DNA from: Tetradesmus obliquus
Taxonomy: Eukaryota > Chlorophyta > Chlorophyceae > Sphaeropleales > Scenedesmaceae
DNA length: 64,000 nucleotides
NCBI GenBank assembly: GCA_030272155.1
Contig: CP126199.1
Location: forward strand, 5,444,501 to 5,508,500
Reading direction: 5' to 3'
Shown: positions 1 to 64,000 of the stretch, piece by piece
How the letters are laid out: the number at the start of each line of letters is the position of its first letter
Position numbering within the stretch: the first letter of the stretch is position 1
Translations under genes and position numbers: made by a program
Notes under the pieces: generated by a model
Database searches by the model: none
What the model saw: only the letters and a program-made list of their open reading frames with translations
What the model was told of the DNA's origin: nothing

Positions 1-147
1 TGTGGATTTCATCATGTGCGTCTGCTTCACGCCGCCCAGGGCTTCGCACACATGCTGCACAATGTAGCGGTCCACTGAGTCAGACAGCAGCAGCACACGC
101 ACAGGCGGAGCCTGGGCCTGCGCTGAGGCAGCCGTGCTTTCCTGCAA

Positions 148-186
<39 letters not shown>

Positions 187-939
187 ACTGCTGCTGGCAG
201 CTGCTGGGGCACCAGCAGCAGCATAGCGCTGCGACAGCCTCTCGATGCTGCTGCTGCTGCTGCTGCTGCTGGACTCGCTGCTGCTAGTCTGCTGCAGCCC
301 AACTCCAACACCGCTACTGCTTCCTATGCTGCTGCTGCTGTTGCTGCTGTGTTGACCTGCAGCAGCCTCATACACTGCCAGCCAGTTGGTGAGCTGGCAG
401 TCTGCATCCAGCAGCTGCCACCTGCTGCCCGCTGGGGCACTGGACACCCAGGTTCCGGGCAGGGACCCATACGGACAGCGCACAGTCAAGGTGCTGCTGC
501 TGCTGCTACTGCTACTGCTACTGCTGCTAGTGCTGCTGTCAGTGTTCTGATACAGTAATGTGTCTTCGCCAGTATCTTGTCCAAGCCCTTCTGTGCTGCT
601 GCTGGTGCCCGGTTCCAGCCATACTGGCTGTGCTGTGTCCTGGCTTCTGCTTGCAAGAATATCAGTACTGCTGGTGCTGCTGCTGACGTTGTGAGTTCCA
701 TGGCTGTGCCTTCCAAGAAAGTACACCAGGACTAGAACCAGCAGCGCATACAGCACCACAATAGCTGGCTTTGAGCCACTTAACTGCCCTAGCAGCTGCC
801 GCCTATCATCCAGCAGCTTGAGTTGCTGCTGTTGTGGCCGCTCGTGTATTGGCAGCAGCAGAGCACCCTCCGGGTGTGACTGGCGCTCCTTCTTCTGCTG
901 CTGAGGCTGCGGGTCATGTTGCTGGCTGAGCGGGTGCAT
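1..939 (-). CDS. Type II membrane protein, TBL/PC-esterase-like (partial)
   Basis: An open frame of 313 codons runs from ATG at 939 to the left edge, so the C-terminus is missing. Residues 1-53 are Gln-rich and charged. Residues about 58-73 are a hydrophobic membrane anchor (AIVVLYALLVLVLVY). A long Ser-rich linker follows. The start of a lumenal domain reads CPYGSLPGTWVSS, then WQLLDADCQLTNW, then, after another poly-Ser spacer, VRVLLLSDSVDRYIV. This order (short Cys/Trp-rich lead, then a hydrophobic strand ending in a GDS-like motif) resembles the TBL/DUF231 PC-esterases that acetylate wall polysaccharides in the Golgi, but here the motif is SDS. The catalytic Asp-His end lies outside the window. 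An in-frame stop lies a little upstream of the ATG. The family call is an inference; the membrane topology is clearer. Confidence 0.5.
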
Positions 940-2239
940 GGGGGTCTGCTGCGGCTGCTGAACTGCCGTCAGGGCAAAACCAGACACATGTCAGACTCCC
1001 CAAGCGCTGTGTGCAGCTTCCTGCAGCTCAGCCTGTCGGTTCACTGGTCGCTGCTGCTGGGAGCTGCAGCTGCTGCCGGTGTGTTGCCCGGATTGCCGCC
1101 CAGCAGTAGCTAGTTCTCTGGTGCTGTTGTAATACTGACACTGATGGTAATTGACGGAAGGCCTGGAGCAGAGGCTGTCCCGGCGAATTGGCTCACACCG
1201 GACGCGGGTACGAAGGTGGCAACCGAGCCACTAATGTGGTGACTGTAACGTAGTTTTGTAAGATAAACCAAGAGCAACTTGCATCAAAGTCTGATTGATT
1301 GCACAGGTTCACTCGGCTGCAAGAAGTAATCACTCAGAACTGCTGCGGTTTGTGACGAGTGATAACCAACGAGTTTACTTCAAAACGTTTGTCTGCAAGC
1401 GTATGAAAGGTGCACCAGTGTAACAGCGTGAGCTTACTCACATTTTGAACCCCAACCACCTATCACAAGTTCTGTTACTTGCTGTGTGCACCTCTGCTCA
1501 AGTACAGGCTGGTATCAGGCAGAATCCTGATGTTACGACCTGGTACAAGCGCTTTTGGTGTTTGCACACAACATGCCTGGTGCAGCCTGAATAGATGCGC
1601 CAATCTCACCACTCAGGCCAGCTGTCTCCCACTGCTGACGTGCCACACAGCTTGCTGCCCTGCAAGCCACGGTACCTTCTGCTGCTGGGCCTTCCAGCAC
1701 TGATCCTGCTGCTGCTGAGCAACCCACCGCTGCTGTTCGCTGCGTCAAGGTGACACAAATACTCGTGCTGCTGTACTGCGCTGTAGCATGCACTGTGCCA
1801 CAGCATCTAGCCTGCACCCGCTGAAAGGCAGAGCAGCAAGCCATCAATCAACAGCCAGCCTATACAGGTAGCTGTGAAGCACATGTCATGGCTGTCATGT
1901 TTATGATGCAGCTGAAGCAGCCACAGGGTAGAACTGAAGCCATGCAGGATTTGTTTCATCAAGGCACAGCATATGTTGTGTGTACTGCTTCTGCCTACAT
2001 CCACAGTTAAAACCCCAAGACACATATGCTTATCTAGACAGCGGGTAGTAGCGCTGTCAACACGACTGCTTCCTCATGCTGCACCCACCTCCTTCCTGCA
2101 AATCCCGTTGATGTCGTCTTGCAGGACACGAGACACTGCCAACAGCAGCAGCAGCAAGCCTGCCGCAGCCCTGCAGAAAGCTGCAACCAGCAGCAGCAGC
2201 AGCTGCCCGGAAGGCCGTGTCGAGCCGCTGCAGGTGCCC
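940..2239. other. Divergent intergenic region
   Basis: This 1.3 kb separates the minus-strand membrane protein from the plus-strand esterase, so it should hold both promoters. The frame of the esterase stays open upstream of its assigned start, with in-frame ATGs at 2111 and 1973, so part of 1973-2239 may be 5' coding sequence. No other supported feature was seen. Confidence 0.4.
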
Positions 2240-5200
2240 ATGGCCAATGAGCAGCCGCCATGCCTGGTGCGCCCAGTGGCGCTGCTGTTCGGAGACAGGT
2301 GAGGCGGCAGCCTGGCAGCTTGTCTGAGGAAACCCTGTGTAAACCACATCATATCAGCAGGCTGTTCATATCACAGCAAACAGATTTGCAAATAGCCTGG
2401 CCAGTCAGTGGCGTAGAGGCAGATGCCAGAGCTGTGTTATTGGCTGCCTCACGGTCTGCTTTCCCTGAAGCGCTGGCATGCACACGGTGCTGTGGCAGAG
2501 CACACTGTAGGGTGGAACGCAAGTTGCAGGCTTGGCCTGAATCTTGATGCATATGAACCTGCCATGCTGCTGCCGCTGCAGCCTGACAGAGCGCAGCATG
2601 GACCCTGACGGCGGCTGGGGGGCTGCGCTGGCACACCACTTTGCCCGCAAGGTAAGGGTATAGATGTTGCACAAACGCCCTCTCCAGCAGCAGCAGCAGC
2701 AGCAGACACCATACTGCCTGATGTAATCTCCTCCGCGCTGTTGGGTTGCAACCTACGGCGCAGTGCAGCCGCTTGCCATCATGGACAGGCACTCTGGCAG
2801 CCCAGCATAGACAAGCATGAGCAATATGCTGCACACGGCACAGCTGAGCCGTGCCGTGCCTGCCAGCATTTAGATAGATCGCTGCATGCGCCATCAATAC
2901 GCCGCCGCTGCTGCTGCTGCCGTGTGACGTGTAGCTGGATGTGGTCAACCGCGGCTGCGGCGGCTACAACAGCCGCTGGGGCCTCAAGCTGCTGGAGCAG
3001 GTGCTGGCGCAAGTGGCATCATCAGGGCAGCAGGTGGCGCTGATGACGATCTGGTTCGGCGCTAATGACGCGGCGATACCGGGGCGCTCCGCGTGAGTGT
3101 TCTAGTCAGCAGAGTACTGTCCACAGATATTTCACCACAGCAGACGTTCTGGGCACATTTTTGCTGGTACGCAGCCGTGCATGTGGTGTGGCTTGCAAAT
3201 AGCTACAAGAGCCGCTGGGGCCTCAAGCTGCTGGAGCAGGTGCTGGTGCAAGACACAGCATCAGGCCAGCAGGTGGCGCTGATGACGATCTGGTTCGGCG
3301 CCAATGATGCCGCGATACCCGGGCGCTCGGCGGGAGTGATAGCAGTGGTGGTTTGTGGCTGGATTCTGCTGCACTGCGCAGGCATTTGCACCTGGCTGTT
3401 TGACCGTGCTGATTGTGGTGTGGCGAAAGTTATGCTCAGCCCTGTGGTTTGCCAAGGCACGCTATTCAAAAACAGCTGACATTGCCTACGATGTCCACAA
3501 CCCAGACTGACTCTGAAATGGGTGCTGCTGCTGCTGCTGCTGCTGCTGCCGTGCATGGTTCACCCGTGGGCGCTGCTGCATTGCTCATGGCCAGGGAGCG
3601 GCAGCACGTGCCCGCGGCCGAGTTTGGTGACAACCTGGCAGCCATGGTGCGCATGGCGCGTGCAGCAGGCATACAACGCATCGTGCTGCTCACGCCGCCA
3701 CCAGTAGGCGATGACGCGCGCGTGCGGCACCAGCAGAAGGTGTGCAGCAGATGGGCTGGCGCAATGTTGTTTGTGAAAGCTGCTGCGTGCTGCTGGAAGC
3801 CTAAGCTGATGCTCTGTGGATGGCGGCAGTCGCAAAAGTCGTCGACACTGCAGAACAAATTTGCAACGGCCTGCGCTGCCGGGGCTGTGGCTGCTGGTGG
3901 CTGTCAACAGGCATCACGCCAGCGCCGCAGCCACTGTTCGACTCATGCGCACATGTTGCTGCTGCTGCTGCATCGCCGCCCTTCAGACATGAAGAACCAC
4001 TTTGCCGTCACCACTTCACATGTCTCATGTTTGCTTGCCACCACCTTCCACCCCGCATCTCCCGCTTGCGGCCGCCTGTCCCCCTGCAGCGCATGGGCAT
4101 CAGCACTGAGATGTCCCATGTTTGCCTGCTGCATCGCCCTTTACCCTACATCTCATACTCCTGCTGCATCCTGCCCTGGTGCCACCTGCAGCGCATGGGC
4201 ATCAGCACTGCCGTGCCGCCAGACCGCACCCTTGAGTACGCAGGCCATTATGCAGCAGCAGCCAGGGCCACAGCGCAGGCGCTGGGGCTGCCACTGGTTG
4301 ACTTGTATGAGCAGCTGCAGGCGGTGCCAGGCTGGCGGGACAGGTGAGAGCACTTGCACAGCAGAGACAGAGGTGCGGCGGAGCTGCAATGTATGGTTTG
4401 CCAGGGGGGCTGTACCAGTGCACGGCAGGGCTGTGCACAGCTGGACGGCGCCTTGACCTAAGCACGACCCCACCTGCCAGCAGTCTATTTGAAATGGGCT
4501 GCCGAATGACATGTCGACACGGATGTGTGCCTTGCCTGCCTGCCTGCCTGCCTTGCCTGCCTGCCCTGCAATGGCTTTGTTGTTTTCTCCTGCAGCCTGT
4601 TTGACGACGGGCTGCACTTCACGCCAGCAGGCAGCCGCAAGGTGTGGACGCTGCTGCGGGACACCCTGGCCGGAGCCTACCCAGAGCTCAGGTGGGTGGG
4701 TAATACTGTGCATGGGAATGCAGCAACATGCCGTGTGGGTGGGGCAGCTGCAGCACCGCAACAGCGCAGCTGCTGCGGGAGGTGCTGGGCAGGGCCTACC
4801 CCGAGCTCATTTGGGTGGCTGTGTGTGCATGGGAGGTGCTGGGCAGGGCCTACCCCGAGCTCATTTGGGTGGCTGTGTGTGCATGGGAGGCATCAACTGT
4901 GGTGTGGATGGGGGCAGCTGCAGCTCGCTGGCTTGCTTACAAACAACATGCAAACTCTGTTTTATCAAAAACAACACCAGCGCAGCTGCTGCGGGACACC
5001 CTGGCTGCGGCCTACCCGGAGCTCAGGTGGGTGTGGCTGTGTGCATGGGGATGCAGCACCGCAGCAACACCTGATGTAAAGAGACAACATTATATGGCTC
5101 CTTGACTGACGATGGGGCCAGGCGCAGCACATCACAGCTGCCTGTGGGCATGAGGTAGCACAGCAGCTGGTGATGTGGCATGTGCTGCTCAGCGCTGTCT

Positions 5201-5842
5201 GCACTGCATGATGGGCTTCGCTTACCTAGAGCTTACAACAGGTGGGGGGTCTGTGTACTTGGGGGATGCGGCAGCTGTGGTGTGGGTGGGGCCAGGCGCA
5301 GCACAGCAACAGCGCAGCTGCTGCGGGAGGTGCTGGGCAGGGCCTAAATGGAGGTCAGGTCGGTGCCTGTGCGCATGGGAAGCAGCACAGCAGCTGGTGA
5401 GGTGGCATGTGCTGTTCAGCCCTGTCTGTGCTGCATGCATTGCAGCGCCGCAATCGGAATACGGCAGCGCTGACATATGTTGGCGTGCCAGCTGTGCAGC
5501 CTGTGTGCAGCTGCCCATGCAATTGCAGCTGCCCTTGACCGCATCCACCACCCAATGCATACTACTCTGAATCACCATTGCCTACTTCGACTGCCCTGCT
5601 GCTGCTGCATCTACTGATGCTGGCACATGACAATTCAAAATCTGAATTGCAAATGTTGCTGCAGCTTGGAGGCACTGTCCAACCAGTTCCCCTGGTGGGA
5701 CAAGTGGGACGCTGCCGACCCTGACGCCTTCTGGGCAGCAGCACTGCCGCAGATGCAGGCCGCAGCACAACAGCAGCAGCAGCAGCAGGAGAGGGACAAG
5801 AAGGAGCAAGAGAAGCAGCAAAAAGAGAAGAAGCAAGGATAG
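2240..5842 (+). CDS. IAH1-like: IAH1-like SGNH esterase
   Basis: Seven exons: 2240-2298, 2582-2651, 2935-3092, 3595-3739, 4192-4343, 4596-4691 and 5665-5842 (285 aa). Codon phase agrees at every junction. The protein matches the isoamyl-acetate-hydrolysing esterase branch of the SGNH hydrolases. It has the block I nucleophile in GDSLTE (Ser20), the block II Gly in NRGCGGYN, block III GAND (Asn87), and the C-terminal DGLH pair (Asp199, His202). The family hydrolyses small esters by a Ser-Asp-His triad. The tail is charged and Lys/Glu/Gln-rich. The start at 2240 places GDS about 18 residues in, as usual for the family; starts at 2111 or 1973 would add a Ser/Ala-rich leader that could be a targeting peptide. 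Exons 3, 5 and 6 each have partial copies in adjacent introns. Confidence 0.85.
3201..3338 (+). repeat. Decayed copy of IAH1-like exon 3
   Basis: This intronic block repeats most of exon 3 (2935-3092), from the GGYNSRWG region through IWFGANDAAIPGRS, with scattered substitutions. The 5' end of the exon is missing. The donor is altered: GCGTGAGTG in the true exon reads GCGGGAGTG here, destroying the GT. Confidence 0.85.
4086..4113 (+). repeat. Copy of IAH1-like exon 5 head
   Basis: The acceptor and first codons of exon 5 (RMGIST) occur 105 bp upstream of the true exon with an identical CTGCAG acceptor. The sequence then diverges. Confidence 0.7.
4755..5378 (+). repeat. Four copies of IAH1-like exon 6 tail
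   Basis: The last part of exon 6 (QLLRD-like start through AYPEL, plus donor and following intron) recurs near 4764, 4831, 4984 and 5315. The first two have lost the donor (AGGTGGGT became ATTTGGGT), the third keeps it, and the fourth has an in-frame stop. Confidence 0.8.
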
Positions 5843-6230
5843 GCGGGGTCATTGGGAGCGTGCAGTGTTGCACAGCCGGAACTTGGGCGGCTGCGTGTGC
5901 TGCTTGCCGTGCTGTCTCAACTTGTTGTTGCAGTGGTTGGAGGTTCATGTGATGTAGAGCTAGTAGCTTTTTCAAGGCCCAGCAGACTGTGCAGTGTGTC
6001 TGCTGCCAAAGTTGTTTTGGCAGCCTGATGTTATTCCCAGCAGTGTGACTATTACTCTTCTGCTGGTCTTGGTCACGTCGCCGCGTTATCAGCGTATAGT
6101 CAGGATTGCCTGGATGCAAATGTGATCATGTAAGTTTAGACTTGTAGTTGACAGAATTCTTCGAAGTGTACAGTCCCGCATCAATTGACAACGCTGCCCA
6201 AGGCAGGCTCCGCATCAAACACAGACTGCC
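5843..6230 (+). other. 3' region and short intergenic spacer
   Basis: This holds the 3' UTR of the esterase gene, with a TGTAA at 6129-6133, and the upstream region of the next gene. No coding sequence is supported. Confidence 0.4.
6129..6133 (+). terminator. Candidate TGTAA polyadenylation signal
   Basis: TGTAA is the usual poly(A) signal of chlorophycean algae. This one lies 287 nt after the esterase stop. It is a five-base motif, so the support is mainly positional. Confidence 0.3.
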
Positions 6231-7578
6231 ATGGCTTCCTCAAGGCTGCTTGCTTTGCTGGCCGTATGCATGTTGCTACTGGCTCCTGCATATGCGTATG
6301 GTGAGCTGCGCACATCTTAACTGGCGCTGTCGGCACGCACAGCAGGTCTCGGAAAGACAGGCAAGACCGTACCCGATCGATCGAGACATGGCAGCTCATG
6401 CACAGTGTCTTGCGCTTATCAGTTATCAAGAAGCAGTTGAACGGCTGTGCCTTATTGCTTTGGCTGTGTGTGGAGAGAGTGCGCCGTAGCTGCGCCGTAC
6501 CTTGACCCGGCTCTGCTGCAACGTTGGAACCTGCACATAGCTTCTCCTCGACTCAAGATGTTGAGCCGATGTTCGAGCAACGTTGCTGCTTAATTTCCTT
6601 GAACCTGCAGTGCTCATCGACACAAACCGCCTAGAGGCGGAGATGAAGTACTGGCTGTGCAGTGCTGATGGCGAGACAGCAGACGTGCTGCTGCATGTGA
6701 TAGCAGAGGCCACCGTTAAAGGTGTGAGATGTCGGCCAGCGACATGACATGGAAGCGATGCCGCCCGTGATGTTGACTCACATGAAAGGAGGGTGAACCC
6801 ATGCACTGCTAAACGTAAGGCGCAGCGGGATTAACAGACGCCAAAATCAGCAATTGGCCTGGCAGCATTGTTGCTCCTGCAAAGGGATTCTTATCGTCGG
6901 TTGGCAAGCCTTGTACAGGCAGCATGCAGTGGAGCGAACCAAGTAACATGTTAATATTGTTTTGGTAACAGCTCATAATGCCTGCAAGCATTCTTGGTGT
7001 CCCAACACAGCGTGCTTGCCGCTATCCTGCATTCACATGGACGCGTTCCTGCAAGCACAGCCATGCATGTACTACATGCAGTAGTACTGCATCATGCAGG
7101 TAAATTGTCATAAGTTGAGTCAACTCGCCCTATATGGGTGCGCCTGATGGCTGCAGAGAGCCAGGTCAGCAGCGCTGCCGTCAGCTGCGCCACCTTCCCT
7201 GCAGCTGTCGCAGCCGTCGACAGCGCCCTCGCCGGCCGCGCCTGGCTGCCACCTGCTGCTGCTGCTGCCGACACAGCACCGAACAGCAAGCCACCCAGCT
7301 GGGCTGGCTGCAGCAGCACCAGCTGCCCTGTGTCTGGCAACAACAAACATAATGCGGCTGCAGCAGCAGCAGCAGTGCCGCTTAAGCTGGAGATCCCCAC
7401 CTATGTGAGGCTCCTGGAGTTTGGGCACGAGCAGGCCAAGGATTGCAAGGATGCACATGCTGCAATCGAGACGTTTGTGAAAGGTCTGGTGGCTGCCGGC
7501 TGTGCTGACAGGGCGTGTGCCAGCAGCGACTATCTGGCAGCGCGCCCGCCAAGTGGCTGCAAGGCGCTGGAGGTCTGA
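6231..7578 (+). CDS. Small secreted Cys-containing protein, unknown function
   Basis: Three exons: 6231-6300, 6611-6721 and 7157-7578 (200 aa), with phase preserved (603 nt in all). Exon 1 encodes a clear signal peptide (MASSRLLALLAVCMLLLAPA, then YAY). The mature part is Ala-rich with several scattered Cys residues (WLCSADG, VSCATF, GCSSTSC, DCKDA, GCADRACASS, GCKALEV) and an Ala/Pro/Ser-rich linker in the middle. I do not recognise the family. The even spread of Cys after a signal peptide suggests a disulfide-bonded wall or extracellular protein, but that is inference. It lies between the esterase and the OPR-like gene on the same strand. Confidence 0.6.
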
Positions 7579-8724
7579 TAAAAATGGAAGGATTGCGACA
7601 GCGGCTGGTTGTGGCTGTGAAGCAGGAGGTGTTTTAGGTTTGGCTGTGCCAAGCATGGCGTTTTGACAGCAACTGTGTGGCATGGTAGCAAACCAACGTA
7701 GTGTGGCGTGAATGGTTTGGGTGTTGCGAGGGGCTGTGCCATATGGCGATGCATCGCCGCTGTCGGCAGGAGCGTAGTGCAGGTCTGGGCCATCCAGTCG
7801 TTCATGGCAGTGTTTTGTTTAGAATTCATACATATGTGACTGCGCACGTTCAGAGAGCTGTAATCTACTTTTGGCTACGCTGGTGTTTGCAACGCCTGCT
7901 CCATCATGGACATGATGTCCAGAGTTTGCAGCGCTGAGGGGTGCCTGCTGTCATATGCTGGACCTGCAGTGCAGTGCCTAGATTAATCGAGCAATTAACA
8001 GTCATCTGGTGTCACTTGCAGCAGTGGCAGCTGAGCAGTGTCTGGGGCATCATGCCTCAATGCCCTGGGCCTGGCTCACACAGGCACCAGGATGTTGAAC
8101 AGCAGCAGGTCTCGACAATTGGCCGTCGGTCACTGCCCGCTGTGTCGTTGTATACATTATTGTAATTAATCGTTTGGTGTGGTTGTCTTCAACAACACAT
8201 CCGCAACATCAGGGTGCCTGGCACCGGCACTGCCAGACAGAGCGCCAACTCTCCTACCTACTAACAAGTGTTTCCGCCACGTGCACCGATCGACCCGTCG
8301 TGTTACAGCACTCACAAGTACATGTATCATGCCACTGTTGGACACACAAGCAATGTTGAGCACCTGGGCCGAACTGACCAGCAGCAGGACTGTCGCATCA
8401 AACTCAAACAAGGTCCATTGCAGCTGAACAAGTCTTGAAACTGTACAACACTCTGTGAAACTTGTTTGTATTTGCCGACTGTTCATTTGGAGACCTACGC
8501 GATTGATGTGCCGTGGCTGCCATGTGATTGGCACCTAAAGACGTCAAAAAACAGTCTCTCTCAATAATAGGAATCAAGTTATGCCAATGGGGAGGAATCG
8601 GCTGTCGCGCAACACCTTCTTCTTCTGGTGCTGACCCCACCTGAGGGCTGGCTGCATCTCAAGCACCCGTGCACCAGTAGCACACAGCAGTTCTGGGTCT
8701 TACATGCACTGAATTGACGCCTCC
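7579..8724 (+). other. Non-coding spacer
   Basis: About 1.1 kb between the small secreted protein and the OPR-like gene. A TGTAA at 7859-7863, 281 nt after the stop, is a candidate poly(A) signal. No gene, RNA or repeat was supported in the rest. Confidence 0.4.
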
Positions 8725-9271
8725 ATGAACATTAGTAGCTCCCAATTGGCTGGCAGGCCACTTGGGCCGCCTCAGCTGCCAGCACCTGTATGCGGCGGCA
8801 TCAACAGCAGTAGCAGCAGCACTGCCAGCAGGCACATGCAGAAGTGCATGCCTGCAGGTGTTTGCAGAGCAACCACCTGCACACAATCCATCTGCTCTTC
8901 AGGCAGCTGCAACAGCAGCAGCGGCAGCACTGCTACTGCTGTACGCAACAGCCGGCGAAGCGTCAGCCAGCCTGCTCGCCATGCTGGCCGCAGCACAAGC
9001 AGTTCCCATGCAAACCTCGCTTCGCCTGCCAGGCAGCATGCAGCAACCCTGTTAGCCTGCTCAGCGGCAGCTGCTGCTGCTGCTGCCACAGCGTCTCCGG
9101 CCAATGCTGCAGATCCCTCCACGCTTGGCCTGGAGGGCTGGATTGCTGCACAAATCATCAGCAACAGCAGCAGCAGCAGCGGCAGCAGCAGCAGCAGCAG
9201 CAGCAGCAGTGCGGCTCCTGCTGCCAAGCAGCGGACACGGCGTAGATCTGGCAAGAGTACAGACACTTCCA

Positions 9272-9302
<31 letters not shown>

Positions 9303-9714
9303 TGTTAGTAGCACACCAGCAGCCATGAGCACTGCCGTCAGTGAGCCAAGCACGGCGCAGGCGACACAGCAGCAGCAGCAGCAGCAGCGGCAGCAGCAGC
9401 AGCAGCAGCAGCGGCAGCAGCAGCAGCAGCAGCAGCAAGCCAGCTACCCGTACATGTCAGCAGCAGGCCAGCTGATTGTTGACCCCAGCTCCATCCCAGC
9501 CAGGCCTTGGGCTGTGGGCATCGGCACAGCAGCAGCAGCACTGGCAAGTGCCGGGCAACACACTGCTGCTGCTGCTGCTGCTGCTGGCAGTGCAGAGCAG
9601 CAGGTAGCAGCTGGAGACTGGCAGGTCACTGCGCTGGTGCAGTGCATATCAGGTGTTGCTGCTAACAGCGGCAGCAGCAGCAGCAGCAGCGGCGGCGGCG
9701 GCCAACCAGCTGGC

Positions 9715-9761
<47 letters not shown>

Positions 9762-10406
9762 GCCCTGGGATGATGAGTTTGTACAGCAGGTGTTGTCAGC
9801 AGTGCAGACCAGCACAATGCAGAACAAACAAACACAAGCAGTGGATAGCAGCAGCAGCAGCAGCAGCAGCAACAGGATCAGCATGGATGGGCAGTTCCGC
9901 GTTGCCCTGCAGCAGCAGGACCTTGGGTCACTAGCTCAGCTAGACAGGAGTAGGGCGGGCAGCGCAAGGTGGCAGCAGCAGCAGCAACAGCAACAGCAGC
10001 AGCAACAGCAGCAGCAGCAGGTGGAGACCTCCAGCACTGCACAGCCACAGCCACAGCAACAGCAGCAGCAGCAACAGGAGGCTGTGCTGCCGGCTAGTCG
10101 GGCCCAGCAGCAGCAGCAGCAGTCCAGAGGCAGCATAGCAGATGCCAGGGTGCTGCAGCTGCTGTCAATCGTCAAGGAGCAGCAGCAGCAGCAGCAGCGC
10201 AGTGCGTCACAGTCTGCTCAGAGCTGGGGCTACTATGGCAGTGCTGCCACTGCTGCTGCTGCTGCTGCCCCCTGCCTGCAGAGGGCTCAGTGGCTGGCAG
10301 AAGAGATCTGCAGGGTGCAGTACAACAGCACACAGGCAGTACAACAAGCCGCCACAGGCAGTACAACCGGCAGTACAGCCGATAGCAGCAGTACAGCCAC
10401 AGATGT

Positions 10407-10447
<41 letters not shown>

Positions 10448-12060
10448 GTGTTGAGGCGTCCAGTGCTGAGGTTATGCCGGTCTTGTACCGCCAGCTGCAG
10501 CGGCAGCTGACAGCGCACCTCAGCCAAGAGGTCACCAGCTGGCAGGACATCGCTAGGGTTTATGACATGTTTGGCGAGCACCTAAACCCTGGCATTGTCT
10601 GCTGGTGCCTGACAGCGCTGCAGAGGGTTTACAGGCGGGGCTTAGTGCCTGCTGGGCAGCACAAGGCGGCTGCGAGGCGGCTGCTGCAGCAGCTGCTGCG
10701 GCTGGTGTGGCAGTGGCAGCAGCACCTCACACCTCGGGTGAGTGAGAGGCTGTGACATGGGGCATACTTTTCTTTTTGGTCACCACACAAATCATGCAGC
10801 GCTAATACACAAGTCTTGGCTCGAGTGCGGCATACCCACCCTGCACCCAACAGACTGCAAGTAGCGCCAGCAGCAGTAAAAGATAGTGCCAGCAGCAGTG
10901 CCAGCAGCAGTGCCAGCAGCAGCACCTCACTCCTAGGGTGATTGAGGCTGTGACATGAGATGCTATTGTCATCACCCAAACATTAATGGCAAACATCACC
11001 AGGACCCATATGTGATTTTCTCCCGCTCATTACATGCAAGTGCTCAACCGCTGGCACATGTGCAGCAGGTGTTTCAGTTTGCTTGCACCTGGCCGATCGA
11101 GAAGGGAGTACAAGCAGCAGCAGCGCATGCTCTCTCCATCACTCTCTCTCCTTTTTAGTGAGACCCTCACAAGATAACGCTTTCACCATGCTTCTCGCAC
11201 ACTTTCCTGCGGGTTGTGTGCTTGCAGGAATGCGCGGCGGTGGCCTGGGCGCTGGTCAACCTGCGAGTCAAAGCACCAGCGCTGAGGGACCCCATGCGCA
11301 ACGCACTGGCCCGGCAGTACCAGGCAGCACTGGGGGCAGCAGCAGCCGCAGCAGCACCCCAGCAGCAGCAGCTGCAGCAGCAGGGTGAGGTGCTGCCGTG
11401 GGCGGAGCATGCGTCACTGCTGCTGGGCCTGGCACGGCTGGAGCTGCCTGCACACACCCACTTTGCGCAGGGCACATGTGCAGCGGTCTGCAAGGTGAGT
11501 TCTGCTGACCCTGGCATGCGCTGTGCACACCCTTCGAACCCCCAAGCGTGCATTCGGTTGTTGTGTTTTTGTGTTTTATGTAATGTCCAGGCTACACATG
11601 ACAGCTGCAGGCTGCTTCATGTGTGATGGCGTGGCATTAACCGTGCAGGGCTGTGCACAGCGTTGCATCACTTGCCAATTTCCGCTGTGTTGGTTAATCG
11701 CTGTCGCCTGTGCAGGTCGTTGCACGCCAAATTGCTGAGGAGCAGCGGCAAGCCAAGCAGCAGCGGGCAGTAGCGGCAGCAGCAGCTGGAGACGCGACAA
11801 CCTCAAGCAGCAGCAGCAACGGCTCCAAAGCCGGGCAGCAGCAGCAGCAGCAGCAGCGGCTGAGCCATCTGTGCCTGCTGCTGTATGCTATGTCTGAGCT
11901 AGGCCTCAATCCAAATGGCAAGCTGCTGCGGCGCTGCTGCAGCCTCAGCCTGCCGCTGCTGCAGCACATGGCCCCTGCTGACCTGGCTATGATGGGTGTG
12001 GCATTCGGCAGGTTTGGCTACGTGCCTTCCGAGGCTTGGGGCCAGGGCTTCCTGGATGCC

Positions 12061-12117
<57 letters not shown>

Positions 12118-12632
12118 CATGCGGCTGATGCATCTGCATCAGAAGTAGAGGAGGCTGTGGTGCCTGGCCGCTCGCTGTCAACTGCTGCAGCTGCAGCAGC
12201 GCTCGATGCTGTGTTTGCCTCGCCCAGCAGCAGCAGCAGCAGCAGCCAGCTGCTGAATGCTGCCGACATCACGAGCATCCTGACAGCAGTGCACAGCATG
12301 AACCTGTGCCCCCCTGAACCCTGGCTGGCCAGTATGATGCAGGTAGGGCTTAGTCAGCTGCCAGGGTTTGACCTGCAGCAGTGTGTTATTTTGTTGCTGG
12401 CAATGCTGAAGCTGCAGATGCAGCCGCAGGCTGCGTGGCTGCTGGCAATTGCTGACAAGGTGCAGCAGCTGTCTGGCAGCAGCAGCAGCAGCAGCAACAG
12501 CAGCAACAGCAGCAGCTGGGACAGTTTGAGCAGCAGCAGCAGTGTAGATGCAGGCGAAGAACCAGTAGCAAACTCAGCAGCAGCAGTAGCTGCCACAGCA
12601 GCCGCAACAGCACCCATGGCAGAAGAGTCTGC

Positions 12633-12670
<38 letters not shown>

Positions 12671-13203
12671 GCGGCGATGAGGTGGGGCCCTTCAGCTCGC
12701 TGGATGAGCAGCGGCGGCGGCAGCAGCAGTGGCAGCAGCAGCATGCGCAAGAGTGTCAGCCGCCACCCCCCCCACCACCAGCAGCAGCAGCAGCCGGAGG
12801 CCTGCGCCTGCAGCACCCTCGTGCTGGCAAGTTCTACAGCAAGCTGTGCCTATACCTGTGGGCCCTATCAAAAGCAGCATGCCTTCTGCCGGAGGATGAG
12901 GCAGCACTGCTGCGGCAGCAGCTGCGGCCTGCAGTGGCAGCAGCAGCAAAGCAGCTGGCGGGCGCGCTGCCGCTGCTGCGGGCGCTTGATCTGGTGCAGT
13001 TGATGCTGGGGCTGATGCAGCTGCAGTGCAGGCCGGGGCCAGGGTTTATGGCTGCCCACATGGCGCGGTGTGAGGCTGCGCATGCAGGGTTTAGCGGCAG
13101 CATGTACCAGGAGCTGCGCAGGGCTTACCAGGGCTTGGGGTTCACGCCCAGTCAGTCGCTGATGGTGATGATGTACTCCAAGATGGGCTCGCAGCAGCAG
13201 TAG
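8725..13203 (+). CDS. OPR/FASTK-like protein with large poly-Q/S/A tracts
   Basis: Three exons: 8725-10737, 11228-11494 and 11716-13203 (1255 aa), all phase 0. The first 500 or so residues are dominated by Ser, Gln and Ala homopolymers. From about residue 590 there are leucine-rich helical repeats: WQDIARVYDMFGEHLNPG, then PRECAAVAWALVNLRVKAPA, HASLLLGLARLELPA, LCLLLYAMSELGLNPN, APADLAMMGVAFGRFGYVP and CVILLLAMLKLQMQPQ. This WAL-then-Leu/Gly-then-Pro pattern at about 38-residue spacing is typical of octotricopeptide/FAST-kinase-like repeats, which bind RNA in chloroplasts or mitochondria. No RAP domain is visible at the C-terminus. An organellar RNA maturation or translation role is inferred. 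The stop is a TAG inside a CAG run. Confidence 0.6.
10914..10957 (+). repeat. Copy of OPR-like exon 1 tail
   Basis: The end of exon 1 with its following intron (10714-10757) recurs 200 bp downstream. The copy has GGTGATTG in place of the donor GGTGAGTG. Shorter GCCAGCAGCAGT runs precede it. Confidence 0.7.
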
Positions 13204-13204
13204 C

Positions 13205-13266
<62 letters not shown>
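13204..13266 (+). repeat. (CAG)n tract straddling the OPR-like stop
   Basis: About 20 CAG triplets follow the TAG stop in the same frame, interrupted by a second TAG at 13216. The tract is followed by in-frame codons up to a TAA near 13407. Confidence 0.85.
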
Positions 13267-13268
<2 letters not shown>

Positions 13269-13689
13269 CTACTGGAATGCTAGGCTACAGTGCTGTGCAG
13301 ATGTACAAGCGGCGTCAGTTTGCGTGCCTACGACAAGTTGCCATTGCCATTCGGTAACTTTGCTGCTTGTGAGTATGGCACGCATTTGTCTCTTCTTTAT
13401 TCAATAACGGCAAGAGAAGTACTGTGCCGGTGCCACCACAGTCCACCTTCAGCACAGAAGTGCTATGATGAACAGCAGCAGCTGGCAGACCAACGGACAT
13501 CGTCGTCATGTTATCCGTAGCATGTCACTTGGGAAGTGTGATCGAGACACCAGCGTAAGCACTGTCAGGCACGCTTGCGCTCGAATAAAAATCACATCAA
13601 CGAAATCGCTGTCGCGTGATACTAGTTCACAGGCAACGACAAGTATCATTCAAAGAGCTGAGATCACTGCACGGCATTAGATTAAAATA
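13267..13689 (+). other. Non-coding spacer
   Basis: 3' region of the OPR-like gene and upstream region of the secreted paralogue A. No feature is supported. Confidence 0.4.
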
Positions 13690-15499
13690 ATGATGAAGCA
13701 CGGCGGCATTGCAGCGGCGTTGCTGGTCGTGCTGCTGGCATGTGTAGTTGGCGGGGAAGCAAGGGTTGGCGCAAGGTGCGCAGCTCTGTGTTGTATTCCT
13801 GTTTATTACAAGATTAATTTGGTTATAACAATACGTATTGACGACTGCCATGACGACGCGTGAAATAGGCACTCGGTTGCGCCCCGGGTGTGGCGGGCTT
13901 TTGGAGCCAGGCTGTCTCAGCAATTGTGCATGGCACGGCACGTATTACGATCGTTAAAATTGATATTATATACATCAATATGGCAGGAACAGCATGCCCA
14001 GACGCTTGTGTTGATCATTCTCACTCTCAATCTGCTGTCCCACATGTCTCATCCCCACATGCCTCAAGACCTGCATGATCCTTCATCCCCAAACCCTGCA
14101 TCGCAACTTCAACATCCTTTGCTATTTCATCCATTGCATCCAGGCGTATGGAGCTGCGCCTCAGCGCAATCTCCCGCCGGCTCATGCAGGAGCAAGTCAC
14201 AGTCTCCCCGCAGCAGTACTACCCGCCCCCAGGCGCCATGAGCTGCTATAAGATAACAGAAGCAGAGATGACTTCTGGCAAGCTCTGTGTGTCCCAGATG
14301 CTGTACAGCAACGTCACAAAAGTGGTGTGCCAGGAGTTCAAGCCCGAATGTACAATGAGTGTGGTGGAAGGGCGGCTGCTGGTGCCGAAGGGAGATGCAA
14401 GGAGCAACCCTGCAGAGTTCCAGCAGAGCAGCGAGGCGGCCTGCAAGCTGCTGGGGTACAAGTAAGCATAAAGTTTTGCTGATGCTTGTTAGGCTTCAAC
14501 GATGTGGTTATCTAGGCTTTGTTTATAGTTGTGTTTAGGCAGCAACCCTGCAGAGTTCCAGCAGAGCAGCGAGGCAGCCTGCAAGCTGCTGGGGTACAAG
14601 TAAGCGGTTTGGGATGACTGCTGATCTTTAGGGGGCTGGTTGAGTAATGGCAGTGATCTGCGGCAGAAGCTACCGGCAGCTTCAGCAGCAGCTGCGCGCA
14701 AAGCATCGGTTGCAGCACCCAACGACATGTTGCAAGCAGCCATGAGCAGCATAGCATTTCCAGCATGCCAGGCATGCGTATTGCTGCAGAACAGTTATTA
14801 GATGCAAGCAAGCACCTGCATGCAAACTGCTGTCATAATGCTTTGCCTGGTGCTGGACCCCCGCGCTCTCAGCAGCTGCAGAGCAGCTGTGGCGTTAACA
14901 GTGTTGAACTTGCAGGCAGCAGAGCTTGAAATACACACATTCTGACCAGTTATTGTGTTGCACCTCTGCCTTGCTGCTGCCGCTGCTGCTGCTGCTGCTG
15001 CTGCAGGACCTCTGGCAGCGGCTCCATCCATATCACTGGTGGGCCCCACAGCTGGTGTTGTGATGGCAGCAGTATAGCTATGCAAACCGGCCCTGTGTTT
15101 ATTATACAGCAGTGCAGAAGGTTCAGCAGACTATTGTACAGTGCAGATTAGCAGTCGATGGTGCATCTCTGCAGCTTTGTTGCTTGCAGGAAAACAGAAT
15201 CTGTGGCGCTAGCAGCAGCAATTTGTTGATAGGCACTGTGCAGCACCTGCATGATGGCCCTGATGCCAGCTGCTGGCAGTTTTCAAGTGCCTGTCACGCT
15301 TGCAAAATGTTGGTGCAGCTACAGACCATCAGAGATTATGATGTCAGCGTTGATGCCTGCCAATTCTACCTGCTGACCATGGCGCTGTTGGTGCGCTGGC
15401 TACACTGCAGGCGACACGCCAGCCGCCAAGACTGTGTGCTGGAACGGCCGCGAGTGGGCCAAGGACAACTGGTGGGTGCAGCTGGTGTGCTGTGTCTGA
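13690..15499 (+). CDS. Secreted Cys protein, paralogue A
   Basis: Four exons: 13690-13775, 14144-14461, 15007-15038 and 15411-15499 (174 aa), with phase kept throughout. Exon 1 encodes a signal peptide (hydrophobic core IAAALLVVLLACVV). The mature domain carries evenly spaced Cys: MSCYKI, GKLCVSQM, VVCQEF, PECTMS, AACKLLGY, TVCWNG and LVCCV. The terminal block WNGxxWxxDNWWxxLVCC is shared with paralogue B at 17692. I do not recognise the family. Eight Cys plus a signal peptide suggest a compact disulfide-bonded extracellular domain. The second intron holds a tail copy of exon 2, and the 3' flank holds a short copy of the terminal codons. Confidence 0.7.
14537..14606 (+). repeat. Copy of paralogue A exon 2 tail
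   Basis: About 65 bp repeat the end of exon 2 (SNPAEFQQSSEAACKLLGYK and the GTAAGC donor), nearly identical to 14403-14466. Confidence 0.85.
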
Positions 15500-15520
15500 G
15501 GCAGCAGCATGGCACGGCTA

Positions 15521-15553
<33 letters not shown>

Positions 15554-15648
15554 CAACAGCAGCAGCAGGCAGCAGAGCTCTGAGCGCCAACAGGCATTGA
15601 TTCAAGAGTCCAGCTGGTGTGTTGCGTGTGAGGCGTCTTCATCGCGGC

Positions 15649-15709
<61 letters not shown>

Positions 15710-16422
15710 CTGCATCTGTTCCACCACAATGAGCAATGAAGCAGGAATCGGCGGCAATAATAATGGTTGTAGGTGTGGCAGTCCAGCTTTGACAGCAGAA
15801 ACAGGGTGGGGGTTACATGCAGTATTGTCTGTTCCTATGCATGTTCTGTTGATGGCCAGCAAAGGTTGTACATGTTTGCTTCAGTATCCTCCTTGGGTGG
15901 GTTCCAGCTGATTTCTGTTGAGCATGAGTGTGCATATCATTGAGGTGAAAGCGCAGGCCACCTGTCTCAGCAGCATAAATCTCCCTACAGGCCTGACATT
16001 TGACCGCGACAGGCTCTTCCGCAAATCGCTTTGTGTGGCATGCTCAAGTAGCAGCAACAGGATGAGCATATGGCGATGCCTGCGTCAGACAGTGTACTAG
16101 CGGGGCCAGCAGCGGCCACCTCGAGATACCCTCTTGTTATTGGCCCCTCAGATGCCACCTGCAAGCAGTGGGGCCAGGCCCTTTGGGGCATGGTTGCTGC
16201 ATGGCTCAAGCAGTGTATGCGCATGCTGCAGGTGGCTCCCTGCCGCCGCTTCTGTTGTTTGGTTTGCACTGTGTGGCAGGCATAGCTGCACAATACTGCC
16301 TTTGGCACTTCTCATGCAGTAGTTGCGTGGTTGGTGCCTGGTGCTCCATTCTGCAACTGCTCTTGCAGCACGTTGGTCGCTATTAGTCAGCACTGGCATG
16401 CCTGTTGGACTACCGGCTGCTC
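15500..16422 (+). other. Non-coding spacer with CAG tracts
   Basis: Contains CAG runs at about 15519-15565 and 15651-15702, and a 27-bp copy (about 15608-15634) of the last codons of paralogue A (VQLVCCV then stop). No gene supported. Confidence 0.5.
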
Positions 16423-16602
16423 TGCATGTGACCATGACGTCTGTGTCCATGTGCATGGGTGGCGCTGTGCATGTGACCATGACGTCTGTGTCCATGTGCA
16501 TGGGTGGCGCTGTGCATGTGACCATGACGTCTGTGTCCATGTGCATGGGTGGCGCTGTGCATGTGACCATGACGTCTGTGTCCATGTGCATGGGTGGCGC
16601 TC
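16423..16602. repeat. 45-bp minisatellite, four copies
   Basis: A 45-bp unit beginning TGCATGTGACCATGACGTC is repeated four times with essentially no variation, starting at 16423, 16468, 16513 and 16558. The period is divisible by three, so frames stay open through it on both strands, but no gene context supports translation. Confidence 0.95.
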
Positions 16603-16910
16603 AGACAAGACTGACACACCTTACACAATACACCAGCCTTCTTGTACTTTGGCGCACCATTTTCAGCAACTGGGTTGAGTACGAGTGGACTGTTGGAGCT
16701 AGATCTTCATCGTTATCATCAACTTGTGGCTGCCAGAGGTTTGCACTCAGACTATAATTGCTGTGAGTTTTTACCGCATGATGCATGTACAATGCATGCA
16801 TGCAATATGGCTGCTGATGGGCGGCATGCAGACGTGCATATGTTTATGCTGGCAGTGTGGACAGTCCCCTTGCAGGAGCAATCACTGCATGAGGCCGATG
16901 CATGCCACGC

Positions 16911-17121
16911 TACCGTATGCGCAGTAAATGCAAGTTATCAAATACTTTAGACTTCAGTTCACCGCGAAAAAGTTGAACAATAATTACAGGTGAAATAAGT
17001 CACTTGTTTCCGGCTGCCCAGTGACGCGCCCGACCTTTTATACCGCAAAAACCAATATTTTAGACTTTTGTCACCAGGTGACTTGAATTATTGATAACTT
17101 GCATTTACTGCGCATGCGGTA
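16911..17121. mobile_element. MITE-like element with about 29-bp terminal inverted repeats
   Basis: The sequence at 16913-16941 (CCGTATGCGCAGTAAATGCA...) is the reverse complement of 17091-17119 with one mismatch. Both ends are flanked by TA, which fits a Tc1/mariner-type target-site duplication. The 211-bp interior has no ORF and is more AT-rich than its surroundings. This fits a non-autonomous DNA transposon; other genomic copies were not available to confirm it. Confidence 0.6.
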
Positions 17122-17691
17122 CTGCACATGCCATGTGCGTAGCGCACCACAGCACCTATCACTTGCTACTGGCTTGCTGATGAATGATGAATGCGGCTGG
17201 TGCTGGCAGCAACAGGTTAATGCGTTGGTTGTACAGCGTGCGAGCTGGTGTAACCTGTGCAGTGGCTTATGCATGACACACTCAGGACACACTGTTGATT
17301 CACCAGTCATCATCCTGCATATATGATGCATCAGTGTCTCGCTACCCCACAACATCACACTAAAGTTCAAATCGTAGATACTCCGGGCAGCAGGACTACA
17401 AGTCTCCATATGCTCGCGGGGCTACGTTACCTTGACGTGCTTAGGGCCCAGTGTTGGGCTCAGTTGCCTGCAGCTGCCAGGACATCGCCAGCTGGACTAA
17501 CATCATACGCAGGCCACCAAGATCGACGTACCATACAAATCACCGTTCATTATCTTCTCACAGTTCAATAAAACCCTGCTTTACGGCGTTCGTGATCGAG
17601 AAACCATCCAGAGGTCGACCTTCTTGCCTTTCTTCGGCGCCCACGACTGTGCGTAGCGGCGATCCTTGTGCTTTGAAATCAGCAGTGTGTT
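17122..17691 (+). other. Upstream region of paralogue B
   Basis: 570 bp without supported coding sequence, presumably the promoter and 5' UTR of paralogue B. Confidence 0.4.
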
Positions 17692-18977
17692 ATGTTTTCT
17701 AAAATTACGCTGCTCGTTGGCGTGCTGCTGGTAGCAGGAGCCGATGCTGGCAGGTGAGTGCTGCAGGGAACTGCTCAGCACAGATCTTGATGGCAGGCAA
17801 TGACATTGTTGACAAAGCAACACAAGATAACGGATGATCTAAAATCACCACTGGTGCGTTGGATGGGTCAAAAGGACGCCTTACACCAGCAGCAGCTGCT
17901 GCCGAGCTGCCAGTGACGCCCACTACTGTCTGCAGCGGCAGCACAGTGACACGGTTGTGAACCACTCCTGCACGCAGTGCCTCTACATTTAGGATGTTCG
18001 TTGCTTTCTAAATACCAAGGACTTTTATCATGAAACTTCGCAGACTCACCAGATGTTGCTGTACGGCTGACCGCAGGTTGAACCAGCGTCACCTGCTGCA
18101 ACAGCCATCAGCCGGCGCCCTCATCCCACCAATCGCCTGCAACCCAATCCAGGATACACAGATGCAAGCTGGCCGCCTCTGCGTCTCCCAATTCATCACC
18201 ACCACTTCCACCGAAGTGCTCTGCGACAGATACGAGCCAGCATGCATGAAAACCACAGCTAAAACCGCACTGCTGAGCCCTAGCGGTGACGCGCTGAGCA
18301 ACCCAGCAGGCTTCCAGCAGTCTGCGGATGCCGCCTGCAAGGTGCTGGGGTATGCTGCTGCTGGCAGCGGCAGCGTGCACATGACTGGGGCCAATGCGAA
18401 GCGCACCTGCTGGTGAGCTGCTGGCTGGCTGCAGTACGATATTCAAGGGTTGTAACGTGCATGCAGGTCAATCATTGCAAGCGCATGCAACGTAATGCAG
18501 TACCAGCAAGGCGTATGTTAAATGAGATGTAAAAAGAGTTTACAGTGTAGATGTGTGTGCATGCTCACTATCAAGCAGCTGGTTGACGTAGGGGCGGCTA
18601 ATGTGGCTCCCAGCGCTGTAGCCGTCAGCATTTCGGCTGGCAACCCGCACTGGCATAGTGCAGGTCTGTAAATCATATGCGCAGGCACAGGCGCGGTAAA
18701 CATCATGCATTGGTGTGTGCTGACAGCAGGAAGCTCGATAGCCGGCTGCCGTCATTGGCACGCTGAGCTCACCTAGCAGCAGCCCAGCACGCAGGAATCC
18801 TGCTGCGACACTGCTGCAGCGGCAACAGTTGCACTGGCAGCAACATTCGAATCTCAGAGGCCTACAGCATTCCTTGCATTGAATGCTGATGCTGTGTATG
18901 TGGCTTGCCCGCTTTGCAGGAATGGCCAGAAGTGGGTGCAAGACAACTGGTGGACTAGCCTGGTCTGCTGCAAGTAG
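17692..18977 (+). CDS. Secreted Cys protein, paralogue B
   Basis: Three exons: 17692-17753, 18077-18412 and 18920-18977 (151 aa), phase consistent. The signal peptide is short (ITLLVGVLLVAGADA). The mature part aligns with paralogue A: IACNPI, GRLCVSQF, VLCDRY, PACMKT, AACKVLGY, RTCWNG and LVCCK. The FQQS-x-AAC-K-LGY and W-NG-x2-W-x2-DNWW blocks are conserved. It has one intron fewer than A in the SGSxHxTG region. The two genes are in the same orientation 2.2 kb apart, so a local gene duplication is likely. Function unknown. Confidence 0.7.
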
Positions 18978-19811
18978 TTGGAGTGGCAGGTCACGGCTCT
19001 GCAGCGTGAAGCTTTGCAGCCGCAGTTGCCTAGCAAGCTACTTATTTTTACGACCTTTGGGAGCTGTTGCTTCTTCCAGACGCGTTTGTTGGATGCATGT
19101 GATGCTTCAAATTGTGAGGACCAGAAGCACAAGTTGTGCACACCAGAAGCAGCACAGGTGTCACTGGGGAAGGCCTGAACCGTTCAGGCTGAACCTATGT
19201 TAGGGGTTAGAGGAGGGAGCCCCGCCTTTGCCTGGTGTGAAGCCGTGAAGCGAACGTAAAAAGGCACCACGTGCTGCCTAGCTTGTTTTCTGATAGCTGG
19301 ATAACTGGTCTACCAATGACTTGCCAGATGCAGACTCACTGAGTCAAAGTTGAAAAGGTCCTGAGGTCTCACAGGGTGCAACAGCCTGACACATACTGCC
19401 TCAAGGTGGAAAAGCCTTCATTGCAGAAACTATTCAGAACCACAAGTGATCCCATGCAACGCACACCTGCAGCGCCGTTGTACTGGGACAGGTGTGGTTT
19501 GTTGGGGTCGTAGCAATGCAGTGAACAACTTACAGTTACTGTAACGACGATCCAAACCCCGACTTCCTGCTGAATATACACGCAAAATCAAATAAAGATA
19601 TGTGTCATGATGGATTGCTCGGGACCACCTGATTATAAATGGCTCTTTTGCGTGCCCCAGCTCGCAGGTACATCAAGCCGTGGACTGTGGTTCTCTGCTC
19701 GTTCTCTGCAAGCATGAAAACTCTTAGATTATTCATGGACATTTTTTAATGTATCTCTTAATCAACATCGCAAAGTTTGCTGTCCGGGAAGCAGTACAGC
19801 ATTGACACACC
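18978..19811 (+). other. Non-coding spacer
   Basis: A short imperfect palindrome, GCCTGAACCGTTCAGGC, lies at about 19173-19189. No gene, RNA or mobile element supported. Confidence 0.4.
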
Positions 19812-22800
19812 ATGTGGCCAACTGAACCAGTCAAAAGCCGCTTCAAGCCCTGTACTGGTCACGTCAACCGTACATCAGGCGAAATTATCAACACTGTATA
19901 CTTGCTGTGGCTTTTGTCGCTGAGCCAGTGCTCCAGCAGCAGCAGCCAGCCAGCACTACCTGCTGCAGCTGCTGGTGCACAGGTGCCCGCGCCTGCCTGC
20001 GATTCAGCACCAACAGACCTCAGGATTCCAAGAATCATACACCGCAACTATATGGAAGGCAGAGCAGCTATGTATGCAGCAACACAGGTGGAAACACTTG
20101 AGCAGCCTATGTGTGCCTGAAGACGGTTGCAGGCAGCAACCAACCGCACCTGCATACCATAGGGCTTATCTAGCGGTGCTGGCAAAGGTGCATCCATGCA
20201 GTCCCAAGGGTTTTGCTGCATGCATTAGCCTTGTCTCAAGCACACCACTCAACAGTTCATCATTTGCAAGCATCTTCTCTGAAACAGGCACGTTTGCACC
20301 TTCGTACATCCAACAGCAGCAGCTTCTCAAGCCGGCGCTGTGCTGCACAAAGCATACTGCACACCCCACCTCGCCACCTGAAATGCACTGCACATACCTA
20401 ACACCTCCAGCTGCACCACCAACACACAACCCACAACCTGCAGGTGGATCACCCCAGCTGGCAGCTGCACTGGCTGCTGTCCTGCAAGGCCCACCACCCT
20501 GCATGGGCAGAGATGGTGTGGGACGAGGCAGATGTGCTAGGGCTCATAACAGAGGAGTACACATGGTTCATGCCCACCTATCAGACCTACGGCAAACATG
20601 TGATACGGTCTGACCTGGCGCGGTTTGTCATCCTGCACAAGCATGGTGGCGTGTACCTGGATGCAGGTGAGCCGGCGATGTGTGGCGGCGATGTGCAAGA
20701 TCTGCCAGCAGCATGCTAACAGCTGCTCTAGGGGCTGCATTTGCAGCAGCAGCAGCAGCAGCATGTGTACCTGGATGCAGGTGAGGCAGACGGCTGCAGC
20801 AGCACCAGCACCAGCACCAGCAGCAACATATTTGAGTGCAGCATTCTTGATGCTTGCAATAAGGGCAAGAAAAAGCAGCAGATGCTTACACTATGACAGT
20901 ACTTGCAGCAGCGGCAGCGGCAAGGCAGCAGCTGCAGGTGCATTGGTGCAGTAGCGCAGCGACAGCTGCAGCAAATTCACGGCAGTGGCCACACATTATC
21001 GACTTACGACTTCCTCAGAGCGCAGGCCACTCCCATTATTCCCATCGTCCTGTAAATGCGGTGACTGTAAAACATAACACTAGCAACTGCGCGGGCCTGC
21101 TGCAGATGTGGAGTGCTACAAAAACATGGAGCCCAGCCTGGCAGGACTGGACCTAGTGCTCAACTGCAGGACGTTTGACGTGGCACACAATGCAGCCATG
21201 GCCAGCGTGGCAGGCCACCCGGTGTGGATTGCTGCAATGCAAGCAGCAGCAGCAGTCGTGCAGCGCCTCACCCCCCTGGTCAGTAACGACCCCCTGACTG
21301 CTTCTGGCCCAGTGCTGCTGAGTCAGACGGTGCAGCGCTACTATGGAATTACTACAAAAGAGTTTTGTGAGAAGTTACATGTCAAAGGTGGTTTAGTGTT
21401 GAAGGCGTACCCCAAGGGGCAGTGGTTCACGCCGTGCTGGCCCTGGGCAAATGTGCTGTGTTACAAGAAGCTGGAGATCGCCAGGAAGTTCATGGTGCGA
21501 AGTGATCTTGATATGCACAACATAGTGGGCGTGCACCACTACAGCGGCACGTGGTTTGGCCAGGCGCGCAACAGCAAGGATGCGCTGCGGCAGCGCAACA
21601 GGATGCTCGCGGCCGCTGCTGCTGTGCGCTTCTTCTGGGACGCCCCGCAGTTTGTCGAGTACAGCTGCAGCCCGGCAGCAGCAGCAGCAGCAGTAAATAG
21701 TACGGCTGCCCTGGCGATAATTCCAAATGCTGCTGCTGCCAACAGTGCTGGTGCCGGCGCTGGCAGCAGCCTGAGGCCAAAGCTGGTGCACAGGAGGCCG
21801 GGCATTGGTAGTGCAACTGCCTCGCATGCAAACAGCACAGTGCTGCTGAGGCTGCGGCACTTGCTGGATGGGCCTCAGCCTGCTGCTGCAGCAGCTATAG
21901 CAGCAGCAGCAGCACCAGCAGGAGCTACAGCCCATGGTGCACAAGCAGCTCCAGCCAACACTACTAGTACATCAGTAGCATATGCCATTCTCGGCTGCCC
22001 TGCTGTGCGGCAGCTGACGAGCCTGTCGCCATGCTTGGTGCTGTCAGTTGTGCAGCCAACTGCCATGGAGCAATCAGCGGCTAGCACAACAGACACCCTT
22101 GATGGCGGTGGAGGCAGCAGCAGTGCGTATTGGTCCAATTTGGATGGCATGCTCAGCACGTGGCAGCAGTCCTTTGGCTGCCATGTGACAGTGGCCAGCA
22201 CAGATGCATCGCTGCCAAAGCTGCTGCAGCTGGCTCCCAGCAGGGACGCTGGACTGCAGCAGCAGCAGCAGCAGCAGCAGCAGGGCCAGGGTGTGGCCCC
22301 TCCTGCAGCTACCTTCGTGACAGCAGCGTCTGCAGCACCAGCTGCCGCCAGTGCTGCTGCCAATGCAGCAGCAGCAGCTACCTCAGATGACGCAGGTCCC
22401 ACCCAGCAACCAGCAGCACATGCTGCACACCAACTGGTGCGCCTGATGCAGCAGCAGCAGGGGCAGCAGCAGCAGCGTGCAATGGCATGTGATGAGCCGC
22501 CAGCCAGCCGTAGTTGGAAATTGCCTCCACTGCTCCTCTGCAAGGCCCCTGGGCGCCACACAGCACTGCACATCTCGGCCTCTGCAGAGTATGTTGCTGA
22601 TCTGGCGCAGCAGATCTTCAGCTGCCATGCAAACATCAGCCATGCTGAGTTTGAACGGCACGGACGGTACAACGGTGCAATGCATGCATTCACACCGGAC
22701 AGCATTCCAGCCGCTAACAGCAGCAGCAGTGAGTATGGCCTTGCTGCTGCACGCAGTATAGCCACTGCCTTGGATACAGTTGACATCTTGATGATTGATG

Positions 22801-22982
22801 TGCAGCGTCCCAGTGGGGCAGCAGCAGCCAGCCAGGGCTGGGCCAGCCTGTACAACCTGCTGTACCAGGTGCATGGCTTTGTGGGCTTTGCTAGAGAAGC
22901 GCTGCCGGATGGCAGGAGCAGGCTGAGCTGGATACGCAGGCCTGAAAGGCTTGCGAGCATGGCATGCAGGGATGATCATTGA
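19812..22982 (+). CDS. GT32-type glycosyltransferase with long C-terminal extension
   Basis: Three exons: 19812-20087, 20444-20666 and 21106-22982 (791 aa), in phase. The start region has a weak hydrophobic stretch (residues 27-37) that may be a membrane anchor. The catalytic domain runs from PRIIHRNY (about residue 75) through the block RSDLARFVILHKHGGVYLDAD. There the DxD motif (Asp165-Asp167, split across the intron) should bind the metal and nucleotide sugar. Later conserved parts include SGPVLLSQTVQ and VGVHHYSGTW. This is the OCH1/GT32 type, which transfers mannose or galactose in the Golgi or to sphingolipids. Residues from about 390 on form an Ala/Gln-rich extension without a recognised domain. 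The acceptor is unknown. Confidence 0.8.
20761..20788 (+). repeat. Copy of GT32 exon 2 tail
   Basis: The codons for VYLDAG and the GTGAG donor recur about 100 bp after the true exon end at 20666, preceded by a CAG run. Confidence 0.75.
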
Positions 22983-23885
22983 TCAGGATTATTGGCTGGT
23001 GTCACACTCAGTGAGCCACTGTGTGTTATTTTGACATGCCAACCTCTAATGACCTGTCAGTAAAGGAATTGAAGCTGAAGAAGTGACAGGTTGCGGCTGG
23101 CAGCTGCTTAAGAGGCTGTGCTGTACCATTCCTGCAATGTCAGCACTTTCAAACAGTGTCACACGTGCTTGTCAATGTCAGACCGGGTATAGGGTTGTTA
23201 CGTTGGCGAGGCAATCAGCACAAACAGACACACGAAGACAGATGTACTGAGGTGCAACTCGAAACACACATCAGCATCTCAGGCGCACACGGACACGTGT
23301 GTTTCTTCTCTGCCTCGGTGGATCGTAGCACTTGCAGCGTATAAGAAGCTGTTCAATCCAGACATTTGACGTTTAATCTCTACTTGTTCCTGTCGTGTCG
23401 TGATAACCGTGTCAGCTGGTACCGGAGTCGCGCTCTGTAGGTTGGCAGCAGAAGGCCCTATCAGCTTACTGCCTGGTGCTCAGCTCCGTACCAGCCTCAA
23501 CCGTGGTGAAACATTCACACAGCGTGCAGGACTATGATATTGCTGGCTGCATGCTGTTGAACTGTCCATCCACAAACTGTAGGGTGCTTCAGCAATTGCT
23601 GCAGCAGCAAAATGACAGAAGCTGCACTGCATCTATTGCTGATGGATACCCAGATCTTGAGCACAGTCCATTTTGAGATGCTTAGCAGTTAATGGCTATA
23701 GCAGCATTTTATGTGCCTGCACAACTGTGCCACCTGTACGGTAGCTGGCCACTGTGCTGCGTCAGACAGTGTGCTGCAACTGCATGCTGCCTTGCAGGAC
23801 ACCTGGCTGCTGCACACATGTGTCAGCGGCAGCTGGGGCCGAGCAGTTGTAGCAGAGTTGACCAGCTGCTGCTTGTGTGTCAGGC
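22983..23885 (+). other. Non-coding spacer
   Basis: 3' region of the glycosyltransferase and 5' region of the flippase. No further feature seen. Confidence 0.4.
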
Positions 23886-26800
23886 ATGAGCAGCGGCCAG
23901 CAGCCACAGGCAGGCAGGGGCCCGCCCGCAGCTGCGGCTGCAACAGCAGGGAGTGCTGGTGGTGCTCGCAGCGCCTTCCAACTGGAAGACGAAGCAGTGA
24001 GTGGCAGCAGCAGCAACAGATCAGGGCAGGATGTTTGTCTGTTTTGTGATGAATTAGTCCCTTTCCTTGCTGCACTGTGTTGCAGGGCAGGTGGCTGTCT
24101 GTCGTATTCTTTAGCACACTGTGTAAGCATGTAGACAACCCGCAGTACCGTGGCTCTTTGCTGTGGCTCTTTGCTGCAACCCCTGCCAGCCATGGTCAGC
24201 ATAACCAGTATATCTGGATGCAGAGCAGAGCAGCATAGCAGGATAGTGGCAGCATTGGCAGCAGCAGACATGCCGGTCTCTCCTGCAAGCGGCAATCTAT
24301 GCCCTAGCAATGCAAACGCATGCCTCGCGCTTAGTACCACGTGTTCCTCTTGCTGCTTGCAGGACCTGCTGGGCCTCGGCCAGCCACCACCAGCAGCAGC
24401 AGCAGGCGCACAGCAGCGGCAGGGACAGCAGCAGCAACAGCAGCCTGTTGGCGACCTGCTGGACTTTGGCAGCAGCTCATCTCTTCCATCTGTACAGCCA
24501 CTGACAGGACCGTCAGGAGCAGCAGCAGCAGCAGGTCCGCTGGGCGATGCAGCATCCCCTGCCAGGAGAGCAGCAGCAGCAGCATCGGGTGGAGGCCTGG
24601 CGCGAGTGCTGTCCCTGCGCGGCAGCGGGCAGCCAGGCAGATCAGGTGCGCCGGCAGCAGCAGCAGCAGCGCTGCTGGGTTGGTTCGGCTGTGTCACATG
24701 CAAACAGCGCGCCTGTGCTGCAGCCTTGCCTTGCTCTAAGCGTGTGCAGCAACGCGCTTGTAGCCTTACTATCGAGATGCAGCAGGCCACCCTGCTTGCC
24801 ATACACTGCTGCGCATCGACTGCCTGTTGTGCTCGTCAATGTTACTTCAGCACTCTCAGCATAACATTATGACTGTTTCCACTGCAGGCTCGCTTGGCTA
24901 TGGGGACCTCATCGTGCTTGAAGATGAGTCAGCAGACCATCCCCTAGATGCGCCAGAGGGCGCTGATGCAACCCGCATCCTTGCAGGAGAGGACGCCCCG
25001 CTCCCTGCAGGCATGGCTGCCGGCAGGGCTGCAGGCAATGCTGTTGGCCGAGCTGGCAGCGGCAGGCGGGGATTCAAGAGCAAGCGGCAGGAGGTGGTGG
25101 GCGTGCATGGAGGGGACGCGCATGCCCCGGAAGATGAGCAGACGCGTAACGTGCAGGTGGGGTGCGGCACGTAATAGAGTTGGCTACGGGCTTTGCAATT
25201 TTGAGAGGGATGGGATTGTGTAGGAGATAGGGAATTGCATGCGCCGGAAGATGTGCAGACACGCAATGTACAGGTGAGACGCAGCGCATGACATGGCTGC
25301 GGGCTGCGTTGCGTTGGGAGGAATGCAGTTTTGTAAGAGATGAGGATGCGCATGCTCCGGACGATGAGCAGACACGCATTGTACAGGTAGGACACAGCAC
25401 GTGTGGCTGTGGGCTGTTGCGACGAGTCTGCTTTGCTGATGCTGGCTGGCTGCATCTGTTGCTGTCTATCAGTGCTGATTGTGCTGTGCTGCGTTGCGCG
25501 TCATGTGCTGGCTGCCGCTGCTGCTGTGCTGCAGGTGCAAACCATCAGCGGCGAGGGAGTGCTCACGCAGTGGCAGCGACTGCTCAAGGCAGCGGGTGTA
25601 CGCAGGTGCGGCACATGGCTGTGCTTAAAGCGCAGCAGTGAAGCCATGAAGATACAGCCGGCGGCGGGCTGCACTAGCTTGGGACAGCAGGGATTAGCGC
25701 AGCAGGCACTGCAGCGTCTTGCCCTCCCTGCTATCTGCGTCCACACAGTCAGGGGTTCTGGCTGCAGCGTGGCACTTCGTGCCTTTGCGCCCCACTCCAC
25801 ATTGTGACGACCAGCAGCAACACACGTGGATGCACATGCGCGGTGTGCCACCTGCTTGCTTGCATTTACCTGCTCATGCTGTGCATCATGCCCTCTGTAT
25901 GTTCTTCATGTTTGCGCCGCAACCATCCTGGCTGCATGCGGCGACTGGCCAGCGCCTTCGTCAACAACGAGCTGCCTCGAAATTGTGCATGCTCATGCTG
26001 TGTGCATAAACCTCCTGCCTCCTGGTGATGCTCCAACTTATTTGCAGGCGCCGCCCCCCTGGCGCGTTCATCAGCAACGAGCTGGTGACCAGCAAGTACA
26101 ACGCGCTCAGCTTTGTGCCGGTCAACCTGTACACGCAGTTCAAGCGCGTGGCCAACATGTACTTCCTGGCACTGGTGTGCCTGCAGGTGCGGCGCAGCGG
26201 CAGCAGTGGTCATCCTGCATGCATCCGAGCTGCTCCTGATGGCCAACCCTGCAGTCGTGCAGGCATCTGCGCTGTGTGTGGGCAGTGGCAGTTTGGGTGT
26301 GCATGCTGACGTGCTGCGCGTCGCTGGCAACTGTGAACGCATTCTGCGTGTCACTGCGTATGCGCACTATGCACGCATGTCGGGACTCGACGATTTCTCT
26401 AGTACAACCATCATTCATGCCACCCCCTCTCACCTGCATGGCCTCTTGTGCAGGCTATCCCCGGGCTGTCTCCGGTCCTGTGATGGCGCAAGTTTTTCTC
26501 AGACACCATGGCGAAAAGGCACATTGTTTCCTCAGCGTCAGATTCTGTGCATGCACCTGCCTGGCCTGTTGTCCCGCAGGCCATCCCCGGGCTGTCTCCC
26601 GTGCCGTGGTGGGGCACGTTGTTCCCGCTGGCGGTGGTGCTGCTGGTCAACGGCGTCAAGGAGGCCTTCGACGACTTCTGGAGGCACAAGGCCGACGAGC
26701 AGGTGCGCTATTTCGTTTGGGACATGGATTGGACGTGTGGTATCAGATTTTGCTGCTGGTCAACGGCGTCAAGGAGGCCTTCGACGACTTCTGGCGCCAC

Positions 26801-29800
26801 AAGGCGGACGAGCAGGTGCGCTATTTCGGATTTGGGACATGGATTTGACGTGTGGTATCAGATTGTGCTGCTGGTCAACGGCGTCAAGGAGGCCTTCGAC
26901 GACTTCTGGAGGCACAAGGCGGACGAGCAGGTGCACGGGCGTGGTTTAGGGTGCAGCGGTAGGTCAGCCGCTGGGTACTGCAGCAAAATGAACATTTTGT
27001 GGGTGCAGGCGGCTGTACGGACGTGGACCAGTACGAGGTTTGGGAGTCCTTCTGTACGCCGTGCTGGTCTGTACAGGCGCGAGATTAGCAAAAGGTCAGC
27101 CGCTGGGCCAAGCGCAACAACCACAACACATACAGCCACCGCTAGCTCGCCTGCGCGCTGCACGCTGCTTCAGAAGCTCTGCTGCTTTGCACTGCTGCCT
27201 CCCGCAGGTGAACCACCGCTTTGTGACGACGCTCAAGGAGGACGGCGACCAGCGCATCTACTGGAAGACGCTGCAGGTGCGTTTGAAGGGGCTGCATTAG
27301 GCTGCATCAGGCTGCTCTGTGGTGGTGCGTGCGTTCCTTCGGTCTGCTGCACTCACGGCCTTGAGCGCAGTCCATTTCTCAGCTGAAGTCTGCCATTGAT
27401 GAACAGTGTTTGGTGACCCCCTAATCGCCTGCCCGCAGGTGGGTGACCTTGTTCGTCTTTCAAATGACGAGGACATCCCTGCAGACATCGTGCTGCTGGC
27501 CAGCTCCGACCCTGACGGCCTGTGCTACGTAGAAACAGCCAACTTAGATGGCGAGACCAACCTCAAGGTCAAGTTCTGCCACCCGGGCACCGCTTCCTTT
27601 GACTGCGCAGGTGCGCATGCATGGTTTCAAACCAGTGGTCGAGCAGTGGCAGCTTGCGTCTGTGCAGCAGACGGACGGGCTATTGCCGCAGCTTGCTTCA
27701 TGCAGTGCAAGGAAACTGGAGTGCTGTCTCACAGGCGTGGATCTCTGCCGCCGCCTTGTCACTCCTGTGTGGTTGAGCCTGCACCCACAGAGGCCTTCAG
27801 CCGCGCCGGCTACTTTGGCATCTAGCTGCACTGTCACCGAACCATCCGCACACCTGCCACTTACGTTTCAATGTCTTCCTGCACCCGCAGAGGCCTTCAG
27901 CCGTGCCGGCTACTTCAGCATTGAGTGCGAGGCGCCCAACCCCCGGCTCTACTCTTTCCAGGTGGGTTCCTATGCGGCCATAGCGTGTGGAGTAATGAGC
28001 AGCTGTGCACGCATCGTCCAAGCCGCAAGTACACACAGAGGCCATTTCTTGGGGCTGGTCAGTGCTGACCTATGTGCTGCTCACAACTCTTCAGGTGTGC
28101 GTACTGGCAATGGCCACATGAAAACGCAAGCATAGCCTGTCTGTTCTTTATGCACTTTGCAGCACATTTTATATGTTTTTGTTCCTTCCAGGGAGCCATA
28201 TGCTGCTGGGACTTCCCGCCCACCTACAACCCACACCCAAGCATTGCGCCCAGTCGCCAGGCCACTGCTGTGTCAGCTGCTGCAGCAACGGCTAGGGGCA
28301 GCGGCAGCAGCAGCAGACAGGAGGTGGAGATGGCAGCAGCAGCAGCAGCAGGGCCAGCAACAGGGGGAGGCTCAGGCTGGTACGCGTCAGCAGGCAGAGA
28401 AAGCGAGCAGCAGCAGCAGCAGCAGCAGGGGTCTGGTAGTCCCAAAGGCAGGGGCGGCAGCAGCAGCCCCAGCAGGCGGCGGCAGGCGGCAGGGCGTGGC
28501 GGGGGAGGTGCTGACAGCGTGACAGCAGCACTCGGCGAGTATGGGCAGCAGGTGGGCTGCCTGGTGTGGCATTGTGTACCTTGCTTTCAGGCTGATGAAT
28601 GCCGTGCTGCTGCTGCTGCTGCTGATGTGATCATTACTAGCAGTTGCTGTGCATCATTTGGGAAGTGCAGCTGCGCTTCACAGTGTCTGCATGTCCAGCC
28701 GCTGCCATCTTGCAGGGACATCACTGGCCGTGGCGTGCTAGGCTCTTGTGCTTCCTTGGGGGTCCCTCTATGCAGGCCTGCTGACATCCAACGCTGCACT
28801 GCTGCTGCTGCTGCTGCCGCCAGGTGGGCCTTGTGTACCGCGAGCCTCTGTCCGCCTCCAACCTGCTGCTGCGCGGCTGCACGCTGCGCAAGACGGAGTG
28901 GGTCATTGGGGCCGTCATTTTCACAGGTGCGTGGCATTGCTTTCTACAGCAACTGGCTGGGACGCTGCTTGTATGTGGCACATACACTAGCGTGACATGC
29001 AAGCAATGCTGGTACGTCAGCTTCTTGTTTTTGACTGACCCAGATCCTGAGCTCAGACATGCTGGATGAACTATGTTGCCTGGCCTGCACCCTCCTCACC
29101 GTGCGCAACCCCTGCAGGCCCTGACACCAAAGTAGTGCGCAACATGCTGCCCGCGCCGCGCAAAGTGACGCGGCTGGAGGCAGCCATGAACCGCGTGGTG
29201 GTGGTGGTGCTGGCTGCGCTGGGCACTGCAGCGCTGTGCTTGGCCACTGCCAACATGGTGTGGGAGGGGCGGCACAGCTACCGCAGGGATTGGTACCTTG
29301 GACGGCAGGTGCGACTAGGTCTGCTGATGGAGTTTGACTGGTGTTTGACCGATGTTGTCTGACTTGTGTGTGCCTGGCCACCGCCAACATGGTGTGGGAG
29401 GGGCGGCACAGCTACCGCAGGGATTGGTACCTAGGCGGCAGGTGCGGTTCCGGCTGCTGATGAAGAGCTGCTTGTAGTTTGACTGGTGTTTGACTGGTGT
29501 TTGACCGGTGTTGTGTGACTTGAGTGTGCCTGGCCACCGCAAACATGGTGTGGGAGGGGCGGCACAGCTACCGGCGAGAATGGTACCTGGGGCGGCAGGA
29601 GAGGCTGCGACTGCTGATGAAGAGATGCTTAATATTTGATCGGTGTTTGACGGATGTTGTTTGACTTGGGTGTGCCTGGCCACCGCCAACATGGTGTGGG
29701 AGGGGCGGCACAGCTACCGGAGGGATTGGTACCTGGGGCGGCAGGTGCGTCTGCTGATGAAATGTACTGAAAAGTTGACTGGTATTTGACTGATGATGTC

Positions 29801-32800
29801 TGACGTGTGCGTGCCTGGCCACCGCCAACATGGTGTGGGAGGGGCGGCACAGCTACCGGCGAGAATGATACTTGGGGCGGCAGGTGAGGGCACTTGCATG
29901 TACAAGATGCCACAGGATCACCGCAGTGTTAAGCTCCTTTGAAACACCTGCCGCGTGTGCGCAAGGAGTGTGCCTCACAACCTCGTCCAACTGTTGTGCT
30001 TCATTGTTGCCTTGATCCTGCTGCTGCTGCTGCTGCTGCTGCTGTGATGCTGCGCCAGGTGGGGTGGCCGGAGCTGCCGCCCGGCATTGCGGGCTGGCTG
30101 GTGCAGGTGGTGCGCTTCGTGATCCTGCTGGCTCAGGCGGTGCCCATCAGCCTCTACGTCAGCCTGGAGACAGTCAAAGTGGCGCAGTGCAAGGTATGAA
30201 TGGGATGCTGTGTTTTTCCTATGATGTTGTGGCTTCTTTTCTGCTCTTGCAGCGGCAACTGGTGCCCATCAGCCTCTACGTCAGCCTGGAAACAGTCAAG
30301 GTGGCGCAGTGCAAGGTGCGCACATGGTCGTGGGGCGTAGCTTGTGTTCGTCTCTTCTTTCCTGCTCAGCAGGACGTCTGCAGAGCGTCAGAGGTGGAGC
30401 AGTGCAAGTTGTGGCCTGTGGCTGCTGTGCCATACTTGATCATGTGGCTTCTGCATTGCTTGCTTGTGACCATCGATGGCCATGCGCCTGTATGTTAGTC
30501 TAGAAATTGTCAAGGTGGCGCAGTGCAAGGTGGGGCCGAGCCTGCTGCGTCGTGTTGTGATTGTGTGGCTTCTGCATTGCTTGCTTGTGACCATCGATGG
30601 CCATGCGCCTGTACGTCAGTCTAGACACAGTCAAGGTGGCGCAGTGCAAGGTCGGGCCGAGCCTGCTGCGTCGTGTTGTGATTGTGTGGCTCCTGCTGTG
30701 CTAAGTGTTGTGGCCATCAGTGCTCATCAGCCTGTACTTGAGCCTGGAGACGGTCAAGGTGGCGCTGTGCAAGGCGCAGCGGGCTTTGGTTTGTCCATAC
30801 CAGGCTTGTTTTGCTGCTGCTGCAGCTGCCGCTGCTGCTTGCTGCTGCGCCGGCAGCTGCTGTACGACCGCGACAGTGGTATATACTATGCGCCCGCAGG
30901 CTGACCTTAGTATCTTGCCTGCTGCGCTGCTGCTGCTGCTGCTTTATGCTGCCCCCACAGCTGCTGTATGACCGTGACCGTGCCATGTACTATGCGCCTG
31001 AGGACGTGCCCACCACCAGCCGCACCACCACGCTCAACGAGGAGCTGGGCCAGGTGAGGCGGCAGCAGCAGCATGCACTGTTACACGCAGCGGCAGCAGC
31101 AGCAGCAGCAGCCGCACCACCACGCTCAACGAGGAGCTGGGCCAGGTGAGGCGGCAGCAGCAGCATGCACTGTTACACGCAGCGGCAGCAGCAGCAGCAG
31201 CCGCACCACCACGCTCAACGAGGAGCTGGGCCAGGTGAGGCGGCAGCAGCACATTTTGGGTTTTGTGTAGGCCAAGGCAACTTACACATGCACATGAAAC
31301 AACTCCTGATGCCGCCTGCCTGCAGTTCAAGTGCACATCGCAGCATCGCATGCATTGCTTGCACTTTGGTGTTGATTCCACAGAGCCTGGGGTCATATGG
31401 TCTGCAGTTAATCCCCCACAGTATGGAGCCGCGTGGTTTTTTTTTGTTGCACTGCAGGTGCAGTATGTGCTGAGCGGCAAGACAGGCACGCTCACGCAGA
31501 ACATCATGGGCTTCGTGTGTGCCAGCCCACTTCATGCATGCGCACTGAGCATCTATTGACCCCGCCCGCCTGTACATACGCATGGCATCATCACATGTGT
31601 GGTTTGCGTTTTGGTACCCATTTAGTAGAGCCTGGGCAGACATGGTCTGTACTATACACTGTGTCTCACGGTATGGAGCCCTTTCGTGCTGTTGTTTTAC
31701 TGCAATGCAGGTGCAGTATGTGCTGAGCGGCAAGACAGGCACGCTCACGCAGAACATCATGGGCTTCGTGTGGGCCAGCCCACTCCATGCATGCGCATTG
31801 AGCATCTCATGACCCTGCCGGCCTGTACATACGCATGGCATCATCACATGTGTGGTTTGCACTTTGGTGCCTAGTTGGTAGAGCCTGGGCAGACATGCTC
31901 TGTACTGTATACTGTTGCTCACGGTATGGAGCCCTTTCGTGCTGTTGCTTTACTGCACTGCAGGTGCAGTACGTGCTCAGTGACAAGACAGGCACGCTCA
32001 CACAGAACATCATGGGCTTCGTGTGGGCCAGCGTGGGAGGGAAGTTGTTTGGACACACCCAGCACGCGCAGCAGGCAGCACAGCACGCGGCAGCAGCGGC
32101 AGCAGCAGCGGCGGCCGCCAGGCAAGCTGACAGCAGCAGCAAGGGCGGCAGCAAAGGCGGCAGCAGCTCGAACCTGCAGCAGCAGGGGAAGCAGGGGAAG
32201 AAGCAGGGTGCGGCTACTGCTGTTGGGTCGGGCGGGGGTGCTGGGGGTGTTGTGATTGAGCCGGGGGCTGGAGCGCTGCCGCCACCAAACACACCGCACA
32301 CCATCGCACTAGATGAAGAGCTCCGCGCTGCAGCAGCAGCAGCAGCAGCGGACTCAGATCTACAGAAAGCAGGCAGTACAGCTGCTGCTGCTGGCGAGGC
32401 TGCTGCTGTTGGGGAGTTCCTGCTGGCGCTGGCGCTGTGCAACACGGTGGTGCCCACAGCCACCGACGCAGGCCGGCTGCTGTACCAGGTGAGCTGTGGA
32501 AGTGGGATAGTCATGTTGATGCTGGCATATCTCTGTTTCGTAGATGACGCAGCGTTCAGATCACGGCTCCGCCTTGCCAGGTGTGCCACGGTACAGGCTG
32601 GCTGCTGCACCAGGTGATGCATTGTTGTGAAAAGGGTGTCAAAAGATCCTGAGCCAGCTGTGCATTGCAACACGCGCCGGGAACAGTCAAGTTCACAGTC
32701 CAGTCGTGGAAATGGAGTTTCTGTGCACCCAATTGTGTGAGCGTGGTGTTGGCTGCCCGCAGGCCGCCTGCCTTGACGAGGAAGGCTGGTGGCTGGCGCA

Positions 32801-33195
32801 GTTTTGTGCCGTCAATGTGAGGGGTCTGAAATTCTTACACCTGCAAAATGATTTCCACTGCTGCGCTGCAGGCCGCCTCCCCTGACGAGGAGGCGCTGGT
32901 GGCTGGCGCGGCTTACCTGGGCACCAAGCTGCTGTCACGGTGAGGCTCTGTCGTAGGTGCATTGCGGGTGACTGGCGGGTGAATTACAGGGTGTTGCGGG
33001 GTAATTGAGGGGGTATTGCGTAGGCAGCCAGGCTGCACTGGACTGGAGCTGTACTGTGTTTCCACGTGTACATGCAGCAGCATGACATCCAGCAACACAC
33101 CTCAGCCCAGACATTCAAGGCTTACTACGTTGCAGTTTGCAGGGTATTTCGCACATTGAGCAGCTCGCAGGACAGCCACCCTCCTGCACCGTACC

Positions 33196-33247
<52 letters not shown>

Positions 33248-36200
33248 CGCGCATGTTGCAATTCCCGCAATGAGAGTCTGCCAAGGACATTGTCGTGCAG
33301 GCTGCGACAACCGCTGTCTCAATTTGACTGCACTGCGCTGCTGCTGCGGCTGTTACGCAGGTCTGCTGCTGGCATCGAGGTGGAGGTCCAAGGGCAGCTG
33401 GTGCGCTACGAGCTGCTTGCAGTTCTTATGATCAAAACTACTGCTACTGCTGCTGCTGCTGCTGTTACGCAGGTCTGCTGCTGGCATTGAGGTGGAGGTT
33501 GGGGGGCAGCTGGTGTGCTACGAGCTGCTGGCAGTTCTTGCTTTCACTACTGCTGCTGCTGGTGCTGCTGTTACGCAGGTCTGCTGCTGGCATTGAGGTC
33601 GAGGTCCAAGGGCAGCTGGTGCGCTACGAGCTGCTTGCCGTGCTGGAGTTCAGCAGCGACCGCAAGCGCATGAGCGTGGTGGTGCGCTGCCCCGCGGGCC
33701 AGCTGCGGCTGATCAGCAAGGGCGCGGACAACGTGATGCTGGCGCGCCTTGCAGGTGCAGGCACTGCCAAAGTTAGTTTGTATGTCAAATCGACGGCACC
33801 TTGTGCCTTGATATAGTGAGATGTACAGAGCAAAAAATGCACTTGAGACCACCGATGCTTGTGCATCTGTTGGTGTGGCACGTGTGTGCATGTTCATGGC
33901 TGCACAGGTGCCGGCCTGTCGCCAAGGCAGCAGGCGCTGCAGCTCCTGTTCGCTGCCGTGTGCATGCCGTCAGCGCCCGAACGACCGTAGCAACATGAAG
34001 TAATTGTATGTGTTTATCCCACGATTGTTGCCTGTGCCGGGCTGCCAGCTGAGCAGCAGGCGCTGCAGCAGCTGCTGCTGGCGTCCACGTCAGCACCCGA
34101 GACGCCCGTGCTTTCAGCACATGCGCTGTAACACGCTGCAGCTTCCTGCTCACACCCATATGCATGCTGTCAACACCCCAACAGCTGCTTCGAAACCCAG
34201 TGCATGTGTGTGTGTGTCTGCCCCCATGTCTTCTGCAGGTGCCGGCCTGCCTGCTGAACAGCAGGCGCTGCAGCAGCCGCTGCTGGCGTCCACGTCAGCA
34301 CACCTGTCACAGATGTCAGAGGCAGGCTACCGCACACTTGTAGTGGCCTCCAAGCCGCTGCAGCAGCAGCAGTACGAGGCCTGGGCTGAGCAGTACAAGT
34401 CGGCCTGTGCCAGCATGGGTGACCGCAACAGCCAGGTGGCTGCGGTGTGTGAGGCGATGGAGTGTGATCTGACACTGCTGGGGGCCACTGCAGTGGAGGA
34501 TAAGCTGCAGGTGGGCGGTTGTTCAGTAATTTGGTGGGGTTCAATGCAGAGGTTGTAGTTTTAAACGTGTGGCTGGGCTTCTGCATGTCATGTGCTGCAT
34601 GGCTGCTGCTGCTGCTGCTGCTGCTGGGCCCAGAGTGTAGCTGAACATTGCGCAACACCTTCTGGGGATATAGCCTGTTGTGTGTGGTTTTGGCAACGTG
34701 TGAGTCGATGGAGTGTGATCTGACGCTGCTGGGTGCTACCACAGTGGAGGATAAGCTGCAGGTGGGTGTTGAGGTCAAAAGCAGTTGCTGCTGTTTTGTA
34801 CGCCTGGCTGGGCTTCTGCAGTTCAGTTGCAGGACGAGCTGCTGCTGGTGACAGGTACGCAACACCTTTCAGCGACACAGCATCCACTTGTTTTGGAGGC
34901 AATGTGCGGGCGCTGGAATGTTATCTGACGCTGCTGGGCGCCACTGCAGTGGAGGACAAGCTACATGTGCGTGGGGGCGCCGATGCTTCTGCTGCTGCTG
35001 AGTGCAGAGCGATACTGGAAGTGCTTGAAGCCAGTGCAGCAGGTGTAACGGCTCCGCTGTTCGACCGGGCTTGTGCTATGCCTGGTGTTGAGCTATATGA
35101 TAATCATCCTATACATGCAATCATGTGCCTCAGCAGCACTGTATGACGCAACCCCGTCGTGAGATGCTCCGTATGTGTGTGAACTGCCCTGCAGGATGGC
35201 GTGCCGCAGTCCATTGCCGCGCTGGTGGCTGCTGGCATCAAGGTGTGGGTGCTTACGGGCGACAAGGTGGAGACAGCCATCAGCATCGGCCACACCGCAC
35301 GGTGAGCATGGGTCCATTTTCACTTCATGGTGGGACCCGGGCAAGAGCTGCCAGCGAATCCTCAGCTTCAGCAATCAAGTGCATGTGTCAGCATAGGCCA
35401 CACCGCACGGTGAGCTTGCCTGGTGGGACCTGATCATACGCTGTAGGCAAGTCCTCAGCTTTGGCATATCAGTGCATGCACGGGTCAGCATTGGGCACAC
35501 TACTCGGTGGGCAGAGCCTCCAGTTGTGACCCAGGCATGTGCTGCATCGCACATGCAGGCAGGCAGCCAGACAGCCAGACAGCATCCTCATGCATATATG
35601 CATTTGTGTTGGTCTCTTTTATCCTCAATATGTTTTGAGTATCTGCTCACAGCACAAAGGACTTGTTGCGTCCCTCATCCTGTGGTTGACGTGTTGCATG
35701 TGTGCTGCCCCCCAGGCTGCTGAACCCGCAGATGGCCCTGCTGAAGCTGTCAGAAGCAGACCTCACCAGCAGCAGCGCCGCCTCGGCAGCAGCAGCAGCA
35801 GCAGCAGCAGCAAACTCGCCAGCAGCAGCAGCTGTGGGTGGTGGGTCAGCCAGCAGAGGCAGCGGCCTCTGGCTGTTTGGGCGCAGCGGCACCAGCGGCG
35901 GCGGCTCAGGGCTCGCCGGCCTGTTTGGCGGTTCAAATCCAAACAATAACAGGCCAGGTTTAGGGCTGTCCAGCAGCAGCCCTGGCGGGCCTGCATCAGC
36001 AGCGCTGCGGCGCATGTGGGCAGCAGCACACGCCCTGCGCTCGCGCAGCAGCACTGCTGCTGCTGCTGCTGCTGAGTCGTGGCTGCAGCTGCCGGCAGGT
36101 GGTGCGGCTGCTGTGGCGGGCGTGGGGCTGGTGATTGATGGCGCAGCGCTGGCAGTGGCACTGCAGCCGCAGCATGAGGATGAGCTGCTGGCGCTTTGCA

Positions 36201-36915
36201 AGGAGTGCAGCGCGGTCATCTGCTGCCGCGTGTCACCCATGCAAAAGGCTCAGGTGCGCACATGAACGGGATCATTTTTTCCTTTTTCAATGGTTATGGC
36301 AGGATTGTTGGCAGTTTCAGCGTGTTGTCTTTTAGTTTGAGGTGCGCGACAAATGCGGACGGCTCAGCTGCGCATACAGCTGGCACCAGGCGCGTGGCAG
36401 TGGCATTGCAGTTGTGGCGCTGCAGCCGCAGCACGAGGATGAGCTGCTGGCGCTGTGCGAGGAGTGCAGCGCGCTCATCTGCTGCCGCGTGTCACCCATG
36501 CAGAAAGCTCAGGTGCGCACATGAAATGGGATCATTTTCCAATGATTCTGGCAGGATGTTGGGCGGTTGCAGCTTGTTGTATTTTAGTTTGAGGAGCGTG
36601 ACAAATGCGGACGGCTCAGCTGCGCATGCAGCTGGCACCAGGCGCATGGCAGTGGCGCTGCAGCCGCAGCACGAGGATGAGTTGCTGCCGTCAGGTGGCC
36701 AGCCTGCTCAAGCGCACAGGAGTGCCAATTACGCTGGCCACGCATTGACTGTTGCTGCTGCTGTTGCTGCTGCTGTTGCTGGTGCTGTTGCTGCTGCTGC
36801 TGTCACCACGCGCTTGCTCTTGCTGTCACCAGGTGGCCAGTCTGCTGAAGCACAAGGCGGGCGTGGTGGCGCTGGCCACCCATCAACTGCTGCTGCTGTC
36901 ACCACCCACTTCCTC

Positions 36916-36953
<38 letters not shown>

Positions 36954-37147
36954 TGCCGCCAGGTGGTCAGCCTGCTCAAGCACAAGGCGGGCGCGGTGAC
37001 CCTGGCCACCCATCAACTGCTGCTGCTGCCACCCACTTCCTCACTGCTGCTGCTGCTGCTGCCGCCAGGTGGCCAGCCTGCTGAAGCACAAGGCAGGCAT
37101 GGTGGCGCTGGCCACCCATCAACTGCTGCTGCTGCCACCACATACTC

Positions 37148-37191
<44 letters not shown>

Positions 37192-37386
37192 TGCCGCCAG
37201 GTGGTCAGCCTGCTCAAGCACAAGGCGGGCGCGGTGACCCTGGCCACCCATTAACTGCTGCTTGCTGCCACCCACTTCCTCACTGCTGCTGCTGCTGCTG
37301 CCGCCAGGTGGCCAGCCTGCTGAAGCACAAGGCAGGCATGGTGGCGCTGGCCACCCATCAACTGCTGCTGCTGCCACCACATACTC

Positions 37387-37430
<44 letters not shown>

Positions 37431-40400
37431 TGCCGCCAGGTGGTCAGCCTGCTCAAGCACAAGGCGGGCGCGGTGACGCTGGCCACCCATCAACTGCTGT
37501 TGCTGCTGCCACCCACTTCCTCACTGCTGCTGCTGCTGCTGCTGCCGCCAGGTGGCCAACCTGCTCAAGCACAAGGCGGGCGCGGTGACCCTGGCCATCC
37601 AATGACCGCTGCTGCTGCCACCACCCACTTCCACACTGCTGCTGCTGCTGCCGCCAGGTGGCCAGCCTGCTCAAGCACAAGGCGGGCACGGTGACCCTGG
37701 CCATCCAATGACCGCTGCTGCTGCTGCTGCCACCCACTTCCTCACTGCTGCTGCTGCTGCCGCCGCCAGGTGGCCAGCCTGCTCAAGCACAAGGCGGGCG
37801 CGGTCACGCTGGCCATCGGGGACGGCGCCAATGACGTGTCCATGATCCAGGCGGCACACATTGGCGTGGGCATCAGCGGCAGGGAGGGGCGCGCAGCGGT
37901 GCAGGTGAGAGGAGCAGGCTGGGCTGCTAGCTGGTCTTGTGCTGCTGCACTGGCGAGAGCTGCGCATGTCGGTGTGGGCATCAGCGGGGGGCAAGGGTGC
38001 GCTGTGGTGCAGGTGGGGGCTGCCCTTAAACCTGGGGTGAAGCTGTGTCTACAGTAAGCAAGTGTGGTGAACAGCGCAGACCCACCGAGTCAGCTGTCGG
38101 CTGTGTGTAACTGGCAAGGCAGAAACAGTGCCCAGCCAGAATGATGTTAGGTATGCTTTGGCCAACTCACCATCACTGCAACTAATCTGACCAGTTACAT
38201 CGCCACATGCTCCAATGTGCGCAGGCGGCCGACTTTGCCTTCGGTCAGTTCCGCTTCCTGGTGCGGCTGCTGCTGCTGCACGGGCGCCAGAGCTACCTGC
38301 GCTGCCGCGAGGTGGTGCTGTACGCCTTCTACAAGAACGTGGCCTACGTCAGCTGCTACGTCTTCTACAGCTTCTACTCGGGTGCGGCTGGCGGGCTGTT
38401 TGGCTTTATGTGGATTGTGCGTGTTTGTGAGCTGCTACGTCTTCTACAGCTTCTGCTCGGGTGCGTGGCGGGCTGGCTGTGTGACTGTGGCAGGACTGTT
38501 CATTGCTGTGTTTGCGCTTCACTGTGTGTGTGAGCTGCCGCGCACTCTACAGCTTCTACTCGGGTGCGTGGCAGGCTGGCTGTGTGGCTGTGGCAGGACT
38601 GTTTATTGATGTGTTTGCACTGAACTGTGTGTGTGAGCTGCCGCGCACTCTACAGCTGCTACTCGGGTGCGTGGCAGGCTGTGTGGCTGTGGCAGGACCC
38701 CACGCTATGTGTGGCTGTGTGACACTGTGTGCATTGCCGTGCGCGTGCTTGACTGTGTGCGTAAGCGCATGTTCTTGTGTGTGTGCGTGCCAGTCACAGT
38801 AGCATGCACATGGGTGCTTTGCATGCTGTTCATCGCCTGGTTGCGCAAATTATATATTCCCACCGCACGTTTGTAAACACATCTTGCATTGACACAAGCA
38901 TGCACAATACATGCACACCCCTGGCTGCAGGCTTCAGCGCGCAGAGCATCTTCTTCCCGCTGTACATCTTGCGACCACATTGGCGTGAACATGCTTGCCT
39001 CATATGTTCTGCACCACCCCCCGCAGGCTTCAGCGCTCAGAGCATCTTCTTCCCGCTGTACATCGCCACCTTTAACGCACTGTGGGCCGCCTTCCCCAGC
39101 CTTGGGTTTGGCTTGCTGGAGCAGGACGTGCCGGGGCGGCTGGCGCTGACACACCCCTGCCTCTATGACGAGACACGCCTGCAGACCGAGAGGTGAGAGG
39201 GGTAACTACTTCGCTGTGTTTCTGGCCAGTTTGCTGGGTCAATGCTTTGTGTGCGTCTGTTCTGTGTGGGGTCGGCTGCAGTAAGGGGCACAGCGAAATG
39301 TGCCAGCGCGGGCTGCGCTGGTCCCAGTGCCTCTCAACAAGGCGCGGCTGCAGACTGAGCAGTGTGTGATGCATCGATTTGGGCTGCGTGCTGCAGGAGC
39401 ATGAGCAGAGCTAGCGATTGTGCGGTGTGGATGTGTGGAGCTTGCTCGTGGTGGCTGGCGGCGACTTCAGCTGGATGAAACAACTTCTGTGCGTGAACAG
39501 CAGCAATAGAAACATGCAATGCATACGCGCAAGCATGTCTCGCTCATGTCTCTGCTGCTGCTGCTGCGTATTCCCGGCCGCCCGCCTCCGCCCCACTCAC
39601 TGCAGTGACTTCTACCGCGCGTGGCTGCTGTGGGTGTGCCTGGGCCTGTGGCACGGCTTCGCGTGCTTTTATGTGCCCACGCTGGCGCTGGGCGGCTGGG
39701 CGGGCGTCAGCGCCAGCGGCAGCCACGCCAGCGTGGAGCAGCTCGGCACAGCCGTCATGACCGCCATTTTGGTGACCGTGACGCTGCGGGTAAGTGCCAA
39801 CAGGTTGCCTGGTGTTGCTTGTCATGGCGGTTTCCAATGAGTAGTAGCTGCTCAGGGGGTTAACGTGTTCATACTGGCATGGCACAGTGAGCGTGACCGC
39901 AGCAGCAGCAGCAGCAGCAGCAGCAGAATGTCAATCGCGCATCAGGCAGCCACGCCAGCGTGGAGCAATTGGGCACAGCCGTCATGACGGCTATTTTGGT
40001 GACCGTGACGCTGCGGGTGAGTTGATGAGCGCATCAGACCACGCTTGAAGACATCCTAAACTTGCACTTACTGTCCCTGCTCCCTGTCTGCCTCGGCTGC
40101 TTGATGACAACACCTCTGTACTACTATCTCATGTCTCCCAGGTGGCCATCTGCACCAGCCATTGGACGTCCATCAACCACGGCCTCATCAGATCTGAATG
40201 TGATGATTGATTAATTGGTTGATCGTGCCAGCCTCACGGTCCCTCCCACCCCTCCCTCCCGTCCCTGTATGACACCCCTAGGTGGCCATTTGCACTAGCC
40301 ATTGGGCGTCTATCAACCACAGCCTCATCTTCCGCCTCGGCTGCTGCTTAATGCAACGACATGTGGTGTTGCACTTCTTTCAGGTGGCCATTCGCACAAC

Positions 40401-41354
40401 GCACTGGACGGCCATCAACCACGGCCTCATCTGGGGCACCCTAGCCCTCTGGCTGCTCTTCCTGGCACTGCTGCAAGGCCTCTGCGGTTCAGTGCCCAGC
40501 CTAAACCCCCTGTGCGGTTTAGGGCCCGAGCTGCTGGGCTCGGCGGGGTTTTGGCTGGGGGCAGTGCTGGGGGCGCCGGCTGTTGCGCTGCTGCCGGATT
40601 ACACAATCATGGTGTTCCAGCGGCAGGTGGCCCCCAGGGCGAGTCAGCTGCTGCAGGTGGGCGGCGGGGTGGTTGCTGTTTTTGTAAACTTGGCAGCTGC
40701 TGTTGTGCTGCTGCGCTGCTGTGGTGGTTGTTGGAGGGTGTCTTTGCAGCTGCGCCCAGGGCGATTCAGCTGCTGCAGGTGGGCGGCTGGACAATTGCTC
40801 TTGTTTTTTCGTTGTTTTCAAACACTTGGCAGCTGCTGTTGCTTGTCTGCTGTGATTGTTGTTGGAGGGTATATATGCAGCTGCCCCCCCAGGGCGAGTC
40901 AGCTGCTGCAGGTGTGCGGACTGCATGTGCTTGTTTGAGCGTGGCGGCTGCTGTTGTGCTGCTGCATCTGTATGTTAACCAGCGTTTCCGCAGCTGCGCT
41001 TGGTCTGCTGCAAGATGCCCTGATTGCTCCTGCCTGCATGCTGCTGCTGTGCACGTTGCTGCAGGAGGCGGAGCACATGCGCAAGCAGGCACTGAAGAAG
41101 GGCCTGGCAGCCAGCCCAGCAGCAGCAGCAGCAGGTCAGCAGCCGGCATCTGTGCAGCTGCCAACCCATGGACCGGATGTCGAGCCGCAGCTTCGACAAC
41201 AGCAGCAGCAGCAGCAAACAGCAGCTGCGGCACGGCGGCAGCAGCAGCAGCAGCAGCCGGGCACGGCCGGCGGCGGCATCATCGCAATCGCCAGCGTGTC
41301 CAACGGCGAGGGCGGAAGTGCAGCCAACAGCAGCGCTAACCTGCTGGCGGGTGG

Positions 41355-41396
<42 letters not shown>

Positions 41397-42468
41397 CGGC
41401 GGCTGGGGTGATCAGAGTGGGCTGTGGGGACCCTCAGGTAATGATGAGCAGGGAGGTGGCAGTACAGTGTGTATTGTGGGTGCCTGTGTGGCTTGCCTTC
41501 TTGCTTGGTGTGTCCATCGTGATGTTTCTGCAGCTCGTGTGCAGGTGTGAATTGGCACTGCTGGCCGTGTTGTTGAATGCTAGGCTGGGCTGCCACATGT
41601 AGGCTGCAGCAGGCCGCCTCGCCATGTGGCAGCTTCCCCTGCCTCTGCCCTTGCTACAACACACTGTGCGCAAGCACCCAATGCTATTACACCGGCATTT
41701 TAGACCTCAACCCATCGCGGTTCTACATGCTTGCCTCGCTCTGCTGCTGGGGTTCAGGTGGTGGCGGCGCGGCAGGGTTCAACGTTGGCGCGGACTACAA
41801 CCTCGGGGGCCCACACACCCTGGGTGACATGGCAGCAGTGGAGTGGGCCCCCAACTTCATCACTGCGAGCCCAGCCACCCTTGCTGCCAGCCACACCAAG
41901 ATGCAGCTGCGCGCGCCGCTCAGCAGGCTGGCGGGGCCGGGTGCTATAAGTGCTGGCGGCGCTGCTGCTGCTGGTGGTGGCGCTGGGCTTACAAGGTGGG
42001 TGGTGTGCACTGCATGAGTTGCGGACTCAAGTGATGCGGCATGGCGTTGAGATGGATACAGCTACGCTAGCACGTGACGTGCATGTTGGGTGTGTCAGCC
42101 AGCACTGCTAGGAGCGTGCTGCCATGCTCGAACTTAACGTATGTTCGTCAGTTTCTAGTTTGGCACATCATTGTTATGCCGCTTGACTGATGACATGCTC
42201 CCAGATGCACTCCTTCTGTCAACAACTCATCAATCTGCTGCCGCTGTGTTGCAGGCCCTTCACGCTAGAAAGCGACCCAGGCGTTGGCAGGCCAGCAGCA
42301 GCCAGGACAGGCGGCATCGCCATGCAGCCGCTGCCGCCAGCGCAGCAGCAGCAGCACCCAGGTCAGCAGCCTGCTGCTCCCTCAAGGCTGGGGCGACAGC
42401 AGCAGCAGCAGCAGCAGCCTCCTGCAGCTGGCCCGCAGTTTACATTGGGTGGTGATGACACGCTGTGA
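23886..42468 (+). CDS. P4-ATPase, phospholipid flippase catalytic subunit
   Basis: Twenty-eight exons give 1871 aa (5616 nt, phase consistent at all 27 junctions): 23886-23996, 24363-24645, 24888-25156, 25535-25605, 26048-26186, 26580-26702, 27208-27276, 27439-27610, 27891-27961, 28192-28551, 28824-28926, 29118-29308, 30059-30193, 30961-31053, 31964-32488, 32872-32939, 33579-33754, 34239-34510, 35195-35301, 35716-36253, 37770-37904, 38225-38381, 39027-39192, 39606-39789, 40384-40656, 41065-41437, 41758-41995, 42255-42468. P4 landmarks: [12 protein letters not shown] and [11 protein letters not shown] near TM1; actuator motif DGET (392-395); PISLYVSLE in TM4; phosphorylation site SDKTGT (Asp737); KGADNVM (about 975); TGDK (1098-1101); [11 protein letters not shown] (about 1309); then TM7-10. 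P4-ATPases move phospholipids to the cytosolic leaflet in Golgi, endosome or plasma membrane, usually with a CDC50 partner. The protein is longer than the usual 1100-1300 aa through low-complexity inserts (N-terminus, exons 10, 15, 20, 26). Confidence 0.92.
25232..25392 (+). repeat. Two tail copies of flippase exon 3
   Basis: The end of exon 3 ([13 protein letters not shown] plus donor) recurs at 25232-25277 and 25342-25392 with small changes ([18 protein letters not shown]). Both keep a GT donor (GTGAGA, GTAGGA). Confidence 0.85.
25944..25981 (+). repeat. Decayed head copy of flippase exon 5
   Basis: GCGCCTTCGTCAACAACGAG resembles the start of exon 5 (GAFISNEL) about 110 bp upstream of it. 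Confidence 0.5.
26450..26500 (+). repeat. Head copy of flippase exon 6
   Basis: GTGCAG followed by codons for the AIPGLSP region recurs about 125 bp before the true exon, then hits a TGA after a frameshift. Confidence 0.75.
26747..26930 (+). repeat. Two tail copies of flippase exon 6 forming 69-nt cassettes
   Basis: 26747-26815 and 26862-26930 each repeat [21 protein letters not shown]. Each is preceded by TATCAG and followed by a GTGC donor, is 69 nt long and is phase 0 at both ends. The spacers between them are only 44-46 bp. Confidence 0.9.
27785..27825 (+). repeat. Head copy of flippase exon 9
   Basis: CCACAG followed by the codons for EAFSRAGYF recurs about 100 bp upstream of the true exon; an in-frame TAG follows. 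Confidence 0.8.
29309..29890 (+). repeat. Four tandem tail copies of flippase exon 12
   Basis: A unit of about 140-150 bp repeats the last 70 bp of exon 12 ([22 protein letters not shown]) plus intron sequence. Copies end near 29440, 29597, 29742 and 29882. One has lost the donor (CAGGAGAGG), and the first lacks one base near its end. Confidence 0.9.
30250..30775 (+). repeat. Tail copies of flippase exon 13
   Basis: The codons for [17 protein letters not shown] recur at about 30263-30315, 30484-30530, 30606-30650 and 30722-30773, with a shorter relic at 30388-30411. The last copy lacks a GT donor (AAGGCGCAG). Confidence 0.85.
30845..31240 (+). repeat. Copies around flippase exon 14
   Basis: A head copy (LLYDRD...YYAP) lies at 30850-30896, upstream of the true exon at 30961-31053. 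Two tail copies ([12 protein letters not shown] plus GTGAGG) lie at about 31108-31146 and 31199-31235, separated by CAG-rich intron sequence. Confidence 0.85.
31458..31785 (+). repeat. Two head copies of the flippase catalytic exon 15 with Asp to Gly
   Basis: Copies starting at 31458 and 31711, each 253 bp apart and 253 bp before the true exon at 31964, repeat the acceptor and [19 protein letters not shown]. Both read SGKTGT where the true exon reads SDKTGT. Both run into an in-frame stop about 33 codons in. Confidence 0.9.
32758..32805 (+). repeat. Decayed head copy of flippase exon 16
   Basis: CGCAG followed by a mutated version of the [13 protein letters not shown] codons recurs about 110 bp upstream of the true exon at 32872. 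Confidence 0.7.
33360..33540 (+). repeat. Two head copies of flippase exon 17
   Basis: ACGCAG plus [22 protein letters not shown] recurs at 33360-33430 and 33470-33540, at a spacing of about 108 bp and ending at the true exon at 33579. Confidence 0.88.
33903..34110 (+). repeat. Two head copies of flippase exon 18
   Basis: Degenerate versions of [18 protein letters not shown] occur at about 33905-33985 and 34026-34110 before the true exon at 34239. Confidence 0.75.
34695..34970 (+). repeat. Two tail copies of flippase exon 18
   Basis: The codons for [18 protein letters not shown] recur at about 34707-34762 and 34915-34970. The first keeps a GTGGGT donor. Confidence 0.85.
35388..35512 (+). 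repeat. Two tail copies of flippase exon 19
   Basis: The codons for SIGHTAR plus donor recur at about 35388-35415 and 35483-35510. Confidence 0.75.
36398..36695 (+). repeat. Two tail copies of flippase exon 20
   Basis: 36400-36513 repeats [29 protein letters not shown]...KAQ with the GTGCGC donor. 36645-36695 is a shorter copy that switches directly into the exon 21 array. Confidence 0.88.
36692..37769 (+). repeat. Array of nine head copies of flippase exon 21
   Basis: GCCAGGTGG plus [15 protein letters not shown] recurs starting near 36692, 36833, 36962, 37069, 37201, 37309, 37438, 37551 and 37661 before the true exon at 37770. Two alternating spacer types (about 107-113 and about 130 bp) make a higher-order dimer of about 237 bp. 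All nine stop matching just before the GDGAND codons, and all are preceded by (CTG)n. Confidence 0.93.
37955..38020 (+). repeat. Tail copy of flippase exon 21
   Basis: The end of exon 21 ([18 protein letters not shown]) recurs with changes, followed by GTGGGG. Confidence 0.75.
38425..38690 (+). repeat. Three tail copies of flippase exon 22
   Basis: The codons for [11 protein letters not shown] plus GTGCG donor and following intron recur near 38427, 38530 and 38634 with a period of about 105 bp. Confidence 0.85.
38933..38977 (+). repeat. Head copy of flippase exon 23
   Basis: GCAG plus [13 protein letters not shown] recurs 97 bp upstream of the true exon at 39027. Confidence 0.85.
39946..40022 (+). 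repeat. Tail copy of flippase exon 24
   Basis: The codons for [20 protein letters not shown] and the donor (here GTGAGT) are repeated almost exactly from 39719-39795. Confidence 0.9.
40141..40330 (+). repeat. Two head copies of flippase exon 25
   Basis: AGGTGGCCAT plus the codons for [10 protein letters not shown] recurs at about 40141-40191 and 40281-40330. The second has a CTAG acceptor in place of CAG. Confidence 0.85.
40754..40920 (+). repeat. Two tail copies of flippase exon 25
   Basis: The codons for APRASQLLQ plus GTG donor recur at 40754-40790 and 40885-40920. Confidence 0.8.
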
Positions 42469-43867
42469 CCTTGGATGCTCTGCACACGTTGTGGACAGTG
42501 CTTGTGGACAGTGCTATAGGCACCCTATATGTCATTTCTTTGGTAGCAGTGATAATCCTTCAGATTGTAAGGGTTATTTACCGCAAAGGGAACCGATTTG
42601 AACAAGTGTCACATCTGCCTTGCCAAGGGAACCAAGTTCCACTGCTGTGCTGGACTGATGGTGCTGGCAGGCTTACCAATTACTTCTTTGCTATGCATCA
42701 GCATGCATGGCACTAGTCGCATCTCAGAGTATTTGTTGTGCGCAGCTACTGTTCAGCTTGCACAGGCATGCTGCTGTCGGCAGCGTCTGCAGCCTGCGAT
42801 GATCCGCCCCAAGAGTGATGCTGGGAATGCATCGCAGCGTAAGGCTTGACGCAGCTGTTCTGTGCAGGTGATGTAAGATTTAGTTTGGGATGTCGTTGTG
42901 TTCAAGGGGTGCTTGCCGAGCACGTGCTGCTGTGTTGTCGCTGCGATTGCAGCGTTGGTGTGCCAGATGGTCAAAGCCCAGCAGGCACGCCAGGTCAGCA
43001 GTGACAGCTCGGCGTAGCAGCACTGCCAATGGTTGGATTGGGTTAGGAGCTTCTTTTAAATCCTACAATCTCTCTGAAATGCAAGTAGCGTGTGCTGCTT
43101 TGCATGGGCACCTATAGTCCCGATTAGACCGCGTCTCGGAATGGCAACAACCAGCATCGGCCCGTAGCTGTGCATACTCGCAGCTGCAGGTGCAAAAGCT
43201 TGAGTATCGTGCATGGATTTTAATCTGCATGCCTAATGGGCTGCTGACGTCTGCCCGTGTGTTGCCTGCTGTAAGGAAAACCCTGACACTACTGACAAGT
43301 CAGCACCATGACACGCGGCCTGAAAAGCCTGTCCCGCTTATGTACCGAGCCCAACCATCAACTTTCAGTCCATCGATCAATCAAGCACACAATCAATTGA
43401 TACGCATACGTTCCATCATTCGGTATTGCCTGTAGCTTCAAGTTCTGGTGTGTACAAGCAAGTAAAGCAAGTGAGCATAAATCAGTTTCTGATCAATACT
43501 ACAGCTGTGCAACATGTGCAAGGGCACTTCATGTTCGCTGGCGTGCTTCGTGTCTTGCTTCGATTGAGCATCAGGCTGGACTGCACCGAGCGAGCACCCT
43601 GCATGAGCTGTGCTGAGCACACATAAGCAAACACAAGCGTGATTTTGTGGCAATTGCATGCCAACACGCATATGTGACTGTTTACTGCTGATGATGTAGT
43701 GGTGTCACCAGGCACCACAGCAGGACTCTATGCTGCACTGAGCTTAGGGCCTTATCAAACCAAGAAACGTGCTTGTGCTTGCAGGCGTTTGTCGTTACAA
43801 GTTACCAAATCGCCTGGGCATCAGTTCTGCGTTCCTCCCGCCCCGGCACTAGTTCAACATCGTACCG
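42469..43867 (+). other. Intergenic region
   Basis: About 1.4 kb between the flippase and the modular secreted protein. Apart from the TGTAA at 42566 nothing is supported. Confidence 0.4.
42566..42570 (+). terminator. Candidate TGTAA polyadenylation signal
   Basis: Chlorophycean-type TGTAA 98 nt after the flippase stop. Support is positional. Confidence 0.35.
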
Positions 43868-45215
43868 ATGAGGCGATTACAGCTCTTTGCCGTGATTGTT
43901 GCGGCATTAGCATTAATGCTGGCAGGTAAGAGCTTCACCAGGTCATGATTTCGGTCGGCCTTCATGTTTTCTGCTTAGTTCGTTTGGGATCCAGTTGCTG
44001 CAGCAGTAGGTGGCAACAGGCTATGTTTTCTGCAACATGCTGCATCCCTTGCCAGCAGTGACCCCCTCATAAGCAAGCTTTACAACTGCCTCGACATCGC
44101 TATTCTCACCAGGGCAAGCTTTTGCGTCTGCATCATTGCCGCATTCATTGGACCTGCTCCACTGGAGCTGATATGTGACATACGAGCGCACTGCACGCAG
44201 CAGTTCACAGCAGAGCAGTTTACAGAGCGCGTCCAGACAGCTTGTTCCAGCCGCTTGACTAGTGATACTATACATCACCAACATGAGCACATGCCTCACC
44301 CACCTGGGCCCTGACAAGGTTGCTGCTGCTGCTGCTGCTGTGCCTGCAGAGGTCAGGTGTGGTACTGGCCCTGCCTCCTACATGTTTGAGGGACCGCCAA
44401 AGGCCCTCAACACTGATCACCTGGTGGCCCCCAAGCTGCCTAAGGAGTTTGAGGAGAAGCCAAGGAAATGGCACAGCGATGCAGCTGACGAGGCTGCGCA
44501 CCGCAAGCTGCAGGGTGAGCGCTGCTGGCGTTGCTTTGACACAGCCTTGCGTGGTTCACTCTGCTTTGCATGTGCCGAACTCAGGAGTTGCTGCAGCAGT
44601 GCGCAATGCAGGGTGGCCACATTTTCCAAGCACTCGCGGCTTGCTGCTGCTGCGTGCAGGCGTTGATGGCGGTGTGTCTGGCCCCGCGTCCTGGCAGTAC
44701 TACCACCCCCTGAACGCCAAGGTCTGGCAGAAGATGCAGCCCGCACTGCCCCGCGACACGCGCGAGACACATGGAGGCACAGCAAGGCGCCTGGCAGGTG
44801 CGGGTGTGGCCATGTTGATGAAAGAGAGCTGGCAATGCAGCCCCTGCAGCTGACAGCAGCAGCAGCATGCCTTGTGCTTCCTGAAGGGCGATTTTGTGCC
44901 TTGCTGCCTGTATGGGTGCGCATATATGCAGCAGCTGCGCAGAACAAGCTGCTTGAGCTAGAGAGCAGCATATATAGAAGCCGGATTGCTACTGTTGGGG
45001 CTGAATGCGTCCCCACACAAACCTTAGCTGCTGTGATGTGCAATGCATCCCACTTGAAACATCAATACTGTTGTTGTTGTTGTTCTTGAAGCGACCTCTG
45101 GTTTATTCGCCTGTGTGCATTTTCATCTCAGCGCTTCACAGCGCAAGCATTGTCAAATGAAGGGCAGTGCTGTGTAGATCATAGAGTGTTACATGCTCCG
45201 CTGTGCCTGGCTGCC

Positions 45216-45265
<50 letters not shown>

Positions 45266-47846
45266 GTGCAGGCGTTGATGGTGGTGTGTCTGGCCCTGCC
45301 TCCTGGCAGTACTACCACCCCCTCAACGCCAAGGTCTGGCAGAAGATGCAGCCCGCACTGCCCCGCGACACACGCGAGACACATGGCGGCACAGCCAGGC
45401 GCCTGGCAGCTGTTGATGGCGACACTGGCCCGGCCTCTTATGCATTCGGCCCACTCGAGCTTCCCAAGCGAGGGCAGCTTCCTCGCGAGCCAACTTTCGA
45501 GCGCCACGCATTCCCAAAGTGGGTCGTCAATCCAGCCGCCATCGCACGTGCAGCGGCAAAGGTTGACCGCAAGCTGCTCGATGGAGGGGCAACAGGCCCG
45601 GCTTCTGAGCTGTCTGCGATTGGAGCTGTCCCAATCGACCTGCCGTACAAAGGCGAGCTGCCAACTGTACCAGACTTTGAGCATCGTGCAATGAATGGTC
45701 CAATTGAAGAGGGAGAGGAGGTGGATGGCGGTGCCCGGCTGCTGCTGGGTGGTGGCGGCAGCCCTGACAGCTGGCAGCGCTGGGGCGGCAAGCCCGAGTT
45801 TGAAAAGGTGTGGCAGGCCAGCAGCAGCATGCCGCTGCCGCGCGGGCGGCGCGAGACGCACGGCGGGGCGAGGAGGCTGCAGGAAGGTGCGCAGAAGGTG
45901 TTTCAAATGTTTTTTGCTGCTTCTGACAAGCCGTGGCACAGCTGTGAATGCTGCTCCTGTGCTGCCGCGACCTTTGCCACGCGCCGGTCCTATCCTGCAC
46001 ACGTTCACATCCTGCAAGCAGTCGCACAACTCAGTGTACGCATGATCAGTTATACGCCTGTAGGGTAGTTTTGACTGCTGCTTTCACTGCCAACAGTGGT
46101 GATGCCCTGATTACACATTTAAAACTCCCGATCTTGTTCAATCCTGCTTTCAGGTGGCACATCAGGCCCTGCATCCTGGCATTACTACCACCCCCTGAAT
46201 GCAAAGATCTGGCAAAAGATGCAGCCTGCACTGCCAAGAGACATACGCGAGACGCATGGCGGCACAGCCAGGCGCCTGGCAGGTGCGTGTGTGCTGACAC
46301 CTAGGCAGCAGGTGCTAATCTGCTTCTGCATGTGGCGAGATCTTCCACTAAATGAAAAATGTTGCTGCCACCAGCTGCTAGAAGCGGTGCAGATGTTGAG
46401 TCCTGAGGGTGTGCTGTATATGTGTGATGCCAGCTGACCTGCTGCTGCGCTGGCAAGTGCTGATGGCAGAGCACAACTGCATCCCACACCGTCCTGCAGA
46501 GCACGGGCAGCCAAGCTGCTGCTGCATCTCCCGTGTAGCGATATGACTGCAGTGTCATGTCTGACACACCACATCTGTACCACCAACCCGCAGGCATCAG
46601 CAGCAGCGGCCACTCTGGCCCAGGTGCCGAGATGTTTGCCTGACCATAGTGCTGCACCTGCTGCCACATTTTACTCACCCACAGGCATTGACAGCGGAGG
46701 CCATTCTGGCCCGAGTGCCGAGATGTTTGGCCCAGTGGAGCTCCCCAAGCGCACAAAGCTGCCCACAGAACCCGACTTTGAGCGCCGCGCAGTGACAAAG
46801 CCAGATCAGGTGCAGAAGCCAGAGGCCCGCATTGGCGGTGCACGGCTGCTGCTGGGTGGTGGTGGCGGCCCTGACAGCTGGCAGCGCTGGGGCGGCAAGC
46901 CCGAGTTTGAAAAGGTGTGGCAGGCCAGCAGCAGCATGCCGCTGCCGCGCAAGCCGCGTGAGACGCACGGCGGGGCGAGGAAGTTGGCAGGTGGGCACGG
47001 CAGGCGGCCTGTGCGCTACGTTGCAGCAGCTGCTTCTCTTTCCTGGCTAGATCCTTTGCACCTTTGTTGAGCCGTCAGAACTCTGAGTCACACGAGATTG
47101 CTGCAGCAGCTTACTAGTGTTTAAGGCATGCTGCGCATATCTGCATTCCCGCCTCACCTTGCCGCTGCTGCCACCGCTGCTGCGTTCATCTCTCCTTGGC
47201 ACTGCTGCGCCGCATTTGCAGGTGACTGGGGGTCCCGCATCCGGCCGCAGCTTCGGAACGAAGAGACTGCAGCAGATGTGAGGCTCCTGCAGGTCACAGC
47301 AGCCCTCAGGCATTTGCTCGGTGCGCATTGCGATGTTGCTTTGTAGCATGGCTGCGCACAGCAGCATTGACAGCTGACCTCTGCATGTTGCTGTGGCTTT
47401 GATGATGTGTCGAACTGCAAGTGTGCACATCGAAGCAGCGTATTGCGTATGGCAATGTACAGCAACAGAGCATCACCAGGAGTATGCGTGTCACTTGCTG
47501 AACCAGCAGGCACCCAGCTCAACTCAAACTGCACCGCCAAACATGCCAGCTGCGTCCTACAGTATGGCACAGCATTCAACGGTCCGCTGATGCACATTAT
47601 GAACCCTGCTGTTGCTGCTGCTGCCACCTGCCAATGCAACACTTATGCACACTTGCAGGAGCAGAGGCTGTAGAGGACCACAGGTACCGCGGGGACCACA
47701 AGGGCAAGGCGCGTGTGTATGAAATTGCCGTTCCAGCCCCTGACATGGAACAGAAAGCTGCTGCAAGGGATTCACAGGGCTTTGCAGCATCCAGGGATGA
47801 GGCACAGTACAACCCTGCTGCTGTGCGGTTTGCGAGCATGGGTTGA
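43868..47846 (+). CDS. Secreted modular repeat protein, unknown family
   Basis: Eight exons: 43868-43925, 44350-44514, 44660-44797, 45272-45886, 46154-46282, 46685-46990, 47222-47320 and 47659-47846 (565 aa). Every internal intron is phase 1, so exons 2-7 are symmetric and can be duplicated or skipped without a frameshift. Exon 1 encodes a signal peptide (LFAVIVAALALMLAG). The body is built from related modules with a core of GPASW, then KxWQKMQPALPRDxRETHGGTARRLA (exon 3, start of exon 4, exon 5) and a variant PDSWQRWGGKPEFEKVWQAS, then LPR-x2-RETHGGAR (end of exon 4, exon 6). Linker modules contain ELPKRxxLPxEPxFERxA. I do not recognise the family. Absence of Cys pairs and abundance of Trp, Pro and charged residues suggest a fibrous or wall-associated protein, but that is speculation. 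Confidence 0.78.
45218..45271 (+). repeat. (CTG)n tract before exon 4 acceptor
   Basis: About 15 CTG triplets immediately precede CGTGCAG, the acceptor of exon 4 of the modular protein. The same but shorter arrangement precedes exon 3 at 44640-44659. Confidence 0.85.
46591..46642 (+). repeat. Aborted head copy of exon 6 of the modular protein
   Basis: CCGCAG plus codons for GISSSGHSGPGAEMF recurs about 90 bp before the true exon 6 (GIDSGGHSGPSAEMF) and ends in TGA. Confidence 0.85.
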
Positions 47847-50315
47847 GGAGTGGCTGGTGTGTGTGTGGCATTGACAGTCATCTGAAGTTGGTAACAACGT
47901 TGTTGCTGCTGCTGGCAGCAGTTGTGGCTGCTGAGCTGGCAACTGAGTGTGGCCAGCAGCTGCAGAAGGCTGGGGTTGCAACGTTGACGGCTACCAGGCA
48001 TTTCAGATGGAGTTGTTGTTGCTGGGTAGCAGCCTGGCATTGTTGCAGCCTGGCAGGCTCAGGATTTTGCGACAGCAGAGAGATGAGCTGGGATTGCAGC
48101 TACCGGGCACTTGAGTATGCATGTATGCTGCAGTTTGTGGCAGTGTATTATGCGTGTGGGGCTTCACAATCGTGCTGCAACAGCAAAGCCAGCATAGTGA
48201 TGCAGCTTGGACATAGTGTGGGTGAAGGGGAGTCATGCAGAGTGTGCTGTGCGCTGCATTGCACCCTGTACAATTTTGATCGAGTTTACAAAGCAGGCAC
48301 ACATGCTTTGCGGGTGCTGTTTCTGTTACTGGCCCACCCCAGTCACTGGTCAGTCACCAAAGTTCAGCCATTGCCTTGCTGGCTGTGATGTCAAGTAGTG
48401 GATGCTGTTGTTGTTCTCAGTGTGACCACCGCAAGCGTGTGGCACAGTATGGCATAAGCTGCACATTGCATGCAAGCATACACAAGGCCACGAGCCTGGC
48501 ACCATTTCATCTGCATGCAACCCTTGCTGCTCCCCGCTTGGGGATGGCACCATTTCATTCACACTGTGAACACCATCCTGTCAGATAGATCCCTTGCTTT
48601 GTCCTGTGCCACACCACTTTGCCACACTGTGCAATCCTCTTGTATGCATGCCTCACTCCAACTTTTACTTGTGTAGATTATCAGCAGCTCTGGTTTATCG
48701 GTCTTGTGAGCCTGGACAGAACTGCGTCAGCATGTGAAGTAGTGATCATGGAAAGGATTGCAGCAGCATGGGCTCTCCGTTGACTCGTCGCTGTTCTTCA
48801 AGTTGTTGCAGCTGCTGCAGTCTCTTGCTGTGCTTCAGGGCCCCACTGGGCTAGCAGTGGATAGCCAGAGGTGAGGCAGTTGCTTGTCAAGAAGGGGCTA
48901 GCACCAAAAACTCGCAGTTTTGTATAGTGTCGGGCGTCTCACATGGTCAGTTACAAGAACTGACCTTTTGACTAGTTTTTGAACCTCACGACCTTGTGCA
49001 CGCTGCAATGCTTGGTGGCGGTGGCTGCTGCTCTGGTCACATGGCGTCCAGTCAGCTGCTGTAACATGCAGCTGAAGCACCACATGCAACTGTTGCACCA
49101 TGTGGCCAATATTTGAGCAGCCTGCAGGGCCTGCACATGGCTGTGTTTCTTTGCTAAGGGGAGTGGCATGTGGTGCTGCCATGTCATTGTAGGTTACCAG
49201 AGAGTTTCATGTCATACTGTGATAGCTCGCAACAGCATGCTGCGCAGCCCTGCAACATGCAGCCGCAGCTGCCGCAGGCTGCCGCCGTGCCGTGGCGTGT
49301 CTCGTTGTTGACGCTGCCACTTCAAGCGGCACAGCCATACCTAGCCACAAGGTTGTTACCACTGGTTGCAGCATGCATGGTCGTGGTGTTGTTTAACAAA
49401 GGCATGTCGACCTTGCCATCATGTCCAGCACCAGTGATGAGCGGACACTGCTGCACTTGCGGCGCATTGTATGGAGGGACTGCGGCTCTGCTCAGCAAAA
49501 AATGACTGATGCTGATGCTGCAACCCGATGCATGCGAAGCACACGTGTTGACAGGCCTGCGTGGCAGCAGCGAAGCCTCAGCATGCAGCTGTGTGCTGGG
49601 TGCTCGCACGACTTGCTACAGCTTAGGACTATACCAGGGGCTATGCCTTGCAGGTCTGCAGTGGCATGATGTGAATGTAACATACAACCATGCATGTTGC
49701 TAAAGGATGCCAACACAATGTGCGAAGCCGCAAATGGCGGCAGCACAGTGGCAGTACAGCATCAGCCACAACAGATACAAACATTATCAGGTGTGCCTTT
49801 GACGAAGCTTTCTGCGTCATGCACCAGTGGCCTCTGATCGCAAAGTCCTGCCTATACACACCCACTTACACTGCTGTTACCCAAACGACGCAACACCACG
49901 CGCATCAACACCTGCATGGTTACACACCATGGCTGGCAAGCACTGCACACGCCTTGCTGCTACCAGCACTGCTGGTGGCACACTGCTGTGTAGCATCAGC
50001 TGGCAGTGCCAGACTGAGCAGAAGCCCTGCTTGCGCTGAACAATGTTGCTGGTGCTGCTGCTGCTGCAGCTGGGCAAGGTATGCAGCTACTTGCAGCTCA
50101 TCATTCCTGCAGCAAGTGTTTTGCACAGCAGGGTGGACGACAGCAAGTGTTAGTTGTGCAGCTGCTGTGCAATGTAATTGCAGCTGCTGGCCGGCGAGCA
50201 TCCGAGTCAGCTGCTGTGACAATGCTATTTGTAGCACATGTCACCACTGATAGCTGCAGGCCTGCTGCATCACATGTACCACCCGTTCCACACACGGCTC
50301 CTGGCTAGCTGACTG
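47847..50315. other. Gene-poor stretch
   Basis: About 2.5 kb with short overlapping ORFs on both strands but no splice-consistent gene, recognisable domain or repeat. Confidence 0.35.
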
Positions 50316-51047
50316 GTGCACACTGCCAGGCTGCGCTGGTATCATCTAGGCCAGGATCATTGCTACTTAGCGCTGCTGATGTATTTAATTCTAGTTGACT
50401 GTGTGCCTCACCTGGCCAAGATGGCATTCAGCGCATACAGCTCAACTCGCCGCCGCTCCCTGTGCTGCAGCATGGTGGGAGACGCTGATGCAACAGCAGC
50501 AGCTGCTGCAGCCGTTGCCCTGCAGGTGCTGATGCAGCTCCCCCTTGGGCTGGATGGCACCAGCCGGCTGCTTGCAGGAACAGCTGCCTGCTTGCTGCTG
50601 CCCATGCTGCTGCTGCTGCTGTTCCGTGCAGGACTTCTGCTTGGGCTGCGCAGCAGGCAACTCTCCAGGCTGCTGCGCAGCATGTTGGGGCTGCTGGGGA
50701 GCAGCATGCTGTGTGCTGTTGGGCTCCTTGGCAGCCTGCTGCTGTCTGCTTGGCTGCTTGCAGGACAAGCAACACGTGCCGGCCTTGCAGGAGAGCAGCA
50801 TGCTGCTTGCCGCCTTGCAGGACAAGCGGTTGGCGTTGCAGGGTCTGCATCTGCACCCTCTGCTTGCTGCCCACAAGTTGGTGAGAAGACGGTGCCTGTT
50901 TCCGCTGCCTCTGTTGCCGCTGTTTCCAGTACAGGCAATGACAGCCTGTTGACTTTGGTAGACGTGCTGCTGCATGTTTCGCTGGTAAGTTCATTGTGTT
51001 TCGTTGCGCTGCTGCTGGTTCCAGACTTCTCATCAGCTGAAACTTGA
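50316..51047 (+). CDS. Doubtful polytopic membrane protein ORF
   Basis: A 243-codon open frame with several hydrophobic stretches ([20 protein letters not shown], then SMLCAVGLLGSLLLSAWLLA, then a final VALLLV segment). The likely coding start is the internal Met at 50421 (MAFSAYSS). No family recognised. An overlapping minus-strand frame at 50408-51298 is equally long but low-complexity. Leu-rich frames arise easily from CTG-rich DNA, so this may be spurious or one exon of a larger gene. Confidence 0.25.
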   Translation: MHTARLRWYHLGQDHCYLALLMYLILVDCVPHLAKMAFSAYSSTRRRSLCCSMVGDADATAAAAAAVALQVLMQLPLGLDGTSRLLAGTAACLLLPMLLLLLFRAGLLLGLRSRQLSRLLRSMLGLLGSSMLCAVGLLGSLLLSAWLLAGQATRAGLAGEQHAACRLAGQAVGVAGSASAPSACCPQVGEKTVPVSAASVAAVSSTGNDSLLTLVDVLLHVSLVSSLCFVALLLVPDFSSAET

Positions 51048-52443
51048 GCTGCTACTGCTGTGCCAGGGGCTGCTGGAATCTTGGAAGGACGTACTTTTGC
51101 TGTAGTCTTCAGTGCTTTGAGTGTACATCTGGCGTTGTGTTCATTGCAGCCTTGCTTATTGCTGTGGCAGGAAGACGTGCTGCTGCTGTTCTGCTTCCCT
51201 TGCTGTTGCTGCTGGCAAGTGCTGGTGAGGCAAGCTGCCGCTGTGTGCGTTTCATGTGAACCATGCAGGCCATTAGATGGACCTTCGCCCCCCTGCAAAC
51301 AAGATGGCAGCCAATTGGATGTGACTGAGCATCCATTGCAAGTGGATGTTGCAGTATCAGGTGCAAGCTGCTGCTTGACAATGCTACAGGACGCAACTAC
51401 TCAGCATACTTGCCTTGACTGCATTGAGGTTGCCTTTCAACACAGCAGTTTCAGCTGTAAGCCTGCCGGAGTCTGCAACGCCACGCAGCTGTTGGCATTT
51501 GGCGTTCCCTCCACTGAGCTGCAGCACCACCAGGCCCGGTACAACAGGCTGCTGCTTCACCGCTACCATGCGTGAACAGGGATTTTTGGCAGCACATTAC
51601 AGGGCAATGAAACTGCAAACATGCAGTGAGAGCACAGGAGCTCAGGGTCCGTACGCACGTAGGACGTGGCAAGCACCAGGCTCGTAGAGGAACCGCGACC
51701 GAAGTCTGTCTGAACTTTTATTCAGTGGGTGCGCTCGATAAACACAGCCTTCGTGTCCATGGTGAGCCACGCTGCTGGGCTCAGGCAATGTTGAGTTTGG
51801 ACAGTGGCCTGGCCAGGCCAGGTCTTGTCACACCAGGGTTGTGGCTACATGCATGCACAGTTCAAGAGTCCAGAACAATGAGAAGAGCGTCGGATTACAG
51901 CTGAAGCAGCTAAGGATGCAACACTGCAGATGCTGCAAGCAAAAACGGTACCTGCTGTCTGCTGCAAGCACGTGCGGGAACAAGTGGGCCAGGCACAACT
52001 GATGCACAACAGTGTCCACTGGGGCTGGTGTACAGAACAAAGGCAGCAGTGCCTGTGCCAGCCAATGTGGTTGGCTAACAAGATGATTGCAATCAGTAAC
52101 AGGTACCACAACGCCCTAGGTATGGCGACCATTTGTAGCACTTCCTGCAAAGCACACACGTGTGCTGTTGTGCAGCAACACTACTATACTACGTCAATTG
52201 CCAGTTGCCTTGTGACGGGCCTAGCCGAGGTCACTCCACACAGCCCAGCAACAGCAGCTCAATCGCATTTGCCGTCAACTGCACCAGGACACAGCTTACA
52301 CGCAAAGAAATGACCAGCAACAACGCTGCTGCATGCCATACACGCTGACCGCTAGCAGGCACATGCGGCTGCACGGCTGCACAGCAGCACACGCAGCAGC
52401 TGCACCCTACCAGTTCCTCCTTGCCATGCAACCCCTGCTGCTG
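51048..52443. other. Non-coding region
   Basis: Contains the 3' region of the minus-strand DnaJ gene, with TTACA (TGTAA on the minus strand) at 52296-52300, 144 nt past its stop. No other feature supported. Confidence 0.35.
52296..52300 (-). terminator. Candidate TGTAA polyadenylation signal
   Basis: TGTAA on the minus strand, 144 nt after the DnaJ gene stop. Support is positional. Confidence 0.3.
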
Positions 52444-53566
52444 CTATCTGCTGCCGTCCGCTGCTTCTGCTTCCCACTTTGCTTCCGCTTCCCGCTTCGC
52501 CCGCAGCCGCGCCTGCGCCTCCTTGTACCTGTTTATGTCCACTACCTGCGTGTTAGCCGCCCAGGGGTTGTGTGATGTGACCTGGCCGTTGACCACGAAG
52601 GAATCCGGCCGCCAGTTCTCTGGCGCCCGCTCCTCCTCCTCCTCTCGCTTGTCAGTCAAGATGCTGCACGACGCAGCAGCAGCCGCAGCAGCAGCAGCAG
52701 CAGCAGGCAGCAGGTGGCACGCATGCTCACTTCAGCCATGTACAGATGCTGTAGGTGGTGCAACATGCAGCCACAAGCAGTTGTGCCTCACATGCTGCAA
52801 CGCAGCGCAAACTATGCCAGCTGCAACGCTAGAGCCACAGCACAAACCCATTACAATGCACACAACCCTCCAGACCTGTACGTAGCAACCCAAAACATCT
52901 CTCACCTCTGCAGGATGGCCACTCCTGCTGCAATGGAAGGGATGGCCAGCAGCCCCATCATGCTCAGCAGCGCAGCACTGCACCCCCAATTGCAGCCAAA
53001 AACCCAACCCTCACGTCTGCAGTATAGCCACTCCTGCTGCAATGGAGGGGATGGACAGCAGGCCCATCACGCCCCTGCCCCAGAAACACAACTCTAAACA
53101 TCAATCACACCAAACATCTCTCTCATTTCTGCAGTATGGCCACTCCTGCTGCAATGGAGGATATGGCCAGCAGCTCCATCATGCTCAGCAGCGCAACACT
53201 GCACCCTCAACTGCAGCCAAAGATTTAACGCCCTCACCTCTGCAGTATGGCCACCCCTGCTGCAATGGAGGGTATGGCCAGCAGCCCCATCATGCTCAGT
53301 AGGGCCAAGTTGTTGCGCCCGCTGCGCATCATGGCCCGATAGAAGCCCCACTCCGTCTCGTGGCCTGCGCAGCAGCCAAGACACCACAGACAACAGATCA
53401 GCTGCATGTGCCACACACATGTCAAACAGCACGACACATGAAATTCTGCTGCTGCTGCTGCTGCAGGTCGTTGCGGCCGCATGTGAGGCAGCACACCTGC
53501 AGATGCGTAACCACTGCTAGAACCTGCAGCACCTGCAGGTTGCAAGCTGCCCCTGGACAACAGGCA

Positions 53567-53600
<34 letters not shown>

Positions 53601-54138
53601 CCGCACCTGCATACTGCCCCCAGGGCACGCGCCCGTCTGCCGAGTGTGCGTGCCAGTAGGCCTCTGCGTGGTGCGCATTGGGAGCAGAGCCGGGCGGTGG
53701 CGGCCTGTAGCCCGCCTCGTGCTGCAGGATGGCCTCGTACGCCAGCTTGACCTGCGGTGGTTTTGTAACAATGTTAATATGTTATTTTGTGTCAAATTAG
53801 ACTGATGTAACAAGGTGCCCCATGGGTGTGGGTTCAGCAGGCGCGGGCTTGGAAGGCAGGGCTGGGAAGAAGTGAGCAGTTTGCTTGGTGTGGCACCTGC
53901 AGGTCCTGCAAACAGTACGCTGCAAAGGCTGCAGTGCACATCGTATGCTGCCTTGCTGCACTGCTGAACGCCTTGTCAAGTAAAGCCGCAGCAGTACAAG
54001 CTCAGGCACCAGCATGCCATTACTGACACTATTGTGCTGTTCGCACCTCTTTGAACTTAGCCTCTGCTGTCACGCGTGCATCTGGCGCTGCCTTGTCAGG
54101 GTGGTACTGCCACACCAGCTTCCTGAACGCCTCCTTCA

Positions 54139-54175
<37 letters not shown>

Positions 54176-54724
54176 TCGTAGGCAGAAGGTTATGTGGCAG
54201 GGGGGCCGTGCCTGCCTGCCAGCTGCCTCGAAGAGCTCCACAGCTGCCCCTATGCGCAAAGTGGCTGCAGCTGCTGCAGTGGGGGATGCAAATGCATCGA
54301 GAGCAGGAGGTAAAGGCTCGTTTTGCTGTATGTTCTGGGCCACAGAGCTACATGTGTCGTATAGCAGTACACTGTTTATAGGTCCTTGCTGCTGCCAGGC
54401 TGACGAGTGCATTGCCTGGCTGAAGCCACGGCATATACAACCATGATAACCTGACATCATGCCAAATGTTACACATGTGTTTCAGCTAGCTGATGAGCTG
54501 CAGAGCAAGTAAGTTGGCAGCCCACCACTGTGATGACAAAAGATAACAGCATGAGCACCATGCCCAGCAGCAGCAGCAACAGCAGCAGCATCTGCTGAAC
54601 TGCTGCTGGGTGCCGCATGGGGCCCAAGCCTGTTGTAAGCTAGTATGTTACGAGTTATTAATTGCCTCACCTGATCTTTTGGAGCGTTAGGCTCCAGCCC
54701 TAGGACGTGGTACGGAGTTGCCAT
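52444..54724 (-). CDS. DnaJ-domain (Hsp40) protein with C-terminal membrane segment
   Basis: Five exons on the minus strand: 54671-54724, 54047-54139, 53607-53751, 53238-53364 and 52444-52663 (212 aa), phase consistent. The J domain occupies residues 1-65: TPYHVLGLEPNAPKDQ (helix I), VKEAFRKLVWQYHPDKAA with the HPD motif (about residues 31-33) that stimulates Hsp70 ATPase, and KFKEVKLAYEAIL (helix III-IV). A Pro/His-rich spacer follows. Exon 4 encodes one hydrophobic span (LALLSMMGLLAIPSIAAGVAIL). The tail is charged, with KEAQARLRAKREAEAKWEAE. There is no Gly/Phe region or zinc finger, so it is a type III J protein, presumably anchored in an organelle or ER membrane and recruiting an Hsp70. 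It is divergent from the carboxypeptidase gene, 427 bp away. Confidence 0.82.
52906..53205 (-). repeat. Three tail copies of DnaJ exon 4
   Basis: The transmembrane codons at the end of exon 4 (MMGLLAIPSIAAGVAILQ) and the donor recur at about 52906-52970, 53019-53080 and 53128-53200, at a spacing of about 110 bp and downstream of the true exon on the minus strand. Confidence 0.88.
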
Positions 54725-55151
54725 CGCTGCAAGGCTCCGCGCCGGCTAGATGTGCAACCAAAGTTAACGTCTGACGTCAGCGAGATTTCTAGCAGCAGAT
54801 CAGTTGCTCAAGCGGAAGCGAGCGCAAGTTCGTGTCGGAGCTGGTGCGGGTGAGCAAGCCAGTGTAAAACTTACGTGCTATTTATGTTCAAGATACTGTA
54901 ACAGTCACTTGTTTGCAGCGCTTTTTCGGTGTCAGCAGCAGTTATGAATGCATGACACCTGGGTTCAGTGGTTTGAAGGGTGGAACGCGAATGTAAGGTC
55001 ACTGGCTCATTTGTTGTACAGTATACTGTAGAAGCTGCAGGCTTTGCTGACTGATTCTATAGTGTTTGTCTGGCCTAAGCTACAGGGCATCAAGGCCGGC
55101 TGTTGTTTCGTTCCGAGCTTTTGAACAGCCCTACTTAGCTCAGGCATCGAC
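54725..55151. promoter_or_regulatory. Probable bidirectional promoter
   Basis: Only 427 bp separate the divergent start codons of the DnaJ gene (minus) and the carboxypeptidase gene (plus), so both promoters must lie here or overlap. No specific element was identified. Confidence 0.45.
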
Positions 55152-58100
55152 ATGCGGGCAGCACAGCTGTTCCAGTTGCTGCTAGCGGCCTTGCTAGTGC
55201 AGACAGCTTACGCGATCGCGCCGTTCAGCAGCTGGCAGCAGCATGGGGCCATGAAAGAGAGCACCAGATACACACCTGAAGCAGAGGCTGATAGGGTAGA
55301 TGACCTGCCTGGATCGCCTAATGGCCTCGATTTCGGAATGTTCTCGGGGTAGGCAAGGCTGTCTGTCATGCTGCACACCACTTGAGCTTCAGCTCATGCG
55401 ATGCCTGCTGCTGCAACCACTAATGTGCTTCTCTGCCTACCACACATGCTGGTGTTGCCTAGTTACGTTGCTTGCATGCATAGACCGCATTATTTACTCA
55501 CTTTGGGAGCATTTAGCCGCTGCTGTGGCTATTGGGTGCTGCCACAGGCCAGCAGTTGTCTGTGTCACACCATATCACCTGTTGCACCTGCCGCACTGCC
55601 CCTGCCGTGCCCCTGCACTGGTCACGCAGATACATCACAGTAGACGAGGCAGCGGGGCGTGCACTGTTCTATGTGTTTGCTGAGGCACGGGAGGCTCCCG
55701 CCAAGGCCCCGCTGCTGCTGTGGCTCAATGGGTGCGTGTGCTTGATGGCGGCCCAGCGTTGCATTGCCTTTCCCTGCGCTGTTGCTTGCTGGAAATCAAG
55801 TGCTTCCGAAGAGCACACAGAACGATTATGCACGGGCGTTGCAGCCTGCAGTCAACAGGGTATAGCCGCATTCACGCATGCATTCTCTCGGGCCTACCCG
55901 AGCGGCACGGGACTCACCTGGCAGCAGCAGCAGCAGCGGCGGCAGCAGCAGCTGGAGCTGCATCTGCTCGCGCCAGCTGCCTCCCACTGTCTGCCGCAGA
56001 TGCTGCACTCCACGCCAATGCGCGCTGCACCTGCCTAGCCTGTTGAATGCGACTGCAGACATCTACCGTCTTGCCTGCTTTTTATCAACATAGCTATCTA
56101 AGACGTAGTTATTTGCCAAATGCATCTACGCAACTGCAGCGGCCCCGGCTGCAGCAGCTTGGGTGGCGGCTTCATGTCTGAGCTTGGCCCCTTCTACCCC
56201 TCAAGGAACGGCAGGCGGCTGCAGGAGAACCCTTATTCCTGGAACGGCCTGGCGAACATGCTGTGGCTGGAGAGCCCCGCGTATGTGGGCTTCAGCTACA
56301 GCAACACGTCATCAGATGCGATCGTAGGTGGGTTGAACAGCCAGGCAGCAGACAGGCAAACAGCAGATTGTTTTGGACGTGCTGTGGCTGGAGAACCCCG
56401 CGTACGTGGGCTTTTCATACAGCAACACGTCATCGGACGCGATTGTGGGTGAGTTTGATGCTCAAGTGCAAACAGGCAAGCAGCACTGCGGTGCAGCGAG
56501 TGCTGTGGCTGCAGAGCAGCGCCTGCTGCCCATGTTGCACATTTGGATGGCGAATGGTGTTACATCCCACTGCAGTTGCGCGGCAGCAGCCGACGGTCTG
56601 TCTGTTTGATTGTGCCGCACTGTGCGCTGTGCTGTTGCAGGTGACGGGCGCACTAGTGCAGTACTGCTGCTGATGCGCGGCTGTTCCTGCTGGGCTTCTC
56701 CCACAAGGCACAACAGCCTTGTCCCACACCACATAACAATCATCTGGAAGCTGACTCCGGTTTGTGCCGTGCCCTACTGCAGGTGACGGGCGCACTGCTG
56801 CCGATGCGCGGCTGTTCCTGCTGGGCTTCCTGAAGCGCTTCCCGCAGTACGCGGCCAGCGACTTCTACCTCTCCGGGGAGAGCTACGGTGAGCATGTGCA
56901 TGTAGTGCGTGTGTGTGGAGCTATGGGAGTTGGACACATGTTGTTTGTAAGGAAAGGCGGCGTCTGGTCATTCTGGACCCTAGCGACTTCTACCTTTCCG
57001 GCGAGAGCTACGGTGAGCATCTGCAGCACAGTACTTGCAGTGAGCATCTGCATGCACCGCGTGCATGGAGGTATGGGGAGTAGGACTGCGATTTGGCTTT
57101 TGGAGGGTGGCAGTCAGACGTCTGGTCATGTTGGCCGCTAGCGACTTCCGCCAGCGACTTCCACTTCACCCGAGAGGGTGAGTGCTACGCTAAAAGCGGT
57201 GACAATCCATTGTTGCTTTGATGCTCACTTTGCGTGTCCTGGCCAACATCTCACTCAACTTCGGCCTGCACATTTTTTTGGTATCATGTCCTGTACCTGC
57301 CGTGCACCATGCCCGGGTATTATCCTCTATCAGATTCGCTGTCACGTGCTACGTGTCGTGCTGTATGAGATGCTCAGTTGATGCTCTTTTGTGTGCCTGC
57401 AGCGGGGCACTACGTTCCCAACCTGGCGTGGGAGATTGTGCTGGGCAACAGGCGCGCACGGGAGGCTGAGCAAGCAGCAGCAGCAGCAGCAGGGGCGAGC
57501 TCAGCAGCAGCAGCAGCGGCGACAGCAGCAGCAGCAGCGGGCGTGTCGCCTGGCAAGGGCTTCATCAACCTGAAGGGCTTCTTTGTGGGCAATGCATGGA
57601 CAGATGCTGCCATCGACAACGAAGGTGCGGGAGGCTGCAACAGCAATCTTGGAAGCATGCGTGAATTAGTGTTGCACAAACAGCTGCTGCTGCCGCACAC
57701 TGCCCCTTCCAGCAAGGGGGAGGAGCATGCGCACTGTGTCTGCGGTGCCCCTTGGCGTTAGCTGCTTGTATGTAACGCGCTGCACTGCCTGTGTTTCTGA
57801 CACCTGTAGCGCCAATCAGTGTTTGTCACTTTTTGTGTTACTTTTCTGTTACTTTGACCGCGTTGACCGCCAGGCGCGCTGGACTTCTGGTACAGCCACG
57901 CCATGATTGGGGAGGCGAGCTACGCGGCACTCAAGGCCAACTGCGACTTCAGCAGCATTGGGTGAGCGCCGGGAGCCTTGAACCCAAACTGTAAGACTGG
58001 ATTATTTCTAGCAAGTGCTCCAGCACATTGCCGTTGCTGCTGATGCAGCCTGCAGCAAGCCGCCGGTCATGGTCTGCGTATTGTGTGCAATCAGGTTGAT

Positions 58101-58200
58101 TTTGCTAACTCAGCTACCTGCGTTGCCATGGACATGTGTGGCAACGGTCTCTCAAACAGTCATGACATGCATCGTGAGCGGTTGCTCATTTGACCGGCTG

Positions 58201-58260
<60 letters not shown>

Positions 58261-61200
58261 AGCCCTCTCATGCGCGGCAGCCAGGCGCTGACCCTGCCAG
58301 GCACACACACAAGCACCGGGCCCCAGCAGCAGCAGCAGCAGCAGCGGCAGCCTCCTGCACACTCCGCCAGCCGCCCTGCTGCAGCAGCAGCAGGCAGTGC
58401 TACAGCCACATCAGAGGGCTGGGTTCAGGGTTCAGGCCTGGGCCACAGCAGGGTTCAGGGCTGGGGAAGGTGGGGCTCTAGTGCTGGCAGCCGCTACTGG
58501 GCGGGCCAGGGCCTGGCTGGGCCCAGCCGCAAGGATGACAGGGCAGCCACCTGCGCCAAGTGGTGAGAGGCTGCAGCAGAAATATAGTATTCTGATGTAT
58601 GATTACATTCTTGTGTCGTGTCTTGTTTGGTGTTGGGTGATGGATGCTGCGGGGTCTGTAACAGGTTGGGTGCTGGGCAGGCTGCTGTCGCGCATCGCAT
58701 GTTGTGTTCAGATCTTCTGTGCAATGCTTTGTGGCGCCGCCACCACATACTCTATGCGCTGTGTCCACCAAGCTGTTCCGTGCAGGTGGGATGCCGCCAT
58801 GGCTGAGCACCACAACCACACCATCATATTTTACATTGCGACACATGCATTGTCTACAACAGCACTGTACTGCTTTCTGTACTGCAGGCTTGACATTCCC
58901 ATGGCTGAGCAGGGCAACATTAACATATATCTTGACACTGCACAGCTCGTAACAGCAGTCTGTACTGCTTGCTGCACTGTACAGCTGTGTACCGCAGGCT
59001 GGACATTGCCATGGCTGAGCAGGGCAACATCAACAAGCTCCACAGTCACAACACGCATGCACCGCTGCTGCTATATGTACTGTACTGCTTGCTGATCCGC
59101 CTTTGTTCCGCAATCGTACCGCAGGCTTGACATTGCCATGGCTGAGCAGGGCAACATAAATATCTATGAGATCTACGCGGATGTGTGCACCAAGCAGGGC
59201 GGCAGCAGCAGCAGCCGTCGACAGCAGCAGCAGCAGCAGGGTGGCAAGTACTACGGTGCTCTGCTAGGGCACACCAACCCCCTGAGGACAGGTGCGGGCG
59301 CTGCACATCGACAATTGGCTCATTTGCACCTGCATGTGCACAGCTGTGCATCATCCTCACAGCTGTGCCTGTCAGCTTGTGCATGTGCTGGAATGGGTGT
59401 TTATTTTAAAGTGTGGGCTGGCAGGGCCAGCCCCCCTTAGATTGGATAAACCCTTTACCCGCTGGTGTATTCATATAAATATAAGGCCTGAAAGGGACGT
59501 TTGGCTCTCCCAATTGACACAGCAAGCTTGCCCAACTTGCATGTTGCTGAGCTCGGGCCGTCGTGGATGCTGCTGCGTTGCTGACATGCGCTGTTGGGTC
59601 TACTACAACTGGTGGTGGCAGCTGGGCTCATGCTGCTGCTGCTGACCTATCTGCTGCTGCTGCTGCTGCTGCAGTTGGCGGCCCCGATGCTGGCGATGGC
59701 GGGGTTGATGATGGCAGCCAGCCGCGCCGGCCGCGCTACGACCCCTGCGTGGATGGCGAGGTGGAGACATACCTCAACCTGCCAGAGGTGCGTGTTGTTT
59801 GTTACTTTTTGTAACATTGTAACATGTGTTATGACATAGGCATGCCGATTGACAACAGCTGGGCCTGGTTCAATGCCACAGTTTTGAACCGACAGTTCAC
59901 GGCCCTAACCGCCGCTTCACGCGTGTTGTGGCTGCCTGCCTGCCCTACCTGCTACCGCCGTCAAAACGAGGCCACGCTAGTTCTTTCTGCCTGCCTGCCT
60001 GTCTGCCTGCCTGCCTGCCTGCCTGAGGGCATCAGAAGCGTGAGCCTCAACCCTGGCCAGAATTGATATACAAACAAATCCTGCCTGCCTGCCTTGTGTG
60101 TAGGTCCAGGCAACCAACCAGACGTGCAAGTTGCCATGCCTCAGGCGACTAAAAATGAGCACTGCTACATGAAAACCCTTGAGCCGTGCCTGCCTGCCTG
60201 CCTGCCTGCCTGTGCAGGTCCAGGCGGCGCTGCACGCCAACCAGACGCGCAAGCTGCCGTGGCGCTGGGCCGACTGCACCAGCCAGATCAGCTACTCGCG
60301 TGATGACCTGCTCAGCAGCATGCTGCCCACCTACAGGAACCTGCTGGGCGAAGGTGAGGACGCTTGCGTGTGTGGATATTGTTTGTGATGGGGCTAGTAT
60401 TTCGCTCTTTTACTGATGCTGGGAGCACCTACAGTTTGGTGCTGGGAGAAATGAGAGCGCTGGGGTGTGGGCTGCGCTGTGGCAGCTGCCGCCCTCAGCC
60501 TGCCAGGTGCACAGACTTGCCGTAATGGGTTTGGGCTGTAGCAGCTGGCATTGTACTCCGCACAGCACTCATGTTGCTGCGTGCATCGTTACAGGGATTG
60601 CTGTCCCTTCTCCTCACGCAATATCTGACATGTGATGCATTGCATGTGTGCCGCTGGCCTCAGGATGTGGGTGTTCAGCGGTGACGTGGGCGGCGTTGTG
60701 CCCGTGCTGGGCAGCCGGCCTGCGGATCTGAAATCATCTCAAACCCATCTTTTTTTGTCTTCCGTGCAGGCCTCAAGATGTGGGTGTTCAGCGGCGACGT
60801 GGACGGCATCGTGCCTGTGCTGGGCAGCAGGCGCTGGGTGGCGGTGCTGGGCCTGCCTACTGTAAAGCCCTGGAGGCCATGGTACAGCAGCAGCGGCCAG
60901 GTGAGGCAGGGTATCAGCAGGTTGCTGCGATTCTGGAGGTTTGCGGGCAGTGATGGTTCATTGCTGGTTAATGTTGTGGCGAGGCAGTGTTTGAGCACTG
61001 TTGCATGCGCTCTGAAAGCAGGCAGCACATTGCGTCTGTCGTAGTGTAGATGTGGAACCTTGAGGTTACATGTTTCTGTTGGTTCTCTCACCAAATCGGC
61101 TGGCTGGCTCCCCGGCTACCACAACCTGACCTATGCTGACTGGGTTGTTATTGTTACATTGTTACTTTTGCTTCTGTCGCCAGGTTGGCGGCTGGCGCGT

Positions 61201-61451
61201 CGACTACCGCAACCTGACCTATGCTGACTGGGTTGTTATTGTTACATTGTTACATCTGCTTCTGTCGCCAGGTTGGCGGCTGGCGCGTCGACTACCGCAA
61301 CCTCACCTTTGCCACCGTGCGCAACGCGGGCCACATGGTGCCCTACGTGCAGCCGGAGCGCGCCTACCACCTGCTCAGCCGCTTCTTGTTTGAGGACCAG
61401 CCGCAGCCATCAGGCAGCTGGCTACACCTCAAGAAGCAGCAGCAGGCATGA
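55152..61451 (+). CDS. Serine carboxypeptidase (peptidase family S10)
   Basis: Twelve exons: 55152-55348, 55630-55731, 56140-56327, 56783-56887, 57403-57624, 57874-57961, 58263-58562, 59125-59291, 59675-59787, 60218-60353, 60770-60900, 61272-61451 (642 aa), phase consistent. A signal peptide ([16 protein letters not shown]) targets the secretory pathway, as expected for a vacuolar or extracellular enzyme. Landmarks: LLLWLNGGPGCSS (oxyanion/substrate region, about 93-105), SGESYAGHYVP with nucleophile Ser196, [14 protein letters not shown] with catalytic Asp551, and RNAGHMVP with His604. Cys-containing segments YDPC and ADC match the conserved disulfides. The family removes C-terminal residues from peptides, and some plant members act as acyltransferases. 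Low-complexity inserts in exons 5, 7 and 8 lengthen it beyond the usual 450-500 aa. Several junctions have decoy copies. Confidence 0.92.
56372..56455 (+). repeat. Tail copy of carboxypeptidase exon 3
   Basis: The codons for [20 protein letters not shown] and the donor are repeated with few changes just after the true exon end at 56327. Confidence 0.9.
56638..56690 (+). repeat. Head copy of carboxypeptidase exon 4
   Basis: GCAG plus [15 protein letters not shown], with an insertion that breaks the frame, lies about 143 bp before the true exon at 56783. Confidence 0.85.
56978..57180 (+). repeat. Two tail copies of carboxypeptidase exon 4
   Basis: The codons for [12 protein letters not shown] plus donor recur at about 56980-57018 and, decayed, at 57140-57180. 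Confidence 0.8.
58200..58262 (+). repeat. (CTG)20 tract ending in the exon 7 acceptor
   Basis: Twenty perfect CTG triplets run directly into the CAG acceptor of exon 7, so the repeat itself occupies the position of the polypyrimidine tract. Confidence 0.9.
58783..59040 (+). repeat. Three head copies of carboxypeptidase exon 8
   Basis: GCAG plus [16 protein letters not shown] codons recur at about 58786, 58887 and 58998, before the true exon at 59125. Confidence 0.87.
60102..60150 (+). repeat. Decayed head copy of carboxypeptidase exon 10
   Basis: GTAGGTCCAGGC plus a degenerate ANQTCKLP lies about 115 bp before the true exon. Both are preceded by (TGCC)n. Confidence 0.65.
60660..60720 (+). 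repeat. Head copy of carboxypeptidase exon 11 with Asp to Gly
   Basis: [18 protein letters not shown] is encoded about 115 bp before the true exon, which reads [18 protein letters not shown]. Confidence 0.87.
61100..61271 (+). repeat. Tandem head copies of carboxypeptidase exon 12, 88-bp period
   Basis: A unit holding TCGCCAG plus [12 protein letters not shown], then TATGCTGACTGGGTTGTTAT, occurs at 61184-61271 and, partly, at 61103-61183, before the true exon at 61272. Confidence 0.9.
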
Positions 61452-61770
61452 GGCAGGGCAGTGCCCTAGATGCAGCAGGAGCGAGCCTACCACTTGCTGA
61501 GCCGCTTTTTTCTGGATCAGCCGCAGCCATCAGGCAGCTTGCTGCACTTCAAGAGCAGAGCAGAGGAGCAGCAAGCTTGAGGCAGGACAGTGCCCTAGAT
61601 GCAGCCGCAGCACGTGCCCCACCTGCTCAGCCACTGTCCTGCTTTGAGGATCAGCCGCAGCCATCAAATAGCTTGCTGCATCACAAAAGCGCAGCAGCAA
61701 GCAGTGCTCTACGTGCAGCCGCAGCAAGCGTACGTCTGCTCAGCCGGGTTTTTTAGGATCAACCGCAGCC
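61452..61770 (+). repeat. Three tail copies of the carboxypeptidase C-terminus in the 3' flank
   Basis: After the stop the codons for [20 protein letters not shown] and PSGSWLHLK recur in decayed form at about 61467-61580, 61590-61690 and 61708-61785. Confidence 0.85.
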
Positions 61771-61785
61771 GTCAGCTGAGGGTGG

Positions 61786-63141
61786 CTAAGCTGCCAGCAG
61801 CAGGAGCAGGCGTGAGGCGGGAAATGTTGTCTGCAAGGGATACCATGTCTTGTGGAACCGGCAGCTTGTTGGCCAAGGGCAGCTTCCTCCTGTTGATAAT
61901 TATGACAGCGGTTGCTGGATGTTTGCTGCCAACAGGCCCTGGGACTCTGCAGCTCAAGCAGCGTCGCTGTCTGTCACTGTTGATGCCGATGCCGTTGTCG
62001 TTGTCAATTTGTGTTGAATTTGACGGCAGTTGTCGGTGCCTGCCAAGCAGCAGCAGCCTCCAGGCGTGTGCACGTTACTGAACCATACTTGATAATGACA
62101 ATATTGTATCAAATTGAATCCTGGTCCAACCGCCCGTGGCTGGGCCTAAAAAGCAACTGGAATTCACGGACTTGCGCGGGTGGTTTCGATCGCCCAAACA
62201 ACGAAGGAAAGACTGGGTACAGTTACACCTATCCCCCATGAGCGGAATAGCGGCTCGCTGGGCTAGTGCCTGGGGTCGGGTTCAGTCCCGAAAGTGTATT
62301 GTATTGTATTGTATCAGCGGATGCTTCCTGAGGATGATCGCTGGTATCAGCGGTACCTCAGGTCAACAGCAGTGGCCTCATCTGCAAGCACCAACGACAG
62401 GGAAGGTTTTTGTTACCTGGGGAAGCGACATCCTACTGGCTGATCATACACAGCAATCAGGCGAGCCTGAATGCCGGAGACCTAGCACTGCCGCCACCAG
62501 CAAGACATGCCAAGCACCGACAGGAATTTGGCCACTGGCTCCTGTGCAATGTGTTGTGGCAGCCTGCCCTGGCAAGCAGGCAATCACACAACATAATGGA
62601 GGGAAACAGGGTGCCACCTTGCATGCAGCCTGTCAGCAGGATGCAGCCTGCTGTGACACAGCTGCACCGACAGCGAGAGTGTTTACGGAACACCGGGCAG
62701 CCTCGTGTTCCTCGCGCTCACTTGGATGTGCTTCAAGCCTTTCCTTCAAGGTTTAGAAACGGCGTGGACAACCTGCCGCGACTGTGATAGCGAGTTGTCG
62801 CCTATGCTGGTGAAACAATGCTGCTGCTCGTGGGGCTGTTTCCCGCCAATGCACTGCGCGCGGAGTGTAGTCTGTAGGCACCGCTGTGTACTTCCTGCAG
62901 CCTAACTTCCTGCAGCCAAAAGCTGCTTGTCCAGATATTCAAGCAGCTATCATCGCTGACGTGGCGCAAGCACCCGCGTGTCAATCAGCGCTGGCATGAC
63001 AGATGGGGTACATAACTGCTTCCTGCAGGCATGCTTCCTGTACTGGGACTCCTCGGTACACTTCATTCATTCAAGAAATAGGCCTCAAGGACATCGCGAC
63101 CAAGGACATCTCGGCCTAGCCTTCGGTCGTTTGCTGCGCTG
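61786..63141. other. Non-coding region
   Basis: No gene supported apart from the SINE-like element at about 62091-62320. Short ORFs on both strands lack domains or splice support. Confidence 0.4.
62091..62320 (+). mobile_element. SINE-like candidate with TATTG-repeat tail
   Basis: A tRNA-type B-box-like motif (GGGTTCAGTCCC, 62278-62289) lies about 30 bp after a weaker A-box-like TAGCGGCTCGC. A tail of TATTG repeats follows (about 62297-62313). This arrangement resembles a tRNA-derived SINE. The 5' boundary and target-site duplication are not clear. Confidence 0.35.
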
Positions 63142-63322
63142 CTTGCTGCAAGCAGGCCCTGCAACTCCAACACATGAGCCAGCACAGCCATCTTGCTGCA
63201 AGCAGGCCCTGCAACTCCAACACATGAGCCAGCACAGCAAAAACTCTGCAAACTCCATGTTAACAGCCACAGTGCCTGCAAGCAGGCCCTGCAACTCCAG
63301 CACATGAGGCAGCACGGCCACA
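63142..63322. repeat. 50-bp tandem repeat, about three copies
   Basis: The unit GCAAGCAGGCCCTGCAACTC... occurs at 63142-63191 and 63192-63240. A third, more diverged copy lies at 63271-63322 after a 30-bp break. Confidence 0.85.
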
Positions 63323-63606
63323 GTGCCTGCATGCAGCCCCACACACAGCTGACGCTGCCATTGTTGCAGCCAAACTTAGCGGTACATGCTCCCAACGACA
63401 TGCTGGCAACTTCGATGCATTCCAAAAGCGCGCATTGTGGCCACAGCTGCAAATGACTGTCTGCACTGCACTGCATGTCATGCAAGCTTCACACAAGTGC
63501 ACCATCACCATCAAACAACCAATCAAGGCATAGCATACAACGCCATCAGCCCCATTCAAGTACATGTGAAGGGACAAAATGAAGCCAGCCATCACGCATT
63601 CATTAC
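63323..63606. other. Non-coding region
   Basis: Nothing supported. Confidence 0.3.
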
Positions 63607-63779
63607 TTATGAATCGTAAGTATAACGGGTGTCCTGCTCCATAGCTCTGTAGATGTCATTCATCTCTGCTGCTGCTGCCAGCTTTAGTGCCTGTTTTTCT
63701 GGTGCTGCAAGCATTACCATGCTTAACTCAGCAGCCTCAACCCAGCAATGCCCAATCGACCGCCACATGTGCTCACTGC
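63607..63779 (-). CDS. Possible terminal exon of a minus-strand gene
   Basis: On the minus strand GCATGCAG could be an acceptor, followed by an open frame (EHMWRSIGHCWVEAAELSMV, later NDIYRAMEQDTRYTYDS) to a stop at 63607. The composition is protein-like rather than repeat-derived, but no family is recognised and the upstream exons would lie near or past the right edge. Confidence 0.2.
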
Positions 63780-64000
63780 ATGCCACCAGGAACAACCAAC
63801 ACTTTTAGGCCTGACATGGCACCTCACATCAGCCTAGACTGCATGTGACACAGATTTTCAAGCTGCTGCGCTGCGCCTGGCGCAGTCAGCCTGCCACATG
63901 CTCTGACGTCTTGCGTCGAAGAATTAAGCACGTACGCATCACGTACTCAGCACTCACTGCATGCGACTACAAACAATCAACACAGGTGTTGCGCCGTCAC

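Follow-up and report, generated by a model that had tools for sequence, protein, structure and literature searches.

Copies of exon edges in the introns of Tetradesmus obliquus and their possible relation to silently diverged versions of the same exons

Copies of exon edges are present in introns of Tetradesmus obliquus, both in the window, which is the whole 64,000-nt stretch of DNA analysed here (assembly GCA_030272155.1, contig CP126199.1, positions 5,444,501-5,508,500, forward strand), and beyond it, and nearly a quarter of the examined junctions are affected. The pattern of their divergence leads us to infer that the copies derive from functional versions of their exons that had diverged at silent sites, or have exchanged with such versions.

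Exon-edge copies in the window and in the genome

Exon-edge counts cover the window and 200 kb of the same genome taken as 20 random stretches, the strain assembly being 104.7 Mb in 17 contigs. The gene finder, trained on T. obliquus DNA with masked repeats, GT-only donors and an intron-exit cost, gave 510 exons and recovered 8 of 9 seed exons exactly. Complexity-filtered self-comparison of the window yielded 86 direct repeat pairs, all less than 3 kb apart, and 1 inverted pair, and the 200 kb of random genome yielded 282 local direct and 9 inverted pairs covering 38,305 bp; 17 of the 20 stretches contained one or more local direct pairs. By contrast, a 200-kb fifth-order Markov control contained no local direct pair and 2 inverted pairs, in agreement with the high copy density put forward in the original prediction; this control and the complexity filter rule out chance or low complexity as the source of the repeats. 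With direct-to-inverted ratios of 86:1 and 282:9, the pairs have the equal orientation and short range of tandem duplication.

In the window and the random genome together, exon heads are copied upstream in 61 of 283 cases and downstream in 4, exon tails downstream in 69 of 283 and upstream in 9, and exon middles have copies in 25 of 226. Local repeat arrays touch a splice junction in 123 of 145 cases, compared with a mean of 77 and a maximum of 93 in 300 random placements, so the copies are enriched at junctions; 22 arrays have no contact with a primary junction. These figures support the suggestion that tandem duplication over splice junctions is a source of intron growth. The nearest copy lies at a median spacing of 127.5 bp, and 91% of 116 exon ends fall within the predicted 90-250 bp. 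The fixed geometry that had been proposed is seen as well, but it is superfluous as a special rule, since any head-to-tail duplication crossing a junction necessarily places heads upstream and tails downstream, because only the inner copy stays attached to the exon.

The same arrangement had been claimed for every named gene, but not all of them show it clearly, and GT32 has none of it. The flippase (P4-ATPase) gene is the main locus of copies (Table 1): among the primary exon calls in 24300-42400, heads are copied upstream in 11 of 28 (1 downstream) and tails downstream in 12 of 28 (1 upstream), and a Monoraphidium flippase matches the full exons and, in the order described, their partial copies. 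One of these 28 calls, 37069-37233, is itself a copy, and the gene finder overextended exon 30961-31053 to 31145. In the serine carboxypeptidase gene, heads are copied upstream in 4 of 11 and tails downstream in 2 of 11. The annotated T. obliquus protein OEZ85_009991 matches its primary exons at 90-100% of amino acids (64% in one alignment overrunning its exon), and the copies show as extra partial hits of this protein. Since the copies at 61461..61775 lie beyond the stop codon, they mark the gene end and not a splice junction.

In the esterase gene, heads are copied upstream in 1 of 8 (1 downstream) and tails downstream in 3 of 7 (1 upstream), and tail copy 3202-3338 has lost its GT. The stretch 4596..5437 also contains placements that break the rule. 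The corresponding upstream head and downstream tail counts are 0/8 and 1/8 for the OPR-like gene, 0/2 and 1/2 for the secreted A gene, 0/4 and 1/3 for DnaJ, and 1/3 and 1/2 for the modular gene, where copies are mixed with module repeats. Secreted-protein tail copy 14541-14605 is identical at 64 of 65 positions and lies behind a 73-bp unrelated spacer. Exon 45272-45886 of the modular gene also has a downstream head copy, 46162-46293, against the rule. For GT32, neither heads (0/4) nor tails (0/4) are copied, and the window self-comparison gave no repeat pair.

Table 1. Genes and exon-edge copies, with positions in the window
Feature	Position	Strand	Basis
Esterase exon 2935-3092 and tail copy 3202-3338, 102-bp unrelated spacer	2935..3338	+	self-comparison
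Esterase exon 4596-4691 with its tail repeats	4596..5437	+	self-comparison
Exon 14190-14461 of the secreted protein with a single tail copy, 14541-14605	14190..14605	+	self-comparison
P4-ATPase (flippase) gene	24363..42361	+	gene finder, Monoraphidium flippase homology
Head copy of exon 26580-26702, upstream	26431..26498	+	pairs with 26554-26624 in self-comparison
Two donor-bearing tail copies of exon 26580-26702 at a period of about 113 bp	26751..26934	+	self-comparison
Head copy of exon 27891-27961, own acceptor	27778..27821	+	self-comparison
Four tail copies of exon 29118-29308	29369..29889	+	self-comparison, Monoraphidium match
Five tail copies of exon 30059-30193	30261..30777	+	self-comparison
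Head copy of exon starting 30961, upstream	30814..30894	+	self-comparison, Monoraphidium match
Tail copies of exon 30961-31053, 92-bp period	31103..31251	+	self-comparison
Two head copies of exon starting 31964	31455..31779	+	self-comparison, Monoraphidium match
Head copy of exon 32872-32939	32752..32799	+	self-comparison
Two head copies of exon 33579-33754	33332..33546	+	self-comparison, Monoraphidium match
Two tail copies of exon 34239-34510	34687..34973	+	self-comparison, Monoraphidium match
Array containing seven head copies of exon 37770-37904, separated by CTG repeats	36683..37705	+	self-comparison
Three tail copies of exon 38225-38381	38427..38698	+	self-comparison
Head copy of exon 39027-39192	38912..38968	+	self-comparison
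Tail copy of exon 39606-39789, ending 6 bp beyond donor boundary	39945..40022	+	self-comparison
Modular gene exon 45272-45886, head copy 44642-44800, tail copy 46833-46991	44642..46991	+	self-comparison
DnaJ exon 53238-53364, three tail copies in following intron	52885..53364	-	self-comparison
Serine carboxypeptidase gene	55152..61451	+	exons confirmed by OEZ85_009991
Tail copy of exon 56158-56327	56376..56485	+	self-comparison, OEZ85_009991
Head copy of exon 56783-56887	56636..56698	+	self-comparison, OEZ85_009991
Tail copy of exon 56783-56887 after an unrelated spacer of 81 bp	56982..57025	+	OEZ85_009991
Two head copies of exon 59125-59291	58862..59033	+	self-comparison, OEZ85_009991
Head copy of exon 60770-60900	60653..60719	+	OEZ85_009991
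Head copies of exon 61272-61451, 88-bp period	61065..61224	+	self-comparison, OEZ85_009991
Last carboxypeptidase exon, degraded and stop-containing copies of its end	61461..61775	+	self-comparison, OEZ85_009991

State and divergence of the copies

The copies have strong splice sites of their own: among tail-copy donors (n=110) 73%, and among head-copy acceptors (n=138) 74%, come up to the level attained by 80% of real sites. The partner sites are at background: the value for an acceptor near the tail-copy start is 0.107 (n=112) versus 0.123 in random intron windows, and that for a donor near the head-copy end is 0.058 (n=138) versus 0.088. Tail copies as mini-exons, for which AG was counted in 29 of 57, were rejected by a negative PWM test. 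Frame is not preserved, 30 of 158 copy indels being multiples of three (257 of 1124 for intron indels), and stops make up 24 of 649 non-synonymous single changes in copies, near the neutral share of about 4.2%. At the flippase and carboxypeptidase junction ends, 79 of 83 outgroup-resolved amino-acid differences lie in the copy and 4 in the exon, with 11 more unresolved. Both head copies at 31455..31779 read SGKTGT where the exon at 31964 reads SDKTGT, and so the Asp of DKTGT is lost. On the basis of the missing partner sites, the lost frame and the damaging changes, we read the copies as dead now. Selection for splice-site redundancy, which had been suggested as a cause of the arrays, is not supported, given the background partner sites, the frame loss and the 79 copy-side changes.

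A whole called exon is covered by 18 of 291 alignments, which come from 6 called exons, at least 3 of them apparently false (false calls include L009 9408, L012 3548 and W 37069); because so few exons underlie them, several false, whole-exon copies were dropped as a neutral control. The main divergence figures come from 242 copies of 113 exon ends, all at splice junctions, after removal of 8 of 250 copies (4 at other ends and 4 belonging to L009 7652, an exon that is doubtful), and the picture is alike before and after this removal. Mismatch between copy and exon is 0.241 at fourfold sites (n=2611) versus 0.068 at codon positions 1 and 2 (n=9730), a ratio of 3.57 (bootstrap 3.05-4.18). Copies with zero mismatch at positions 1 and 2 still have a fourfold mismatch of 0.205 (29 copies, n=312; 6 copies with none), and this difference of about 20% suggests the involvement of a silently diverged functional version of the exon. 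Fourfold mismatch is not overdispersed (chi2/df 1.07) and mismatch at positions 1 and 2 is (2.28), which suggests that the silent split is roughly constant while the dead time varies. The 11 single-copy exon ends have the silent bias of multi-copy ends, with mismatches at 26 of 140 fourfold sites and 4 of 507 sites at positions 1 and 2.

Close two-copy cases have the form X-N-X, in which X crosses the junction and N is an unrelated spacer; N measures 30-149 bp in 19 two-copy junction arrays, those among 51 single-pair junction arrays whose identity is 88% or higher. Thirty-three tail copies resemble the exon strongly but the intron not significantly; in these, identity stands at 0.94 for intron base +5 and at 0.48 for +6. 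Among pairs with at least 92% identity, length divided by spacing is at least 1 in 9 of 46; full-period arrays are adjacent without a spacer, but close two-copy pairs are not. Simple duplication and decay alone thus appears to fail to account for the silent-biased divergence and the unrelated spacers.

Origin of the copies

The best explanation, to which we give an even chance, is that short-range head-to-tail copying had as its partner a functional version of the same exon which had diverged at silent sites. The genome would often copy DNA blocks head to tail at short range, most repeats being spaced 100-170 bp apart. Where a block crosses a junction, the exon-joined copy would stay in use and the other would turn into intron, which gives the observed geometry of heads upstream and tails downstream; exon-breaking copies would presumably be purged, and purely intronic copies would soon become unrecognisable if introns diverge fast. 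Copy and living exon would have parted at silent sites while both were coding. The copying partner, or a later replacement of the exon, would most likely be another haplotype or lineage joined out of register, which would also account for the lack of similarity between the spacer N that follows the exon and the sequence R that follows the copy. Exchange among the exon, its alleles and older copies may later reshuffle the arrays. Several points stand against this explanation. Two T. obliquus strains differ at three carboxypeptidase residues outside alanine/glutamine runs; on this comparison of one protein, a silent divergence of 0.2 exceeds ordinary strain diversity, and therefore a more distant lineage or an old polymorphism must be invoked. 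Since fourfold mismatch between copies is 0.253, two parental lineages would be insufficient. A chi2/df near 1 is, by our own reasoning, unlike the spread of a simple coalescent.

A further point against it is that, among the best candidates scored for six regions, a donor lineage was not found and the probed exons match themselves and their own arrays: this holds for four sample exons, one of which also has an 87% paralog and one a short 77% hit, and two window regions have no other genome match at E<=1e-15. Two further sources of the silent signature were considered. Faster silent mutation in exons was rejected on one LHC paralog pair showing the reverse (5/139 at fourfold sites against 136/637 in introns), a comparison that codon bias may confound. 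A hyperdiverse single population is weakened by the protein identity of the strains and the missing fourfold overdispersion.

A wider idea, offered tentatively, is that introns may archive earlier or foreign functional versions of exon edges that exchange with the living exon, silent variation being reshuffled and coding changes filtered by the exon. A related reading, also rather unlikely, is that exon and intronic copies form one exchanging pool, with gene conversion and unequal crossing over moving tracts both ways; copies would repeatedly pass through the exon, where bad coding changes would be purged while silent variants circulate. Consistent with this, the informative/singleton site ratio is 0.35 in arrays, where a star simulation gives 0.08; incompatible site pairs number 91 of 201, compared with 0.61 when columns are shuffled; and third-position mismatches are slightly clustered (mean z -0.18, SE 0.08, n=163). 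Incompatibility climbs from 0.20 (41 pairs, <6 bp) to 0.65 (68 pairs, at least 30 bp), but this distance effect is not significant, being reached by 0.078 of 500 within-array permutations, and homoplasy could produce part of the incompatibility. Moreover, single-copy ends carry the same signature, and so the pool would require lost intermediate copies.

It is unlikely that plain tandem duplication over junctions suffices with no other lineage or exchange, the intronic copy then decaying neutrally because, unlike the exon, neither it nor the intron is constrained. It accounts for the orientation, the geometry, the dead copies and the continuous identity range, for the full-period arrays with homologous introns (significant intron similarity in 52 of 129 tail copies), and for the tendency of copies farther from the exon to be more diverged in total (22 positive and 6 negative trends in 30 arrays). 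However, it predicts, by our own reasoning, a ratio of fourfold to position-1+2 mismatch near 2, below the bootstrap range, and it is at odds with the fourfold mismatch where positions 1 and 2 are identical, with single-base codon differences between copies that are 0.57 synonymous versus 0.27 expected, and with the missing shared spacers in close two-copy pairs. That the copies are or long were used, as alternative exon edges translated in some transcripts under coding selection, is very improbable: such use would explain the silent bias towards the exon and among copies and the nearly real strength of the copy splice sites, but it conflicts with the background partner sites, the lost frame, the stops and the lost Asp, and the isoform would encode nearly identical residues. 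Least probable is an assembly artefact placing divergent haplotypes of a heterozygous culture serially in introns, which would produce X-N-X, silent divergence and unrelated spacers. Against it stand exon ends with as many as 8 copies that all differ from one another, copies that have stops or lack conserved residues, arrays of near-equal period, and local direct pairs in 17 of 20 random stretches.

Comparison with known systems

If nearly a quarter of junctions bear strong competing self-copies, the spliceosome must pick by position or context, and such natural arrays would make splice-site choice directly testable. Through the silent-site signature, introns would record which alleles or lineages a gene has recombined with, and junction-copy arrays provide a concrete route for intron growth. 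The listed titles and abstract openings on duplication in introns and on the T. obliquus genome describe no such arrays.

In the Rogers-type model, an exon segment containing AGGT is reportedly duplicated in tandem in the genome, and an intron is thereby gained. Both systems involve direct duplication, exon-derived intron sequence, an unchanged spliced product and heads upstream with tails downstream. In AGGT gain, however, the duplicate makes a new intron with both ends within copies, whereas in the T. obliquus cases inspected the copies lie inside an intron, each having a spacer and a splice site of its own, and an intron can accumulate several of them. In the 19 of 51 single-pair junction arrays inspected, copies do not abut both ends of one intron, where a head copy would start at the donor and a tail copy would end at the acceptor; more intron sequence follows the tail copies, and intron sequence precedes the head copies. 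Introner elements are a genome-wide intron-altering process known from algae, and the T. obliquus copies resemble them in altering introns genome-wide. Unlike introners, the copies match their own exon locally, and among the best candidates scored for six probed regions no element was shared by many unrelated introns; a dispersed element as copy source was thus not found for these regions.

Tandem exon duplication giving mutually exclusive exons, of which PMC9013439 is an example, likewise involves adjacent copies of exon sequence with splice signals. The T. obliquus copies are instead partial and degenerate with one splice site only, the partner sites of 112 tail and 138 head copies being at background level and the open reading frame being lost through indels and stops. 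Intronic minisatellites and tandem repeat expansions share head-to-tail arrays with periods often near 90-140 bp, but in T. obliquus the unit holds an exon edge with its splice site, and close pairs have unrelated spacers.

Exon calling and placement of the copies

The genome assembly comprises 104.66 Mb in 17 contigs, with the window on contig 9 at 5,444,501-5,508,500. Twenty randomly placed stretches of 10 kb, taken from contig parts known to exist, were compared with it and bring the 64 kb of the window to 264 kb, or 0.25% of the genome. A small gene finder trained on nine exons of the flippase gene and refined on the 264 kb called 510 exons, recovering 8 of the 9 seed exons exactly; over the 264 kb, predicted donors are mostly CAG/GTGAG or GTGCG and acceptors mostly CTGCAG/G. 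Since the gene finder sometimes takes copies for exons, these computational exons were ranked by score and 299 primary exons were kept of the 368 passing a length and score filter, some of the primary exons being false. The T. obliquus carboxypeptidase OEZ85_009991 aligns with window exons at 90-100% amino acid identity, except where one alignment overruns its exon, and shows three differences from the window carboxypeptidase outside alanine/glutamine runs; on this ground the window is assigned to T. obliquus, as a different strain. Protein comparison has shown that homologous proteins locate the same exons and copies.

Direct and inverted local repeat pairs stand at 86:1 in the window and 282:9 in the random sample, covering 38,305 of 200,000 bp of the latter, and a Markov control sequence gave 0 direct and 2 inverted pairs. 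Over window and random sample, exon heads (5' ends with the acceptor) are copied upstream in 61 of 283 cases and downstream in 4, tails (3' ends with the donor) downstream in 69 of 283 and upstream in 9, and 25 of 226 exon middles have a copy. The 291 exon-copy alignments are made up of 142 heads, 116 tails, 18 whole exons and 15 interiors. There are 145 arrays, and 123 of them reach a primary junction; when arrays were placed at random 300 times, the mean was 77 and the highest value 93. The remaining 22 arrays are intron-only (13), partly exon (5), exon-only (2) and intergenic (2). The density is uneven: 5 of the 20 random stretches lack any junction array, and 3 of 12 mutually overlapping LHC loci have any local repeat pair.

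The original prediction had read heads upstream and tails downstream as a window-wide rule. The placement counts bear out this geometry, and the structure of a duplication suffices to account for it. A head-to-tail duplication from an exon into the following intron would produce two exon-tail-donor units, of which the exon would be joined to the first alone, leaving the second downstream; the mirror-image duplication would leave heads upstream. The sole requirement would be that splicing retains the inner site, and one full copy per exon would then also follow. The pattern does not extend to every gene named, because the exon ends of the GT32 gene in the window were checked for head and tail copies and none were found.

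Over all arrays, nearest-copy spacing has a floor of roughly 100 bp, with quartiles of 114-171 and a 5th percentile of 101.5, and the smallest spacings are 66-145 bp in most of the intron-only arrays. These values hint that the copying process favours a certain unit size. CAG/CTG repeats occur at many places in window exons (poly-Q, A, S) and introns, often beside copies and acceptors.

Coordinates of genes, repeats and variable introns
Feature	Sequence	Coordinates	Strand	Remarks
Flippase (P4-ATPase) gene	window	24363..42361	+	
Carboxypeptidase gene	window	55152..61451	+	
45-bp unit	window	16419-16601		about four near-identical copies; called intron; no tie to an exon edge
50-bp unit	window	63142-63340		about two identical copies; called intergenic
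Diverged copy of the 50-bp unit	window	63276-63340		
Predicted intron, presence varies	LHC paralog L036	295-538		
Predicted intron, presence varies	LHC paralog L032	2386-2634		
Helicase-like paralog	contig 4 (L043)	2782700-2783900		repeats of about 110 bp

State of the copies

To judge from sequence, the copies are dead. Indels are multiples of three in 30 of 158 cases in the exon-derived part of the copies and in 257 of 1124 in intron, and so the frame is not kept. Stops make up 24 of 649 non-synonymous single changes, near the roughly 4.2% expected under neutrality. Junction-end copies in the flippase and carboxypeptidase genes carry 94 amino acid differences, counted per copy and not independent, at which the exon agrees with the outgroup protein in 79, the copy in 4 and neither can be assigned in 11; the figures are 67, 3 and 9 when each change is counted once, and 99, 5 and 19 before the junction-end filter. 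DKTGT, a P-type ATPase motif with a catalytic Asp, is GKTGT in both head copies of the exon that encodes it. A search for partner acceptors at tail copies and partner donors at head copies found none beyond background. The copies' own splice sites nearly match real ones in strength, and so the predicted arrays of competing acceptors and donors exist as sequence, while their use in splicing gains no support.

Silent divergence and origin of the copies

Mismatch between 113 exon ends at splice junctions and their 242 copies is 0.241 at fourfold sites and 0.068 at codon positions 1+2. Fourfold mismatch is almost independent of position-1+2 mismatch, being 0.205, 0.217, 0.243, 0.266, 0.292 and 0.241 from the zero to the most diverged bin, the upper bins being flattened by similarity-based copy detection. 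Copies compared with one another show the same pattern (0.253 and 0.090). With copies beyond junction ends included, synonymous changes make up 0.593 of 1593 exon-copy single-base codon differences, against 0.266 expected if one side changes neutrally, 0.57 of copy-copy differences and 0.85 of differences common to two copies. The ratio of 2 between fourfold and position-1+2 mismatch that dead copies would be expected to show, and the selection step, are our own reasoning.

All 19 two-copy junction arrays that reach 88% identity, one lying between two called exons and one cut at a stretch end, share one build: a block X of 42-137 bp, a spacer N of unrelated sequence (30-149 bp), X again and a further unrelated sequence R. 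Among pairs of at least 92% identity, 37 of 46 are shorter than their spacing. Significant intron similarity is present in 52 of 129 tail copies; in tail copies without it (n = 33), identity falls from 0.94 at the fifth intron base to 0.48 at the sixth. Neither the X-N-X structure nor the silent bias of exon-copy differences is explained by simple duplication.

The fourfold split is about 0.2 with a chi2/df of 1.07, and positions 1+2 have a chi2/df of 2.28. A constant silent split, seen at fourfold sites, with a variable dead time, seen at positions 1+2, fits copies that had already diverged from the present exon at birth. Such copies may arise when DNA is joined out of register to that of a diverged haplotype or lineage, or a diverged version may replace the exon after copying; taken jointly, we give these two sources about an even chance. 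Out-of-register joining would make N and R unrelated from birth and would leave intron-only events invisible, which could explain the enrichment at junctions. Against such joining speak one protein, the carboxypeptidase, in which the two strains scarcely differ, and the mutual divergence of copies of one exon. A third source, circulation of tracts among exon and copies, is rather unlikely. In its favour, site patterns conflict in 91 of 201 pairs and the conflict of site pairs increases with distance, but a permutation test gives 0.078 for the distance effect.

Arrays and introns in paralogous genes

In a comparison of the LHC paralogs L035 and L037, 5 of 139 fourfold sites mismatch, against 136 of 637 aligned intron positions. 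Exon stretches of the paralogs L034/L040 and L036, on contigs 5 and 8, are 91-98% identical, and their introns have no BLAST match. The presence of predicted introns also varies between LHC paralogs.

A helicase-like exon in L019, a stretch outside the window, has 8 head copies. Its paralog on contig 4 is 87% identical over 120 bp, and over 1.2 kb there shows a single 23-bp match to the head of that exon but nothing that is clearly a copy of it; the repeats of this paralog apparently lie at the head of the next, different exon. From this difference in placement it seems that, once a gene has been duplicated, arrays appear or disappear independently.
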